This document shows positions 1 to 64,000 of a DNA stretch of 64,000 bases, piece by piece (position 1 is the first letter of the stretch; each line of letters opens with the position of its first letter). Origin of the DNA: Ptychodera flava (taxonomy: Eukaryota; Hemichordata; Enteropneusta; Ptychoderidae); contig NW_027248278.1 of assembly GCF_041260155.1 (NCBI RefSeq), forward strand, positions 20,007,825-20,071,824, given 5' to 3'. The position numbers were made by a program, and so were the translations under genes. The notes beneath the pieces are model-generated. The model saw nothing but the letters and a program-made list of their open reading frames with translations, ran no database searches and was not told the DNA's origin.

Positions 1-3000
1 ATCACATTATGCAAGCTCCAAGTTTGGAGCTTTTTGCCTTAATTCAAATTACATGGGCAACTTCCTGTACTTTTTATGGTTTTTTGTAAAACATACTGCA
101 AGTTATAAATGGTAAAAATAGTTTTTCCTGGGTTAATGACCACAGAGCTACTACATATGTAAAAATCATCCTTGGTGAACTTCCCCTTAAATCTAAAAGT
201 AGGTCATTATGTTGTTGATATCTTAAGATTTTTTCAATTATTTTAAGATCGGGCGAAAACTATGTGAATGTTGGTCCACAGCTCAATATAGTGAATGTAC
301 TGAAGCTGCTATTTCCGTATATGACACCCACTGTCACTTCTATTCTTAAACAGGTAAATGTTTCTATCTTGTGTAGATTGTACGATGTCGGCGATTTCGC
401 GGCACTTTTAAATCGAATCTTAAAAAATAACATACACGACTTGGAGTGTGAAAAAAATCGTTGATACTCTATTCTAAATTTACTACTGGTGGGACGGCCC
501 AAAATAATAGGACTGCCAAATTTGCGGCCTATAGTATCACCAACACGAAATCATGTAGATGGTTCTGCGTATTGTCTGGATACGTCACTTATTTGTGTTC
601 TATTTCGGTACAAAGTGCAACGTCCTCCGAGTTTAACGTATAATTGGCGATTAAGTGCGCTTGGTACGACGCCAGTGATAGAATCATGTGACGTCTGAGA
701 CTGTTGTGATATATCCACACTTCCTCATACTACAATCATGAGTCACACTCGACCAGCTACTTAGGAAAATACACTGACTGCTTCTTTCGTTTTAGTCGAG
801 TGAACAAAAACTACACAGATCATCGACCACGTACTAATGAACAGGTATGTGAACTGCGTTTAGTGGCACACGATAATCTTAAGTACGGTTTTACCATTGT
901 TAGAGCAAGTACTAATATTAGTAACGGCATGGATTACATCTTATTGACATTAACGACATGTTGATTTTTATTTGTTGTTTATCATGCCAACAATACAACA
1001 ATACACGCATGGCTATTCTTAGTGATGTTTACATTGAGTGTTAGAATTGTTAAAGTACAGATGAAATAGAGAGTGAGACCGAGAAGACATGATGGAAAAT
1101 TGTGAAGATACTTATAAGACCAAGTGCCTATGATCATTGTATGAAGCAATGCAAATATATCATACAATCCAGTATTTGCATAATGTAATGGCGGCTATTC
1201 CGCTGTTCACCCAGACCGCAGTTCACTTCACGTTTATTGTACAGGTACTTTTGACGTTGTAACTAAACAATATCAACCAATAGGAAGCATGGACAGGCAA
1301 TTTATATCTTGCCTTTGCCCATTTGAACTATGACTCACAAATACTTAAACCTGCGCTGTACTAAGATTGATAGGAATGCACTTTGTCACCGAGAATTTCA
1401 TAACAATAGACCCACAGTAAAGGTATTCGAAACGGAACAAGAGCCCATTGAAGCGCTAAATATAACTGAATCTTAAGACTACATACAATTTACTTCTCCA
1501 TTTCGTTGACGGTGTTCAAGTAGGCCAGGCGATTCTTTGAATCGTTTCTGAATAAGTCATAAGCTTAAAGTTTCGGAAACTCCCTTTAGCTAACTTGTAT
1601 ATTTGTGGTCTCTGCCATGAGTCATCAATCTGTCAATCGAAAGGTCTAGGTACTCGTGCCCCTTCTGACAATTTAATTATTGGGAACTCAAATGACACTT
1701 CAGGTCGACTACGTTCAAATAACACGTAAAAATGCTTATGTAATACTTTTAGTCAACGTTATTTTCTTTTCAGAAATGTGTTCATTGTTTCGACTACCTC
1801 TCGTTCAAAAAATATTGTGATGAAGAAGTATACTGTCTAACCATAAAAATCGCAACGATAGAGAGCCGCCGGCAAGTAAGAATGAGGTTAGTGTAGCACA
1901 AACCCTTGACAAAAATAAAATAAAATGAAGTCAATTACAGTATAGATCGCTCTGTTAGAAAGATATAGTCTAGTAAAATATTTTCTTAATGTAAAAGTAG
2001 GTTGTGGCAGATTTAAATGTCCATTGAATAATTCATAATAGCTTCAAATGATAATTATATGCTTTCAGTAACTGCCAAAACCTTAAGTTTGTCAAATTAA
2101 ACTCGACTGTAATTCAAGTTTGCAACCGATCAACTAATAATTTATTCTTTACCAGCCTTTCAAAGGTAAATTATAGTTTGATGACTTCCGGGTTCAACTG
2201 AATTTGAGCACAGTTAAAGAGGCGAGAAATGTTTTGCAAACTGACATATACGGTCTGCTAACATATATTGCCAAAATAATCACTTTTGTCCTTATGTTGA
2301 GGAGTCGTTGGTTAATAACAGCATGTCTTGTATCATACATCATTTCCCACTTATATCGGTATGTGTTTTAACAGATATGCACATGACTTCAACGTATGTA
2401 ACACTGAGCGAATATCCCAAGTCAGAATGGACATAGAAATACATTTTAAATGCGTTCATAAATATAATATTTGACGAGACATCGTTTCGCGGATATACAT
2501 TGAACATAAAAATCAGCATGACAACTAATTCGCAAACCTGATTATGTGACCAATTGGATTGTTGAATTTTAAGGCAACTTGACGATGATGTCAGGAATAT
2601 GTTACATGATATGATATGCATACGGTACAAATGTGTCCCGATTTAAACAAACCTTACAAGATCATTTCGTTTTGGTTAATTGTAAATAAAATTCTGCAAT
2701 TGAATCATTGTTGTTAAATGTCATCACTCACCTTACTCGGCGTAACGATGTGATAACCTTAAGAACTCAGTTACATAATGACAACTACATAGCCGTGTTT
2801 CCGATATGATTGAAAACGGGGCTTGCCGGCTGCTTTTCTGGTGGAAAGCCCCTGCTTTATTGTTTTCAGGTTTGGTTACCTCATCGAATACAAATAATCA
2901 AGGGTTTTTCCTTTTCTTGTTTTCGAGATCAAAATAAAATCAGAGGAGGTATTACTACTGGCAATCAATTGATCAGTTTAATCAGCTTGACGCTAATGGG

Positions 3001-4013
3001 CCATTGTTTGAGTGAGGTCGCCAGGTAAAAGCAGGAAGTAACACCTCACTAATCGGGTTTTTTTTTTGTTTTTGTTTTTTCTGAAACATGGCTTCTGGAA
3101 TCGAGTAGTATTTCTTGCTTCATGTCCATATTTCGAAGACTTTCTTTCTATCTGCCGGATAAAAGTGTCGATAGGAGGTAAATATATCCGCTATAAGAGG
3201 GGCAATACCTAAAACCGACTGATATTGTTTATCATTACACCTGATGCCTTGTTAGGTTACCATGATTGGCCGGGATTCACTCAGTGGATATATAAAGCAG
3301 TCATACAACAAGTGTTGTAGCCCTATTGCGAGGACCAGTGTGATATAGCCTTGCTAACATGCATACAAATCGCACCCTGTGGCGTTCTTAAATACTGGGC
3401 ATGTTTTTTTTAGTGTACCACATTGCGTGCATTTGTTGGGTGTTATCTGTGTAGCATAGATTAAAAATAGTTTAATGAAGTCGGATTACACAACATTTTA
3501 GTACGATTCTCAACTAAATGTATAAAAAAACAACAAACAAATGATATTCTCTTTAAGATATTATTTTTTTTAATTGTACAACCAATGCTACGTCTTTATG
3601 CATACTGCGATCGAGCAAGAAGTGAATTGTTTCACTGTGGCTAATCTTGGCACCTTAAAATCTTACGCAAAGTTTCGAAAACAAACGTCTGTTTTTGCTT
3701 TCTGTTTCGTTGTAATCACATTACTAACACAAGTTGACACTTGAAAGTTCTGCCAAGATGCCAAAATACCGTTTTCTATTTTGGGGAGCAATCAGATTGT
3801 TGACTGACGATCACTAGCATTGTATTTTGCATTTATCTATGACACCAAGGAACATAGGATATTGACACCTCAAGCGCTTATTGTACAGGCTGACCTTGTC
3901 AAGTGTCGTGCACCGGAGCTCATGCACACTGTACCATTCTTTATTGGATGGCCGAGGAGTGTGTAGGGCAATAGAGTAACTGATAATGTCGCGACTTTGA
4001 TCGGTAAGCACTT
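1..4013. other. AT-rich stretch with no recognised gene
   Basis: No open frame here looks like a known family. Short frames up to about 100 codons occur on both strands but show no domain, splice context or codon pattern that I trust. There is a T-rich tract near 3057-3080. Around 3264-3297 an ATTGG box lies about 25 bases before a TATATAAAG motif, but no gene follows it that I can see. The stretch may be intergenic or intronic. Confidence 0.5.
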
Positions 4014-4029
4014 GTGCAATTCACCTCAA

Positions 4030-4775
4030 ACTTTATCGATACTCACTCTGGCTACAGTAACTCAATTGGTGGCAAAGTATAATCACAGACGCCGGCAGCT
4101 ACAGTGCATACAGTGATAGTATAAATCAATTTGAGACATAATGCACTCAAAGTATTCAACATCGTACCCATACAAAAACTGTTGAACAAAGTGATGTAAA
4201 AGTGAGGCACATGACAAAGATTGCAACGTAGAAAACCTACCCACTGCACCAAAAAGATTTCTGTAAACTCAGTGGACATTGTATATAATAGAACAGTCCC
4301 AGTCCCATTGAATATTACTACGGCCATAAAATGATCGCGTTCAGTGTATTTTAATCGTTGAGACAAATCTCTTGTTCAGATAGACGGAAGGTGATAATTG
4401 AATGCTCTAAATCCCTCTTAATCGGTAACAGATAGTGTTTACCCTTCCATTCACTATCGCCCACACCTGACTTCGAAAAATCCCGCCCAGTGTATGTAAA
4501 TTGTGTGCGTCATGAATAATCGTTCTATTGTGCGCCCGGGGTCCTGTAAGCTCCTGTTTAATGCTAAATCAATGATTATTTAAACTCAATTACTGAACAC
4601 CACTCCAACTTTCCTAAATTGATTTACATCCAAAGAAATTAAAACAGAAGGAAAATACAGAAAGGATTTACACTGTCTCTATCTCCGTGAACTGGCATTC
4701 ATTGATCACATACCGATAGACACCCAAGGCCAAAAGGCAGCAAAACTCAGCGACGACTCCTAGTTGTGCTGACAA
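4030..4775 (-). pseudogene. Possible decayed membrane-protein gene, copy 1
   Basis: On the minus strand, 4775 down to about 4680 reads as a hydrophobic segment with GVVAEFCCLLALGVYRYVIN. Its tail, LALGVYRYVIN, resembles the end of helix 3 of a rhodopsin-like receptor, with YRY where DRY is usual. Lower down, 4366-4052 reads through another hydrophobic stretch, TVCTVAAGVCDYTL. The duplicate at 46843-47402 has matching segments with mostly conservative amino-acid changes. No complete reading frame joins the parts, and splice sites are not convincing. It may be a broken seven-helix receptor, or the similarity may be chance in hydrophobic codons. I do not assign a family. Confidence 0.25.
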
Positions 4776-6314
4776 AGTATTTTATATCGCTGCATCAATC
4801 AAAGTGATTACACAATCCCATTGTGGTCAAATTTCCTCATCAATCATATCTTAAAATAAAAAAATAAACATGAAAAACAAAGACATCGTTTATACTGCTG
4901 ATCAACAACATAGTATAAACTATGAACTGGTATATGCATTGACTGCATGTAAAATCAACTCAACATTCCAATATTAAATTGTCTGCATCTTGTGAAATCA
5001 ACAACACAGCAATGAAAGTATTGCCTCAAAGAATGAAATTGCGGGTTTTAGAGGATGAAAACCAATGTCATCGTTGTCTTCAATGAAAAAGAAACAATAG
5101 CGGATGTGCGGAGAGGGACTATTCTATTTAGGTAATGGGGATAGAGGGTCATATGGTCATAAATGAACTGGAAAACGTGCCATTTTCCTCACAATGCTCT
5201 CACGGGAGCTTCAATGTCCCATTATTTTAGCATCTTTTAACAGTATTTTTTCTGATCTGAAGAGTAATTTTACAATCTCTAACGACCAAATATACTCTCT
5301 TAACCTTCCCGTATTAGAGTTTAGCTAGGCTAGGACCTTATAGACGGATGTAGAGCATACGTGTATGTATATCTGTTGCTTCTACTGAGCAATTCCATCC
5401 AGTGGACCAACCCCTGTAACAAATTAGTTTATGACACTAGTATGATACTTATTAGTGACTTTGTATACATATTGTGTACACCATTGGGCGTTCATGAAGC
5501 CTGATCAAGTTTCAAGTTTTAGGTGAAGTGCACAAGTGTTTTGGTAATTTTCGATCAAAGTCTGAACATCTTCAGTGCACTTGCTGGGTAATTAGCAAGT
5601 TTTGTGTTCGGATTAAATAGAAAACCACAGTAAAATTGATTGTTATTAAATAATAAAATCTTTCTCTACTAACAAGAGATGATGTGCCGTCTTTCTCGAT
5701 AGAAATAAAACATTTCATGGAATTACGGAAGGAAATATATCAGAAGAGTATAATGCAAAAAATAGGTCAGATTTAATACTTAATAGTCAAATATTGTCTA
5801 AAGCGTAATGAGACAAGAAAAGTTTGCAAAACTTGGAAAATCACAAGCCCATACTTATCGATGTACATAATACAGGTGTATCGTACTTAACAAAACGTTG
5901 CGATGAGGTTAACGGCTCATCTGTGCAGTATGTGTATATACTGTCTATACAGGGTGTTCAACAGTCAATAGTATTGTTGTAATCCCAAAACAATACGCAA
6001 GTTTGACATAAGGACATCAAACGTTAGCGTTTAAAATTTCGATATCTCATCTAAATAGCTAACCGAAATTAAAATTATAGAAAATAGTTACACTCCGAAA
6101 AGTCAGCTGAAATCAATATTTTCATAATACAGCTAAATTATTTCAAAATATATTCATTTGTTTTTCTTCGTATTCATAATGTATTATGAATTGTCGTTTG
6201 TAATTGCCTTACGTATACTGTAGCTGCAACTTCGCCTGTTTCTCCTGTTGCAATGAAATGTATTGGCCTTGTGATATCCATCATATTTCCATGTATTTCG
6301 TGTATGCATTTTCT

Positions 6315-6505
6315 TAAGGTAGTACATTTCTTACAAACTATTTCAGAATTTTATTTTTTCTTAGTTATAGTAGTCCAAAACCATGATAAAGTATGTATTT
6401 TTTAAAAGCCCTCTAGTCCTTAAGCTGTCAGAAAATATATATCATATTGGGATTGGGACTTCTATACTGAGAAAAAATAAATATCAGAAATTCTTGATAT
6501 ATATA
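6315..6505. mobile_element. Short snap-back MITE (internally deleted copy)
   Basis: The left part (from TTAAGGTAG, with TTCAGAATTTTATTTTTTC and the AGTCCAAAACC block) and the right part (GGGATTGGGACTTCTATAC onward) are inverted copies of each other. They match the outer arms of the 670-bp snap-back element at 58541-59212. The copy at 51199-51366 sits at the same place in the other segmental duplicate, so it inserted before the duplication. No coding capacity. Confidence 0.6.
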
Positions 6506-6507
6506 TG

Positions 6508-6660
6508 TAATCCCATGGTATTTTTCTCTGTTTGACGTCATCATATACGAGTGTTTTTCGCGGAGCCGTACAACTTCGAGCCGAAGGCGAGAAGTTGTGC
6601 GGCTCCGCGAAAAACACGAGTATACGATGACGTCAAACAGAGAAAAATACCATGGGATTA
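6508..6660. repeat. Long palindrome (hairpin) with CG-rich centre
   Basis: Arms of about 61 bases (6508-6568 and 6600-6660) are inverted copies with a few mismatches. The outer ends read TAATCCCATGG and CCATGGGATTA. The centre continues as a weaker stem, ACAACTTC against GAAGTTGT, around a CG-rich loop. Seen directly. Confidence 0.85.
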
Positions 6661-8307
6661 TATATTTATCACATGAACAGTCTTCTTATTTTTCTTTTGA
6701 CGTAGATGGATCAAAATTATCGTAACAAATTGCATTAATTTCGTCGCGATTTGTGTTTTACTTACGCGGATTACTTTCATTTAAAGAGTAAAGCGGCCCG
6801 TCACCCAGGAGATACTTTCATTCATAAATCCCATCAAGCTGAAATTTGCTACATTACAGGGTATCTCCACCAACCAGACGTACGGATTCGGTCACGTGAA
6901 CGTGTCAATCATTGTCTCGCGCTGTACCGATGCCAAGGCAAGTTGGCCATCGGCGGACATAGCTTTCACCGTGCTAGCGACGGATAACCATAGTATTCAG
7001 AGTTACTTAGAATATTTACAATTATATTTATGAAGTAAATGAGACGACACGATCGAAACAGTAATTCTCATTCCCAGAGATGCCATGGCTTTCAAAATAT
7101 CACACAAGTTTACGACCTTTGCGAGCGCGAAAGATTCCGTTCGATGACACACTCATAGGGTGCCCACAACGTTGCCGTCACCGGTCTCTGCCGTGCCGGT
7201 GTCAACTCGTCAATCCCGATCTCGGTCATCAATGTTTTCGTCTTACGAACTTTGATGTTTGCATTGACACATATCTCGTCCATGGATACATCCTAATTTT
7301 GTTGACGGAAACTCTGTTTTGAGTGTTGTCTGAGTCAACTTTCGAAGTACATGGGATTCCACAGCGCTGCACACAGCTCGACAGCTTTCTTCGCTACTGC
7401 ATTAGGCCTATGCAACGCGTACGCCGCGCTGCAAGTTTGATTCCGAGCGAGACTTTACGGAGTTTTTGTGTGTTGATCGTAGTTAGTCTAATGACTTTAG
7501 GCTTGTGCCTCCTATGTCGCTTTCCCGAAGATTATACTATACTCAATATTCAGTTTGAGGTGTAGGTTTCGGTTTTATCGCCAACCGGGATCGCAAGGTA
7601 CGACGTCCACACATCTCGACTGTTGCCGAGACGTTATAATTAAAATAACGATCGTCGGTAGGCCTCCATTCGATTCTCGGAAAAAGCTATTGTTTTAGCG
7701 ACTTGAAATTTCGTTGGACAAATATGCCTTCTATGTTTCCATGTCTGGATTTATCGGCTCACCTTTTTGTAAAAATAACGTGCCAGCTAGCACGGCATCG
7801 ATCACAACAAATCTGTTCGTGTCGCGACGCCAGCATGTATGAACGGTACCATGAAAGAAAAAAGTTCCGGTTGATGACGTACAACAGGGGTAATTCGGAT
7901 TTCTTATCCGTCCTGTTCTACGTCACACAGGTGGGAATTCGGGCCAGTTCATGTGATAAAAAACATTATTATACATCTACCATCGAGAACAATAGAATTT
8001 AGCGTGCGCTAAAAAAGCCGTACGGAACGTTCCGTAACACGTACGTTTTAAGTCGCCCGTTCCCTGCGGCTGTATCTGCGCGTTCACTGTAGAACGGTTT
8101 CAAGGGACCCATTGGACGAGTGCCAGAACAAGTCTCGCGCTTTCTGTACCGTACGTCCGTGTGTAGTGCACTGACTCCAAAACTTGCAGAAGCGCGTCCG
8201 AGATAGCGTTCCACACTGGGCGATAAAATCGGAAGAAAAATTGTTGACATTGCACGAAAACGGTCACTACTCTGACATTTTGATGCCCCAGTCACGAATG
8301 TAAGATG

Positions 8308-8455
8308 TATAATAATAAGGTTATCACGGAAATACCGCAAAGGATGCACTCGGACATTGGCGCCGCGCATCGCCCTCCGCTTCGCGTCGGGCGATACGCT
8401 GCACCAATGTCCTTGTGCATCCTTTGCGGTATTTTCGTAATAACCTCATAATATA
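8308..8455. repeat. Long palindrome (hairpin) with CG-rich centre
   Basis: Left arm ATACCGCAAAGGATGCAC and its complement on the right flank a loop with ATCGCCC and GGGCGAT around CGCTTCGCG. The design matches 6508-6660 and 56471-56584, but the sequence differs. Confidence 0.8.
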
Positions 8456-9006
8456 CACATATACTGATTCTGTACACGTTAGGTATACCGTACTTATACA
8501 ATTAAATGCAAGACTACAGTGTTCACTTAGTGTGCAAAGGTCTGCATTACGTAATAATCTGCATAGAAACACACAACGTATTGGAATGATCCATATACAA
8601 AGATATACGTTGCGTATGCAATTAATATTGTGTTCCATATACGTCAATATACGTAAATATGCTAAGCGCATATCAAACATTTTGTCCACTTTAAGTTTCT
8701 ATAAGGTATATAACTACCTTCAGAAACACAGCAAAGTTTTTGAGAAAGAACCTATTCAGAGTATTGATAACCGTGAAACTATACAGGCATGCTATAATTT
8801 ACATGTTAATGCACTCTGTTTCACTTGACGTAAATTGAAAAGTGTGTAAAAATACATCAAAGTTTAAGTTACCGTATTTGAGATCAAATAATATTTTCTG
8901 TGGGTTTAAAAGGACCACTTTATTTATCAAACGAATCAAGTGTGGCAGACATATCTATTTTGCACGGACTTTTTTTATCAGAACGGTTTCTTTACTGCAA
9001 TAGGCT

Positions 9007-9133
9007 TTTAACACAGAGAAGGAGACAGACAGAGACAGCCAGAGACAGAGACACTCACACACAGACACAGTCCAACACAAGAGACAGTCAAACACAGTCC
9101 CAGACAGACACAGACAAACAGAGACACCCGTAC
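9007..9133. repeat. CAGA/GACA-rich simple repeat
   Basis: Imperfect run of CAGA, GACA and CACA words. The equivalent tract at about 51950-52060 in the duplicate is similar, so it predates the duplication. Any open frame here is an artefact of the repeat. Confidence 0.85.
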
Positions 9134-9981
9134 AATTAGCTATGAACACCCAAGATGAATATCAAGCTAATATTAAACCATCATTACCTATAGATTATTT
9201 TTCTAGACATATTGTCTACTCCAGACTAGAATCTTGATAAAGTCACGCTTACAAAGGATATGGCAACCTAAAGGGCCACAAAATATCAGTATCAACATGT
9301 TAGTTATAGATTATATTTACATAATCCGGCATATAATTCTGAATTAAGCACATTGTGACACATGCCATTACTCTTTTTTCGCAAGATGTAAACATCCAAC
9401 ACTAGTTTATGCAGGCCTTGCATAAAGTTACATATTTTTTCATTTAAAACTTTACAAATCATGTGCACTAACGATTATGTCCCCCACGTCGTCAGTAAAG
9501 CAAGTGCTACATAAAAACCCGAAATTAAGAATTTGGAATATACTCAGGCTGATTATACTGTGTTTTGTTTGAGTGCCCTCCTAGTATGACGTGCTGAGTT
9601 ATATTTTGAGCCATCTCAAGTTTTCTATCCGAAAGAGTCACATGCGTAAGCGCATGCTCATTCCCTACACTGACAGAAGTTTGTGCTATTCAACATTAAT
9701 TGACATGACTATAGTTTTATGCAGATGTGTAAGGATGGTTTATTACTAAAGCGGTCTCATTAACCTTTGACCCAGTCGCCGACACAACACTCTAGGCTAT
9801 TCATTTAATATAATAAAGGCATTTAAATTATAACTGGGAATTATTTATTTAGGCACGCTTATCGATAAATCAGGATTTATTTTGAAATTACCGTCACGGT
9901 GGCGAAACCCGGCTTTAAATTTGTTAAAATCGACTATATCTTGAAATTTGCGTTTTTCCGTGTAATAGATCCGGAGCTCTA

Positions 9982-10338
9982 TTAATGTAGAATGCGCCTC
10001 GGGGACACAAATTTGGACTCTCAAACTTTTACAATTTTTTTTCTGATATACCACTTGCGGGGTTCATTTTAAAGCTCTTGGTGTAGGAAAACTTTTCACT
10101 GGTTAAGTTTATCGAAATTCGAAAATTTTATTTTTTCTCCATACAGTTGATACAGCGATGGCAGCCATTTTGAATTATAAATATCGGTAGATCTTGGGTT
10201 ATTTGTTTCCCTAGTACCAAAATGTGCACGGTGACCCCCGATTTTATTCTTGATTTTGAAATGCAATGGTTTAAACATCCTTCAGGAAAGTTTGAGCAAA
10301 AGTTTAAGTCTGTCACTTTCGGGCGCAAACTACCTTAA
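9982..10338. mobile_element. MITE of about 355 bp, diverged copy
   Basis: Matches 25552-25908 along its whole length, including GCGCCTCGGGGACA near the start, a TTTTATTTTTTC block, GCAGCCATTTTGAATT and the AAAAGTTTAAGTCT block near the end. The right end reads TACCTTAA; the complementary left end TTAAGGTA is clearer in the second copy. No coding capacity. Several mismatches per 20 bases suggest it is older than, or diverged from, the copy in unit C. Confidence 0.7.
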
Positions 10339-11084
10339 TACATATTTCCATGGGTAAAACTTTGTTACATTAGGCCTACGTTTTATTTTTTGTGAATGAA
10401 TGAATGAATGAATATAAATTAATATGATATCACCTGTTATTTACGTAATCATTTGTGGTACTGCACTTTTAGCATTATAATTTACGAAAAAAAATACGTT
10501 GGCTACGTTATCACGTTCACGAGCTGATGTGGGTCGTTTGATAACAATAACAACATTACGAACGTTTGATTTGTATTGGATATGCTCTTTGAAATATTCA
10601 ACAAACATTGCCTCTCGTTGAAATGCCACTTCGAGTTCAATACACATGTTCATTATTTCTATTTGTCTCCGGTTCACCGGAAACGGTAAACGTCGAGACA
10701 TGCACGATAAACGTCATCGGTTTTTGAATTTTCCCGTACTGCATTAACAGTTTGTTGGTAAACAACGCAAACAAAAAAAATGGCTTGCTCTCATCGCATG
10801 CGAAGCGATGTTGCCGACGTAACCAATTGAAGGGCTTCGAGGAACACGGGTATTTCTGGTTGCAAAATACGGAAATAATATGTTAAGTCTTGTAATGTTT
10901 GGTCGTTGGGTCAAAGAATCACTGCTGTTTTATACACCCCAGATTACGCCCACGTCCTCGCCATGGCTTTGATCAAAATTAGCAACGAAGTGTTGATAAT
11001 CACATTAACAGCCAAAAACACGATTTAAACAGAATACACACTAAAACACACATGAAAGGATAGGCGATGTGTGAAGCCACTTTC
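10339..11084. other. Spacer before the nuclease array, nothing recognised
   Basis: Contains a short run of GAAT repeats near 10395-10413. The minus-strand open frame at 10441-10701 has no recognisable domain. No homology with the array units is visible before about 11085. Confidence 0.4.
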
Positions 11085-11617
11085 TCTTTATTACACAACC
11101 AAGTAGGTCAAAATGAGTCGCAGACAGTTAGTGATAAAGTTAAAATGGGTTGTATGAATCAAACAATAAAGTCAATTCATTATTATGATAGCTAAAACAG
11201 CGATACCGATCGGTGTCATAATAAACTACTAAGAAAAGCCAACGGATTGGCTCGAAGCGATTCTGTGGCGATTGCGCAAGACCCGGGCGCGATAGACAAG
11301 CACAGCAAAGCAGTGGATTAGTAAAATTGATAGGGGATATTAATAGGGCTATAGAAAATGAAACGAGAAATGTTGAGTCGTAAAAATTGAATTCAGAACA
11401 GAGAAATAGAAAGTAGCAAATGTTGGCATAGATTAGACATTAGTGTGTCACAATGATCCGTTTGTTTGTCACATATTCGTTTAACACTTATTGTACTATT
11501 TTTCAGAAGTGATTGATTAACAACTTCTGGTACCCCGGCGATGCCAGTTTTCAGACCGAAGAGACATTTTGTAGAACCCGCTGCACCCAAATTTAAATAT
11601 TAAGCCAAGCCCACATC

Positions 11618-11725
11618 GCTACGTCATAAAACTATGTCATTGCTATTTATAGAACTACCCTAACCGCACTTCGTGAAGACACAACTTGCCAGGTCTCTTG
11701 ACGGTCAGTGTTGAAATCACATACG
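11618..11725 (+). promoter_or_regulatory. Promoter and non-coding first exon of nuclease unit A
   Basis: ACGTCA (CRE/ATF half site) lies about 25 bases before TATTTATAG (11644-11652), giving a transcription start expected near 11675. About 50 bases later CATACG is followed by GTAATTATA, read as a splice donor at 11726. These signals recur in units B, C, D and, despite strong divergence elsewhere, in E. The first exon would be joined to the acceptor CTTCAG at 12970-12975. Start and splicing are inferred from conservation. Confidence 0.6.
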
Positions 11726-12988
11726 GTAATTATACCACTCATTTTTCATAAGACAACATGCCCCCTATTTGTGTGAAACTTTCGAGACATTCTTTAAAAC
11801 TCCGCCGGGGATATAAAGGCAGAAACTCACACAGCAGTATGTGCATCATGCGCGTCAAAGTGAATTGTACGAGTAAAATACCTTACGTTTGCTGACGGAC
11901 GAAGTGCGTGAGAAATTTGTTGCCCGCCATAATATTTTAAACATTGTTCAAACGATTTCTGCATCAAACATGATTCGCCCATGTCTACTGCTCAAAACTG
12001 CTTTTGTGCAACATCTACAGCATTTTAGAGTTCGCTAAATAGTCTCGGCCATGTTTTGCCTGCTATCCGGACAGCATGTGTGATTTCAAGAGACAAGTAT
12101 CTTTAACATATTATGCACAGTTATCGTCGTAGTAATGGCACTCTATGTAAGGATACTTTATCTTCTCCATATATGTATGGTTTAGAATTGTTTAGAATAA
12201 TAGTTCGGCAATATTTAGCTTTCAACCTGTTTCTTGCTCTGTTTACGTGATACATGTGTCAATTATTAACCTAGTATTACATTGTTACAACTGTTCATGT
12301 TTGGATAGTAAACTATGTCACCGCTAATTTTAATCGGGTTTTCCCCCGCACAATTCAAATCAACGTAGTTGTAATTGATATGAATGCTTACGCTGCATTG
12401 ACTTTAAGAATTCGTTGAATTTGCAATGAAAATATTTACACCAAGCTCTGCTGACCAAGTAATGTGTCGTAAATACTCATCAAAAACAGGTTAAAAGGAT
12501 AGCACGTCGGCTAAAAGGACACGTATGCTATCAGGAAGAATTATAGATCGTGAAACAGTTTTTATCCCATAACACGGAAAAGTACTTTCTTTCTCGGTTT
12601 TTTTCTCACCACGAAATCCGTAGAGCGGTATAAGATGGAGACTAGCTAAAATATATCAATTGTCATCAAATATTCTGCCATTTTGTTATTTAGCATGGCG
12701 TTGCCGAGAATCATGAAAGCATATATATTGGAACTTACATGACTACAATCAATTAAATCTGTATTTATAGGTATGAACAGGTACATTAACGCAATTCTCC
12801 AGGTGCATTCTACAAGGAAAATAAAGCTTTGATGCTATTCTTTTCATATATTTTTCAGTATATGTTTTACCGCTGATAAATTTCAGCATCAGATCACTAA
12901 CGTTTATAATACAATATTTGCTCACGTTGATCTACAGTCTCTATAACTTTAATATAATTGTTATTTAATCTTCAGAGTGAAGTTGAAT

Positions 12989-13052
12989 ATGGCGCCAACC
13001 TATCGACCAAGGCGTCGATCGACGGTCAATCGACGTGCTTCTTCCAAATCAG
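12989..13052 (+). CDS. Nuclease unit A, coding exon 2 (basic leader)
   Basis: ATG follows the acceptor CTTCAG by 13 bases. The exon codes 21 residues rich in Arg and Ser (MAPTYRPRRRST, then an RRASSKS end) and stops after the first base of a Gly codon, at the donor AG|GTAAGC. Copies in B, C and E have the same 64-base length and phase. The basic run could bind nucleic acid or act as a nuclear localisation signal; this is inference. It joins 13531-13880. Confidence 0.6.
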
Positions 13053-13530
13053 GTAAGCAATGAAGATTTTGCTATATGCTTTCAGTCTTATAAATGTTTT
13101 AGTTTTTTCTGTAAGTTACACAACTTCCGATTTGTTGAATCAAGTAAGACGAATTTTAATCGGATATGTTAGAAGTTCGACGAGGGATGTTAAGTATTTA
13201 GCCAAGTTAATCGTTACGACATACTTAATCTCGATTTTAGAATAGCACAATGGTAACTTTAAGAACACTTCAGATCTAACACTTAATTGACTTTACTGTA
13301 GACACGCCATTTTTTTCGCTAAGAGGTTTTCCTCTGAGTTTAAATTTCATTCGCTGCCTTTTTAAAATGAAGACCGTAAAATGAAGGTTTCAAGTTGAAC
13401 TCTAGGTAAACTTTGAAAATAAAGTCAAATAAAAATTAAGTCTTATCTTATTATATAACGCATCAATGGAAAGTTGATTTCATCGCTGAGCTGCCAATAC
13501 CCTGACGATTATTGACTCTCATTTCTGTAG

Positions 13531-13880
13531 GTATGAAGACGAGTGTGAGAAAAGGCAGAGCCTTAGAACAACGCTTTGATAATAGTCTATTACGACATTT
13601 GGCCAAGCGGTTATAAGATCTACGTCCAACCAAGGCTGGCTTCTGGGAAACGTCCGGACTTCATTCTACAAGACCCCTCTTTGAGACATATCCTATTGAA
13701 GCTAAAAATTACAATAACAAACACAAAATAGGCCTAGCTGATGTGAAGCAGGCATCTGCGTATAAGAAAGAAACTCGCTCTCCTGCGGCTATAATTATTT
13801 GCCCGCATGGGAGAGCCACAAAACAGGCATTGGCTCTTGCTCGAAAAAACAACGTATTATCGAAAAGTTTTAAAACTTAA
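13531..13880 (+). pseudogene. Nuclease unit A, coding exon 3 (frame disturbed)
   Basis: Acceptor TTTCTGTAG precedes GT ATG AAG, completing the Gly codon from exon 2. The PD-(D/E)XK domain is present with RPDF and EAKNY, but relative to unit C there is one extra base near 13603 and one missing base near 13685, so the middle is read out of frame. The tail reads VLSKSFKT and stop. This tail aligns without a gap to the end of divergent unit E (ASKSFK), which suggests that A keeps the ancestral C terminus. The two indels may be real damage or consensus errors; if errors, the gene would be intact at about 137 residues. Confidence 0.6.
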
Positions 13881-15645
13881 TTCAGTAATATTCCAACATA
13901 AGTCTCCCTGTAAACCCATTTATTCATGAAGTTGACATTTATTGGACAAAAGACAATTAGTAATTTTTTAAAACACTTCGCAATCACGAAGAATGCAATA
14001 TTTAAATGGATGGTCTTCATATAATACAAACAAAATAACAAAATGAACCCAAGATAGAAACGTGTGTCATTACTATGTACCGGATTGATATATTAAACTT
14101 ATTGAAAGAAGTACTTGCAATCAGGAGAGCGCTGGCTAAGCATGTGATTTAGACTGCAATATAAATGATACAAATACAGTAAATGGGTGTTAATAACAAG
14201 AAAATGTCAAGTGTCTCGCGTGAGGATGCATATAGCCCTAACGATATTGAGATTCATGAGGTAAATCGGATTCTGAGATGGAATCACTGTTGTGACTGTC
14301 TAGTGTAGGAGAAATGTTAAGGAATGCAAAAGTACGGAGAATCTAGACGATGATCTTTCTAACACGTTTTTCCTATAAAATTGATATATAGACATGTTAT
14401 GAGTTAGAAGTGTTTGTAAATCTTGCTTTCCAAGGTTTCATTATTACTTGTTATTATTGCGGACCTTAAAGCTATCATAACAATGTGTAAAGGAATATTC
14501 TTGTTGCTTTAAATCCTAGATAATGATTGTCAATTTAGTATATGAAAAATAAGTGAATAAAAATGCATCCATTAATGCCTTTTTATTTCCTCATACACTG
14601 AGAATGGTTTGATTGGAAACTCGTTTACCCTAGCACAGTGTTGTACTGCATTTATCAATTGCTCCTGCAGTCCCACTGTAATATGTCATCAAAAAACTAA
14701 AATTTAGAGGTGCAATACACTTCAGAACGACACTAGCTCTCTGTCCCAGCTGTATAACAGACTAAAACACAAAAAATAATTTATACGATTGTAATAAATA
14801 ATGTCTTTCAATCTTAATCGTAGACAATTTTACGACACAGCTGTACAGTTCACAATACTTGCTTCTTTCTAGTTTGTTTTCCATGACCTAGAGAGGTCAG
14901 TTTCTCTAAAATGTTCATATAAGAAAAAAACTGTACACATATAATAGCTTAAATACCTGAACCTCTGATAATCATTATAACATTCCCAATTTTTATTTGC
15001 ATTGAGCCATTGCATTCCACTTCACATCCGGGTCTGATGTCATTTGGATCTTCTTCATGCCAAATGCAACACTAAGCAAGGATCAGTGGAATGTGTAGCA
15101 ATTTTACACTATCCTTAGATTTACGATGTTTCAAACCTCTGAAATTTCAACCACTGTCACAGTTGTGTTCCCCTGAAAAGTATCTTGATTGGAAGGAAAA
15201 CAACTTGTCTTTATGCCAAATCATGACGAGTACAAAATATAATGCCGATTTTTATACTTGCTGAGAACAGGTGACAAAACCATTTGATTTAAAAAATAAT
15301 CATACGCCACTTCTGATAACTAAGTAGGGAAGTAGGGTATTTCACTTCTCTAATTATTTACTTCTCTCTCCCTTTACTTTGGTGAATTCTGAGTTCCTTA
15401 TTTTAGTCTTTACCTTTCCAGCTTGAGATGAAACTTTCCCTCTCCCTTCGAAATATTTCTTATCTTGTTGAAAAGTGCAAACTATAGTCAATTATCATTC
15501 TTGTGTAAGTAAATGAACATGTCATGACAAATTCTGTTTGTAAAAAGTGTAAATCGAGTTTCGAAATTGTGTCACGAGTACGCATAAATGAATATATACC
15601 TATCCGGAGCTAATACTGTGTAGCTGTAAGCTTAGCAAAAGTTAG

Positions 15646-16188
15646 ACCTGGTTAAAGTCGGTGAATTTTTAAACAATAAAACCATTTATAATAGTTTCTC
15701 TTGTGTCTCTCCTACTTCGTACAAACCTATTCGGATTTGGTAGCGCAGGCCAGGTTTTCCAGCGATTGAATGCGCTATGTTTGAGTCTGCGCAGTAGTGA
15801 GTTAGTTTCTGCCGGATTCACCAACTTGACTTCTTGCAAGTACCGGCGGTCAGACGGACTGTGTACACAGTGACGTCAAGCAAATACAGAATGATTGACG
15901 ATTCTAGCAATTATATGGCCAATGAGGATATCGCATGAACTTAGTGTTAGTAGGGTCGAATAGGACCCTTTTGCATGGGCCTTTTATTTCACACGGAATA
16001 AGCCGCTTGACAATTTCTTCTTTAGTCCCGATGTTGATCATGTAGATCTGAACTGTTGTCGGAACTGCTGGAGGCTTTTTAGCAGAGTCGATGCCCGATT
16101 GCTGAATGATCTGCAACTCACATGAGTGTGCAGAAGACTTGTACCGACGGCAAGCTATATTTTTTTTCACAGGACAGTGTCTTTTTTT
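15646..16188. other. Spacer between unit A and an inserted tandem-repeat element
   Basis: Not part of the unit homology. The only candidate content is the minus-strand exon-like stretch at 15904-16147 described separately. Nothing else is recognised. Confidence 0.4.
15904..16147 (-). CDS. Unrecognised candidate coding exon
   Basis: I do not recognise this. On the minus strand an open stretch ends in stop at 15904 after ...YPHWPYNC. It reads plausibly as protein, with KPPAVPTTVQIYMINIGTKE followed by EIVKRLIPCEIKGPCKR. A possible acceptor (AATATAG) at about 16148 would make it a terminal exon, starting within ..CRRYKSSAHSC. It abuts the inserted element at 16189, so it may be a fragment cut off by that insertion, or a transposon remnant. 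No family assigned. Confidence 0.25.
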
Positions 16189-18103
16189 AGTCCCCGCGGA
16201 CGAAGTCCGGCGGGGACTTATAGATTGGGTCCCGTCCGTGTGTCCGTCCGTCCGTCCGTCCGTCCGTCCGTCATCAACAGTTTCTCAGACACTGCCAAAC
16301 CAATTTTGTTCAAACTTGGCACAAAGGCATAGCACTATGACCTACAGATGCACATCGATTTATTTGCGATACGATCCAATATGGCCGCCAGGCGGCCATT
16401 TTATTACAATTTTTTCATGTACGGAGCCATAACTCAGACATGTTTCAACCGATTTTATTCAAAGTTGGTACAAGGACATTGACCAATGTCATAGATATGC
16501 ATGTCAATTTGTTTTGTGATATGATCCAATATGGCTGCCAGGCGGCCATTTTATTATGATTTTTTCATGTACAGAGCCATAACTCAGGCAGTTTCAACCG
16601 ATTTTATTCAAAGTTGGTACGAGGACAATGACCAATGTCATACATATGCACATTGATTTGTTTTGTGATACGATCCAATATGGCCGCCAGGCGGCCATTT
16701 TGTTTGATTTTTGAATGTACAGAGCCATAACTCAGGCATATCTCAACCGATTTTATTCAAAGTTGGTACAAGGACATTGACCTATGTCATATATATGCAT
16801 GTTGATTTGTTTTGTGATACGATCCAATATGGCCTCCAGGCGGCCATTTTATTACGATTTTTTTCATGTACAGCGCCATAACTCAGACATATTTCAACCG
16901 ATTTTATTCAAAGTTGGTACAAGGACATGGACCAATATCATAGATATGCATGTCATTGTGATATGATCCAATATGGCTGCTGTGCAGCCATTTTGTTATG
17001 ATTTTTTCGTGTACAGAGCCATAATTCAGGCATATCTCAACTGATTTTATTCAAAGTTGGTACAAGGACATTGACCTATGTCATAGATATACACATTGAT
17101 TTGTTTTGTGATACGATCCAATATGGCCGCCTTGTGGCGTTTTTTTTATGATTTCTCATGTCCTGAACCATAACTCAGACATGTATCAAGCAAATTTATT
17201 CAAAGTTGGTACAAGGACATTGACTTATAGTATACATATGTACTTTGATATAAATATGTACTTTGATTTGTTTCTCGATAAGGTCCGATATGACCACATG
17301 GTGGCAATTTTGTTATGTTTTTTTTTCATGTCGAGAGCCATAACTCTGGCAAGTCTCAACTGATTTTATTCAAAGTTTGTAACTGGACATTGAATTATGT
17401 CATACATATACATGTTGATTTTTTAAACGGTAAGATCAAATATCACTGCGTGGCGGCAATTTTGTTACAATTTTCTCATACTGAGCCATAACTCAGATAT
17501 ATTTCCACCAGTATCATTCAAAGTTAGTACAAGGACATTGACATATTTCATACATGCTCGTCAATTTGTTTCACGTCATGTAGCAGTATCATGTCAATTA
17601 TTGAAGTTTCATAATTAGGCTGATATGTCAAGAAATACTGCATCAAATTTCATGAAACTTTGTACAGATGTTAAGCTCACATTGCTTCAACAGTGAAAAA
17701 GACATTTATCAGTGTCATTTTAATTTGTAATTTCATATGTAATGAACTTTCCTAATTAGAGTGATATATCCACAAATACAACGTAAATTTGATGAAACTT
17801 GATACAGATGTTGATCTCATAGTGTTGTAAATACTACATTAAACTTTATGAAATATGGTACCGGGATAATCTATTAGTGTTAGGATAGTATGAAAAAATG
17901 TTTTGCAACATCCTGTCAACTAATTCCCAGTTGACTCATTTAATGACCTTTAGGATAGTGGCCTACATTGGTTTTATGTTTTTCATCACAATGGAACTCA
18001 TTCTTGGCCATTGAGTGCCATCTGTATCAAAGTATTTTTATCACAGGACCTGTAATCAAAGTACCCATTAGCAAGCGGGGACTGTGTCATCAACGATGAC
18101 TTG
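16189..18103 (+). mobile_element. Helentron/pearl-like non-autonomous element 1
   Basis: Starts after a T-run with AGTCCCCGC, which opens a hairpin (GGAC GAA GTCC inside CCCCGC/GCGGGG). A CCGT microsatellite (16243-16272) follows. Then come tandem units of about 150 bp marked by GATCCAATATGG at 16373, 16523, 16672, 16821, 16965 and 17116, then decaying units and a second repeat type (17560-17830). The end reads GCGGGGACT, the complement of the start, followed by a perfect stem-loop GTCATC-AAC-GATGAC (18086-18100). No coding sequence. A hairpin near the 3' end, complementary termini and a tandem core match what is known of Helentron-derived INE elements. Family assignment is inference. Confidence 0.6.
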
Positions 18104-18464
18104 TCCGTCCTTGAACAACCGTCGCATATTGCAACATGGGCCCCAAAACAATATGAACATAGATTTTCCACGTGTTTTCGGTGATACAACAGAGGTCGTG
18201 CTGACTTTTCGGGAGTGATCGCACTCGACAACTTATGAATAATATATGAGTAAAATAAAAACGTCATCTCATAATAATTTATAGCGACGCAAACCCTGCA
18301 GTAAAGCCAAGTCTGTGATTCCGGTGAAACTTTCCCTGTATAGCGTTCACCCGACGCATTGCGTTCACTCCCTCATTCACGGCGTTCAAATGAAAGCAAA
18401 TACAAATTATAGCGTTCACTCCACGCAAACATTCACAAATCACAGACTTGAACGAAATCTAAGC
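18104..18464. other. Spacer between element 1 and unit B
   Basis: No gene or repeat recognised. The minus-strand open frame crossing 17998-18267 runs over the end of the inserted element and is not credible. Confidence 0.4.
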
Positions 18465-19471
18465 AAAAGTAAGTGAAACTTGAATACTCGTGTGCATTGA
18501 GAACACAATCTTTATACTGTTTGTGCTCGCCTTGTGAACTTTTGACCTTTAGCGTATAAACACTTAATGCTATAGAGCCGTCAGGGTAAACGTTCCCAAC
18601 TCGTGCTGGACGCATCGGCAGTTCACGGGAAAATGGTTAAAAATACACATTGTCACAACAGAGTGGTCAAAATGAGTCGTAGACAGTTAGAGCTAAAGAA
18701 AACGATGGATCTAATTCGAAATAATTGGATTTTCATATCGTGCGAATTTCTCAAAAGAGTTAGTTGCCATATACACTGAAGCTAAGTGTTGTAATATAGC
18801 AAATTACTCATAAAACAAGTGTGTAATTTATGAAGAAAAGCAGATGAGATAATATTTATAGACTCAACCAAAATAACTTTACCATTCAATTATCCCAAAT
18901 AGTTCTAATGGTATTAAGGTTAAAGTGGGTTTAAATCAATCAAAGACTAAAAACGATAACTAGTTTAACAATACAACTACCAAAAAATAAAACTACAAAA
19001 AAGCCAACGGATTGGCTCGAAGTGGTTCTGGGCTATCGCGCAAGACTCGAGTGCGATCAACATGTCACGGCAAAGTATTGAATTGTAATATTGAATATGG
19101 AACATTAATAGGACTATAGAAAGTGACATGATACATGTTGAGATTGAAATTGAAATTAGAATAGAATGTTGAGATTTGAAATTGATTCAAAATAGAATGT
19201 TGAGATTTGAAATTGCATTCAGATAGAATTTTGAGTTGTAAAATAGAATTCAGAACAGCAAAATAGAAGTAGTAAATGTTGGCATGGATTAGACACTAGT
19301 GTGACACAATGATCCGTTTGTTTGTCACATATGCGTTTAACAATTACTGAACATTTTTCAGGAGGATTGATTCACAACTTCTTGTATCATGGCGATGCCA
19401 GTTTTCAGATCGAAGAGGCATTTTGGAGAACCCGCTGAAACCAAATTCATATATTAAGCCAAGCCTCCATC

Positions 19472-19580
19472 GCAATGTCATAGAACTATGTCACTGCTAT
19501 TTATAGAACTACCCTCAACCGCACTTCGTGAAGACACAGTTTGCAAGGTCTCTTGACGGTCAGTGTTGAAATCACATACG
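19472..19580 (+). promoter_or_regulatory. Promoter and non-coding first exon of nuclease unit B
   Basis: TATTTATAG at 19498-19506. The upstream half site is changed here (AATGTCATAGAAC in place of AACGTCATAGAAC), and the donor CATACG|GTAATTATA lies at 19581. Layout as in unit A. Confidence 0.55.
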
Positions 19581-20831
19581 GTAATTATACGCACTCCTTT
19601 TCATAAGACAACGTACACCGATTCGTGTAACACTTTCGAGATATTATGTATAACGCCGCTGGAGATACACAGCACAAATTCCCACAGTAATATCAATATG
19701 TGCATAATGAGCGTCAAAGTGAATTGTCACGAGTGAAATACCTTATGTTTGCTGAGGACGAAGTGCGTTAGAGATTTGTTGCCCGCCATAATATCTTAAA
19801 CATTGTTCAAACGATTTCTGCAGAAGACATGATTCGCCCATGGCTACTGCTCAAAATAATTGCTTTTAGTGCAACATCTACAGCAGTTTTAGAGTTCGCT
19901 TGATAGTCGTCAGCCATGTTTTGCCTGCTATACGTTAAGCATGTGGATTTCTAGAGACAGATATTTTTAACATATTATCATAGTTATCGTGTAGTAAACC
20001 CACGTCAATACATCAATTTCTCACATATATTATGGTTCAGAATTGTTTAAGAATAGTATTTCGGAAGTTTTAGCTTTCCGTACTGTTCCTTGCTCTGTTT
20101 ACGTGATATTATGTGTCAATTATTAACTTAGTCTGCCATTGTTACAACTGTTCAATGTTTGCATAGTAAACTATGTCATTGCTAATTTTAATCGGGGTTT
20201 TCCCCCGCACAATTCAAATCAACGTAGTTGTAATTGATATTAATGCTTACGCTGCATTGACTTTAAGAATTCGTTGAATTTGAAATTTCCAATGAAAAAT
20301 TTACAACCATGCTCTGCTGACCTTGTAATATGTCGTAAATACTCATCTAAAACAGGTTAAAAGGATAGCACGTCTGCCAAAGGACACGTAATGCTATAGA
20401 TCGTTAAACAGTTTTATCCAATAACACGGAAAATAGTACTTATTTTCTCGTTTTTGTTTCTCGCCACGAATCCGTAGAGCTTGTAACAGACGGAGACTAG
20501 CTCAAATATATTAATTGACATCAAATATTCTGCCATTTTGTTATTTAGCATGGCGTTGCCAAGATTCATGAAAGCATGACTACAATCTACATCATTAAAT
20601 CCTATTGTATAGGTATGAAGAGGTACATTCAGCCATTCTCAAGGTGCATTCTACAGGGATAATAAAGCTTTGATGATATTCTTTTCATATATTTTTCAGT
20701 ATATGCTTTACCGCTGAAAAAATTCAGCATCAGTTAAACTAACGCTTATAATACAATATTTGCTCACGTTGATCTCAATTCTCTTTAACATTGAATGTAA
20801 TTGTTATTTAGTCTTCAGAGTGAAGTTGAAT

Positions 20832-20895
20832 ATGGCGCCAACCTACCAACCAAGACGTCGATCGACTGTCAATCGACGTGCTTCTTCCAAATCAG
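20832..20895 (+). CDS. Nuclease unit B, coding exon 2 (basic leader)
   Basis: Same 64-base exon as in unit C, starting MAPTYQPRRRSTVNRR, with acceptor CTTCAG at 20813-20818 and donor at 20896. It joins 21376-21724. The open frame running past the donor into the intron is not coding. Confidence 0.6.
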
Positions 20896-21375
20896 GTAAG
20901 CAGACGAAAATTGTGCTATATGCTTTCAGTCTTAAAAATGTTTTAGTTTTTTCTGTAAGTTACACAACTTCCGATTTGTTGAATCAAGTAAGACGAATTC
21001 TTATCGGATATGTAAGAAGTTCGACGAGGGATGTTAAGTATTTAGCTAAGTTAATCGTTACGACATACTTAATCTCGATTTTAAAATAGCACATGGTAAC
21101 TTTAAAAACACTTCAGATCTAACACTTGATTGACTTTACTGTAGACACGCCATTTTTTGGCTGAGAGGTTTTCCTCTGAGTTTAAATTTCATTCGCTGCC
21201 TTTTTAAAATGAAGACCGTAAAATGAAGGTTTCAAGTTGAACTCTAGGTAAACTTTGAAAATAAAGTTCAAATAAAAAATTAAGTCTTATCTTATTATAT
21301 AACGCATCAATAGAAAGTTGATTTACATCGCTGAGCTGCCAATACCCTGACGATTATTGACTCTCATTTCTGTAG

Positions 21376-21724
21376 GTATGAAGACGAGTGTGAGAAAAGG
21401 CAGAGCCTTAGAACAACGCTTTGAAAATAGTCTATTACGACATTTGCCAAGCGGTTATAAGATCTACGTCCAACCAAGGCTGGCTTCTGGGAAACGTCCG
21501 GACTTCATTCTACAAGACCCCTCTTTGAGACGATATCCTATTGAAGCTAAAAATTACAATAACAAACACAAAATAGGCCTAGCTGATGTGAAGCACGCAC
21601 TGCGTATAAGAAAGAAACTCGCTCTCCTGCGGCTATAATTATTTGCCCGCATGGGAGAGCCACAAAACAGGCATTGGCTCTTGCTCGAAAAAACACGTAA
21701 TTATCGAAAAGTTTTAAAACTTAA
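21376..21724 (+). pseudogene. Nuclease unit B, coding exon 3 (frame lost after the active site)
   Basis: Starts at acceptor CTGTAG (21375). The frame is clean through GRALEQRF, RPDF and EAKNY, so the core acidic and lysine positions are kept. Near 21594-21602 it lacks one base relative to A and C (GCACGCACTGCG for GCAGGCATCTGCG), so it leaves frame just after DVK and runs to an early stop at 21638. A second small difference lies near the end. As read, it would lack the conserved Gln of motif IV and the last strands of the fold. Real decay and assembly error cannot be told apart here. Confidence 0.6.
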
Positions 21725-24620
21725 TTCAGTAATATTCCAACATAAGTCTCCCTGTAAACCTATTTATTCATGAAGTTGACATTTATTGGACAAAACACAA
21801 TTAGTAATTTTTAAAACACTTCGCAATAACGAAGAATGCAATATTTAAATGGATGGTCTTCATATAATACAAACAAAATAACAAAAATGAACCCAAGATA
21901 GAAACGTGTGTCATTACTAGGTACCGGATTGATATATTAAACTTATTGAAAGAAGTTCTTGCAATCAGGAGAGCGCCGGCTACAGCATGTAATTTAGACT
22001 GCAATTAAATGATACAAATACAGTAAATGGGTGTTAATAACAAGAAAATGTCAAGTGTTTCGCGTGAGGATGCATATAGGCCCTAACGATATTGAGATTC
22101 ATGAGGTAAATCGGATTCTGAGATGGAATCACTGTTGTGACTGTCTAGTGTAGGAGAAATGTTAAGGAATGCAAAAGTAAGGAGAATCTAGACGATAGTC
22201 TTTCTAACAGGTTTTTCCTATAAAATTGATATAATGACATGTTATTAAGTTAGAAGTGTTTGTATATCTTGCTTTCCAAGTTTCATTATTTACTTTTTAT
22301 TATTGCGGACCTTAAAGCTATCATAACAATGTGTAAAGGAATATTCTTGTTGCTTTAAATCCTAGATAATGATGTCAATTTAGGTATATGAAAGATAAGT
22401 GAATAAAAATGCATCCATTAATTCTTTTTATTTCCTCATACACTGAGAATGGTTTGATTTGAAACTCGTTTTCCCTAGTACAGTGTTGTACTGCATTTAT
22501 CAATTGCTCCTGCAGTCCCACTGTAATATGTCATCAGAATACTGAAATTCAGACGTGCGATACACTTCAGAACGACACTAGCTCCTTGTCCCAGCTGTAT
22601 AACAGACTAAAACACAAAAATAATTTATACGATTGTAATAAATAATGTTTTCAATCTTAATCGTAGACAATTGGACGACACAGCTTTACAACTAAATATC
22701 TAATAACGTATTTAAATCTTTATCGTAGACAATTGGGACGACACAGCTTTACAGTTCACAACACTTGTTCTTTCTAGTCTTGTTTTCCATGCCCTAGAGA
22801 GTTAGTTTCTCTAAAATGTTTATATAAGAAAAAAAACTGTATACATATAATAGCTAATGATACAAATACAGTAAATGGGTGTTAATAACAAGAAATAATA
22901 ATATAATAGCTTAAATACTGAACCTCTGATAATCATTATAACATTTCCCAAATTTCATTCTATTGAGCCATTACATTCCACTTCACATCCGGGTCTGACG
23001 TCATTGGATCTTCTTCATGCCAATTACAAACACTAAGCAAGGATCAGTGGAATGTGTAGCAATTTTACACTATCCTTAGATTTACGATGTTTCAAACCTC
23101 TGAATTTCAACCACTGTCACAGTTGTATTCCCCTGAAAAAATCTTGATTGCAAGGAAAAAACTTGTCTTTATGCCAAACCATGACGTGTACAAAATATAA
23201 TGCCGATTTTTACACTTGCTGAGAAGAGGTGACAAAAGCATTCGATTTAAAAAAAAATAAACATACGCCACTTCTGATAACTAAGTAGGGAAGTAGGGTA
23301 TTTCAATTCTCAAATTATTTACTTCTCTTCCCTTTACTTTGATGAATTCTGAGTTCCTTATTTTAGTCTTTACCTTTCCAGCTTGAGATGAAACTTTCCC
23401 TCTCCCTTCGAAATATTTCTTATCTTGTTGAAAAGTGCAAATATAGTCAAGTATCATTCTTTAATAAGTACGATGAACATGTCATGACAAATATTCTGTT
23501 TGTAAAAAGTGTAAATCGAGTTTCGAAATTGTGTCACGAGTACGCATAAATGAATATATAACTATCCGGATCTAAATACTGTGAAACTATAAGCTTATCA
23601 AAAATACGTAAAACTGGAATACTCGTGTGCATTGAGAAACACAATGTTTATACTTTTTGTGCTCGCCTTGTGAACGTTTGACCTTAACGTATCCACATTT
23701 AATGCGCTACAGAGCCTTCAGGATAAAAGTTCCCAACTCGAGCTGGACGCATCGGCAGCTCACGGGAAAATGGTTCAAAATACACATTGTCACAACCAAG
23801 GTGGTCAAAATGAGTCGTAGACAGTTAGTGCTAAAAAACACGATTGAAACTAATTCGAAATAATTGGATTTTCATATCGTGCGAATTTCTCAAAAGAGTT
23901 AGTTGCCATATACACTGAAGCTAAGTGTTGTAATATCGCAAATTACTCATAAAACAAGTGTGTAATTTAAAAGAAAAGCAGATGAGATAACATTTATAGA
24001 TTCAACCAAATTACTTTACCATTCAATTATCCACAATTAGTTCTAATGGTATTAAGGTAAAGTGGTTTATCAATCAAAGACTAAAACATAATTTATTATT
24101 ACGACACCTAAAACAACGATATGTATGGTTTCATAATAACCTACAAAAAAGCCAACGGATTGGCTCGAAGCAGTTCTGCGGCTATCGCGCAAGTCCCGAG
24201 CACGATCGACATTCACGGCAAAGCTTTGAGTTGTAATATTGAATATGGAATATTAATAGGGCTATAGAAAGTGAATGAGAAATGTTGAGTTGTAAATTGA
24301 ACTCAGAATAGAATGTTGAGATTTGAAATTGATTATGAATAGAATGTTGAGATTTGAAATTGATTCAGAAAGAATGTTCAGTTGTAAAATAAATTCAGAA
24401 CAGCAAAATAGAAAGTAGTAAATGTTGGCATGGATTAGACACTAGTGTGACACAATGATCCGTTTGTTTGTCACATATGCGTTTAACACTTACTGAACAA
24501 TTTTTCAGGAGGATTGATTCACAACTTCTGGTTACCATGGCGATGACAGTTTTCAGACCGAAGAGACATTTTGGAGAACCCGATGAACCCAAATTTAAAT
24601 ATTAAGCCAAGCCTCCATCG

Positions 24621-24726
24621 CAACGTCATAGAACTATGTCACTGCTATTTATAGAACTACCCCACCGCACTTCGTGAAGACACAGTTTGCAAGGTCTCTT
24701 GACGGTCAGTGTTGAAGTCACATACG
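24621..24726 (+). promoter_or_regulatory. Promoter and non-coding first exon of nuclease unit C
   Basis: AACGTCATAGAACTATGTCA leads into TATTTATAG (24646-24654). Expected start is near 24676, and donor CATACG|GTAATTATA is at 24727. The acceptor partner is CTTCAG ending at 26348, so the first intron is about 1.6 kb. Confidence 0.6.
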
Positions 24727-25551
24727 GTAATTATAGCACTCCTTTTCATAAGACAACGTACACCGATTCGTGTAACACTTTCGAGATATTATTTATAACG
24801 CCGCTGGAGATACACAAGCACAAATTCCCACAGTAATATCAATATGTGCATAATGAGCGTCAAAGTGAATTGTACGAGCGAAATACCTTGTGTTTGCTGA
24901 GGACGAAGTGCGTGAGAAAGTTGTTGCCCGCCATAATATCTTGAACATTGTTCAAACAATTTCTGCAAGGAGCGTGATTCGCCCATGGCCCATGGATACT
25001 GCTAAAAAATAATTGTTTTTGTGACAACATCTACAGCAGTTTAGAGTTCGCTTATTGCCGTCAGCCATGTTTTGCCTGCTATCCGGATAAGCATGTGGAT
25101 TTCAAGAGACAAGTATATTTAACATGTTATACACAGTCATCGTAGTAGTAAATGCACTCTATGTAAGGATACTTTATCTTCTCCATATATGTATGGTTTA
25201 GAATTGTTACTTAGAGAATGGTATATCGGCAATATTTAGCTTTCGACCTGTTTCTTGCTCTGTTTACGTGATATAATGTGTCAATTATTAACTTAGTATG
25301 CTATTGTTACAACTGTTGAATGTTTGGATATTAAACTATGTCACCGCTAATTTTAATCGGGGTTTTCCCCCGCACAATTCAAATCAACGTAGTTGTAATT
25401 GATATGAATGCTTACGCTGCATTGACTTTAAGAATTCGTTGAATTTGCAATGAAAAATTTACACCATGCTCTGCTGACCTAGTAATGTGTCAAATACCCA
25501 TCTAAAGCAGGTTAAAAGGATAACACTTCCGCCAAAGGACACGAATGCTAC

Positions 25552-25908
25552 TTAAGGTAGAAACGCGCCTCGGGGACAGAAATTCGGACCGTCAAATTTT
25601 ATCAATTTTCTTCTGACCTACCACTTGTTGAGGCTCATTTTGAAGCTCTTGGCGAAATAAATGGTTTTTTCGTCCTAGTTTTTCGAAAATCGAAATTTTA
25701 TTTTTTCCAAAGAGTTGACACAGGGATGGCGGCCATTTTGGATTTCAAATGTCGAAAATCGCAAGTATTTGTCTCTCTAGTACCAAAGTTTGCACGGTGA
25801 CCCCAGATTTTATTCTTGCTTTGGTAAGAGCATGGTTTGAAAGTTTCACTGAGGAAAGTTTCAGCAAAAGTTTAAGTCTTTCACTTTCGAGGTGCATATT
25901 ACCTTAAT
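25552..25908. mobile_element. MITE of about 355 bp in the first intron of unit C
   Basis: Ends read CTTAAGGTAG and TACCTTAA, an inverted pair. The same spot in units A and D is an empty site reading TGCTATCAGGAAG, so the insertion is clean and later than the unit duplications. A diverged relative lies at 9982-10338. Non-coding. Confidence 0.8.
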
Positions 25909-26361
25909 AGGAAGTTTTATAGATCGTGAAAAAGTTTTTATCCCATAACACGGAAATACTACTTATTTCTCGGTTTTTTCACTCCGAGAATCCAGTAGAG
26001 ATTACAGATGGAGACTAGCTCAAATATATTAATTGACATCAAATACTGCCATTTTGTTATTTAGCATGGCGTTGCCGGAATCATGAAAGCATTTATATGA
26101 GTAACTTACATGACTACAATCCATTAATTCTGTATTTATAGGTATGAAGAGGTACATTAACGCCATTCTCCAGGTGCATTCTACAAGGAAAATAAAGCTT
26201 TGATGCTATTCTTTTCATATATTTTCAGTATATGCTTTACCGCTGAAAAAAATTCAGCATCAGTTTAACTAACGTTTAAAATACAATATTTGCTCACGTT
26301 GATCGACATTCTCTTTAACATTGAATGTAATTGTTATTTAGTCTTCAGAGTGAAGTTGAAT

Positions 26362-26425
26362 ATGGCGCCAACCTACCAACCAAGACGTCGATCGACTGTC
26401 AATCGACGTGCTTCTTCCAAATCAG
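26362..26425 (+). CDS. Nuclease unit C, coding exon 2 (basic leader)
   Basis: ATG at 26362, 13 bases after the acceptor CTTCAG. Codes 21 residues, MAPTYQPRRRSTVNRR followed by ASSKS, plus the first base of Gly22, which is completed at 26904. I take this ATG and not the one at 26906, because exon length, phase and the RRRST motif are kept in divergent unit E. The leader is strongly basic. Confidence 0.65.
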
Positions 26426-26903
26426 GTAAGTAGACGAAAATTGTGCTATATGCTTTCAGTCTTAAAAATGTTTTAGTTTTTTCTGTAAGTTACACAACTT
26501 CCGATTTGTTGAATCAAGTAAGACGAATTCTTATCGGATATGTAAGAAGTTCGACGAGGGATGTTAAGTATTTAGCCAAGTTAATCGTTACGACATACTT
26601 AATCTCGATTTTAGAATAGCACATGGTAACTTTAAAAACACTTCAGATCTAACACTTAATTGACTTTACTGTAGACACGCCATTTTTTGGCTGAGAGGTT
26701 TTCCTCTGAGTTTAAATTTCATTCGCTGCCTTTTTAAAATGAAGACCGTAAAATGAAGGTTTCAAGTTGAACTCTAGGTAAACTTTGAAAATAAAGTCCA
26801 AATAAAAATTAAGTCTTATCTTATTATATAACGCATCAATGGAAAGTTGATTTCATCGCTGAGCTGCCAATACCCTGACGATTATTGACTCTCATTTCTG
26901 TAG

Positions 26904-27247
26904 GTATGAAGACGAGTGTGAGAAAAGGCAGAGCCTTAGAACAACGCTTTGATAATAGTCTATTACGACATTTGGCAAGCGGTTATAAGATCTACGTCCA
27001 ACCAAGGCTGGCTTCTGGGAAACGTCCGGACTTCATTCTACAAGACCCCTCTTTGAGACGATATCCTATTGAAGCTAAAAATTACAATAACAAACACAAA
27101 ATAGGCCTAGCTGATGTGAAGCAGGCATCTGCGTATAAGAAAGAAACTCGCTCTCCTGCGGCTATAATTATTTGCCCGCATGGGAGAGCCACAAAACAGG
27201 CATTGGCTCTTGCTCGAAAAAACAACGTATTTATCGAAAAGTTTTAA
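26904..27247 (+). CDS. Nuclease unit C, coding exon 3: PD-(D/E)XK nuclease domain
   Basis: With exon 2 this gives a 135-residue protein. Visible motifs, numbered on that protein: GRALEQRF with E34; KRPDFIL with D64; YPIEAKNY with E78 and K80; DVKQASAY with Q95; a hydrophobic strand AAIIIC at 107-112; and an end RATKQALALARKNNVFI. Order and spacing match the restriction-endonuclease-like fold, closest by eye to Mrr and archaeal Hjc resolvases, which cut DNA with a metal held by D, E and K. No methylase, helicase or transposase lies nearby. The last five residues (FIEKF) differ from A and E and may result from one extra T near 27229. No signal peptide; nuclear or cytosolic location is likely. 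Confidence 0.7.
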
Positions 27248-29009
27248 AACTTAATTCAGTAATATTCCAACATAAGTCTCCCTGTAAACCATTTATTCAT
27301 GAAGTTGACATTTATTGGACAAAAGACAATTAGTAATTTTTAAAACACTTCGCAATCACGAAGAATGAAATATTTAAATAGATGGTCTTCATATAATACA
27401 AACAAAATAACAAAAATGAACCCAAGATAGAAACGTGTGTCATTACTAGGTACCGGATTGATATATTAAACTTATTGAAAGAAGTACTTGCAATCAGGAG
27501 AGCGCTGGCTAGAGCATGTGATTTAGACTGCAATATAAATGATACAAATACAGTAAATGGGTTTAATAACAAGAAAATGTCAAGTGTTTCGCGTGAGGAT
27601 GCATATAGCTCTAACGATATTGAGATTCATGAGGTAAATCGGATTCTGAGATGGAATCACTGTTGTGACTGTCTAGTGTAGGAGAAATGTTAGGAATGCA
27701 AAACTACGGAGAATCTAGATGATAATCTTTCTAACAATTTTTTTCCTGTAAAATTGATATATGACATGTTATTGAGTTAGAAGTGTTTGTAAATCTTGCT
27801 TTCCAAGGTTTCATTATTTACTTGTTATTATTGCGGACCTTATAAGCTATCATAACAATGTGTAAAGGAATATTCTTGTTGCTTTAAATCCTAGATAATG
27901 ATTGTCAATTTAGTATATGAAAAATAAGTGAATAAAATGCATCCATTAATGCCTTTTTATTTCCTCATACACTGAGAATGGTTTGATTTGAAACTCGTTT
28001 TCCCTAGCACAGTGTTGTACTGCATTTATCAATTGCTCCTGCAGTCCCACTGTAATATGTCATCAGAATACTAAATTCAGAGGTGCAATACACTTCAGAA
28101 CGACACTAGCTCTCTGTCCCAGCTGTATAACAGACTAAAACACAAAAAATAATTTATACGATTGTAATAAATAATGTCTGTCAATCTTAATCGTAGACAA
28201 TTTTACGACACAGCTTTACAGTTCACAATACTTCTTCTTTCTAGTTTAGTTTCCATGACCTAGAGAGGTTAGTTTCTCTAAAATGTTCATATAAGAAAAA
28301 AACTGTACACATATATAGCTTAAATACCTGAACCTCTGATAATCATTATAACATTTCCCAAATTTTATTTGCATTGAGCCATTGCATTCCACTTCACATC
28401 CGGGTCTGACGTCATTTGGATCTTCTTCATGCCAAATGCAAACACTAAGCAAGGATCAGTGGAATGTGTAGCAATTTTACACTATCCTTAGATTTACGAT
28501 GTTTCAAACCTCTGAAATTTCAACCACTGTCACAGTTGTATTCCCCTGAAAAGTATCTTGATTGGAAAGAAAACAACTTGTCTTTATGCCAAATCATGAC
28601 GAGTACAAAATATAATGCCGATTTTTACACTTGCTGAGAACAGGTGACAAAACCATTTGATTTAAAAAATAAACATACGCCACTTCTGATAACTAAGTAG
28701 GGAAGTAGGGTATTTCACTTCTCTAATTATTTACTTCTCTTCCCTTTACTTTGGTGAATTCTGAGTTCCTTATTTTAGTCTTTACCTTTCCAGCTTGAGA
28801 TGAAACTTTCCCTCTCCCTTCGAAATATTTCTTATCTTGTTGAAAAGTGCAAACTATAGTCAATTATCATTCTTGTGTAAGTACAATGAACATGTCATGA
28901 CAAATTCTGTTTGTAAAAAGTGTAAATCGAGTTTCGAAATTGTGTCACGAGTACGCATAAATGAATATATAACTATCCGGATCTAAAAACTGTGAAACTA
29001 TAAGCTTAT

Positions 29010-31385
29010 CAAAAGTACGTAATACTGGAATACTCGAGTGCATTGAGAAACACAATCTTTATACTGTTTGTGCTCGCCTTGTGAACGTTTGACCTTAACG
29101 TATCCACATTTAATGCGCTACAGAGCCTTCAGGATAAAAGTTCCCAACTCGAGCTGGACGCATCGGCAGCTCACGGGAAAATGGTTCAAAATACACATTG
29201 TCACAACCAAGGTGGTCAAAATGAGTCGTAGACAGTTAGTGCTAAAGAAACACGATTGGACTAATTCGAATAATTGGATTTTCATATCGTGCGAATTTCT
29301 CAAAAGAGTTAGTTGCCATATACACTGAAGCTAAGTGTTGTAATATCGCAAATTACTCATAAAACAAGTGTGTAATTTAAAAAGAAAGGCAGATGAGATA
29401 ACATTTATAGATTCAACCAAAATACTTTAGCATTCAATTATCCACAATTAGTTCTAATGTATTAAGGTTAAAGTGGTTAAATCAATCAAAGACAAAAACA
29501 TAATTTATTATTACGACACCTAAAACAACGATATGATAGGTTTTATAATAAACTACAAAAAAAAGCCAACGGATTGGCTCGAAGCTAGTTCTGCGGCTAT
29601 CGCGCAAGACCCGAGCGCGATCGACATTCCACGGCAAAGCCGTTGAGTTGTAAAATTGAATAGGAATATTAATAGGGCTATAGAACGTGAAATGAGACAT
29701 GTTGAGTTGTAAATTGAACTCAGAATAGAATGTTGAGATTTGAAATTGAATTATGAACAGAATGTTGAGATTTGAAATTGAATTCAGAAATAGAATGTTG
29801 AGATTTGAAATTGAATTCAGAATAGAATGTTGACTTGTAAAATAGAATTCAGAACAGGAAAATAGAAAGTAGTAAATGTTGGCATGGATTCGACACTAGT
29901 GTGACACAATGATCCGTTTGTTTGTCACATATTCGTTTAACACTTACTGAACAATTTTTCAGGAGGATTGATTTACAACTTCTGGTACCACGGCGATGCC
30001 AGTTTTCAGACTGAGAGACATTTTGGAGAACCCGCTGAACCCAATTCAAATATTAAGCCAAGCCTCCATCGCAACGTCATAGAACTATGTCACTGCTATT
30101 TATAGAACTACCCTCACCGCACTTCGTGAAGACACAGATTTGCAAGGTCTCTTGACGGTCAGTGTTGAAATCACATACGGTAATTATAGCACTCCTTTTC
30201 ATAAGACAACGTACCCCGATTCGTGAAAACTTTCGAGATATTCTTTATAACGCCGCTGGAGATATACGGCAGAAATTCCCACAGTAATATCAATATGTGC
30301 ATAATGAGCGTCAAAGTGAATTGTCACGAGTGAATACCTTATGTTTGCTGAGGACGAAGTGCGTGAGAGAATTTGTTGCCCGCCATAATATCTTGAACAT
30401 TGTTCAAACAATTTCTGCAAGGAGCGTGATTCGCCCATGGCCCATGGATACTGCTAAAAAATAATTGCTTTTGTGCAACATCATCTACAGCATTTAGAGT
30501 TCGCTTAATTGCCGTCAGCCATGTTTTGCCTGCTATCCGGATAGCATGTGGATTTCAACAGACAAGTATATTTAACATTTATACACAGTCATCGTAGTAG
30601 TAAATGCACTTTATGTAAGGATACTTTATCTTCTCCATATATGTATGGTTTAGAATTGTTATCTTAGAGAATGGAATATCGGCAATATTAGGTTTCAACC
30701 TGTTTCTTGCTCTGTTTACGTGATATAACGTGTCAATTATTAACTAAGTATGCTATTGTTGCAACTGTTCAATGTTTGGATATTAAACTATGTCACCGCT
30801 AATTTTAATCGGGGTTTTCCCCCGCACAATTCAAATCAACGTAGTTGTAATTGATATGAATGCTTACGCTGCATTGACTTTAAGAATTCGTTGAATTTGC
30901 AATGAAAAATTTACACCATGCTCTGCTGACCAAGTAATATGTCGTAATACTCATCAAAACAGGTTAAAAGGATAGCACGTCTGCCAAAGGAACGTATGCT
31001 ATCAGGAAGAATTATAGATCGTGAAACAGTTTTTATCCCATAACACGGAAAAAGTACTTACTTTCTTCTCGGTTTTTTTTCTCGCCACGAATTCCGTAGA
31101 GCTTGTAATAGACGGAGACTAGCTCAAATATATTAATTGACATCAAATATTCTGCCATTTTGTTATTTAGCATGGCGTTGCCGAGAATCATGAAAGCATA
31201 TATATTGGAACTTACATGACTACAATCAATTAAATCTGTATTTATAGGTATGAACAGGTACATTAACGCCATTCTCCAGGTGCATTCTACAGGGATAATA
31301 AAGCTTCGATGCTGTTCTTTTCATATATTTTTCAGTATATGCTTACCGTGGAAAATTCCAGCATCAGATCACTAACGTTTATACG
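29010..31385 (+). repeat. Nuclease gene unit D, truncated
   Basis: Follows unit C directly and matches it closely up to ATCACTAACGTTTA near 31385, just before where exon 2 would start. After this the sequence is unrelated. The promoter, first exon and most of intron 1 remain; both coding exons are gone. Confidence 0.85.
30070..30179 (+). promoter_or_regulatory. Promoter and non-coding first exon of unit D, without coding exons
   Basis: AACGTCATAGAAC, TATTTATAG (30097-30105) and donor CATACG|GTAATTATA (30180) are all kept. If active, it would make a transcript with no nuclease, or one spliced to some downstream acceptor. Confidence 0.55.
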
Positions 31386-32209
31386 GTTATAATGCAATAT
31401 GTTCTGTAGCAAATAAAACAAATTTAAGTACACAGCATTGCCCTTTGTATTAGTCCAGGTAAATAATTGGTAGTATTTAGATTAGTTCTGACTGCACAGT
31501 AGTTTGCGACATAAAGTTTGGGGTATGGGGTAAATTTTGGTCCTATTTTATGAAAACTATAGCAGATATTGCACATTGCAATATTTCACTTTCAAGGAGA
31601 ATAAATCACCTTGCTAATTATACCCCATAAGCTAGGTCATGTTAAACAGTAAGCTCAGCAGATGACTTACAAGAAGACAGGTTTGACAAAATGCATGTGG
31701 GTAGCAAAATCGTGATTTTGCGGTACCCTCCAAATATGACAATAAAGCTATTGAGCCCTTATTTTTTCTGTTAAAATCCAATTCCTTACCTCGTGGGGAT
31801 CCCAATACTTTAGAAAAATACAGGTTTGTTAACGTCTGTGGTTGGGGGAGGTGTACGTAGACACCCCCTCTGGCCACTGCCTAGTGGAGTGATGGTGATG
31901 CTTGTTGAATCAGTAAGACAAGGAGGAATAGAAAATTTTCCAAATATAGGCCTTATTAAAATTATTTTATAGAGAAATATTTAAAAGGTAAATTTGTAAA
32001 AATAGACAATCATAAACAGTCTATTAACTTTAAGGAGAAAGTGACAATATGACTATGTTGGCGCGTTTTAAAGCCTTCTTTTTTAAAGCTTTGCGCTTAG
32101 TTCATTGCGTATTTAACTAATAACATGCCCTTCACGATATAACCATTATAGCCAAAACTTGCAAGGTTTAGTGACTACAGACAAGACTGCATGTGTAAAT
32201 ACCATTTTT
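31386..32209. other. Sequence after the unit D breakpoint, nothing recognised
   Basis: No domain is recognisable in the minus-strand open frame at 31632-31877, and no repeat shared with the rest of the window was seen. Confidence 0.4.
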
Positions 32210-33965
32210 AGCTCACGTGTGTAAACACGTGGGCTATTGTCATAGCGATGTCTGTCTGTCTGTTGTCCGTGTGTGTGTGTGGTGTGTGTGTGTGTGGTGT
32301 GTGTGTGTGTGTGTTAGTGTTGTGTGTGTGTGTCTGTCTGTCTGTCTGTTTACACGATAACTCAAAAACGCCTGAACGGATTCAAGTCAGATTTGGTACA
32401 CAGGTACCATATGCTACTTGCAAGAACTGATTAGATTTTGGTTAGTGTGGCTTGCATATTAATGAAGTTATGCAATATCGTTTTTTTCCGTACAATGGTT
32501 TCCCTATGGAGACGGTAATGACAGTGTAGACATATATCAAGAAATACTGCACAAAATTTCATGAAACTTTTCACAGATGACAATCTCAGAACATTATGAT
32601 GATACTGTGAGTGTCATGTCAATTACCTTCTCATTTGCATATTTAATAAACTTTTGTTATCAATGAGATAACTCTGAAATTCCTGCACCAAACTTGATGA
32701 TACTTGCAACAAATATTGATCTGATATATATCTAATTATACTTAGAAGCATTGGACAGTGTCTAGTTAATAAATAGGTCATTTGCATATTTTATGAAGTT
32801 TTTGTAATTAGTCATACAACTTCGATATCACTTCACCAAATGTGATGAAATCTGCTGCAGATACTGATCTGACTGATATCTAACTGTAGTGTAAAGCATT
32901 CAGTAGTGTGAAATTAATTAAGGGTTCATTTGCATATTTAATGAACTTTGTAATTAGGTATATAACTCTGAAATTACGGCACCCAAGTCTTTGAAATGGG
33001 GTACAGATATTGTTTTGATAAATATCTAATTGTACTGAGAAGCATTTGGCAGTGTCAAGTTAACGAATAGGTCATTTGCATATTTTATGAAGTTTTGTAA
33101 TTAGTGATATAACTCCAAAATAACTGCACCAAATGTTATGAAATCTGCTGCAGATACTGATCCGACAGATATCTAATTGTGGTGTAGAGCATTTACTTGT
33201 GTGAAGTTAATTAAGGGTTCATTTGCATATTTAATGAACTTTGTAATTAGTGATATTACTCCAAAATTACAGCGTTTAATTTGATGAAACTTGCTACAGA
33301 TGTTGATCTGATAAATATCCAATTGTACTGAGAAGCATTGAGCAGTGTCAAGTTAATAATTAGCTCATTTGCATATTTCATGAAGTTTTATAATTAGTCA
33401 TATAACTCCGAAATAACTGCATCAAATGTGATGAAAACTGCTGCATATAATGATCTGACAGATATCTAACTGTGTTGTAAAGCATTTAGTAGTGTAAAGT
33501 TAATTAAGGGTTCATTTGCATATTTAATAAACTTTGTAATTAGGTATATAACTCTGAAATTACGGCACCAAATTTTGTGAAACGTGCTACAGATATTGAT
33601 TTGATAAATATTTAATTGTGCTATGAATCATTGAACAGTGTCAAGTTAATATAGGGATTATTTGCATATTTAATGAACTTTGTAATTAGTGACATTACTC
33701 TAAAATTACTGCATTAAATTAAATAAAACGTGCTACAAATGTTGATCTGATGGATATCTAATTGTCCCATGAAGCATTGAGCAGTGTCAAGTTAATTAAC
33801 AGCTCATTTGCATATTAAATAAAGTTTTGTAATTAGTGATTAAAATCTGAGAGTACTGTGCGATGTTGAAAAAAACCTGCTTCATTTAGTGATAACATAA
33901 TATATCTTATTGTTCTGTGAAACGTACTACTATTAATGAACCTCTTTTTAAAACACGTGAGCATA
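32210..33965 (+). mobile_element. Helentron/pearl-like non-autonomous element 2
   Basis: Starts AGCTCACGTGT, forming a hairpin (ACGTGT-GTAA-ACACGT), followed by a GT/CTGT microsatellite (32252-32352), a short unique block, then a 147-bp tandem array. It ends with ACACGTGAGC, the complement of the start. The plan is the same as elements 1 and 3. Some words of its array (TTTGCATATTTAATGAACTT and TAATTAG) also resemble the second repeat type in element 1. No coding sequence. Confidence 0.6.
32633..33950 (+). repeat. Tandem array with 147-bp period and two-unit higher order
   Basis: TTTGCAT occurs at 32633, 32781, 32929, 33075, 33222, 33368, 33515, 33661 and 33807: spacings 148, 148, 146, 147, 146, 147, 146, 146. 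Units alternate for much of the array between a type with AAGGGTTCATTTGC...AATGAACTTT and one with GGTCATTTGC...ATGAAGTTTT, giving a dimer of about 293 bp. Confidence 0.85.
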
Positions 33966-34577
33966 TTCAGTTCATATCTGGTTTTCATTTTCTATGATGC
34001 TTCGTACAGTGCAATTAGTTATATTACATTCTAAATTTGTTTGGCTTGCTTCATGGAAAGGAAACCATCGTTATCGTATTTTCTTCCGGTTAAAAATATT
34101 GAATTACCAGACACAATTGATCTAAAACGTTTACAGCAAGTTTTCATATTTTAAATTTTGATGAATAAATATTTTGGTTTAAAAATATAATGAAGTTACA
34201 TCGTGACAACAAGCAGTAAAATTGAACCAAAATGAGAGGCACAGTTTTGCACAATTCTCCAAGAATCGGTATAGAATTGAATAGTCGATAGTTTGGTGAT
34301 TTTGAATGTTGCTGTTTTCTTGATGTTTTATTTTGCCATTCCTGTAATTTTTTGGTACGCAATCTCTGGCGAACAGACCCGTTAATTACCAGGTACAAAT
34401 GTTTTTTCATTGTCGGCTGAGTTGTGACTCAAACAATGATCATGCAAAATGTAATAAAAATATATCAGTGTCAAATGTCGTTTTCGAATAGTTTTACCAA
34501 GTACAAAACAATTTAAAAACCTCTCTGATTGCACTATTATCGGAGACATCAAGTTCTCAAATCTTCGATTGAAGAGT
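33966..34577. other. Unrecognised spacer
   Basis: Low-complexity AT-rich DNA with no credible coding frame and no repeat recognised elsewhere in the window. Confidence 0.4.
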
Positions 34578-34977
34578 GGTGTAACCTCCACAAATGTAAT
34601 ATCTCAACATATGTAATATCGACCACATTGTAATAAAATGCACCCATAAATGTAATATCGCCCATATATGTAACAAAAATCAACCATAAATGTAATAAAA
34701 AACACCAACCACAAATGTAATAAATGGTAACCATAAATGTAATAAAAAAATCACCCATAAATGTAATACTTGTCAACCATAAATGTTATAAATCTATTTT
34801 GTCGTTGCAATTGAGGAATTAGCCCTTAATATTGATCTATGTAATAAGGAAAGCAACTCCACACATTATTCAATTTCTTAATTTTTTGCGTTTAGTGTGT
34901 TTTGCATATTTGAAAGTGTATTTTACGTTTCCCTGTTTTGTGTACAGAACTGATTAGCCATGGCTAGACACCGCTGT

Positions 34978-35380
34978 TGTAACCTCCACAAATGTAATAA
35001 TCTCCACAAATGTAATATCAACCACAATTGTAATAAAATGCACCCATAAATGTAATATCGCCCATAAATGTAACAAAAATCAACCATAAATGTAATAAAA
35101 ACACCAACCACAAATGTAATAAATGGTAACCATAAATGTAATAAAAAAATCACCCATAAATGTAATACTTATCAACCATAAATGTAATAAATCTATTTTG
35201 TCGTTGCAATTGAGGAATTAGCCCTTAAATATTGATCTATGTAATAAGGAAAGCAACTCCACACATTATTCATTCTTAATTGTTTGCGTTTAGTGTGTTT
35301 TGCATATTTGAAAGTGTATTTTACGTTTCCCTGTTTTGTGTACAGAACTGATTGGCCATGGCTAGACACGCTGTAATCTG
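34978..35380. repeat. Second copy of the left foldback arm
   Basis: Matches 34578-34975 nearly base for base, including GTCGTTGCAATTGAGGAATT and GGCCATGGCTAGACAC (TAGCCATGGCTAGACAC in the first copy). It is a direct tandem duplication of arm plus inner flank. Confidence 0.8.
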
Positions 35381-35734
35381 AATGTCAGTGCAGTCTCTAC
35401 TCCAGAGTGGGGAAGACTGTATAACACTACGATCCTTTAACGCCGTTTTTTTCGAAAATTGCCGTACTTTTTAATCAATGGCCTCAAATTCGTCTTCAGT
35501 GGATAAAGTGTGTGGAATATCGATAGATTGTCTGTATTCCTATGTTGTCCCACTTGAAGTTTGTTCCTTCACTAGGGATGCCAGGATGTCTAATTTTGTT
35601 CTACTGTGTTCAAGGTAGTGTTCGTATTGTTTTTTACTAGATTGAAATATATGTTCTCGTCAACATGTTTTGGGTCGTAAGTTTCTGTTATAAGGTTTTA
35701 TATTTCTCTGTTATTTGTTCTGAGTCATCTGTCA

Positions 35735-35884
35735 TAAACTTTGTGTGGTATCACTGGTTGACGAGTTATTTTGACGCTTCCTTATTATGTAATTATCAGT
35801 GTCTAGAACTGCTGTTCCACTTCCATTATCTAACGGTTTGATCAGTACCTCGCCGTTTTCTGATAGCGTTCTCAAAGTATTCTA
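35735..35884 (-). pseudogene. Reverse-transcriptase-like fragment, possibly Penelope-type
   Basis: Read on the minus strand it contains NGEVLIKPLDNGSGTAVLD followed by TDNYI. This resembles the IKPADKG..VV.D..DYI motif found before the palm in Penelope-like and related reverse transcriptases. Nearby minus-strand words such as DDSEQITEKYKTL fit the stretch that usually follows. It is a short, decayed remnant inside the foldback element. The family call rests on one motif. Confidence 0.35.
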
Positions 35885-36407
35885 TTCTGTGTTTCGGAAA
35901 GGAAACCTAGTTTCAGGAAAGTATGCAATAACATTACACTAGTCTTATTAAAGTTATTATTTACTCAGAAGGGCAGTGATAACAAATGATACATATGCAA
36001 GTTCAAGTTTATTACATTTATGGTTGATTTTATTACATTCATGGTTAATTTGTTTATTACATTTGGGTTGCGGGTTGTTACATTAATGGTTGACTATTTT
36101 ATTACATTTGTGGTTGATTTTATTACAATTGTGGTTGATATTACATTTGTGGAGATTATTACATTTGTGGAGGTTACACGAGGGGGACTCCCCTTTCGAG
36201 CGCTCCACCTTCGCCCTGTTGCGCATTCTACCCTCTCCTACTATCACATATCTCGGTGAAAAGCTTCCTTACCGTCCATTTATATTTGAAAATAATTGAT
36301 TAACAACTGCCGGTACCATGGTGCCAGGCTGACGCCAAATTTCAGACCGTAAGAGAAATTCGAGAGAACCTGCTGCATCTCGATTGAATATTAAGTCCCG
36401 CCCACAT

Positions 36408-36536
36408 CGCAACGTCATAGAACTAGGTCACTCTTATTTATAGAAATACCCTCAGGGCAGGTGACGCAGCACAAATTACCAGAAGCAGAACTGAGGCAAC
36501 ATCGCTATTATATTTCAGTCTACATTATAACATAAG
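36408..36536 (+). promoter_or_regulatory. Promoter and non-coding first exon of nuclease unit E
   Basis: AACGTCATAGAACTAGGTCA leads into TATTTATAG (36435-36443), almost identical to A-D although the DNA downstream differs. The first exon body is unlike the others, yet the donor context ATAAG|GTAATTATACCACT (36537) is conserved. Such local conservation in a diverged copy argues that these sites work. Confidence 0.65.
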
Positions 36537-37223
36537 GTAATTATACCACTAATTAGTTCACAGGACAACAATATTGCCTCGATTTACGTACTACTTTGAG
36601 GGACTTCTTTAATACGTCGTCGTCTTGGGGAACATACGTGTACACAGCTAGTAATTTCTGTATGTCCAACATGCCTATCTCTAGACGCAAACTGTATCAG
36701 TGAAGTACGAAGGATTTGTCGCCCGATATAGCATTTCCAGGCATTAGTACAACACGATCCCGCATGGTAGATGATTTGCCGAGCTATCGAACAAAGAACA
36801 ATTACGTTTATGCAAATGTACATCGGCATTTCAGTGTCGGATTAAATAGTTGTCAACAAGGTCTTGTGTCGCACCTCTTGCCCGCTGTCCGAACGACAAT
36901 CGGGACTTCAGGAGAAAATATCTTTATATTTATACACACACAGTCTCATAGTGACTGCACCGTATGTCAGGATAACCTTTTCCTATATATGTATCGTTCA
37001 TAACTGTTTGATCAATAGTATTTTGAAAATGTATTTGCCTTAAATTTGTCCTATGTGCTGGGTACTGGTAATACTCAGTTGTCAATTATTAACTTAGCGT
37101 ACCATTGTTACAATAGTTCAAAGTTTGAATAGTGAACGATGTCATCGCTAATTTTAGCCGGGGATTCCCCTGCACAAGGCAGATCAATGTATTTTGTGAT
37201 GGATCGGAATGCTAGCGTTGCAT

Positions 37224-38729
37224 TAAGGGGAGAAACATTTGATTTTTGTCGGAAGGTATGGAGGAAATGGGTATGGGAGCATTTTTTTTTCCTGTCACAG
37301 TGACAGCATTTTTTTTTTCTACTGTCAGAGCTGCATCAATTTTTTTTTTTCAAATGGAGTAGCAGTGCAATATTTTTTCATTTTGTCATCAAGTTTGTAA
37401 TGCGTTGTATATAAGGGAGCCGTTATTATTTACGGCCTGAAACTCCAGAAAATTTCAAGTGAACCCCCCCCCCCCTCGCCAACCATGATTAATTTGAGTA
37501 CCTCCCCTCTCTAACTCTGAAATTTTGATTGATCGCCCCACTTAGAATTAATACAACATGTATTTGTAAAATTTACAAAATACAGCAACAGTAAAGACCT
37601 TTGAAATCCTGATGTACTCTGCTGAGACTATCACAGTTATCTCATATGGTTCAAAAAGGTGAACCCATCAAAATGAAATTGAAGTCACAATAAAAAAAAG
37701 ATAGAAAAGCTCACGCAGTATTAACCATATAGTATATTGTTTAATTTGGGATGGGTATTATGACAGGTTTTCACTAGAATATCTGACTAGGCAGATTTTG
37801 AAAGTACATGGGGAGAAAAACCCGAGAGGCTAGGGGGAAAGTGTCAGAGGGGCTTTCCCGTATCTTGCATGGAAAGGTTAAGATATTGATGTGTGCAATG
37901 GTGCAGTCTGGTGCTATCTGAGAGGTGTTTTTTTAATTTTTTTTACTAAGTGAACTGTTAGAAACCCTCAAGGGGAGAGCACGAGAGGGGTTTCCCCCTC
38001 TATTGGAAATTTTGAGAAATTGATGTGTTTAATGGTGCAATCTGAGAGGAGTTTCAATTTATTCGCCAAAATAAATTGAGTAACCCGTCCCCCTTCTTCC
38101 TCTCCACATTTTGAGTAACGCCCCCTGAAGTTTTCAATTTTTTAGTGACCCTCTCCCTTGTATTTCATTACATTTGTTGTTCCTCATTTTTCATTGTCAA
38201 CTTGTTCATCTTTCCTAATATATTTATATTGAGAGAATAATATATTGGTTTTAACACTAGTTTATTGAATCCTGTCTTGTGTTTTAAATTTTCACAATTT
38301 ACAGAAGTCAACTAGTCCCCTTTAGATAGTGCCTATGCCATTGAGATATTGCAACAGAAATCCTAAAATATGATTTCTTGGGTCAGAAAGGGAAGGAAAA
38401 CATTGAGTGCACTGAGGTTTAAGTGACCTATGTAGTGCATGCTTATATCATAAGTGCTGGGGAATAAAAAAGATTTGCTTGTGGTAAAAACATTTGCGCC
38501 GCCTATGGCTGGCGCGCCGGCAAAGAATACATGAGAAATATGGTTTCCAAATTTTGCTAATTTCTGGTGCATTGTGACAATTTTATTTTTAATTTTCTGT
38601 CTGTTATGACAATTTTTTTCTTCAGGCCATGACAGGATCAATTTTTTTTCTTCTATCTCACCTGTTGACAATTTTTTTCCTAAAAATCCTCCATATCACA
38701 CCCCCAGATATCAAATGGTTCTCCCCTTA
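37224..38729. mobile_element. TIR DNA element in intron 1 of unit E
   Basis: Left end TAAGGGGAGAAACATTTGAT and right end ATCAAATGGTTCTCCCCTTA are inverted copies. About 1.5 kb, with C- or G-rich and T-rich blocks (for example the C-run near 37467) and no transposase frame. The internal AAGGGAGCCGTTATTATTTA (37416) resembles the end of the element at 40522, suggesting nesting or a shared family. Confidence 0.65.
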
Positions 38730-38892
38730 CTTAAATGATAGATTCGTAAAATCACTAAATGCAAGTTTTGGCTAAACTGGTAATTATAAGATGTGGTAAA
38801 TACTCATTGTTTGAAGACAGTTTGATGGGATAACACATTTGCTGAAGGAAACGTATGCTATCAGGAAGAATAACCGACCATTCAAAAAATTT

Positions 38893-38958
38893 AGCTACTA
38901 TAGACTATAGTCTATAGAATCTATTGGGATTGGTATCCGTCTGGAGTGTAGTATTGTC

Positions 38959-38990
<32 letters not shown>

Positions 38991-40058
38991 TGTATGTATG
39001 TATGTATGTATGTATGTATGTATGTATGTATGTATGTATGTATGTATGTATGTATGTATGTATGTATGTATGTATGTATGTATGTATGTATGTATGTATG
39101 TATGTATGTATGTATATGGCGTCCGTCCACTCAAAAGAACCGCAGTACTTACTGATTTGATATTTGTTGTGTTGATGAAAAATATGATTATGAGAAACTT
39201 CTTTATTTAATTTTTTGATATTGTTGAAAATATGCAAATTAGGCGTTTTTGGTAAAAAAACTTCTTCTTCATAACAGTTGGTCAGACAGGTTTGATATTT
39301 GGTATACAGGTCTCTAAGGATAACCCAAGTTAGATTTGTTCAAATTGTGATGAAATATGGAAATCTGTATTTTTAAGGAATTTTTTGTCATTTTTGGTCA
39401 AAACTTTATTTCATCAAGAACCACTCATCTGACAGCTTTGATATTTAGTATACAGGTTCCTACAGATGAACTAAATATGATATATTGAATATATGATGAA
39501 ATCTGCAATTTTGTATTTTTGGCGCAATTTTTGCCATTTTTGGTCGAAAAATGTGTTTCACAAAAACGACTTGTCTGATGCTTTGATATTTGGTATACAG
39601 GTTCCTAGGGTTGTCTTAGTGTGATATATTAAAATTTGATGAAATCTTCATTTTTGTATTTTGGGGTCATTTTTTGCCATTTTGGTCAAAATATTTGTTA
39701 CTCAAAATTACTCATCTGATAGCTTTGATATTTGGTATATAGGTTTCCTAGGCTTAATCTTAATGTAATATATTGAAATTATGATGAAATCATCAATTTG
39801 TATTTTTGCAGCTAATTTTGCCATTTTTGTCAATGAGCTATCAAAGATATCCACCTTCTTCATCAATACATGTGTCACAAAAAGTTATTCTCTACATAAC
39901 ACAGCAGACGAGCTCTGTCAACTGTTGGGTCGCTTGTTTTTTCAAAACCGCTTGTCAGACAGCTTTAATATTTGGTTTACAGGTCCTAGGATGACCTTAG
40001 TGAGATAATTTCATACAGTCAGGAAATACTTAATTTTGTATCCATGTTTATAGTAGCT
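38893..40058 (+). mobile_element. Helentron/pearl-like non-autonomous element 3
   Basis: Starts AGCTACTATAG, running into the palindrome TATAGACTATAGTCTATA, then GGGATTGG and a long TATG microsatellite. A tandem core follows, with TTTGATATTTGGTATACAGG words at 39291, 39437, 39582, 39724 and 39964 (spacings 146, 145, 142, 240). It ends TATAGTAGCT, the exact complement of the start. Same plan as elements 1 and 2, with a different core. Confidence 0.6.
38961..39116. repeat. TATG microsatellite, about 39 copies
   Basis: Uninterrupted tetranucleotide run inside element 3. Open frames reading YVCM or YIHT repeats on either strand are artefacts. Confidence 0.95.
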
Positions 40059-40393
40059 TCAGGACTTTTGCCCTATGTTTTTATTATACAGCAGAAATAT
40101 TACTTAGTTTCTCAGGATATTTATATTTCTGTCATGAAAACGCAAGTGCGTGTAACAGATGAAAGGGAGTCGGATATATACTGTCTTGTCTTTACATATC
40201 AAGTTGCTGCATTTACATCGATGCAAGTCTTCCAGTACATTCTACAAGGATAAGAAAAATTCACAGGAACATTACTCATGTATTTTTCAATATATGCCTT
40301 ATAAAGAAAGATTCCAGCATCAGATCACCAAAGTAAACAGACAAAATTTAGCTAAAGTCAATAAACAATTTGAGCTTCAGATTGAAGAGCAAG

Positions 40394-40457
40394 ATGGCGC
40401 GAACCTGTGGATTCAGGCGTCGCTCGACAGGTAAGCGATGCATTTCTATCAAATCTG
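40394..40457 (+). CDS. Nuclease unit E, coding exon 2 (basic leader)
   Basis: ATG at 40394 follows acceptor GAGCTTCAG (40380) by 13 bases, as in A-C. Codes MARTCGFRRRSTGKRC then ISIKS plus one base: 21 codons and 64 bases, the same length and phase as in A-C. The donor is CTG|GTAAGC at 40458. A second possible donor at 40431 (CAG|GTAAGC) is also in phase and would remove nine residues; the alignment favours 40458. RRRST is shared with the other copies. Confidence 0.65.
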
Positions 40458-40521
40458 GTAAGCATATTAATTAATATATCAAATTAATATTTCTATGTAC
40501 ACTTTCAAGCGAAAAATATTG

Positions 40522-41832
40522 AGAGGGAGCCTTAAGTTATTACAGGGGGTGGGCCGGGGGTAAACCGCGCACACCTGTACTGTAAAACGTGAACCCTCTC
40601 TCCCCCATCCTCCTGTCTACATGTGACCCTCCCCCAACCATTGCAGTATTCTCCCCAGGAATAACTGAAACAGTATCAGCTAATTTAATAACAATTGGTT
40701 CAATTGCTATGTAGTTAGGACAAATTAGGGAGGGGAGGGGGTTGTTTTGGAGGGACAGTCGCAATTTATCACGCAAGCATTTTTGAATAGATATGGTATT
40801 TCATACATTTGAGTGAGGGTCACCATATTCTTGTGCAACTACAAGAAGGCAAGATGTGGCTGATACAGTGCTTCATCCAAAAATATCACATCATAATTCG
40901 TTGAGTCTATCAGGCAAATTATTGACAATTTTCCACTACAAAACATGCTATATCTGTATATTTTATATGTTTGATAATGTATTTAAATGTACTTGCTTGA
41001 ATTGGGAAGTAAAATGTGCATTTGTGTACAAGAAATTGATTTCTGAATTTCATCTAAAAAGTTGGTTCACTATCCATGGTGTCTATGATGAAACTATGAA
41101 TATTTTTTTTTCAAAATCAAAACTAGGTAAACTTGTGCATTGTGTACACTTGATTATTGGTATTAAAGTTCATGATTAAACTAGAGTGTTTCAAGTCTAT
41201 GGTTGTGCAAGAAATTTGATTTTGGAATTTCACCGAAATGTCGATTTTCTATCATGGCAGTCTATGATGAACTATGAATAATGTTTTTCGAATACAAAAT
41301 TAGGTAAATCTGTGCATTTATGTATGCTGCAGTGATTATTGATATTAATGTCTTGATTAGACTAGAGTGGTTATAAGTCTATGGTTGTGCAAAAAATTGA
41401 TTTTGGAATTTCACTGAAATGTTGATTACTGTACATGGGTCTATGAAGACTAATATATCTTTGACAATCTTGTTTGACTTGATAATTGATATACCTTTTC
41501 CACCTGTTGCATATGTTTCTGTCTCTTGTCCTTTCATCAGTTTTAACTGTTCAAGCGTTTAATGTGCGATACCACTGCATCTTCTTTGCTTAATTGTGAA
41601 ATGTATTGATAATGTAGATGTATTTGAAAGAATCGGTGTATTTCGTTGGTGATTTCCTATTCAGGAATATAACAACAGAAATCAAAGGTTTGGCCATAAA
41701 ATCAGCTTCTGTCAAATTCCCTCCCCCAAGATAGTTTTATAAAAAATGAACCTCCCCCTTGAACACTTGTATAAAAGGTGACCCCCAATTGCCCCGGCTC
41801 ACCCCCCCCTGTAATTTCTGAAGGCTCCCTTA
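40522..41832. mobile_element. TIR DNA element in intron 2 of unit E
   Basis: Left end AGGGAGCCTTAAGTTATTAC with GGGGGTGGGCCGGGG, and right end with CCCCGGCTCACCCCCC and GTAATTTCTGAAGGCTCCCT, are inverted copies. About 1.3 kb, with internal ACTAGAGTG...AGTCTATGGTTGTGCAA repeats (41180-41400) and no transposase frame. It separates the two coding exons of unit E, so it must be spliced out if the gene works. Confidence 0.7.
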
Positions 41833-42565
41833 CTTTTACCAGTTCGATATTTTATACCTGATATGATACTGGCATTTCGTCAAAGTTGCGTGGGAATAAG
41901 TGATCAATTCATTATTCATTATTAAATTGCTTGTCTCTATAAACAATAATGCATGAGTTAATATGAGTTTGTGTAAGAGCAAGCTGTCCTGTGGATCTTC
42001 CAAAGTTTGTCTCTGAATTTTTTAAAACCTCCTTAAACAACTTTTATGCTACAAACCTCCAGAGCAGTGAATTTAACCCTAGTTGATTTCTTTAAATTGT
42101 GTTCCAAAAAGAAATAAGCAAGATATAAAAGACACACTCTTTGAAAGAGCCCTGTGCTTGCACCCAGCAAGTTTTGAGTCAAATATTTTGAAGTATTGAG
42201 ACAAAACATAAGGAAACTGATTTTTGAAAGGTTATGCAAATTACCTGTCACGTGGATAGTTATGTAAAAAATGGTGACACTGTGGTTACCAACATTTATC
42301 CCTATATTTAGACTTTCGAAAATGTATGATTTATGGGGTTCTGAGCTTATTAATCACCAGGGAATTGTTACATAAAAAGGTAAATTTCTTGTCTTGGAAC
42401 ATTAAGTGAAACCGTACAATGGAGTTTTCAAGTGGTACTCTCAGTACAGTTTTGAAAACGAAGATCGGAAAAAGATTAAATCATATCCTATCAAGCATTA
42501 ACTTGAAGTTGATTTCCTCGCTGAGCTACTCAGAGCCTTACAATCATATACTTTCTTTTCCGAAG

Positions 42566-42912
42566 AGATGAAGAGGATACAGAAGAAAGGCAGAGCGTAT
42601 GAGCAACGAGTTGGAAGACACTTGCAACGAAATTTATCAAGAGGCCATAAGATCTACGAACAGCAAACACTGACTTCTAGAAAGCGTCCGGACTTTGTGA
42701 TAGAAAACCGTAGAGCTAGGCGATGTATTATTGAAGCGAAAAATTACAAAAGCAAGCGGAAAATAAGCAAACGTGATGTGAAGCAAGTAAAAACATATAT
42801 GAAAGAAACTAGATCTTGTGGGGGCATAATTGCTACCCGCATGGAAGATGCACGAAAGGGGCATCGGCTGCAGCTCGAAAAAGTAACATATGCTTCAAAA
42901 AGTTTTAAATAA
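42566..42912 (+). CDS. Nuclease unit E, coding exon 3: diverged PD-(D/E)XK nuclease domain
   Basis: Acceptor TTCCGAAG precedes AG ATG AAG, completing a Glu codon. With exon 2 it gives 136 residues, uninterrupted. By eye about half the residues equal unit C, with no gap over residues 1-130. Conserved positions: KGRAYEQR with E34, KRPDF with D64, IEAKNY with E78 and K80, DVKQ with Q95, Y99, KETRS at 101-105 and II at 109-110. The surface between them changed freely (for example VENRRARRC-type changes at 66-75), while the active site did not; this is what purifying selection on catalysis gives. It ends SKSFK like unit A. No partner gene is visible nearby. Confidence 0.7.
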
Positions 42913-43561
42913 TATTTCAACTACAGTCCATCTAAAACCCTGCTTATTTGTGGTTGATTTTTTTTTCCCATGAAACAAAATTAAAATGTTTTAATACAAG
43001 TGACAATTCATTAACCCTTTGCACCCTGACCCCCTGGTACTCTATGACGTAGATGCCAATATGCTAATGATACAAAGTAATATGATTAATACGAACTCAA
43101 AGTAGAAATATCAGTGGACTTATTTGATTTATAAGTCAAAGCCTACTTGAGTTAAACCCGACTCGCATGTCATGCATGCTTTTTGTTCACTTTGATCCTT
43201 GGATGTGTGCTTTAGGTCATCACATATATAACCATATTATAATGTACTTGTATATGTATTGTATATGTTTATCTATGTATCGATATCTATGCAGGTACCT
43301 TGATGTATGTGTTTTGTGTACGGACTTATATTAACAGCCTCTGTATTGTGATGAGCACGATGTAAGCTTTTGTACATGTAGGTTTTTGTTAGCAGTATCA
43401 AATCATTTTTTACTCCTACGTTATTCATTATGATAGATAAATTTATCATCGTCGAGAAAATATTTAAAGATGCTCCACGTTCCTGTTTGCATGCATTTTT
43501 AAATCTAGTTGTGACAAAGTGTCATGCCATTATTCAAGAGCTGTCATTACTATTCATGAGG
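42913..43561. other. 3' flank of unit E, nothing recognised
   Basis: AT-rich, with no credible frame. The upper part may include the outer end of the LTR described next, whose start I could not place. Confidence 0.4.
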
Positions 43562-46262
43562 GCATGTATATCTATCTTGGCCCACGTGTACTAAAGGCAG
43601 TCTCCAGCTTACCATCACTCTATGTACGTAGCCTAGTGTATAATAAAAAAGTAGCATCTTAGATTATAGTACTTGCTGTTTCCAGTCGTCCTTACATCCC
43701 TTCATCATTAGAATACCAGCCTTGCCGGCCCCGACACGCTACCACATACCGACAATGCCACTATAACTGTGGTTATATCACATTGGAGCCAGCCATTGGA
43801 TTCTAACTCACATTCTCAAGAGGACTTGGAGGAAACCTGGTTAACAAAGCTTAACCCGTGGTAATTTATAAGCCGTGTACGAAACATGCTTGGAACTTTA
43901 ACAAATAACTGTGTGCTACTAAAAGCTGAGAGACTCGGAACGAACACTTCTGTGGTTGTTGTAACCGACTTTGCTACAAGCAGCAAGTTAAATATCTGCT
44001 GCTGGAAACTTTGGAAAGTTATCTGCAGTGGGGAGACTGTTGTCATGTTGTGTGTGTTTGGTGTGTGCAGCATAGCAGAGTCCCCGTCCACTGAGATACA
44101 GTTTTGGCGGAACTGAATTTGCTGATCAACTCAATACTGGTTCAGAAGTTTCCATGTTGCCGTGTGTACAGAGTTGATAAACCAGAGACTGGAAGTTAGA
44201 GTGTCAGCATCATCCAGGATAAGACTTTGAGCTGATAAAAGTCAACCATCGCCAGCAGAAGACAACAGTTCATAGTCAACGGTAGACAATTAAGAAGACA
44301 AAAGATTTTTTGTGTGAAGTGAACTTAATTGAACTTTGCCATGGACACTGTCATTAAAGCAACGGGACTTGCTTTTTCATTGTTCCGGAAAATTTCTGTG
44401 TGCAGGAAATTTCCCACACATTTTTGTTTCAGTGTTTAATTAATTTTTCAGTATACGCGGGAAGACACACACTGTTGACGCAAAAGACTGTAAGTACTTA
44501 ATAAAGACCTATTCAAACAAAGTCTTAACGATCTAAAGATAGCTTGTTTTTCTGGGGTGAACGCCCCTTAACAAAGTACCTGTGTAAATCGTACGACAGA
44601 AATCTGCATTTCTGTGATTGTGCAATTGTGTATCTTTTCATTAGCTCAAAATAAAAAAAAGCCGTGGGAAATACTAGCTATTCAATTAAGAAATTTACAC
44701 TAGCTTGGTGGGTCAACACAACAGTGTGTTGATACCATTGCATTCTAGTGGTGATCAGGTAAGTGTATATCATTTACTACAGCTGTGTACGAAGGGTGCA
44801 TTGAGTGAGTGATCTTATGCCCCATAGTGTGACTGAAGTAAGTTTTCCCAATATGATCAGAAAGCCAAGGCCCGAAAATTAAGACACAGTATAATGATGA
44901 TTATGGCGCAACAAGTGGTTTAAGTGGAAAAGAATTAACTGAAAACCTCTTGCATCAAAAGAAAAACTTCAGCTTAAATTGAATCTGTATAAACAGGAGC
45001 AGGCAAATCACACGCAGCATTTAGAGAGAGAACGCATGCGTATAGATGCAGAAAAACAGAAATTTGAGCAAGAAAAACAATTTCGTGAAATTGAACTAAA
45101 GGCAGAAAGAGAACAGCGCGAACACGATTTGAAAATGAAAGAATTAGATGTAAAAGCGAAAGCAAATTCGCATGATACGGATCGTGAGTTCAATGATTGG
45201 ACTGCTAAACTCCCTCAGTTCAAAGAAGGTGACAATGTTGACACACATTTGCGTACATTCGAGAGGCTAGCTCGAACGTACAGTTGGCCTAAGAGATTGG
45301 CCAAAGAAATTAGCTCCGACTCCATTGGTCAAGGCCCAGGGAGCATATTCTAGGTTGAATGAAGACGATGCCCTGGATTATGGTAAGGTCAAGGTGGCTA
45401 TACTTAGAAAGTATGAGCTCACCAGAGAGTCATGCAGAGTTAAATTCAGAGGTTGCAAACATACAGATGAAGGACATTCTGTATGTGGGGTGATATTGTT
45501 GCCGATACTTTTAACGGCTGGATGGAAACAAGTGGAATTCCGTCCTTAAGTGGTGACGAAAAATATGAACGGGATATGTAACTATTTATAATGGAGCAAT
45601 TAGTTGAGGGCGTGCCCAAACAAATGCAAACACGGTTGAAGGAAAGGGATCATGAAAACTATAAGGAGTTGGTAAAACTTGGTGAGACATATAAATCTGC
45701 TCATTCTGGCGCTGCTAGCGATCAGACTGAGAGGAAGCGGGCTTCAAAAGTTTAGACAATAAAATAAGCGGCCACAGGTTGAAGGAAATAATTTTGATAA
45801 CTCATCCCCGACTGTGAGAAGTCAAAGCCCTCAGCTGCATGTTATACTTGTGGGAAAACTGGTCATTTGGCAAGACATTGTCCCCAAACAAAAGTCTGAT
45901 AAAATGCGTCACCTCTAAGTGTCCAAGAACATTTTCACTGGATTAAATGCCAGCAGAAATATGCTGAAATATTAAGATTAGATCGGGATAAGTTAAGAGA
46001 ACTTAAAACGGCCGATCCTACTCTTGCAAAGGTGCGATCGCATGTATATCTGTCTTAACCCATGTGAATTCATGGCCGTGTTTTTCTTAGCATCACTCTA
46101 TTTACGTAGCCTAGTTTATAGTGAAATAAATAGAATCTAAGATTATAGTACTTGCTGCCTCAAGTCGTCCTTACATCCCTTCAACATTGGAATACCCAGC
46201 CTTGGCGGCCCAGACATGCTACCACGTAACCGACAATGCCATCAACCTCGGTCATACAACAT
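43562..46262 (+). mobile_element. Gypsy-type LTR retroelement fossil, broken
   Basis: Direct repeats at 43562-43782 and 46041-46262 share words such as TTAGATTATAGTACTTGCTG and AGTCGTCCTTACATCCCTTCA and are read as parts of the two LTRs. TTGGAGCC at 43783, just after the first, fits a primer-binding site. Inside, 44979-45760 carries a gag-like region and about 45830-45890 a zinc-knuckle-like stretch. No protease, reverse transcriptase or integrase region was recognised, so most of pol is absent. The element is clearly broken, with several breaks in gag. The LTR copies differ at many positions, which suggests considerable age. Confidence 0.65.
44979..45760 (+). pseudogene. Gag-like remnant of the LTR fossil
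   Basis: A charged coiled-coil start (ERERMRIDAEKQKFEQEKQ) is followed by FERLARTYSWPKRLAKEI, characteristic of the SCAN-like capsid region of Gypsy gag proteins in invertebrates. It is broken in several places and not a working gene. Confidence 0.6.
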
Positions 46263-46290
46263 TTGTATAATGGTACAACGTTGTATAACA

Positions 46291-46395
46291 ATGTTGAATG
46301 GGATGAAGGACGACTTATGGCAGCAAGTACCATAAATCTAAGACGCTACTTTATTTCACTAAACACTAGGCTACGTACATAGAGTGATGCTATAC
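46291..46395 (-). repeat. Inverted LTR fragment beside the fossil
   Basis: The complement of this stretch matches about 46090-46195 in the adjacent LTR, including the TACTTGCTGCC and GTCGTCC words. LTR and fragment face each other and could fold into a hairpin. Confidence 0.7.
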
Positions 46396-46899
46396 TAGAG
46401 ATCAAATCTATGGCCCAGTTCAAGAATGGCATAACTCATGCTGTGGTCAAAATTGAGCTTTTGATATTTTTTGTGTTCGGGGACTGTGAAATGCATCTTG
46501 TTGTGAAAATTTTGAGTAAAACAATCAATATAACTCATGTTGTCAAGGGTACGTAACTTGAGATACGAATCTGTATTGCAAGTGAAAGTCAACGCACTAA
46601 GAGCGTAACTCAATAGTTACATTTTTTGCACGGGTAAATAGGTTTATTATCAAAATACAAAACAATGTTTAAATAATGATATCATTTATGAATATTTCAT
46701 AAAAAAAAACCCAGAAAATCTACCTGAGCATTGAGAAGGAATATATAAGTGAGTACGCACTATGAGAGAAGTAGTCATGATAAGGTTACGTCCTTTTTGC
46801 TCAAAATGCTAAGCGCCAGACCGGGCGTGACCCGATTTGCTTTTAATTTCCATAAATGATAAACATAATTATGTTATTCATATATGACATTTTATATAA
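46396..46899. other. Spacer between the LTR fossil and the segmental duplication
   Basis: No recognised gene or repeat. Confidence 0.4.
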
Positions 46900-47402
46900 T
46901 GTGTAATTCACATCAAACTTGATACTTGATCTGGCTGCAGTAACTACATTTGTGGTCAAAGAGTAATCAAAGACGCCGACAGCTACAGTGCATGCAATGA
47001 TAGCATAACCAATTTGAGACATGAGTTTGCACACAAAGTGTTCAACAGTGTACCCATACAACAATTGCTGAACAAAGTGATGTAAAGTGAGAATACAAGC
47101 TTGAAGGCAGTAAACCTGCCGACTGCACCAAAAAGATTTCTGTAACTTCTGATTGAACACAGTCATACTTAATACTTTTTCCATAAAGCTAAATTTATGC
47201 TGATTAAGGCACATTACCGAACACCACCTCCAACTTTCCTAAATTTACTTACACCGAAAGAAATTATAAAAGAAGTAAGATTACATAGACGATATGCTAA
47301 TCTCTCTATCTCCGTGAACTGGCATTCACTGATCACATACTGATAGACAACTATAGCCACAAGGCAGCAAAACTCAGCGACGATTCCGAGCTGTGCTGAC
47401 AC
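46843..47402 (-). pseudogene. Possible decayed membrane-protein gene, copy 2
   Basis: The minus strand reads SAQLGIVAEFCCLVAIVVYQ then YVISECQFTEIE (47402 down to about 47290). Lower down it reads CKLMSQIGYAIIACTVAVGV then FDYSL. Both are hydrophobic helices matching segments of copy 1, mostly through conservative changes. No full frame, start or convincing splice sites. See 4030-4775 for the receptor-like interpretation and its limits. Confidence 0.25.
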
Positions 47403-48756
47403 AGTGTTTTATATCGCTGCATCAAATCAAACTGAATACACAATCCCATTAGTGACAATGTGTCAAATTTCCGCATCAATCATATCTTAAAATAAATAAA
47501 AAAATGAAACAAAGACACCATGTTATGCTGCTGATCAACAGCACAGTGTGAACTGTGAAGTGGTATTTGCATTGCCTGCACGTAAAAGCAACTCACATGT
47601 ACAAGTATCAAATGGTCGTCATTTATGAAACAACAACATGGCAGTGAAAGTTGTAATAGTCACCGGTAAAAACTCTTCACAGATGAAAGGATAATTGCTT
47701 CAAACGAATGAAACTGCAGGTTTTAGAGGAGGAAAACCAATGGCGGATGCGTGGAGTGGGACTATTCTATTTAGGTGATGGAGATAGAGGGGTCATATGA
47801 TTATAATAAACTGGAAACGTACGATTTTCCTCACAATGCTGTAACAGGAGCTTCAATGTCCCACTTGTTTTAGCGTCTTTTAACTAGTTTTTTTCTGCTC
47901 TGAAGAGTAATTTACAAACTCTAACGACCAATATACTCTCCTAACCTCTCCGTATTAGAGTTTAACTAGGGTAGAGCTTACAGACGATGTACACATACAT
48001 GTATGTATATCTGTTGGTTCTACTGAGCAAGCCATCCAGTGGACCAACCCCTGTCACAAATTAGTTTATGGCACTAGTGATGATACTTATTAGTGACTTT
48101 ATACACATTGTGTACCCATGGAGCACTCATGCAGCCAGATCAAGTATCAAGTTTGAGGTGAATACCAAGTGTTTTGGTAATTATCGATCAAAGTCTGAAC
48201 ATCATCAGTGCGACGTTGCTGGGTAATGAGCAAGTTTTGTGTTCGATTAAATAGAAAAACCACGGTAAAATTGCTTCTTATTAAATAATAAATCTTTCTT
48301 TACTAACAAAAGATGATGTGCCGTCTTTCTCATAGAAATAAAACATTTCATGGAATTACGGAAGGAAATGTATCAGAAGAGTATAATGCAAAAACTAGGT
48401 CAGATTTAATACTTAATAGTTCAAATATTGTTTAAAGCGTAATGAGACAATAAAAGTTTGCAAACTTGTAAAATCACAAGCCCATACTTATTGCTATACA
48501 TAATACAGGTGTAACGTACTTAACAAAACGTTGCGATGAGGTTAAGGCGCATCTGTGCAGTATGTGTATATACTGTCTATACAGGGTGTTCAAAGTCAAT
48601 AGTTATGTTCTAATTCTAAAACAATACGCAAGTGTGACATAAGGACATCAAGCGTTTTGAAATTTCGAGATCTCATCTAAATAGCTAACCGAAATTAAAA
48701 TTCTAGAAAATAGTGACACTCCGAAAATTCAGCTGAAAATCAATATATCATAATAT

Positions 48757-51010
48757 TGATTTCATGAAATCAATATTATCTGAGATCACTTGAACAAAAG
48801 TGGCGTTCTTCTCAACTTGAAATTGACAGACAGATTTTTATCGCTGCTCGTGTTGAGTATAACAGAGAGTTGGATTTGGAGAGAGCGTCATTTCATCGAA
48901 GTAAAATTGAAAACGCAAATACCAAGGAACTGTTCCGAGTTGTTGATGACATTTCCGGTGCAAAGAAATCTGCTTCCGACATTCTCCCAAATTATCATGA
49001 ACTATCTCAACTACCAGCTGCCTTTGCAACAGTTTTTGAACAGAAAATAGTAGACATTCGCAAAAAACTTCAAAATGCTAGTCCTCTTAGTATTGAACCA
49101 TTCTTGTATCAGAACTCCTCTCCATTCTTGAACCTTTATGTATTGATGATGTAATTTCTATTGTCAGTAAGATGCCTTCTAAATCGTGTCAACTAGATCC
49201 AATGCCCACACAGCTGGTTAAAGCATGTGTAAATGAACTAGCCCCATTACTGCTCCGTATTGTAAATTCTTCTTTTTCGTCTGGTGTTTTTCCAACTGAT
49301 TGCAAAACAGCCATTGTTCGTCCACTCATTAAGAAAAGTGGACTTGATTGTAATACAATAAAGAAAAACTATCGTTCTGTATCAAATTGTAGTTTTCTGG
49401 ACAAGTTTTTGGAGAAGTGTGCCTTTTTTCGTTTAAAATCGCTATCTGTCCGAAAATTCTCTGTACGGTCGTTTTCAGTCTGCTTATCGCGAGGGGCACG
49501 GCACCGAAACTGCACTTATACGCATGTTGAACGATGTCATGCTCGCTCTCGATAAACACCATCATGTCGTCCTGGTTCTTTTGGATTTGTCAGCGGCATT
49601 TGACACAATTGATCATAACATTCTACTGGGTAGGTTACGCTCTCGTTTTGGTATTCAAGGGGTTGCTTTAAATGGTTTGAATCCTTTCTGAAAGGTAGAA
49701 CACAACAGGTCTCTGTCAAGTCGATGTTATCTAACAAATGCATTTTAAAGTATGGTGTACCTCAGGGTTCAGTATTGGGTCCTGTCTTGTTTCTTTGTAC
49801 ATGACTCTGATTGAGGATATCATCACGCGCCATGGCTTAAATTCTGTTATTTATGCAGATGATTTGGATTGTACATTGCTTGTGACATCCTTACCAGCTC
49901 CACTATTGTTCAGCGTATAGAAGCATGCGTCGATGAAATTCGTAATTGGATGATGTCCAATAAGTTGGCACTTAATGACGGGAAGACAGAGGTTGTCTGG
50001 TTTACACCCCGAAATTGTACGGTTGGTTCACAATTTGGTTCTATGAATGTACGAATAGGTGAGGCCACGATTTCGCCATCCACTGTTGTACGTGACCTTG
50101 GTGTAATGCTTGACTCGTTCGGTCTCATGGACGAGCATATTCGCTATGTTTGTAGGGTGGCATCTCATTCACTTTGGCGGATAAGTAAAATTAGAAAATT
50201 GTTAGACCAGCCCAGTGCTGAAAAATTGGTTCACGCTTTCGTCACATCGAAGTTAGATTATTGTAACAGTCTACTTTTTGGCCTACCTGCATATAAATTG
50301 AGCAAGCTTCAACACATTCAGAACTATGATGCTCGTTTGGTAACTGGACGGAAGATGGGACGTCACATTGATATGACATCTATACTCAAGGAGTTACATT
50401 GGCTCCCAGTAGAAGAACGAATCCGTTTTAAAATTCTTATTTGGTTTTTAAAATTGTCCATCAAGATGAATTCGTTCCAAATACTTATCAGAACTAGTAA
50501 CAATTGATATCCCAATACATAATACCAGAAGGAGTGTCGGTGTAAGATTGAATCCCTTTTCTGTCAAAGATCACGGGAAACAACTTTCTAGAACATATGG
50601 TGACAGAGCTTTTAGCGTGTATGCCCCTAAACTGTGGAATAGTTTGCCGCCCGAACTTAGGATGATAAAGAAATTCGCTCTTTTTAAGAAGTCTCTTAAA
50701 ACCATTATTTTTCGTCAATGCTACTGTTGACTTGGATATAATTTTTACCTGCATGTTTTATAGTTTATTTATTTTTTATCATTTTTAGTGAAATTTTTTA
50801 AACTACTTTCTTTGCTGTTTTTAGGTAGGATCCTTTAGTCTAGATTTTAGCTTGCTTGATTTTATCGATTGTTTTTAATTACACTCTTTCCTCTGTGAGT
50901 TATTTTGTATTTCTGCGTTTACTTTAGTTCTTCTAGTAATTTTCTGTAATGTACAGACCACTGAGACAAGGTGTGTAGTGGTCTTTAAACAATAATTATT
51001 ATTATTATTA
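48757..51010 (+). mobile_element. 5'-truncated non-LTR retrotransposon (LINE, CR1/L2-like)
   Basis: Inserted at a site intact in copy 1 (near 6130: CATAATACAGCTAAATTATT). It starts in the linker between endonuclease and reverse transcriptase (RELDLERASFHRSKIENANT). It continues through SKSCQLDPMPTQLVKACVNE, LLDLSAAFDTIDHNILLGRL (palm motif), YGVPQGSVLGPVLF, and YADDL with the catalytic aspartates at about 49852-49866. The C-terminal region has SKLDYCNSLLFGLP and PKLWNSLPPELR. The endonuclease is missing. Frame shifts lie near 48880, 49140, 49400, 49620, 49690, 49790 and 50490, so it is dead. The 3' end is an ATT-type short repeat (50990-51010), usual for CR1/L2-group LINEs. Confidence 0.85.
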
Positions 51011-51198
51011 ATACAGCTAAATTATTTCAAAATATATTCGTTTTGTTTTTCTTCGTGTTCATAATGTATTATGAATTTTCGTTTGTAATTGCTTACGTGT
51101 ACTGTAGCTGCAACGTCGCCTATGTCTCCTGTTGCAATGAAATGTATTGGCCTTGTAAGATCAATCGTATTTCCATGTATTTCGTGTATGCATTCTCT

Positions 51199-51366
51199 TA
51201 AGGTAGTACATTTCTTACAAACTCTTTCGGAATTTTATTTTTTCTCAGTTATAGTAGTCCAAAACCAAGTATGTATTTTCTAAAAGCCCTCTTGTCCTTA
51301 AGCTGTCAGAAAATATATACCATATTTGGTTTGGGACTTCTATAAAAATCTGAAACTCTTGATATA
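51199..51366. mobile_element. Short snap-back MITE, duplicate of 6315-6505
   Basis: Same element at the same place in the second segmental duplicate, with TTAAGGTAGTACATTTCTTAC at the left and GGTTTGGGACTTCTAT at the right. Confidence 0.6.
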
Positions 51367-51949
51367 CAACAATACACCATATACTATTCTGTACACGTTG
51401 AGTATACTCGTACTTATACTAATAAAATGCAAAACTACAGTATACACTTGGTATGCAAAGATCTGAAGTACGTATACTCATGATCTGCATAGAAATACAC
51501 AACGTATTGGAATGTTCCATATACAAAGATATACGCTGCGTATGCAATTAATATTGTGTCCATATATGTCAATATACGTAAATATGCTAAGCGAATATCA
51601 AGCATTTTGTCCAGCTCAAGTTTCTATAAGGTATATATCTACCTTCAGAAACACAGCAAAGTTTTGAGAAACAACGTAATCAGGTATTGATAGCCCTGAA
51701 ACTATACAGGCATGCTATAATTTACATGTTAATGCACTCTGTTTCACTTGACATAAATTGAAAAGTGTGTAAAAAGACATCAAAGTTTAAGTCCCCTATT
51801 TGAGATCAAATGATGCTTTCTGTGGGTTTAAAGGACCACTTTATTCATCAAACGAATCAAGTGTGGCAGACATATCAGTTTTGCATGGACATTTATTATC
51901 AGAACGGTTTTCTTTACTGCAATAGGCTTTTAACACAGATAAGCAGAAA

Positions 51950-52060
51950 GACAGAGATAGCAACTGACAGAGACAGTCACACACAGACACAGTCCAACAC
52001 ACATACACAGTGAAACACAGTCCCAGACAGACACAGTCCAGAACAGACACACCAACACGT
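51950..52060. repeat. CAGA/CACA-rich simple repeat
   Basis: Counterpart of 9007-9133 in the duplicate, diverged in word order. Confidence 0.85.
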
Positions 52061-52465
52061 TTAGCTATATGAACACCCAAGATGAATACCAAGCTGATAT
52101 TAAACCATCATTACCTATAGATTATTTTTCTAGACATATTGTCTACTCAAGACTAGAATATTGACAAAGTCACGTTTACAAAGGATATGGCAACCTAAAG
52201 GGCTACAAAATATCAGTATTAACAAGTTAGTTGTAGATTATATTGACATAATCCGGCATATAATTCTAAGTAATTACATGACACATGCAATTACTCTTTT
52301 TTCTCAAGATGTAAACATCCAACACAAGTTTATGCAGACCTTGCATGAAGTTGCATATTTTTCATTTAAAACTTTACAAATCATGTGTGCTAACGATTCT
52401 GTCCCCACGTTCATCAGCAAAGCAAGTACTACATGAAAAACCCGAAATTAAGAATTTTGAATACT

Positions 52466-53402
52466 TATAGATATTAAGAAAATCACCTTTAAAAGACGGT
52501 AACAAGATAATGTAGGACATTATTTTTCTTCATTGGTTGAAGTTCTCGCTAACTTAAAGCAAAACAAAAACACATTGAAAAATTTTGTTGGTTTAAGAAT
52601 TTACAAAATGCAATCACAACCTGAATTCAAAAAAGCATGTCTACAATAACGACATGTATTTAAAATTGCAAAGGTGTACTTTTGATCCTTACTAGCACTA
52701 CCATCCGAGAATAATTTCAATACTTGATTATTGAGCGAAAAAATTCCGTTGTGGATAATCCTGGTGTAAATCATGAAGAACTTTGTTATTCATAACAAAG
52801 AATTGTTGTTACGCTTCGTTTCTAACAGCACTACGTATACCTACAAAAAAATGGAGCCGAACAGTCGGTGATACCAAGGAAGAAATAACATGCTTCATTC
52901 CGGAGAAATAATGCCCGATGAAAGTTACCTACATATCATCGGAAATTGTATTACGCTGGTTATTATTCGTCGTGTCAGTTCCATGATATCCAACGAAATA
53001 TCTTTGACGAACTTACGTGCTTGAAATTCTGTGCATAATTACTGAGAATTGTTGCTGTATGACTGGCGCTGTCGCAGAGAAATGCTTGAAATAACTTAGT
53101 AAAAAATCCAAACTTATGTGATGTAATCTTCCGTTCGGTTGTCCGTCACTTTGTTCCCGGGTAATCTAATTAGGCCTGCTGATAAATGTTTATTTTAAAG
53201 GAAGATCTAACTTGCTGAACGCCAATCTCTATTATTTAATGATTTGATAACGTGCACAGATATATCAGAATTTTATAAGGATTGAGTTACTTGTTCTATG
53301 AACAATTTAAACTATGCGATTGTTTGTATTGCTTTTGGTTTACAATAATTCTCCAGTGGTCAGATTTTCAAGTTTACTTCTGGTTTTAGCAAATGATGGA
53401 GA
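52466..53402. other. Spacer downstream of the receptor gene
   Basis: No coding frame or repeat recognised. It should include the 3' untranslated end of the minus-strand receptor gene; I could not fix a polyadenylation site. Confidence 0.4.
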
Positions 53403-53935
53403 TTACGTCACCTGTGGTGTCTTGATTTGTTGAAGAGGGTGATTTAATAGTTCATATTCATCATTGTTGGCATTGTTATTTTTGTATTGTTTTGCATATC
53501 TAAGTCCGTCCAACACGTCATAGCTTGTTTCATTGTCAGTTAAATTAGAGTTTGAAATACCTTTGTCTATGCAAACAATTTCGTATGGACCCTCACAAGA
53601 TGGCGTCTTCATCACATCCTGTCCGAAAATAGATTTTTCCCTTGGTGTTTGAATAAACAGCATCCAGTTTCCACGGCTTCTGTATCACTGTTATTTATTC
53701 CAGTGGTGTCACTCTGCTGCCCCCCTTTTGCGGGGGTCATTGCGAGGCATAAACTGGAATTCCTTTAGTTCGTTTTGCTTGGTGTCGTCAGACGATAGAG
53801 TTGTCGTCCTTTTCGTTCATGATATTTTCGGGTATGGCCACAAACTTAGTTGATGTAGATGGGATACTCCTGCAAATAACGGAGTCTGAAGTAGTGGTCG
53901 GGATTTTCTTTACTCTGTCAGAACAGCTGGGCTTC
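53403..53935 (-). CDS. Multi-EGF receptor, cytoplasmic tail exon (frame disturbed)
   Basis: Acceptor TTTTGCAG ends at 53936 and its phase fits the transmembrane exon upstream. Coding sense runs KPSCSDRVKKIPTTTSD, then DDTKQNELKEFQFMPRND, then QQSDTTGINNSDTEAVETG, then FIQTPREKSIFGQDVMKTPS and on to the stop at 53403-53405. Each step between these blocks needs a one-base change of frame, near 53790, near 53720-53730 (C-run beside T-run and G-run) and near 53662. The final part has tyrosines in YEIV, YDVL and YELL contexts, which could be endocytic YxxPhi signals or SH2/PTB docking sites. The breaks are either sequence errors or real damage. Confidence 0.55.
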
Positions 53936-54207
53936 CTGCAAAATCAACAAAATAACTCACTTCAATAAAGTGTTTGCAAGTATCACGTATATTAAGGCCG
54001 TATATCATCGTGGTTTTGAAAGATAATCGTATTTTGGTACCAACTTCAGTGTTTCAAAATTATGTATCGCAACAAAGCAATCATTTCTTTAGGCGATACT
54101 ATTATGGTCCCAGGGTGAATGTTTACATACATTGCATGATAACGCGCCCATGTATCATTTATGATTGTTCAATGTATTCTTTACTAATGGGATTTAAACA
54201 CTCAAAA

Positions 54208-54366
<159 letters not shown>

Positions 54367-54414
54367 ACACAACTTGAAATACACATGAGTAACCATGAAT
54401 CATGGCAAACTTAC

Positions 54415-54604
54415 CGTCCTTGTCCTCGGCGTTTTGGAATACTTTTATACTGTCTGGCCAAAAGCACTATTATCACGACCAAAATAAAAGTAACAACAAC
54501 GACGACAACTATTACAATCCAAGTCGGTATTCCGCTCACGAGGGCAGCACCATCATCTCCAATTGAACTCTTGGTAGTGTTATTGTAATAAATTACATTT
54601 TCAC
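54415..54604 (-). CDS. Multi-EGF receptor, transmembrane exon
   Basis: 190 bases, acceptor TTATCGCAG (54605) and donor ACG|GTAAGT (54414). Reads ENVIYYNNTTKSSIGDDGAA, then SGIPTW, a hydrophobic helix IVIVVVVVTFILVVIIVLLA, then the stop-transfer RQYKSIPKRRGQ. Its phase fits both neighbours: the Gly codon split with 59898, and the Arg codon split with 53935. Two possible N-glycosylation sites are absent or weak apart from NNT. This places the EGF array outside the cell and the tyrosine tail inside. Confidence 0.75.
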
Positions 54605-55725
54605 CTGCGATAAATGTAAAAAAAAATATATTTTTTATAATATTCCTTTACATATATGCCGTTATATATGTATTCTGATGATAAAATATGACATAAAGGT
54701 TCGTAAAACGAATGTTTGTTGTGAACCAGTAATTAGTAATATACAGCAGTACGAAATCATAGTTGCAGGTTTCGAAAGATGCAATTTATTAAACATAAAG
54801 GTAGATGGTTTTGCCTATTCCATCCATGAGTGCATATATAACCATGAAAAACGAAAGTAAAGTCTTTGAAAGTATCGAGCCAAACAAGATAGTAAGACAG
54901 CGGTTTTAATGATTATACGGGGAGGCTTCCATGACATTAGTTTCGTAACAGAGCTAATATGCTAAGCCGGTCGGAAGGCGTGAATCATGTTGACATCGAT
55001 AATACAAAAATCAAACTTCTCGAACAGCATTTGCGTGCAAGGAAGTATGTGGAAACAGCGACTATCTCCCCTTTGAAGTTTGATTGAATATTAGCATGGA
55101 GGTAGAATGCGTGGGGTATGGTCTTCCTTTCTAGCTCCGTGATATTAGTTTCGTCAGAGTCCCTCAACGAGGGCATTTTCAAACTCTGACTCCACTTGGT
55201 AATTGTTGTATTGACTGCTGCTAAAATTCATATTTTTCAAGTATAACTCCTACTTTCGACTCGTACTATGACATAGCTGCAGCTGTATACTTTATACCTC
55301 ACCTCACCCCACCTCATTCACCCCATCTCACGAGAAAGACAGACACATTGCCTGTGTATTCATGGAGCTACCTGATTGACTCCATGGTGTATTCGACTCA
55401 AGTGCATCTCAACCAGATGTAGCCTCGCTAATCACAATTGTACAATAAAACGTTTTGAATCAGATATGGGTTTTCGTCAGAAGAAAATCGTCATGAAAAT
55501 TTGTACCATTCTTGAGGTTGCTAATTCAACAACACAGGCGATAATTGTGATTGTGTCTAACAGTCTTCAAACACTTCCAGCAAAACATATCAAGCATTAG
55601 AGAACGAATTCAATTTTAAATACTCCAAGTGTAGGTATGAAGTTATTTCCGAATGGTTCTACTCCGGAATAAAGAGGACGCGATGTGTTCTATAGACTCA
55701 TTACGCCCAAATAATCACGTGATGC

Positions 55726-55815
55726 CGGTACAAACAAACCCACATGTGTACCAACGCGTATGGAAATACACGTACGTCTATGCGCGTTTGCGCACATGGT
55801 TTTGTTTGTACCGCG
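55726..55815. repeat. Small inverted repeat
   Basis: GGTACAAACAAACCCACATG (with TG) pairs with CACATGGTTTTGTTTGTACC, giving arms of about 20 bases around a loop rich in CG. Probably a small MITE. Confidence 0.65.
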
Positions 55816-56470
55816 GTCGATTCGAATTCCGGGTTTGGACTATTGATAAATATAAAAATACATATTATCATATACCTACATTCACGTGCCTGTGTGAAGC
55901 TATGGGAGAAAGCGCCCTCAGATCCGTGCATTTTTTTTACGTATCACGCCCCGGCCCGGTGCCCAAATATGGGCAATCGCGTGCATTTCTGAACTATCTC
56001 GATTCTGGTTACTACGCGCGTTGCTATCCGCAAACGTTCCATTCGTACACAAAGCCAGCGCGAGATTTTGAAAACGTCTGCTCGCTCAGATCGTAGTTGC
56101 GCGTGGCGACAGTGGAGCCGCGCCGGTGACATCGGCTTTATTTCTAAATTCTAGTGAAATCCTGTGTATACTAAGTGCGTGCCTATTCAGTATAAATTAC
56201 AATAAACTGACATCACGCTTTTATCCTTTTTACACCTCGATTTCAGCCTTGATCTCTGTTGGTCACGTAATAGTACGCATATTGCTTTGCGCGTTCTGGA
56301 ATTCTGCAGGTAAACAAATGACGTCATTGTGTATATCAATCCGCGACGGGAAGCGGCCATCGTAAACTGACACAAATTGCGATGAATTTTTGATGAATTT
56401 TATCTGCTTAACAAAGTTGAATATTATGTAAACTACATATTTATCATTCCATAAGGTATATGATAAAACC

Positions 56471-56584
56471 TTTACGGCCCTGATACGGCTTTTGCGGCCT
56501 TGGTCGTACGGCGTACGGGCCCTCGCACGCTCGGGCCCTTCCGCCGTACGACTCGGGCCGCAAAAGCCGTATCAGGGCCGTAAA
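56471..56584. repeat. Long palindrome with CG-rich centre
   Basis: TTTACGGCCCTGATACGGCT and onward (56471-56499) is the exact complement of 56556-56584. The stem continues inward with GTCGTACGGCG against CGCCGTACGAC, around GGGCCCTCGCACGCTCGGGCCC. Same design as the palindromes at 6508 and 8308. Confidence 0.9.
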
Positions 56585-57016
56585 GATTATTGAAACTCTC
56601 TGCGCGACGCCGATTTTTCATGCTGGTGATAAAGAGGGGGCCGGGGCGTCGAACGGAATGATGTTTCAGTTTCCGTCAGAGATAAATACTTTTGATTCGA
56701 GCTTTGATTTAATTGAATTTGTAGGGATTCGATAGGACCTAGTATTTGCTGCACCAAAGCTAACGCTAACGAACACTAACGACTGCGGTATTTACTAAAC
56801 TGGTCATTAAACAGCAGTCAGTCTATTAGATTTTGAATCCCATGGACGGCTGTGGAACACGTGGTCTGCCTATCCCTCTTGACGAAAAATAGATCAATTA
56901 GTACATCGCGAAATGTGTTGAAACAACATGTGATGGACATTCATGATTCATGGAGAATAAAAACGTGTCAAAAGTATTCTGTCTTGTCTTTAAATACTCA
57001 GTCGTCACACAGAGAA

Positions 57017-57082
57017 TCTATGTATCTATGTATCTATGTATCTATCTTTCTATCTTTCTATCTATCTATCCAATAGTATCTA

Positions 57083-57122
<40 letters not shown>
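57017..57122. repeat. ATCT and GTCT microsatellite
   Basis: Runs of TATCTATC, CTTTCTAT and then GTCTGTCT. Simple repeat inside the receptor intron. Confidence 0.95.
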
Positions 57123-57123
<1 letters not shown>

Positions 57124-58540
57124 TTACCTAATGCCATTTCATGATAATGCAAAAGCCAATACTGGTCGAGATGTTTTATAGTTCGTTACTTTGTCAAAAC
57201 ACTCTCGGAATGACAATTACTATAAGGAATGGGAATATGAAGTGCATTGCGTGGTCAACTTCCGGCTCGCTTAATCTCAAGACAAAGACGATCTTGATAG
57301 TGTGAAACACTGCCATTCTGAAGATACACAACGCTTTACTCAGATCGATCAGACGGCATTTTTCATGACCCACTGCAGTAATTGAGATTAAAATTATTGG
57401 TTTCATCTCCGCTCCTGCTGAACAACTGCATGTAGTTGAACATATACGCAGGTATAAATAATTTATCAGTATTTCTAAGTTTCTGCAAAAGAACTTAAGC
57501 ATCGTTATAAAGTGAAACTTTGATCATGACACACTACAATGATATCAAGAGATCATTCGGGAAACTGAACCAGTAATAATTGGATCATGTGAGCATAGCC
57601 TGGTATTCCAGAAAATTATCTGAAATATTGATTGCATCCACTTTCTCGTACTCCCAAAGAAATTCGAAGAGTTGAAATAGATAATATGCCTGATAGTCGC
57701 TTTGGGTTCAAGGATACATTTTAAACAGCACAATCCGTTTGTTTCATCTCTTGCCACACCCCACGCGTGTTGCAAATAATCTATCATGGCGTAACTGACG
57801 CTGAAGTCAAAACGTTGAAATACAGTGCCAATTGACCATTGATAGCAGAGTGATGTTTAAACAACCCGTGCTGACACAATCCACAAATCTAGCAACATAT
57901 TTATATAATGAGTGCGATTTCAAAAGAAGACAAACGACATAAACGCCTCATAATCTTCTTAACACCTCAGTAATCCCGGGCCTTTTCGATCCGGTGTTTA
58001 AGTTTTTGAAAGCACGGGGTGCGCATCATCCAATATTAAAATAAAATCTTCAGGGGATGTTACTACATACATTGCAAGTTATTGATGCTATGCTCATGGA
58101 AGTGTTCTGGCATTCACAGCAGAACAAGGTCAACCGGCACCCTTTAGCAACACTAGTGGAATTGCGCACCTGCAGACATCACCAAGATGAAAAGCTGGCT
58201 TTTACTAGTGCAGGTGTAATATGATTTCAAGAAAATTTAGAAAAAGTCCATAGAAATATGCCATGTAAATTTTTCTCCTATACGTAGAACTCTTTGATCG
58301 CTAGTGCAGTCAGTCAAAAATAAATCGCAGTAAGAGACTGTGGTCAACCCATGGAGGTAAGGGTCAGTCACAGTCCCTGTGTTGAGGGATTGAGGGTGAA
58401 AATATCATGGATCGCATTGATGGCCAGAAAATTCATCGTCAATAATCCCCTTATTACCTAATACTGTATGCAAACTATCTTCAAGTACACTTCGCCGCGA
58501 AGTACAACAGATGGCCCTTTTTGCAACTGATTACAAACAT

Positions 58541-59212
58541 TAAGGTAGTTACATATCTATGGACACTTTCAGATTTTTATTTTTTCCTCAGTTATAGAAG
58601 TCCCAAACCCCAATAAAGTATACATTTCTGAAAGCCTTGATATTTGGAAAACCCGACAGTGAACACTACACGGTCATTGTTTGCATATAGTCACATGACA
58701 AGTGTGTTGCTGAACCTTGCTGAAGGCAGTTTTTCCTCCCTTTAGCGAACACAGTGCACGATTTCCGGATAAAATTTGTGCATTGTAAAGCCTTAGCAAT
58801 ACCCTCAAATCGGTGTCTGCGATTTTTTCTCCGAGTCTCTATTCAATTATATATGGCACGACAATCACAATTCCTTGAAAAACACCTTAGGGTAACACAT
58901 TTAATAGTGCATAACAAAAAACCAAAGGCATATAGAGGAAATCCCAGACACCCATTTGACGGGTATTACCAAGGGTGTTCAATGCAGAAATTTCAAGCGG
59001 AAATCGTGTAGCGTGTTTTCTAAAGGGAGGAAAAACCGACGCTTCAACGAAACGCTTGTCACGTGACAATTACGCAAATAATGACTATGTACCGTGCACG
59101 GTCGGATTTTACCAATATCAGGACTCTCTGAAAGCATATAACTTTATTTGGGGTTGGGACTTGTATACCTGGGGAAAAAATCTGAAAGTGTCTATAAGGT
59201 ATGTGGATGTAC
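58541..59212. mobile_element. Full-length snap-back MITE with arms of about 300 bp
   Basis: The left half (58541-58840) and the complement of the right half (58925-59212) agree almost throughout. Shared landmarks are GACACTTTCAGATTTTT, AAGTCCCAA/CCCC, CATGACAAG (CACGTGACAAG), TTTTTCCTCCCTTTAG, ACACGATTTCC-type words and GGTGTCTG. The loop is only about 85 bases. The outer part is the same as the short elements at 6315 and 51199. No transposase. A transcript would fold into a very long hairpin. Confidence 0.75.
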
Positions 59213-59897
59213 AAGTTAGCATCGGCGAAGGCAGGCGCCAAAGTGTATGATGTGCGCCATCAGTGGCGGTACTGCGAACTGTGGTTGTTTTGCATTTGCA
59301 ACTTGGCCGCTTATGGCGCACTTCGTGCTCTTAGCAGTGAAACGTGTTGTGAGGTCAGATAAGGCAGCTTTTCAGTAATTACAGGAATGGATGAGCCGGA
59401 CGTATTCAGGGTGTTCCTCCGCGTACAATGTGAACCTTCCCTAAAGCCCTTTCTTAAATGTTACCCACTAGCTTTGCCAATTTGCAGGTGTGACCTTCCC
59501 CATCTTGTCAAAAGTTGGCAACTTTAAATGTGGGTATGACTCTAGCAGAACTGCTTCATCCTCGCAAGTTCTATGTTTACCCATGTTCACACCCTTGTTT
59601 CTGTGTCAATCATTTTGCCTGTTCTTTTGAATTCGAAAAGGTTTTTCGTATCATTAACATTTTGGTCCTACTGTTATCTAAAACGTCTTGTACTTCCTAA
59701 TTTACTATAAAGAGCACATTGCATGCCACTTGCTCTCCCATGCGTAGTGTACTTTAACAGCAATACAATATCATATTCGTTGCATAAACATTTGCACTCG
59801 TACAGTGTCAAATTAAGTACTGTTCATACACATAATCAAGCATAAAACGCAAACATAAAAATGAAGATCAATGGAATTTATAAAAATATTACCTTAC

Positions 59898-60010
59898 CCT
59901 CAGTTTTTATGGTACAAAAGAGCCCAGTCCATCCATCTTTACATTCTAGTGTGAAGGGGTTTTCTATGCACACTCTCCAATTCTTGTATTCGCATATCTG
60001 TTCCTCGCAT
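59898..60010 (-). CDS. Multi-EGF receptor, last EGF-like exon
   Basis: 113 bases, acceptor TATATTCAG (60011) and donor GAGG|GTAAGG (59897). Completes an Arg codon from the exon before, then codes CEEQICEYKNWRVCIENPF followed by TLECKDGWTGLFC. The cysteine spacing and GWTGLFC are EGF-like. It ends on the first base of a Gly codon finished by the transmembrane exon. Phases agree on both sides, which is good evidence that the exon is real. Confidence 0.7.
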
Positions 60011-60358
60011 CTGAATATATTTTAGTGAAGAAATAATTTATAATAATTTATAATAATTTATCATGACATTAAATTTATTTTGCAATGCAACAATAGTAGG
60101 GTTTTACCTCAAAAAGGCGAACCTGGCTGGATGTTCGATAAAGTAAAATAATGTATTTGATGAGATAGCAGCAGAACCACTTTATTTATTTTTTCTTCAA
60201 ATTTTCTTCTCTTCGAATAACATTTTCAGCATCTGTAGATTACTTTGTAGGCATAAGCAAATTGCAGAAATGAGATAATATCGTCCGACTTTCATGCTAC
60301 CGAAATCAATTTGAGTACACTATATATGGGATTTGTTAGAAAGAACAGCGAATCTTAC

Positions 60359-61285
60359 CTGGCAATATCAGGACAATTTCCTTCGATATGATGACAAGAT
60401 GTTGTGCAATTACATCGTGGACACCTTTCATTGCATCCATTGCCATAAAAACCAGGTTCACATTTATCAATGCACCTTTCACCAGACCATCCAGCTTTGC
60501 AGGACAAACAGACGTTCCCCTTGCATAATACACAATGTCCAGGACAGGTTTGGTTACAAAACTGACCAGTCCATCCTCCGTCACACTGGCATATGCCAGT
60601 AACGTGATCACAATTACCATGTTCACAGTCACATTCCTCTGAACAATTTTTGCCATAGAAACCCTTATCACAGGTCTGGTCGCACCTATTACCTTGCCAC
60701 CCAGGTGAACACTCACAATCGCCATTTTCAGCCGAACAGAGATTACCATTGTAACAATGCGAACACATCTCCTACTACAGCCATTCAATCTAGTATCGCA
60801 GTCTGTGCATCCTGAACCTATCCAACCTGCTTGGCATTGGCAATTGTTAGAATTATCATTACCACATTTCGCTCCATTAAAACAAGAACACATTTTATCA
60901 CAGCCTTCACCATAGTAACCAGGACTGCAAGAACACTCTCCATCAAATGGATCACACTCTTCCTTCTCCGAACAGTTACAAGGTAAACATAAACTGCCAT
61001 AGAAACCCTTTTTACAGATACATTCCCCTCTTTCACTATCGCACATACTATTTTCAGGACACAAGCATTCCTTCTCACATAATGCCCCATAAAACCCATC
61101 GGCACAAGAACATGAGCCGCCAAGAATGCATGTACCTCCATTTTGGCAATTGCAAGAATATTGACAACTGCTTCCGAAATATTCCGCCGAACAATGGCAG
61201 GAACCGTCCACTTTATCACATGTCCCGCCATTTTCGCAGGTGCAGTTCTTGTTGCAGAAAAATCCAAATGTACCACTCGGACACT
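60359..61285 (-). CDS. Multi-EGF receptor, EGF-array exon (one frame break)
   Basis: About 310 codons of cysteine-rich EGF/laminin-EGF-like repeats, of the type C-x-C-x-x-G-[FYW]-x-G-x-x-C. Examples: SGTFGFFCNKNCTCENGGTC at the start, FGSSC, GFYGALC, GFYGSLC, GYYGEGC, GWIGSGC, GWQGNRC, GFYGKNC, GWTGQFC and GFYGNGC: about ten repeats. The arrangement resembles the MEGF10/Draper/SREC class of engulfment and scavenger receptors. One break near 60764-60772 shifts frame by one base, with clean coding on both sides. The acceptor is a pyrimidine-rich tract ending TTTTCACAG (61286); donor AG|GTAAGA (60358). Reading upstream from an ATG at 61343 would give a signal-like stretch, but I prefer the splice site. 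The N-terminal exons would lie above 61343 and were not found. Confidence 0.75.
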
Positions 61286-61760
61286 CTGTGAAAAGGAGAT
61301 AGAAAACACAGGAAATGAGCGTAAAAGTAAGATCAAGTTCCACTTACTGAATCATGCTCTGTTTCGATGTCGACTGTTCACTGATAATCGCCTCAGTGCG
61401 AAAAAATAAAAAAAACAAGGCAACCGTGAGAGTATGAAGGCGATACACTGTGAATCAAACCATTCCACTAATGTTTATTTTTCAATTCTGATTAGACGTG
61501 TTCCTTCCATTATTATCATTCCGATTCCGCAGGACAGTAAGCTTATTGAACCAAGTAATGAATGAGGTTTCTGTTCTAAACACTCTAGATCACCTGTATA
61601 AACCTTAACGAGCTGCTATCTTTATATAATTTCGAAAAATCTACTTTTAATCAAATCTACTCTGAAAGTAATGTTCAGCTGCATGGCCAGAAATCATGCC
61701 TTTCATGATTATTTAATAAATCTGCCCGCTTCGATCATGGTCATCTATTCATTTGTTATC

Positions 61761-61955
61761 ATTCATTCATTATTCATTCATTCATTCATTCATTCATTCA
61801 TTCATTCATTCATTCATTCATTCATTCATTCATTCATTCATTCATTCATTCATCCGTTCATTCATTCATTCATTCATTCATTTCATTCATCCGTTCATTC
61901 ATTCATTCATTCATTCATTCATTCATTCATTCATTCATCCGTTCATTCACCAATT
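61761..61955. repeat. ATTC microsatellite
   Basis: Long run of CATT words with a few CCGTT interruptions. Frames reading SFIH repeats are artefacts. Confidence 0.95.
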
Positions 61956-62138
61956 CACTATTCCTTCATTCATTGTCCTTTTCTGATAAGTACACTACGC
62001 AAAGTAACTGCTCAAGACACTGCTTCTCCCATACCATTGCATGCTTTATTGAATGTGTAGATAGAGAAAGAGAGATGTGTTCGATATAAAGACGATCGTA
62101 CAAAAACGTTTACGACATAACTTAGTATACAAAATGTT

Positions 62139-62224
62139 AGAGAGAGAGAGAGAGAGACAGAGAGAGAGAGAGACAGAGAGAGAGAGAGCAGAGAGAGAGA
62201 CAGAGAGAGACAGAGAGAGAGAGA
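62139..62224. repeat. GA microsatellite with CAGA interruptions
   Basis: Runs of GAGAGA broken by GACAGAG words. Confidence 0.95.
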
Positions 62225-62534
62225 GGAAGGAGAGGAGTGAGTTGAGTTGAATGCAAACAATTGGCGCCTACATAGAGCTTATTGTAACTTTAAAAAACAA
62301 CAACGAATACCTGAAGCACTTCTTATAGTATTAACAATTCATGTAGAAGATCGTTTTACTCCAGCACATCCACTATCTGGAATGGTGTGACACCATGGAA
62401 TTCAGTTTTCTAATGTCTCTTTTTTTCGGCCAAGCCACGTCTGTTGCAATTTGTATGTACTTTTAGCATTATTGTACTGATATGTCAATCACCAATTTTG
62501 AACAGTGTGACGGCGATTTGTTGCAGTACAGTAG

Positions 62535-62554
62535 CCCCCCCCCCCCCCCCCCCC
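62535..62554. repeat. Poly-C tract
   Basis: Twenty C in a row, directly seen. Such a tract is prone to length error and could form an i-motif or, on the other strand, a G-quadruplex. Confidence 0.95.
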
Positions 62555-63143
62555 GACGATTTCCCTATATTCTCGTCGCAGAACATCCGGGTTTTTGCGC
62601 CACATCACAGTGAATGCAAATGACTGAAGTTCGGATTTTTCCACAGTTTGACTGTACGATATATTCAACGTTTCAATGTAAATGAACGTTTATTTCTACT
62701 CTACGTCACACAAATTATGTATCCTTCGCCGTCTTGTAGCGCCCAATCTAAATCCCCCTCTACGTTAGAACCCACTGAGACGGAACTTGCAATGACGTCT
62801 CAAACGAAACATTGTAGTTGTGTAACAGCTTTTAATTTGTAGTTTAGAACTTATTTATAGGCAAAAGGATGTCTAACATTAACACTCGCGACCAGCACAT
62901 TGGCCTAGGGGTCATTACAATTACTAAGAACAGCCATGTTATCCAATCGCGTACACGCTTCGTTAATGTGTCAAAAACATTGGGCTGATCTACCATATGT
63001 AGACAAATATCGAGTAGTTTAGCGGATGTGTCATAATCCCAACCAGGCCAGTTTCTGTGTTCGGAAAAGATTCAAAGCATCAACCTTATTTCTAGGGTAA
63101 ATGATAAAACTGGGGATTGTTGTCCACTACAAATTAAACATAA

Positions 63144-63152
63144 GTGTGTGTG

Positions 63153-63184
<32 letters not shown>
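63144..63184. repeat. GT microsatellite
   Basis: GTGTGT run with one TTTG interruption. Confidence 0.95.
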
Positions 63185-63772
63185 AATTTGTAATATTCGA
63201 AAAACTCAATCAAAGTTCCCTTATTCATTTTGTACAGTTTACACTTGAGATAATAATTTCCCAGGTGCTACTCTCATTGAGCTCCAATAGTTACAATGTG
63301 CCACAAGCTGGAAAAGGATTTTAAAGCAGACACTGAGTAATTTTTAAGTCAACCCAGCCAAAAACATATTAATGGATCTGGATAAAAGTTTAATTTCCTT
63401 GCAACGCCGTTTATTGGACGATGGATAGGCTGTTGGTTACTTGTACTTTCTGAGCCGAGTTTTGTTTTAAAGGCACTGTGTATATGGCCTGGCCAGCAGG
63501 GCATTTACGGATTAATCTATACGCTTGATTGGTCTGAATTTGGTGACTTGAAATCGCTATTTTTACTTCAAGTCGCTCTGTCTTGTTGTTTCAAATATCT
63601 TTGTAATGTTTTCATTGCAAAGTTCTTGTAAGCTTGTTCTTGGGCACAAACAACTATAGTCTGATTAACAAGGATTGGCGATATTTTGTTTGGTGCATTT
63701 CAGAATTACGCCAAAAAATTTACAATATCTCTATTGATGGAATGGGCACTAATATCCTCTGTTTATACATCC

Positions 63773-63773
<1 letters not shown>

Positions 63774-63843
<70 letters not shown>
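63774..63843. repeat. GA microsatellite
   Basis: About 35 GA units. Frames reading RERE or SLSL are artefacts. Confidence 0.95.
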
Positions 63844-63846
<3 letters not shown>

Positions 63847-64000
63847 AACACCAGAGCATTACAATTGATACCACAAATAAGTGCAAAAAAAAAATTTATT
63901 ACTTCAGTTCCATACATCTTGCCACCATAAGCTTAATTTTACCCTCGGTATGAGTGCTGCTTTTTGCTTTGGGACGTACGATAGCACTGTTGTTGTAGAC

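Follow-up and report, generated by a model that had tools for sequence, protein, structure and literature searches.

Does this locus encode a true family of animal nucleases or the remains of one, and what might such a family do? The window, that is, the whole stretch of DNA analysed, is 64,000 nt long; coordinates are window positions. Self-BLAST and tblastn within this 64-kb window delineated a family of small two-exon genes, mostly in tandem. The units were as follows:

11085..15642, + strand: unit A, ~4.6 kb, without the 5' head present in units B to D (self-BLAST and junction alignment)
18464..23603, + strand: unit B (self-BLAST)
23599..29016, + strand: unit C (self-BLAST)
29010..31383, + strand: unit D, truncated
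36295..42912, + strand: unit E, a divergent copy

Units A to E were related by self-BLAST, as a preliminary description had stated, but unit D ended before the exon region and contained neither the leader nor the nuclease exon. Related units lay head to tail at the locus (self-BLAST and junction alignment), in keeping with the tandem duplication already described. The tandem array of five held for A to D, whereas unit E lay ~5 kb past D, beyond the contiguous array. Judged from these alignments, the related copies form a real family. An extra 0.36 kb piece was present in unit C at 25550-25909 and occurred a second time at 9979-10340.

In four of the five units (A, B, C, and E), a basic leader exon was separated by a phase-1 intron from a nuclease exon, with splice sites at common positions, which agrees with the splicing architecture proposed earlier. 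The exons, with the first Met of each nuclease exon as located by tblastn, were:

12989..13052, + strand: coding part of the leader exon, unit A (MAPTYRPRRRSTVNRRASSKS + G; donor GTAAGC)
20832..20895, + strand: coding part of the leader exon, unit B (donor GTAAGC)
26362..26425, + strand: coding part of the leader exon, unit C (donor GTAAGT)
40394..40457, + strand: coding part of the leader exon, unit E (MARTCGFRRRSTGKRCISIKS + G; donor GTAAGC)
13531..13880, + strand: nuclease exon, unit A (first Met 13533; three one-base indels and no substitution relative to C)
21376..21725, + strand: nuclease exon, unit B (end approximate; first Met 21378; two one-base indels and four substitutions relative to C)
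26904..27247, + strand: nuclease exon, unit C (first Met 26906; open as assembled)
42566..42912, + strand: nuclease exon, unit E (first Met 42568; open as assembled; last ~25 residues in another frame than those of C)

Each gene would encode a basic protein of ~137 residues, in which a 21-22-residue Arg/Ser leader is joined to a single minimal PD-(D/E)XK domain. The active-site pattern D...(D/E)-x-K, with an N-terminal E and a later Q, was present in both C and E. Residues E12, D42, E56-A-K58, and Q73 of the nuclease exon were identical in the two copies; these are the E34, D64, E78, K80, and Q95 of the spliced numbering singled out in the preliminary description.

The profile search proposed in that description gave a family-level match. 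The E core, matched over residues 7-69, scored 22.7 bits against Pfam NERD (PF08378), above the cut-off of 22.1, whereas the whole E ORF scored 21.6 and C scored 17.7-17.8. Nine of the 12 Pfam families listed for the E core were restriction or nuclease families, several restriction families fell just under their own cut-offs, and shuffled sequences gave no comparable Pfam matches. The 21-bit cut-off of Mrr_cat (PF04471) was not reached by the E ORF (20.5) or the E core (19.2), and C was not listed. Tox-REase-9 (PF15650) gave the best Pfam E-value for C and scored at most 22.7 against a cut-off of 27.3. AlphaFold models of C and E (pLDDT 65 and 60) both had the order H-E-E-E-H-E, corresponding to the alpha-beta-beta-beta-alpha-beta core of the PD-(D/E)XK superfamily, and their best structural matches were NucS/EndoMS, the Mrr-like AF1548, and Hjc. 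The nearness to Mrr and Hjc types, previously judged by eye, was thus borne out by structure prediction and comparison. Membership of the PD-(D/E)XK (restriction-endonuclease-like) superfamily is supported by the predicted fold and the active-site pattern.

Several known systems resemble the domain in part. The likeness to NERD came from the E core, C remaining under the cut-off. The best PADLOC match was a NERD+UvrD model (E 1.7e-4), whereas the present domain has no partner domain and follows a spliced leader. In Tox-REase signatures given in passages of Zhang et al. 2012 (PMC3482391), the pattern of E, D, ExK, and Q is that of Tox-REase-1 and -6, and ExKNY occurs in Tox-REase-10 as in the present family; Tox-REase-9 has GxxxH, ELKP, and YxxE, in contrast to EAKNY here. 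Unlike polymorphic toxins with Tox-REase domains, the family has no secretion or immunity context. The Mrr type (AF1548, PDB 1y88) differs in its accompanying DNA-recognition domain, which is missing here. The NucS/EndoMS catalytic domain (PDB 2vld, 5gke) was matched only in part 129-230 of the 228-residue 2vld chain and showed no sequence-level match. Similarity to archaeal Hjc (PDB 1gef, 2wiw) was confined to the predicted fold; neither Pfam nor the PDB sequences listed a match.

Overall, the best explanation, which we regard as moderately probable, is a true coding family specifying a lineage-specific nuclear nuclease and duplicated by unequal crossing-over. As to origin, the gene could have been captured from a bacterium, a phage, or an endosymbiont effector of the Tox-REase, NERD, or Mrr type and have acquired its intron and leader later; this is plausible if somewhat doubtful, and is compatible with a true coding family. 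The families neighbouring the nuclease domain in the profile search, which are mainly prokaryotic, favour capture. A precedent is found in passages of Zhang et al. 2012 (PMC3482391), according to which Tox-REase-8 was repeatedly transferred to animals. However, none of 68 pattern stretches in prokaryote genome contigs and none of 67 in viral contigs was confirmed as a relative, and no relative was found in phages. Patterns built after RPDF and EAK(NY) and run against viral DNA yielded L002-L006, none of which scored as a relative (best E 0.076 over 21 residues).

Reference collections gave similarly faint signals. NCBIfam returned a single weak match, of E to GxxExxY (17.8 against 35 bits), PHROGs one match for E (E-value 0.12), and PDB sequences McrC alone (E 0.18). 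Rfam had none at gathering; one match, in the upstream part of unit E, was far under the cut-off (E 1.1). No description of such an animal nuclease family was found in the open-licence PMC literature. Among 5.8 billion proteins including those of animals (word-filtered, annotated proteins), a first search gave 17 candidates, none at E 0.01, and a second gave 22, none at E 10. As a control, a reverse-transcriptase ORF from the window retrieved 353 proteins at E 1e-10 from the same set, and the best 120 of these included Patella, Apostichopus, Holothuria, Paramuricea, and several fishes. Because named animals were retrieved by the control, animals are represented in the protein set.

The copies could instead encode a repair nuclease with a housekeeping or germline role, comparable in function to NucS/EndoMS or Hjc and directed at mismatches or junctions, whose gene was duplicated by happenstance. 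Repair and junction nucleases are indeed among the nearest solved folds, NucS/EndoMS for C and Hjc for E. Function is not given by nearness of fold, however, the NucS match is limited to its C-terminal domain, and no relative was found in other annotated animals, which one would not usually expect of a repair enzyme. We consider this reading unlikely.

A decaying cluster was weighed as well, in which the copies would be pseudogenes and the working nuclease gene would lie elsewhere or have been lost. Units A and B are frameshifted as assembled, unit D has no exons, and the tail frame differs between C and E. However, the nuclease exons of A and C differ by three one-base indels and no substitution over 346 aligned bases, a pattern that fits consensus error, and one-base indels also amounted to 0.6-1.6% in five further duplicated pairs with 2.3-10.1% substitution. 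A similar frame jump was seen in an unrelated EGF gene. Because one-base indels stay at ~1% in duplicated pairs regardless of the substitution rate, the frameshifts of A and B are probably assembly (consensus) errors, and the earlier view that A and B only "once encoded" the protein is doubtful.

Copies C and E, both open, also speak against decay. In the core, 47 of 88 residues were identical with a dN/dS of 0.46 (0.23-0.86), and dN/dS for the C/E comparison ranged from ~0.46 to 0.50. The C/E protein identity (49 of 103 amino acids) exceeds chance, because random placement of the same substitutions reached it in only 0.02% of 5000 trials; a stop was gained in 98.8%. The "quick divergence" noted previously stands in part: constraint is loose, but the core is still constrained. 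In favour of decay, the nuclease exon is conserved no better than the ~160 bp of intron adjoining it.

Over the final ~25 residues, C and E use different DNA frames, and each frame has a counterpart in the other copy (12 of 18 residues, dN/dS 0.71; 14 of 24, 0.62). A shifted tail in E with C's frame as the original was dropped as a firm reading, both frames being conserved alike. C's frame is mildly favoured as original, on the basis of the open tail of unit A and higher model confidence: A, open in C's frame, ends in SKSFKT where C ends in VFIEKF, and pLDDT over residues 91-110 was 77-85 in the C model and 35-44 in the E model. By our count, taking E's frame as the older one needs fewer indels. 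The tail-frame conflict and the conserved intron tail lower our confidence in a working gene family and raise that in decay, which we still hold to be improbable.

That the nuclease belongs to a mobile element, such as a DNA transposon or retroelement, is very unlikely: PD-(D/E)XK nucleases are present in some mobile elements and the region around the units is repeat-rich, but the copies follow one another head to tail at a single locus, unit C has no terminal inverted repeats (the sole inverted pair listed is 18 nt at 83%), the junctions show no element boundary, and no other mobile-element hallmark was seen in either place, in line with the preliminary description.

Two upstream blocks recur among the units:

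11512..11661, + strand: upstream block 1, unit A, containing TATTTATAG (self-BLAST)
near 19391-19517, 24551-24662, 29983-30116, and 36295-36454: counterparts of block 1
12257..12399, + strand: upstream block 2, unit A (self-BLAST)
20114-20258, 25279-25423, 30731-30875, and 37080-37224: counterparts of block 2

Block 2 contains a kB-like sequence, GGGGTTTTCCCC in B, C, and D and GGGGATTCCCC in E. The motif, chosen after viewing the sequence, was matched in four of the five units, unit A being one G short, and the window held 18 matches against 2.7 expected, with overlapping and both-strand matches counted. These data give no more than a hint of a kB-like site in block 2. Block 2 was rejected as a structured RNA, since one of 46 predicted pairs showed a change in both partners and its covariation term was unfavourable.

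For a true coding family, we infer transcription of the genes and catalysis by a protein that is probably dimeric and would cut double-stranded or branched DNA. E12, D42, E56, and K58 would hold Mg2+ at the edge of the beta-sheet, assisted by Q73, and the Arg/Ser leader may serve in nuclear import or in DNA binding. Unequal crossing-over would have produced three near-identical exon-bearing units besides one older copy. In the cell, the protein would most likely act as a nuclear nuclease specific to its lineage, and we place defence or genome surveillance slightly ahead of repair. A bolder proposal, which we think quite unlikely, is an animal counterpart of bacterial Mrr-type restriction, namely a lineage-restricted, tandemly expanding, minimal nuclear nuclease, possibly controlled by NF-kB, that cleaves foreign or mobile DNA inside the cells of the animal itself.

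Restriction-type nucleases that stand alone have been described chiefly in bacteria and archaea. An apparently animal family of this kind, with an intron, tandem amplification, and no annotated relative among the proteins searched, would add a new branch to the superfamily and would be a candidate for cutting foreign DNA directly within animal cells. If the frameshifts are indeed assembly errors, unpolished assemblies may disguise working multicopy genes as pseudogenes and so hide them from protein databases.

Self-comparison of the window (36.6% G+C) placed four units of the nuclease gene family, A to D, in tandem and revealed a divergent fifth copy, E:

11085-15642, unit A
18464-23603, unit B
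23599-29016, unit C
29010-31383, unit D, truncated
36295-42912, unit E, divergent

A 2.8 kb insertion (15643-18463) separates A from B and contains a tandem array of ~149 bp repeats (16363-17224). A 0.36 kb repeat in unit C (25550-25909) is 79% like a copy upstream of A (9979-10340) and is absent from other units, and unit E contains a perfect 155 bp (TATG)n microsatellite (38961-39115). Elsewhere, a dispersed repeat occurs as two segmented copies, 82-92% alike, at 4013-9540 and 46900-52463, the latter interrupted by reverse-transcriptase fragments (~48768-50730). An ORF at 44943-45353 encodes a charged, coiled-coil-like protein, retroelement gag-like by eye, with no Pfam match. Neither Rfam families at gathering nor tRNAs were found in the 64-kb window.

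Using tblastn, the leader and nuclease exons were located only in A, B, C, and E; unit D stops just 5' of the leader exon position. The basic Arg/Ser leader reads MAPTYQPRRRSTVNRRASSKS in B and C and MARTCGFRRRSTGKRCISIKS in E, and ends at a GTAAGC or GTAAGT splice donor. The following intron is phase-1 and measures ~0.48 kb in A-C versus 2.1 kb in E, the two forms being alignable by self-BLAST over the last 165 bases or so only.

Coding constraint was assessed by comparing C with E. Over the 88-residue frame-certain core, 47 residues were identical, with dN 0.34, dS 0.75, and a ratio of 0.46 (bootstrap 0.23-0.86), reaching 1 or more in 0.65% of replicates. With the leader and tail included in C's frame, the same residue occurred at 71 of 127 codons (dN/dS 0.50, 0.30-0.80). 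When the same substitutions were placed at random 5000 times, the observed identity (49/103) was matched in 0.02% of placements and a stop was gained in 98.8%. Counter to this, at the nucleotide level the nuclease (69%) and leader (67%) exons were no more alike than the intron tail (73% of 161 bases; 26737-26903 in C, 42404-42565 in E) and little more than the region 5' of the ATG (65%); identity 3' of the stop was 55%. These comparisons show a coding constraint that is real but loose, with some noncoding DNA of the units conserved as well.

E and A-D were 77-80% alike in two blocks that lie upstream, over 113-159 and 145-146 aligned bases. Block 2, a noncoding stretch at 12257-12399 (A), 20114-20258 (B), 25279-25423 (C), 30731-30875 (D), and 37080-37224 (E), shows higher conservation between E and the rest than the coding exon does. 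The NF-kB consensus is GGGRNNYYCC. Block 1 carries TATTTATAG in all five units, and block 2 carries GGGGTTTTCCCC in B, C, and D and GGGGATTCCCC in E, A being one G shorter, so that a kB-like site is present in block 2 of four of the five units; we take these motifs to match the consensus as candidate sites, the motif having been chosen after the fact.

According to the preliminary description, the five units encode, or once encoded, the protein. Relative to the C nuclease exon, A showed three one-base indels and no substitutions in 346 bases, and B two one-base indels and four substitutions. Between A and C, the 5' and 3' parts, the intron, and the nuclease exon all had a one-base indel density of 0.8-1.3% (leader: 0 of 63), against substitutions of anywhere between 0 and 10%. 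The density was 0.4-2.0% over all three A, B, C pairs, leader left out, and 0.6-1.6% in five further duplicated pairs, C/D among them, at 2.3-10.1% substitution. Because the indel rate is independent of divergence, the frameshifts are probably consensus errors rather than decay, and the apparent decay of A and B an artefact. In an EGF-repeat gene (60336-61343, minus strand; EGF_2 above its Pfam cut-off, Teneurin EGF the best match but below), the cysteine pattern changes frame from ~residue 194 of 353, resembling an assembly indel. The tails of C and E, the last 25 or so residues, lie in different frames, both open as assembled: PHGRATKQALALARKNNV of C is matched by E, read in another frame, at 12 of 18 residues, and RMEDARKGHRLQLEKVTYASKSFK of E finds its match in C at 14 of 24. 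The tail of A is open in C's frame, ending SKSFKT.

In the PD-(D/E)XK fold, acidic residues and a lysine coordinate Mg2+ for hydrolysis, and the enzymes usually act as dimers. Net charge was +16 over 108 residues of C's domain and +6 for its leader, and such a strongly basic protein would fit DNA binding. The family signature is E, D, ExKNY, Q. Among the signatures described by Zhang et al. (2012, PMC3482391), Tox-REase-8 has QxK and Tox-REase-9 ELKP and both differ, whereas Tox-REase-10 shares ExKNY; judged by signature, the family is not Tox-REase-8. That domain is reported there in arthropods and Trichoplax, a precedent for animal acquisition of domains of this fold.

Word-based searches found no relatives among proteins, in a set that represents animals (a retroelement query from the window matched molluscs, echinoderms, coral, and fishes among the matches listed), or among phages. 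None of 67 pattern stretches in viral contigs or 68 in prokaryote genomes was confirmed as a relative, and further viral patterns likewise had none. Within the limits of such searches, this suggests a family that is either confined to one lineage or missing from annotations.

The proposed PD-(D/E)XK nuclease family is borne out by profile, model, and loose constraint, which together argue for a real, new, and minimal family of that fold. Mobile-element status is disfavoured. With modest confidence, we lean towards a lineage-specific nuclear nuclease whose leading putative role would be defence.
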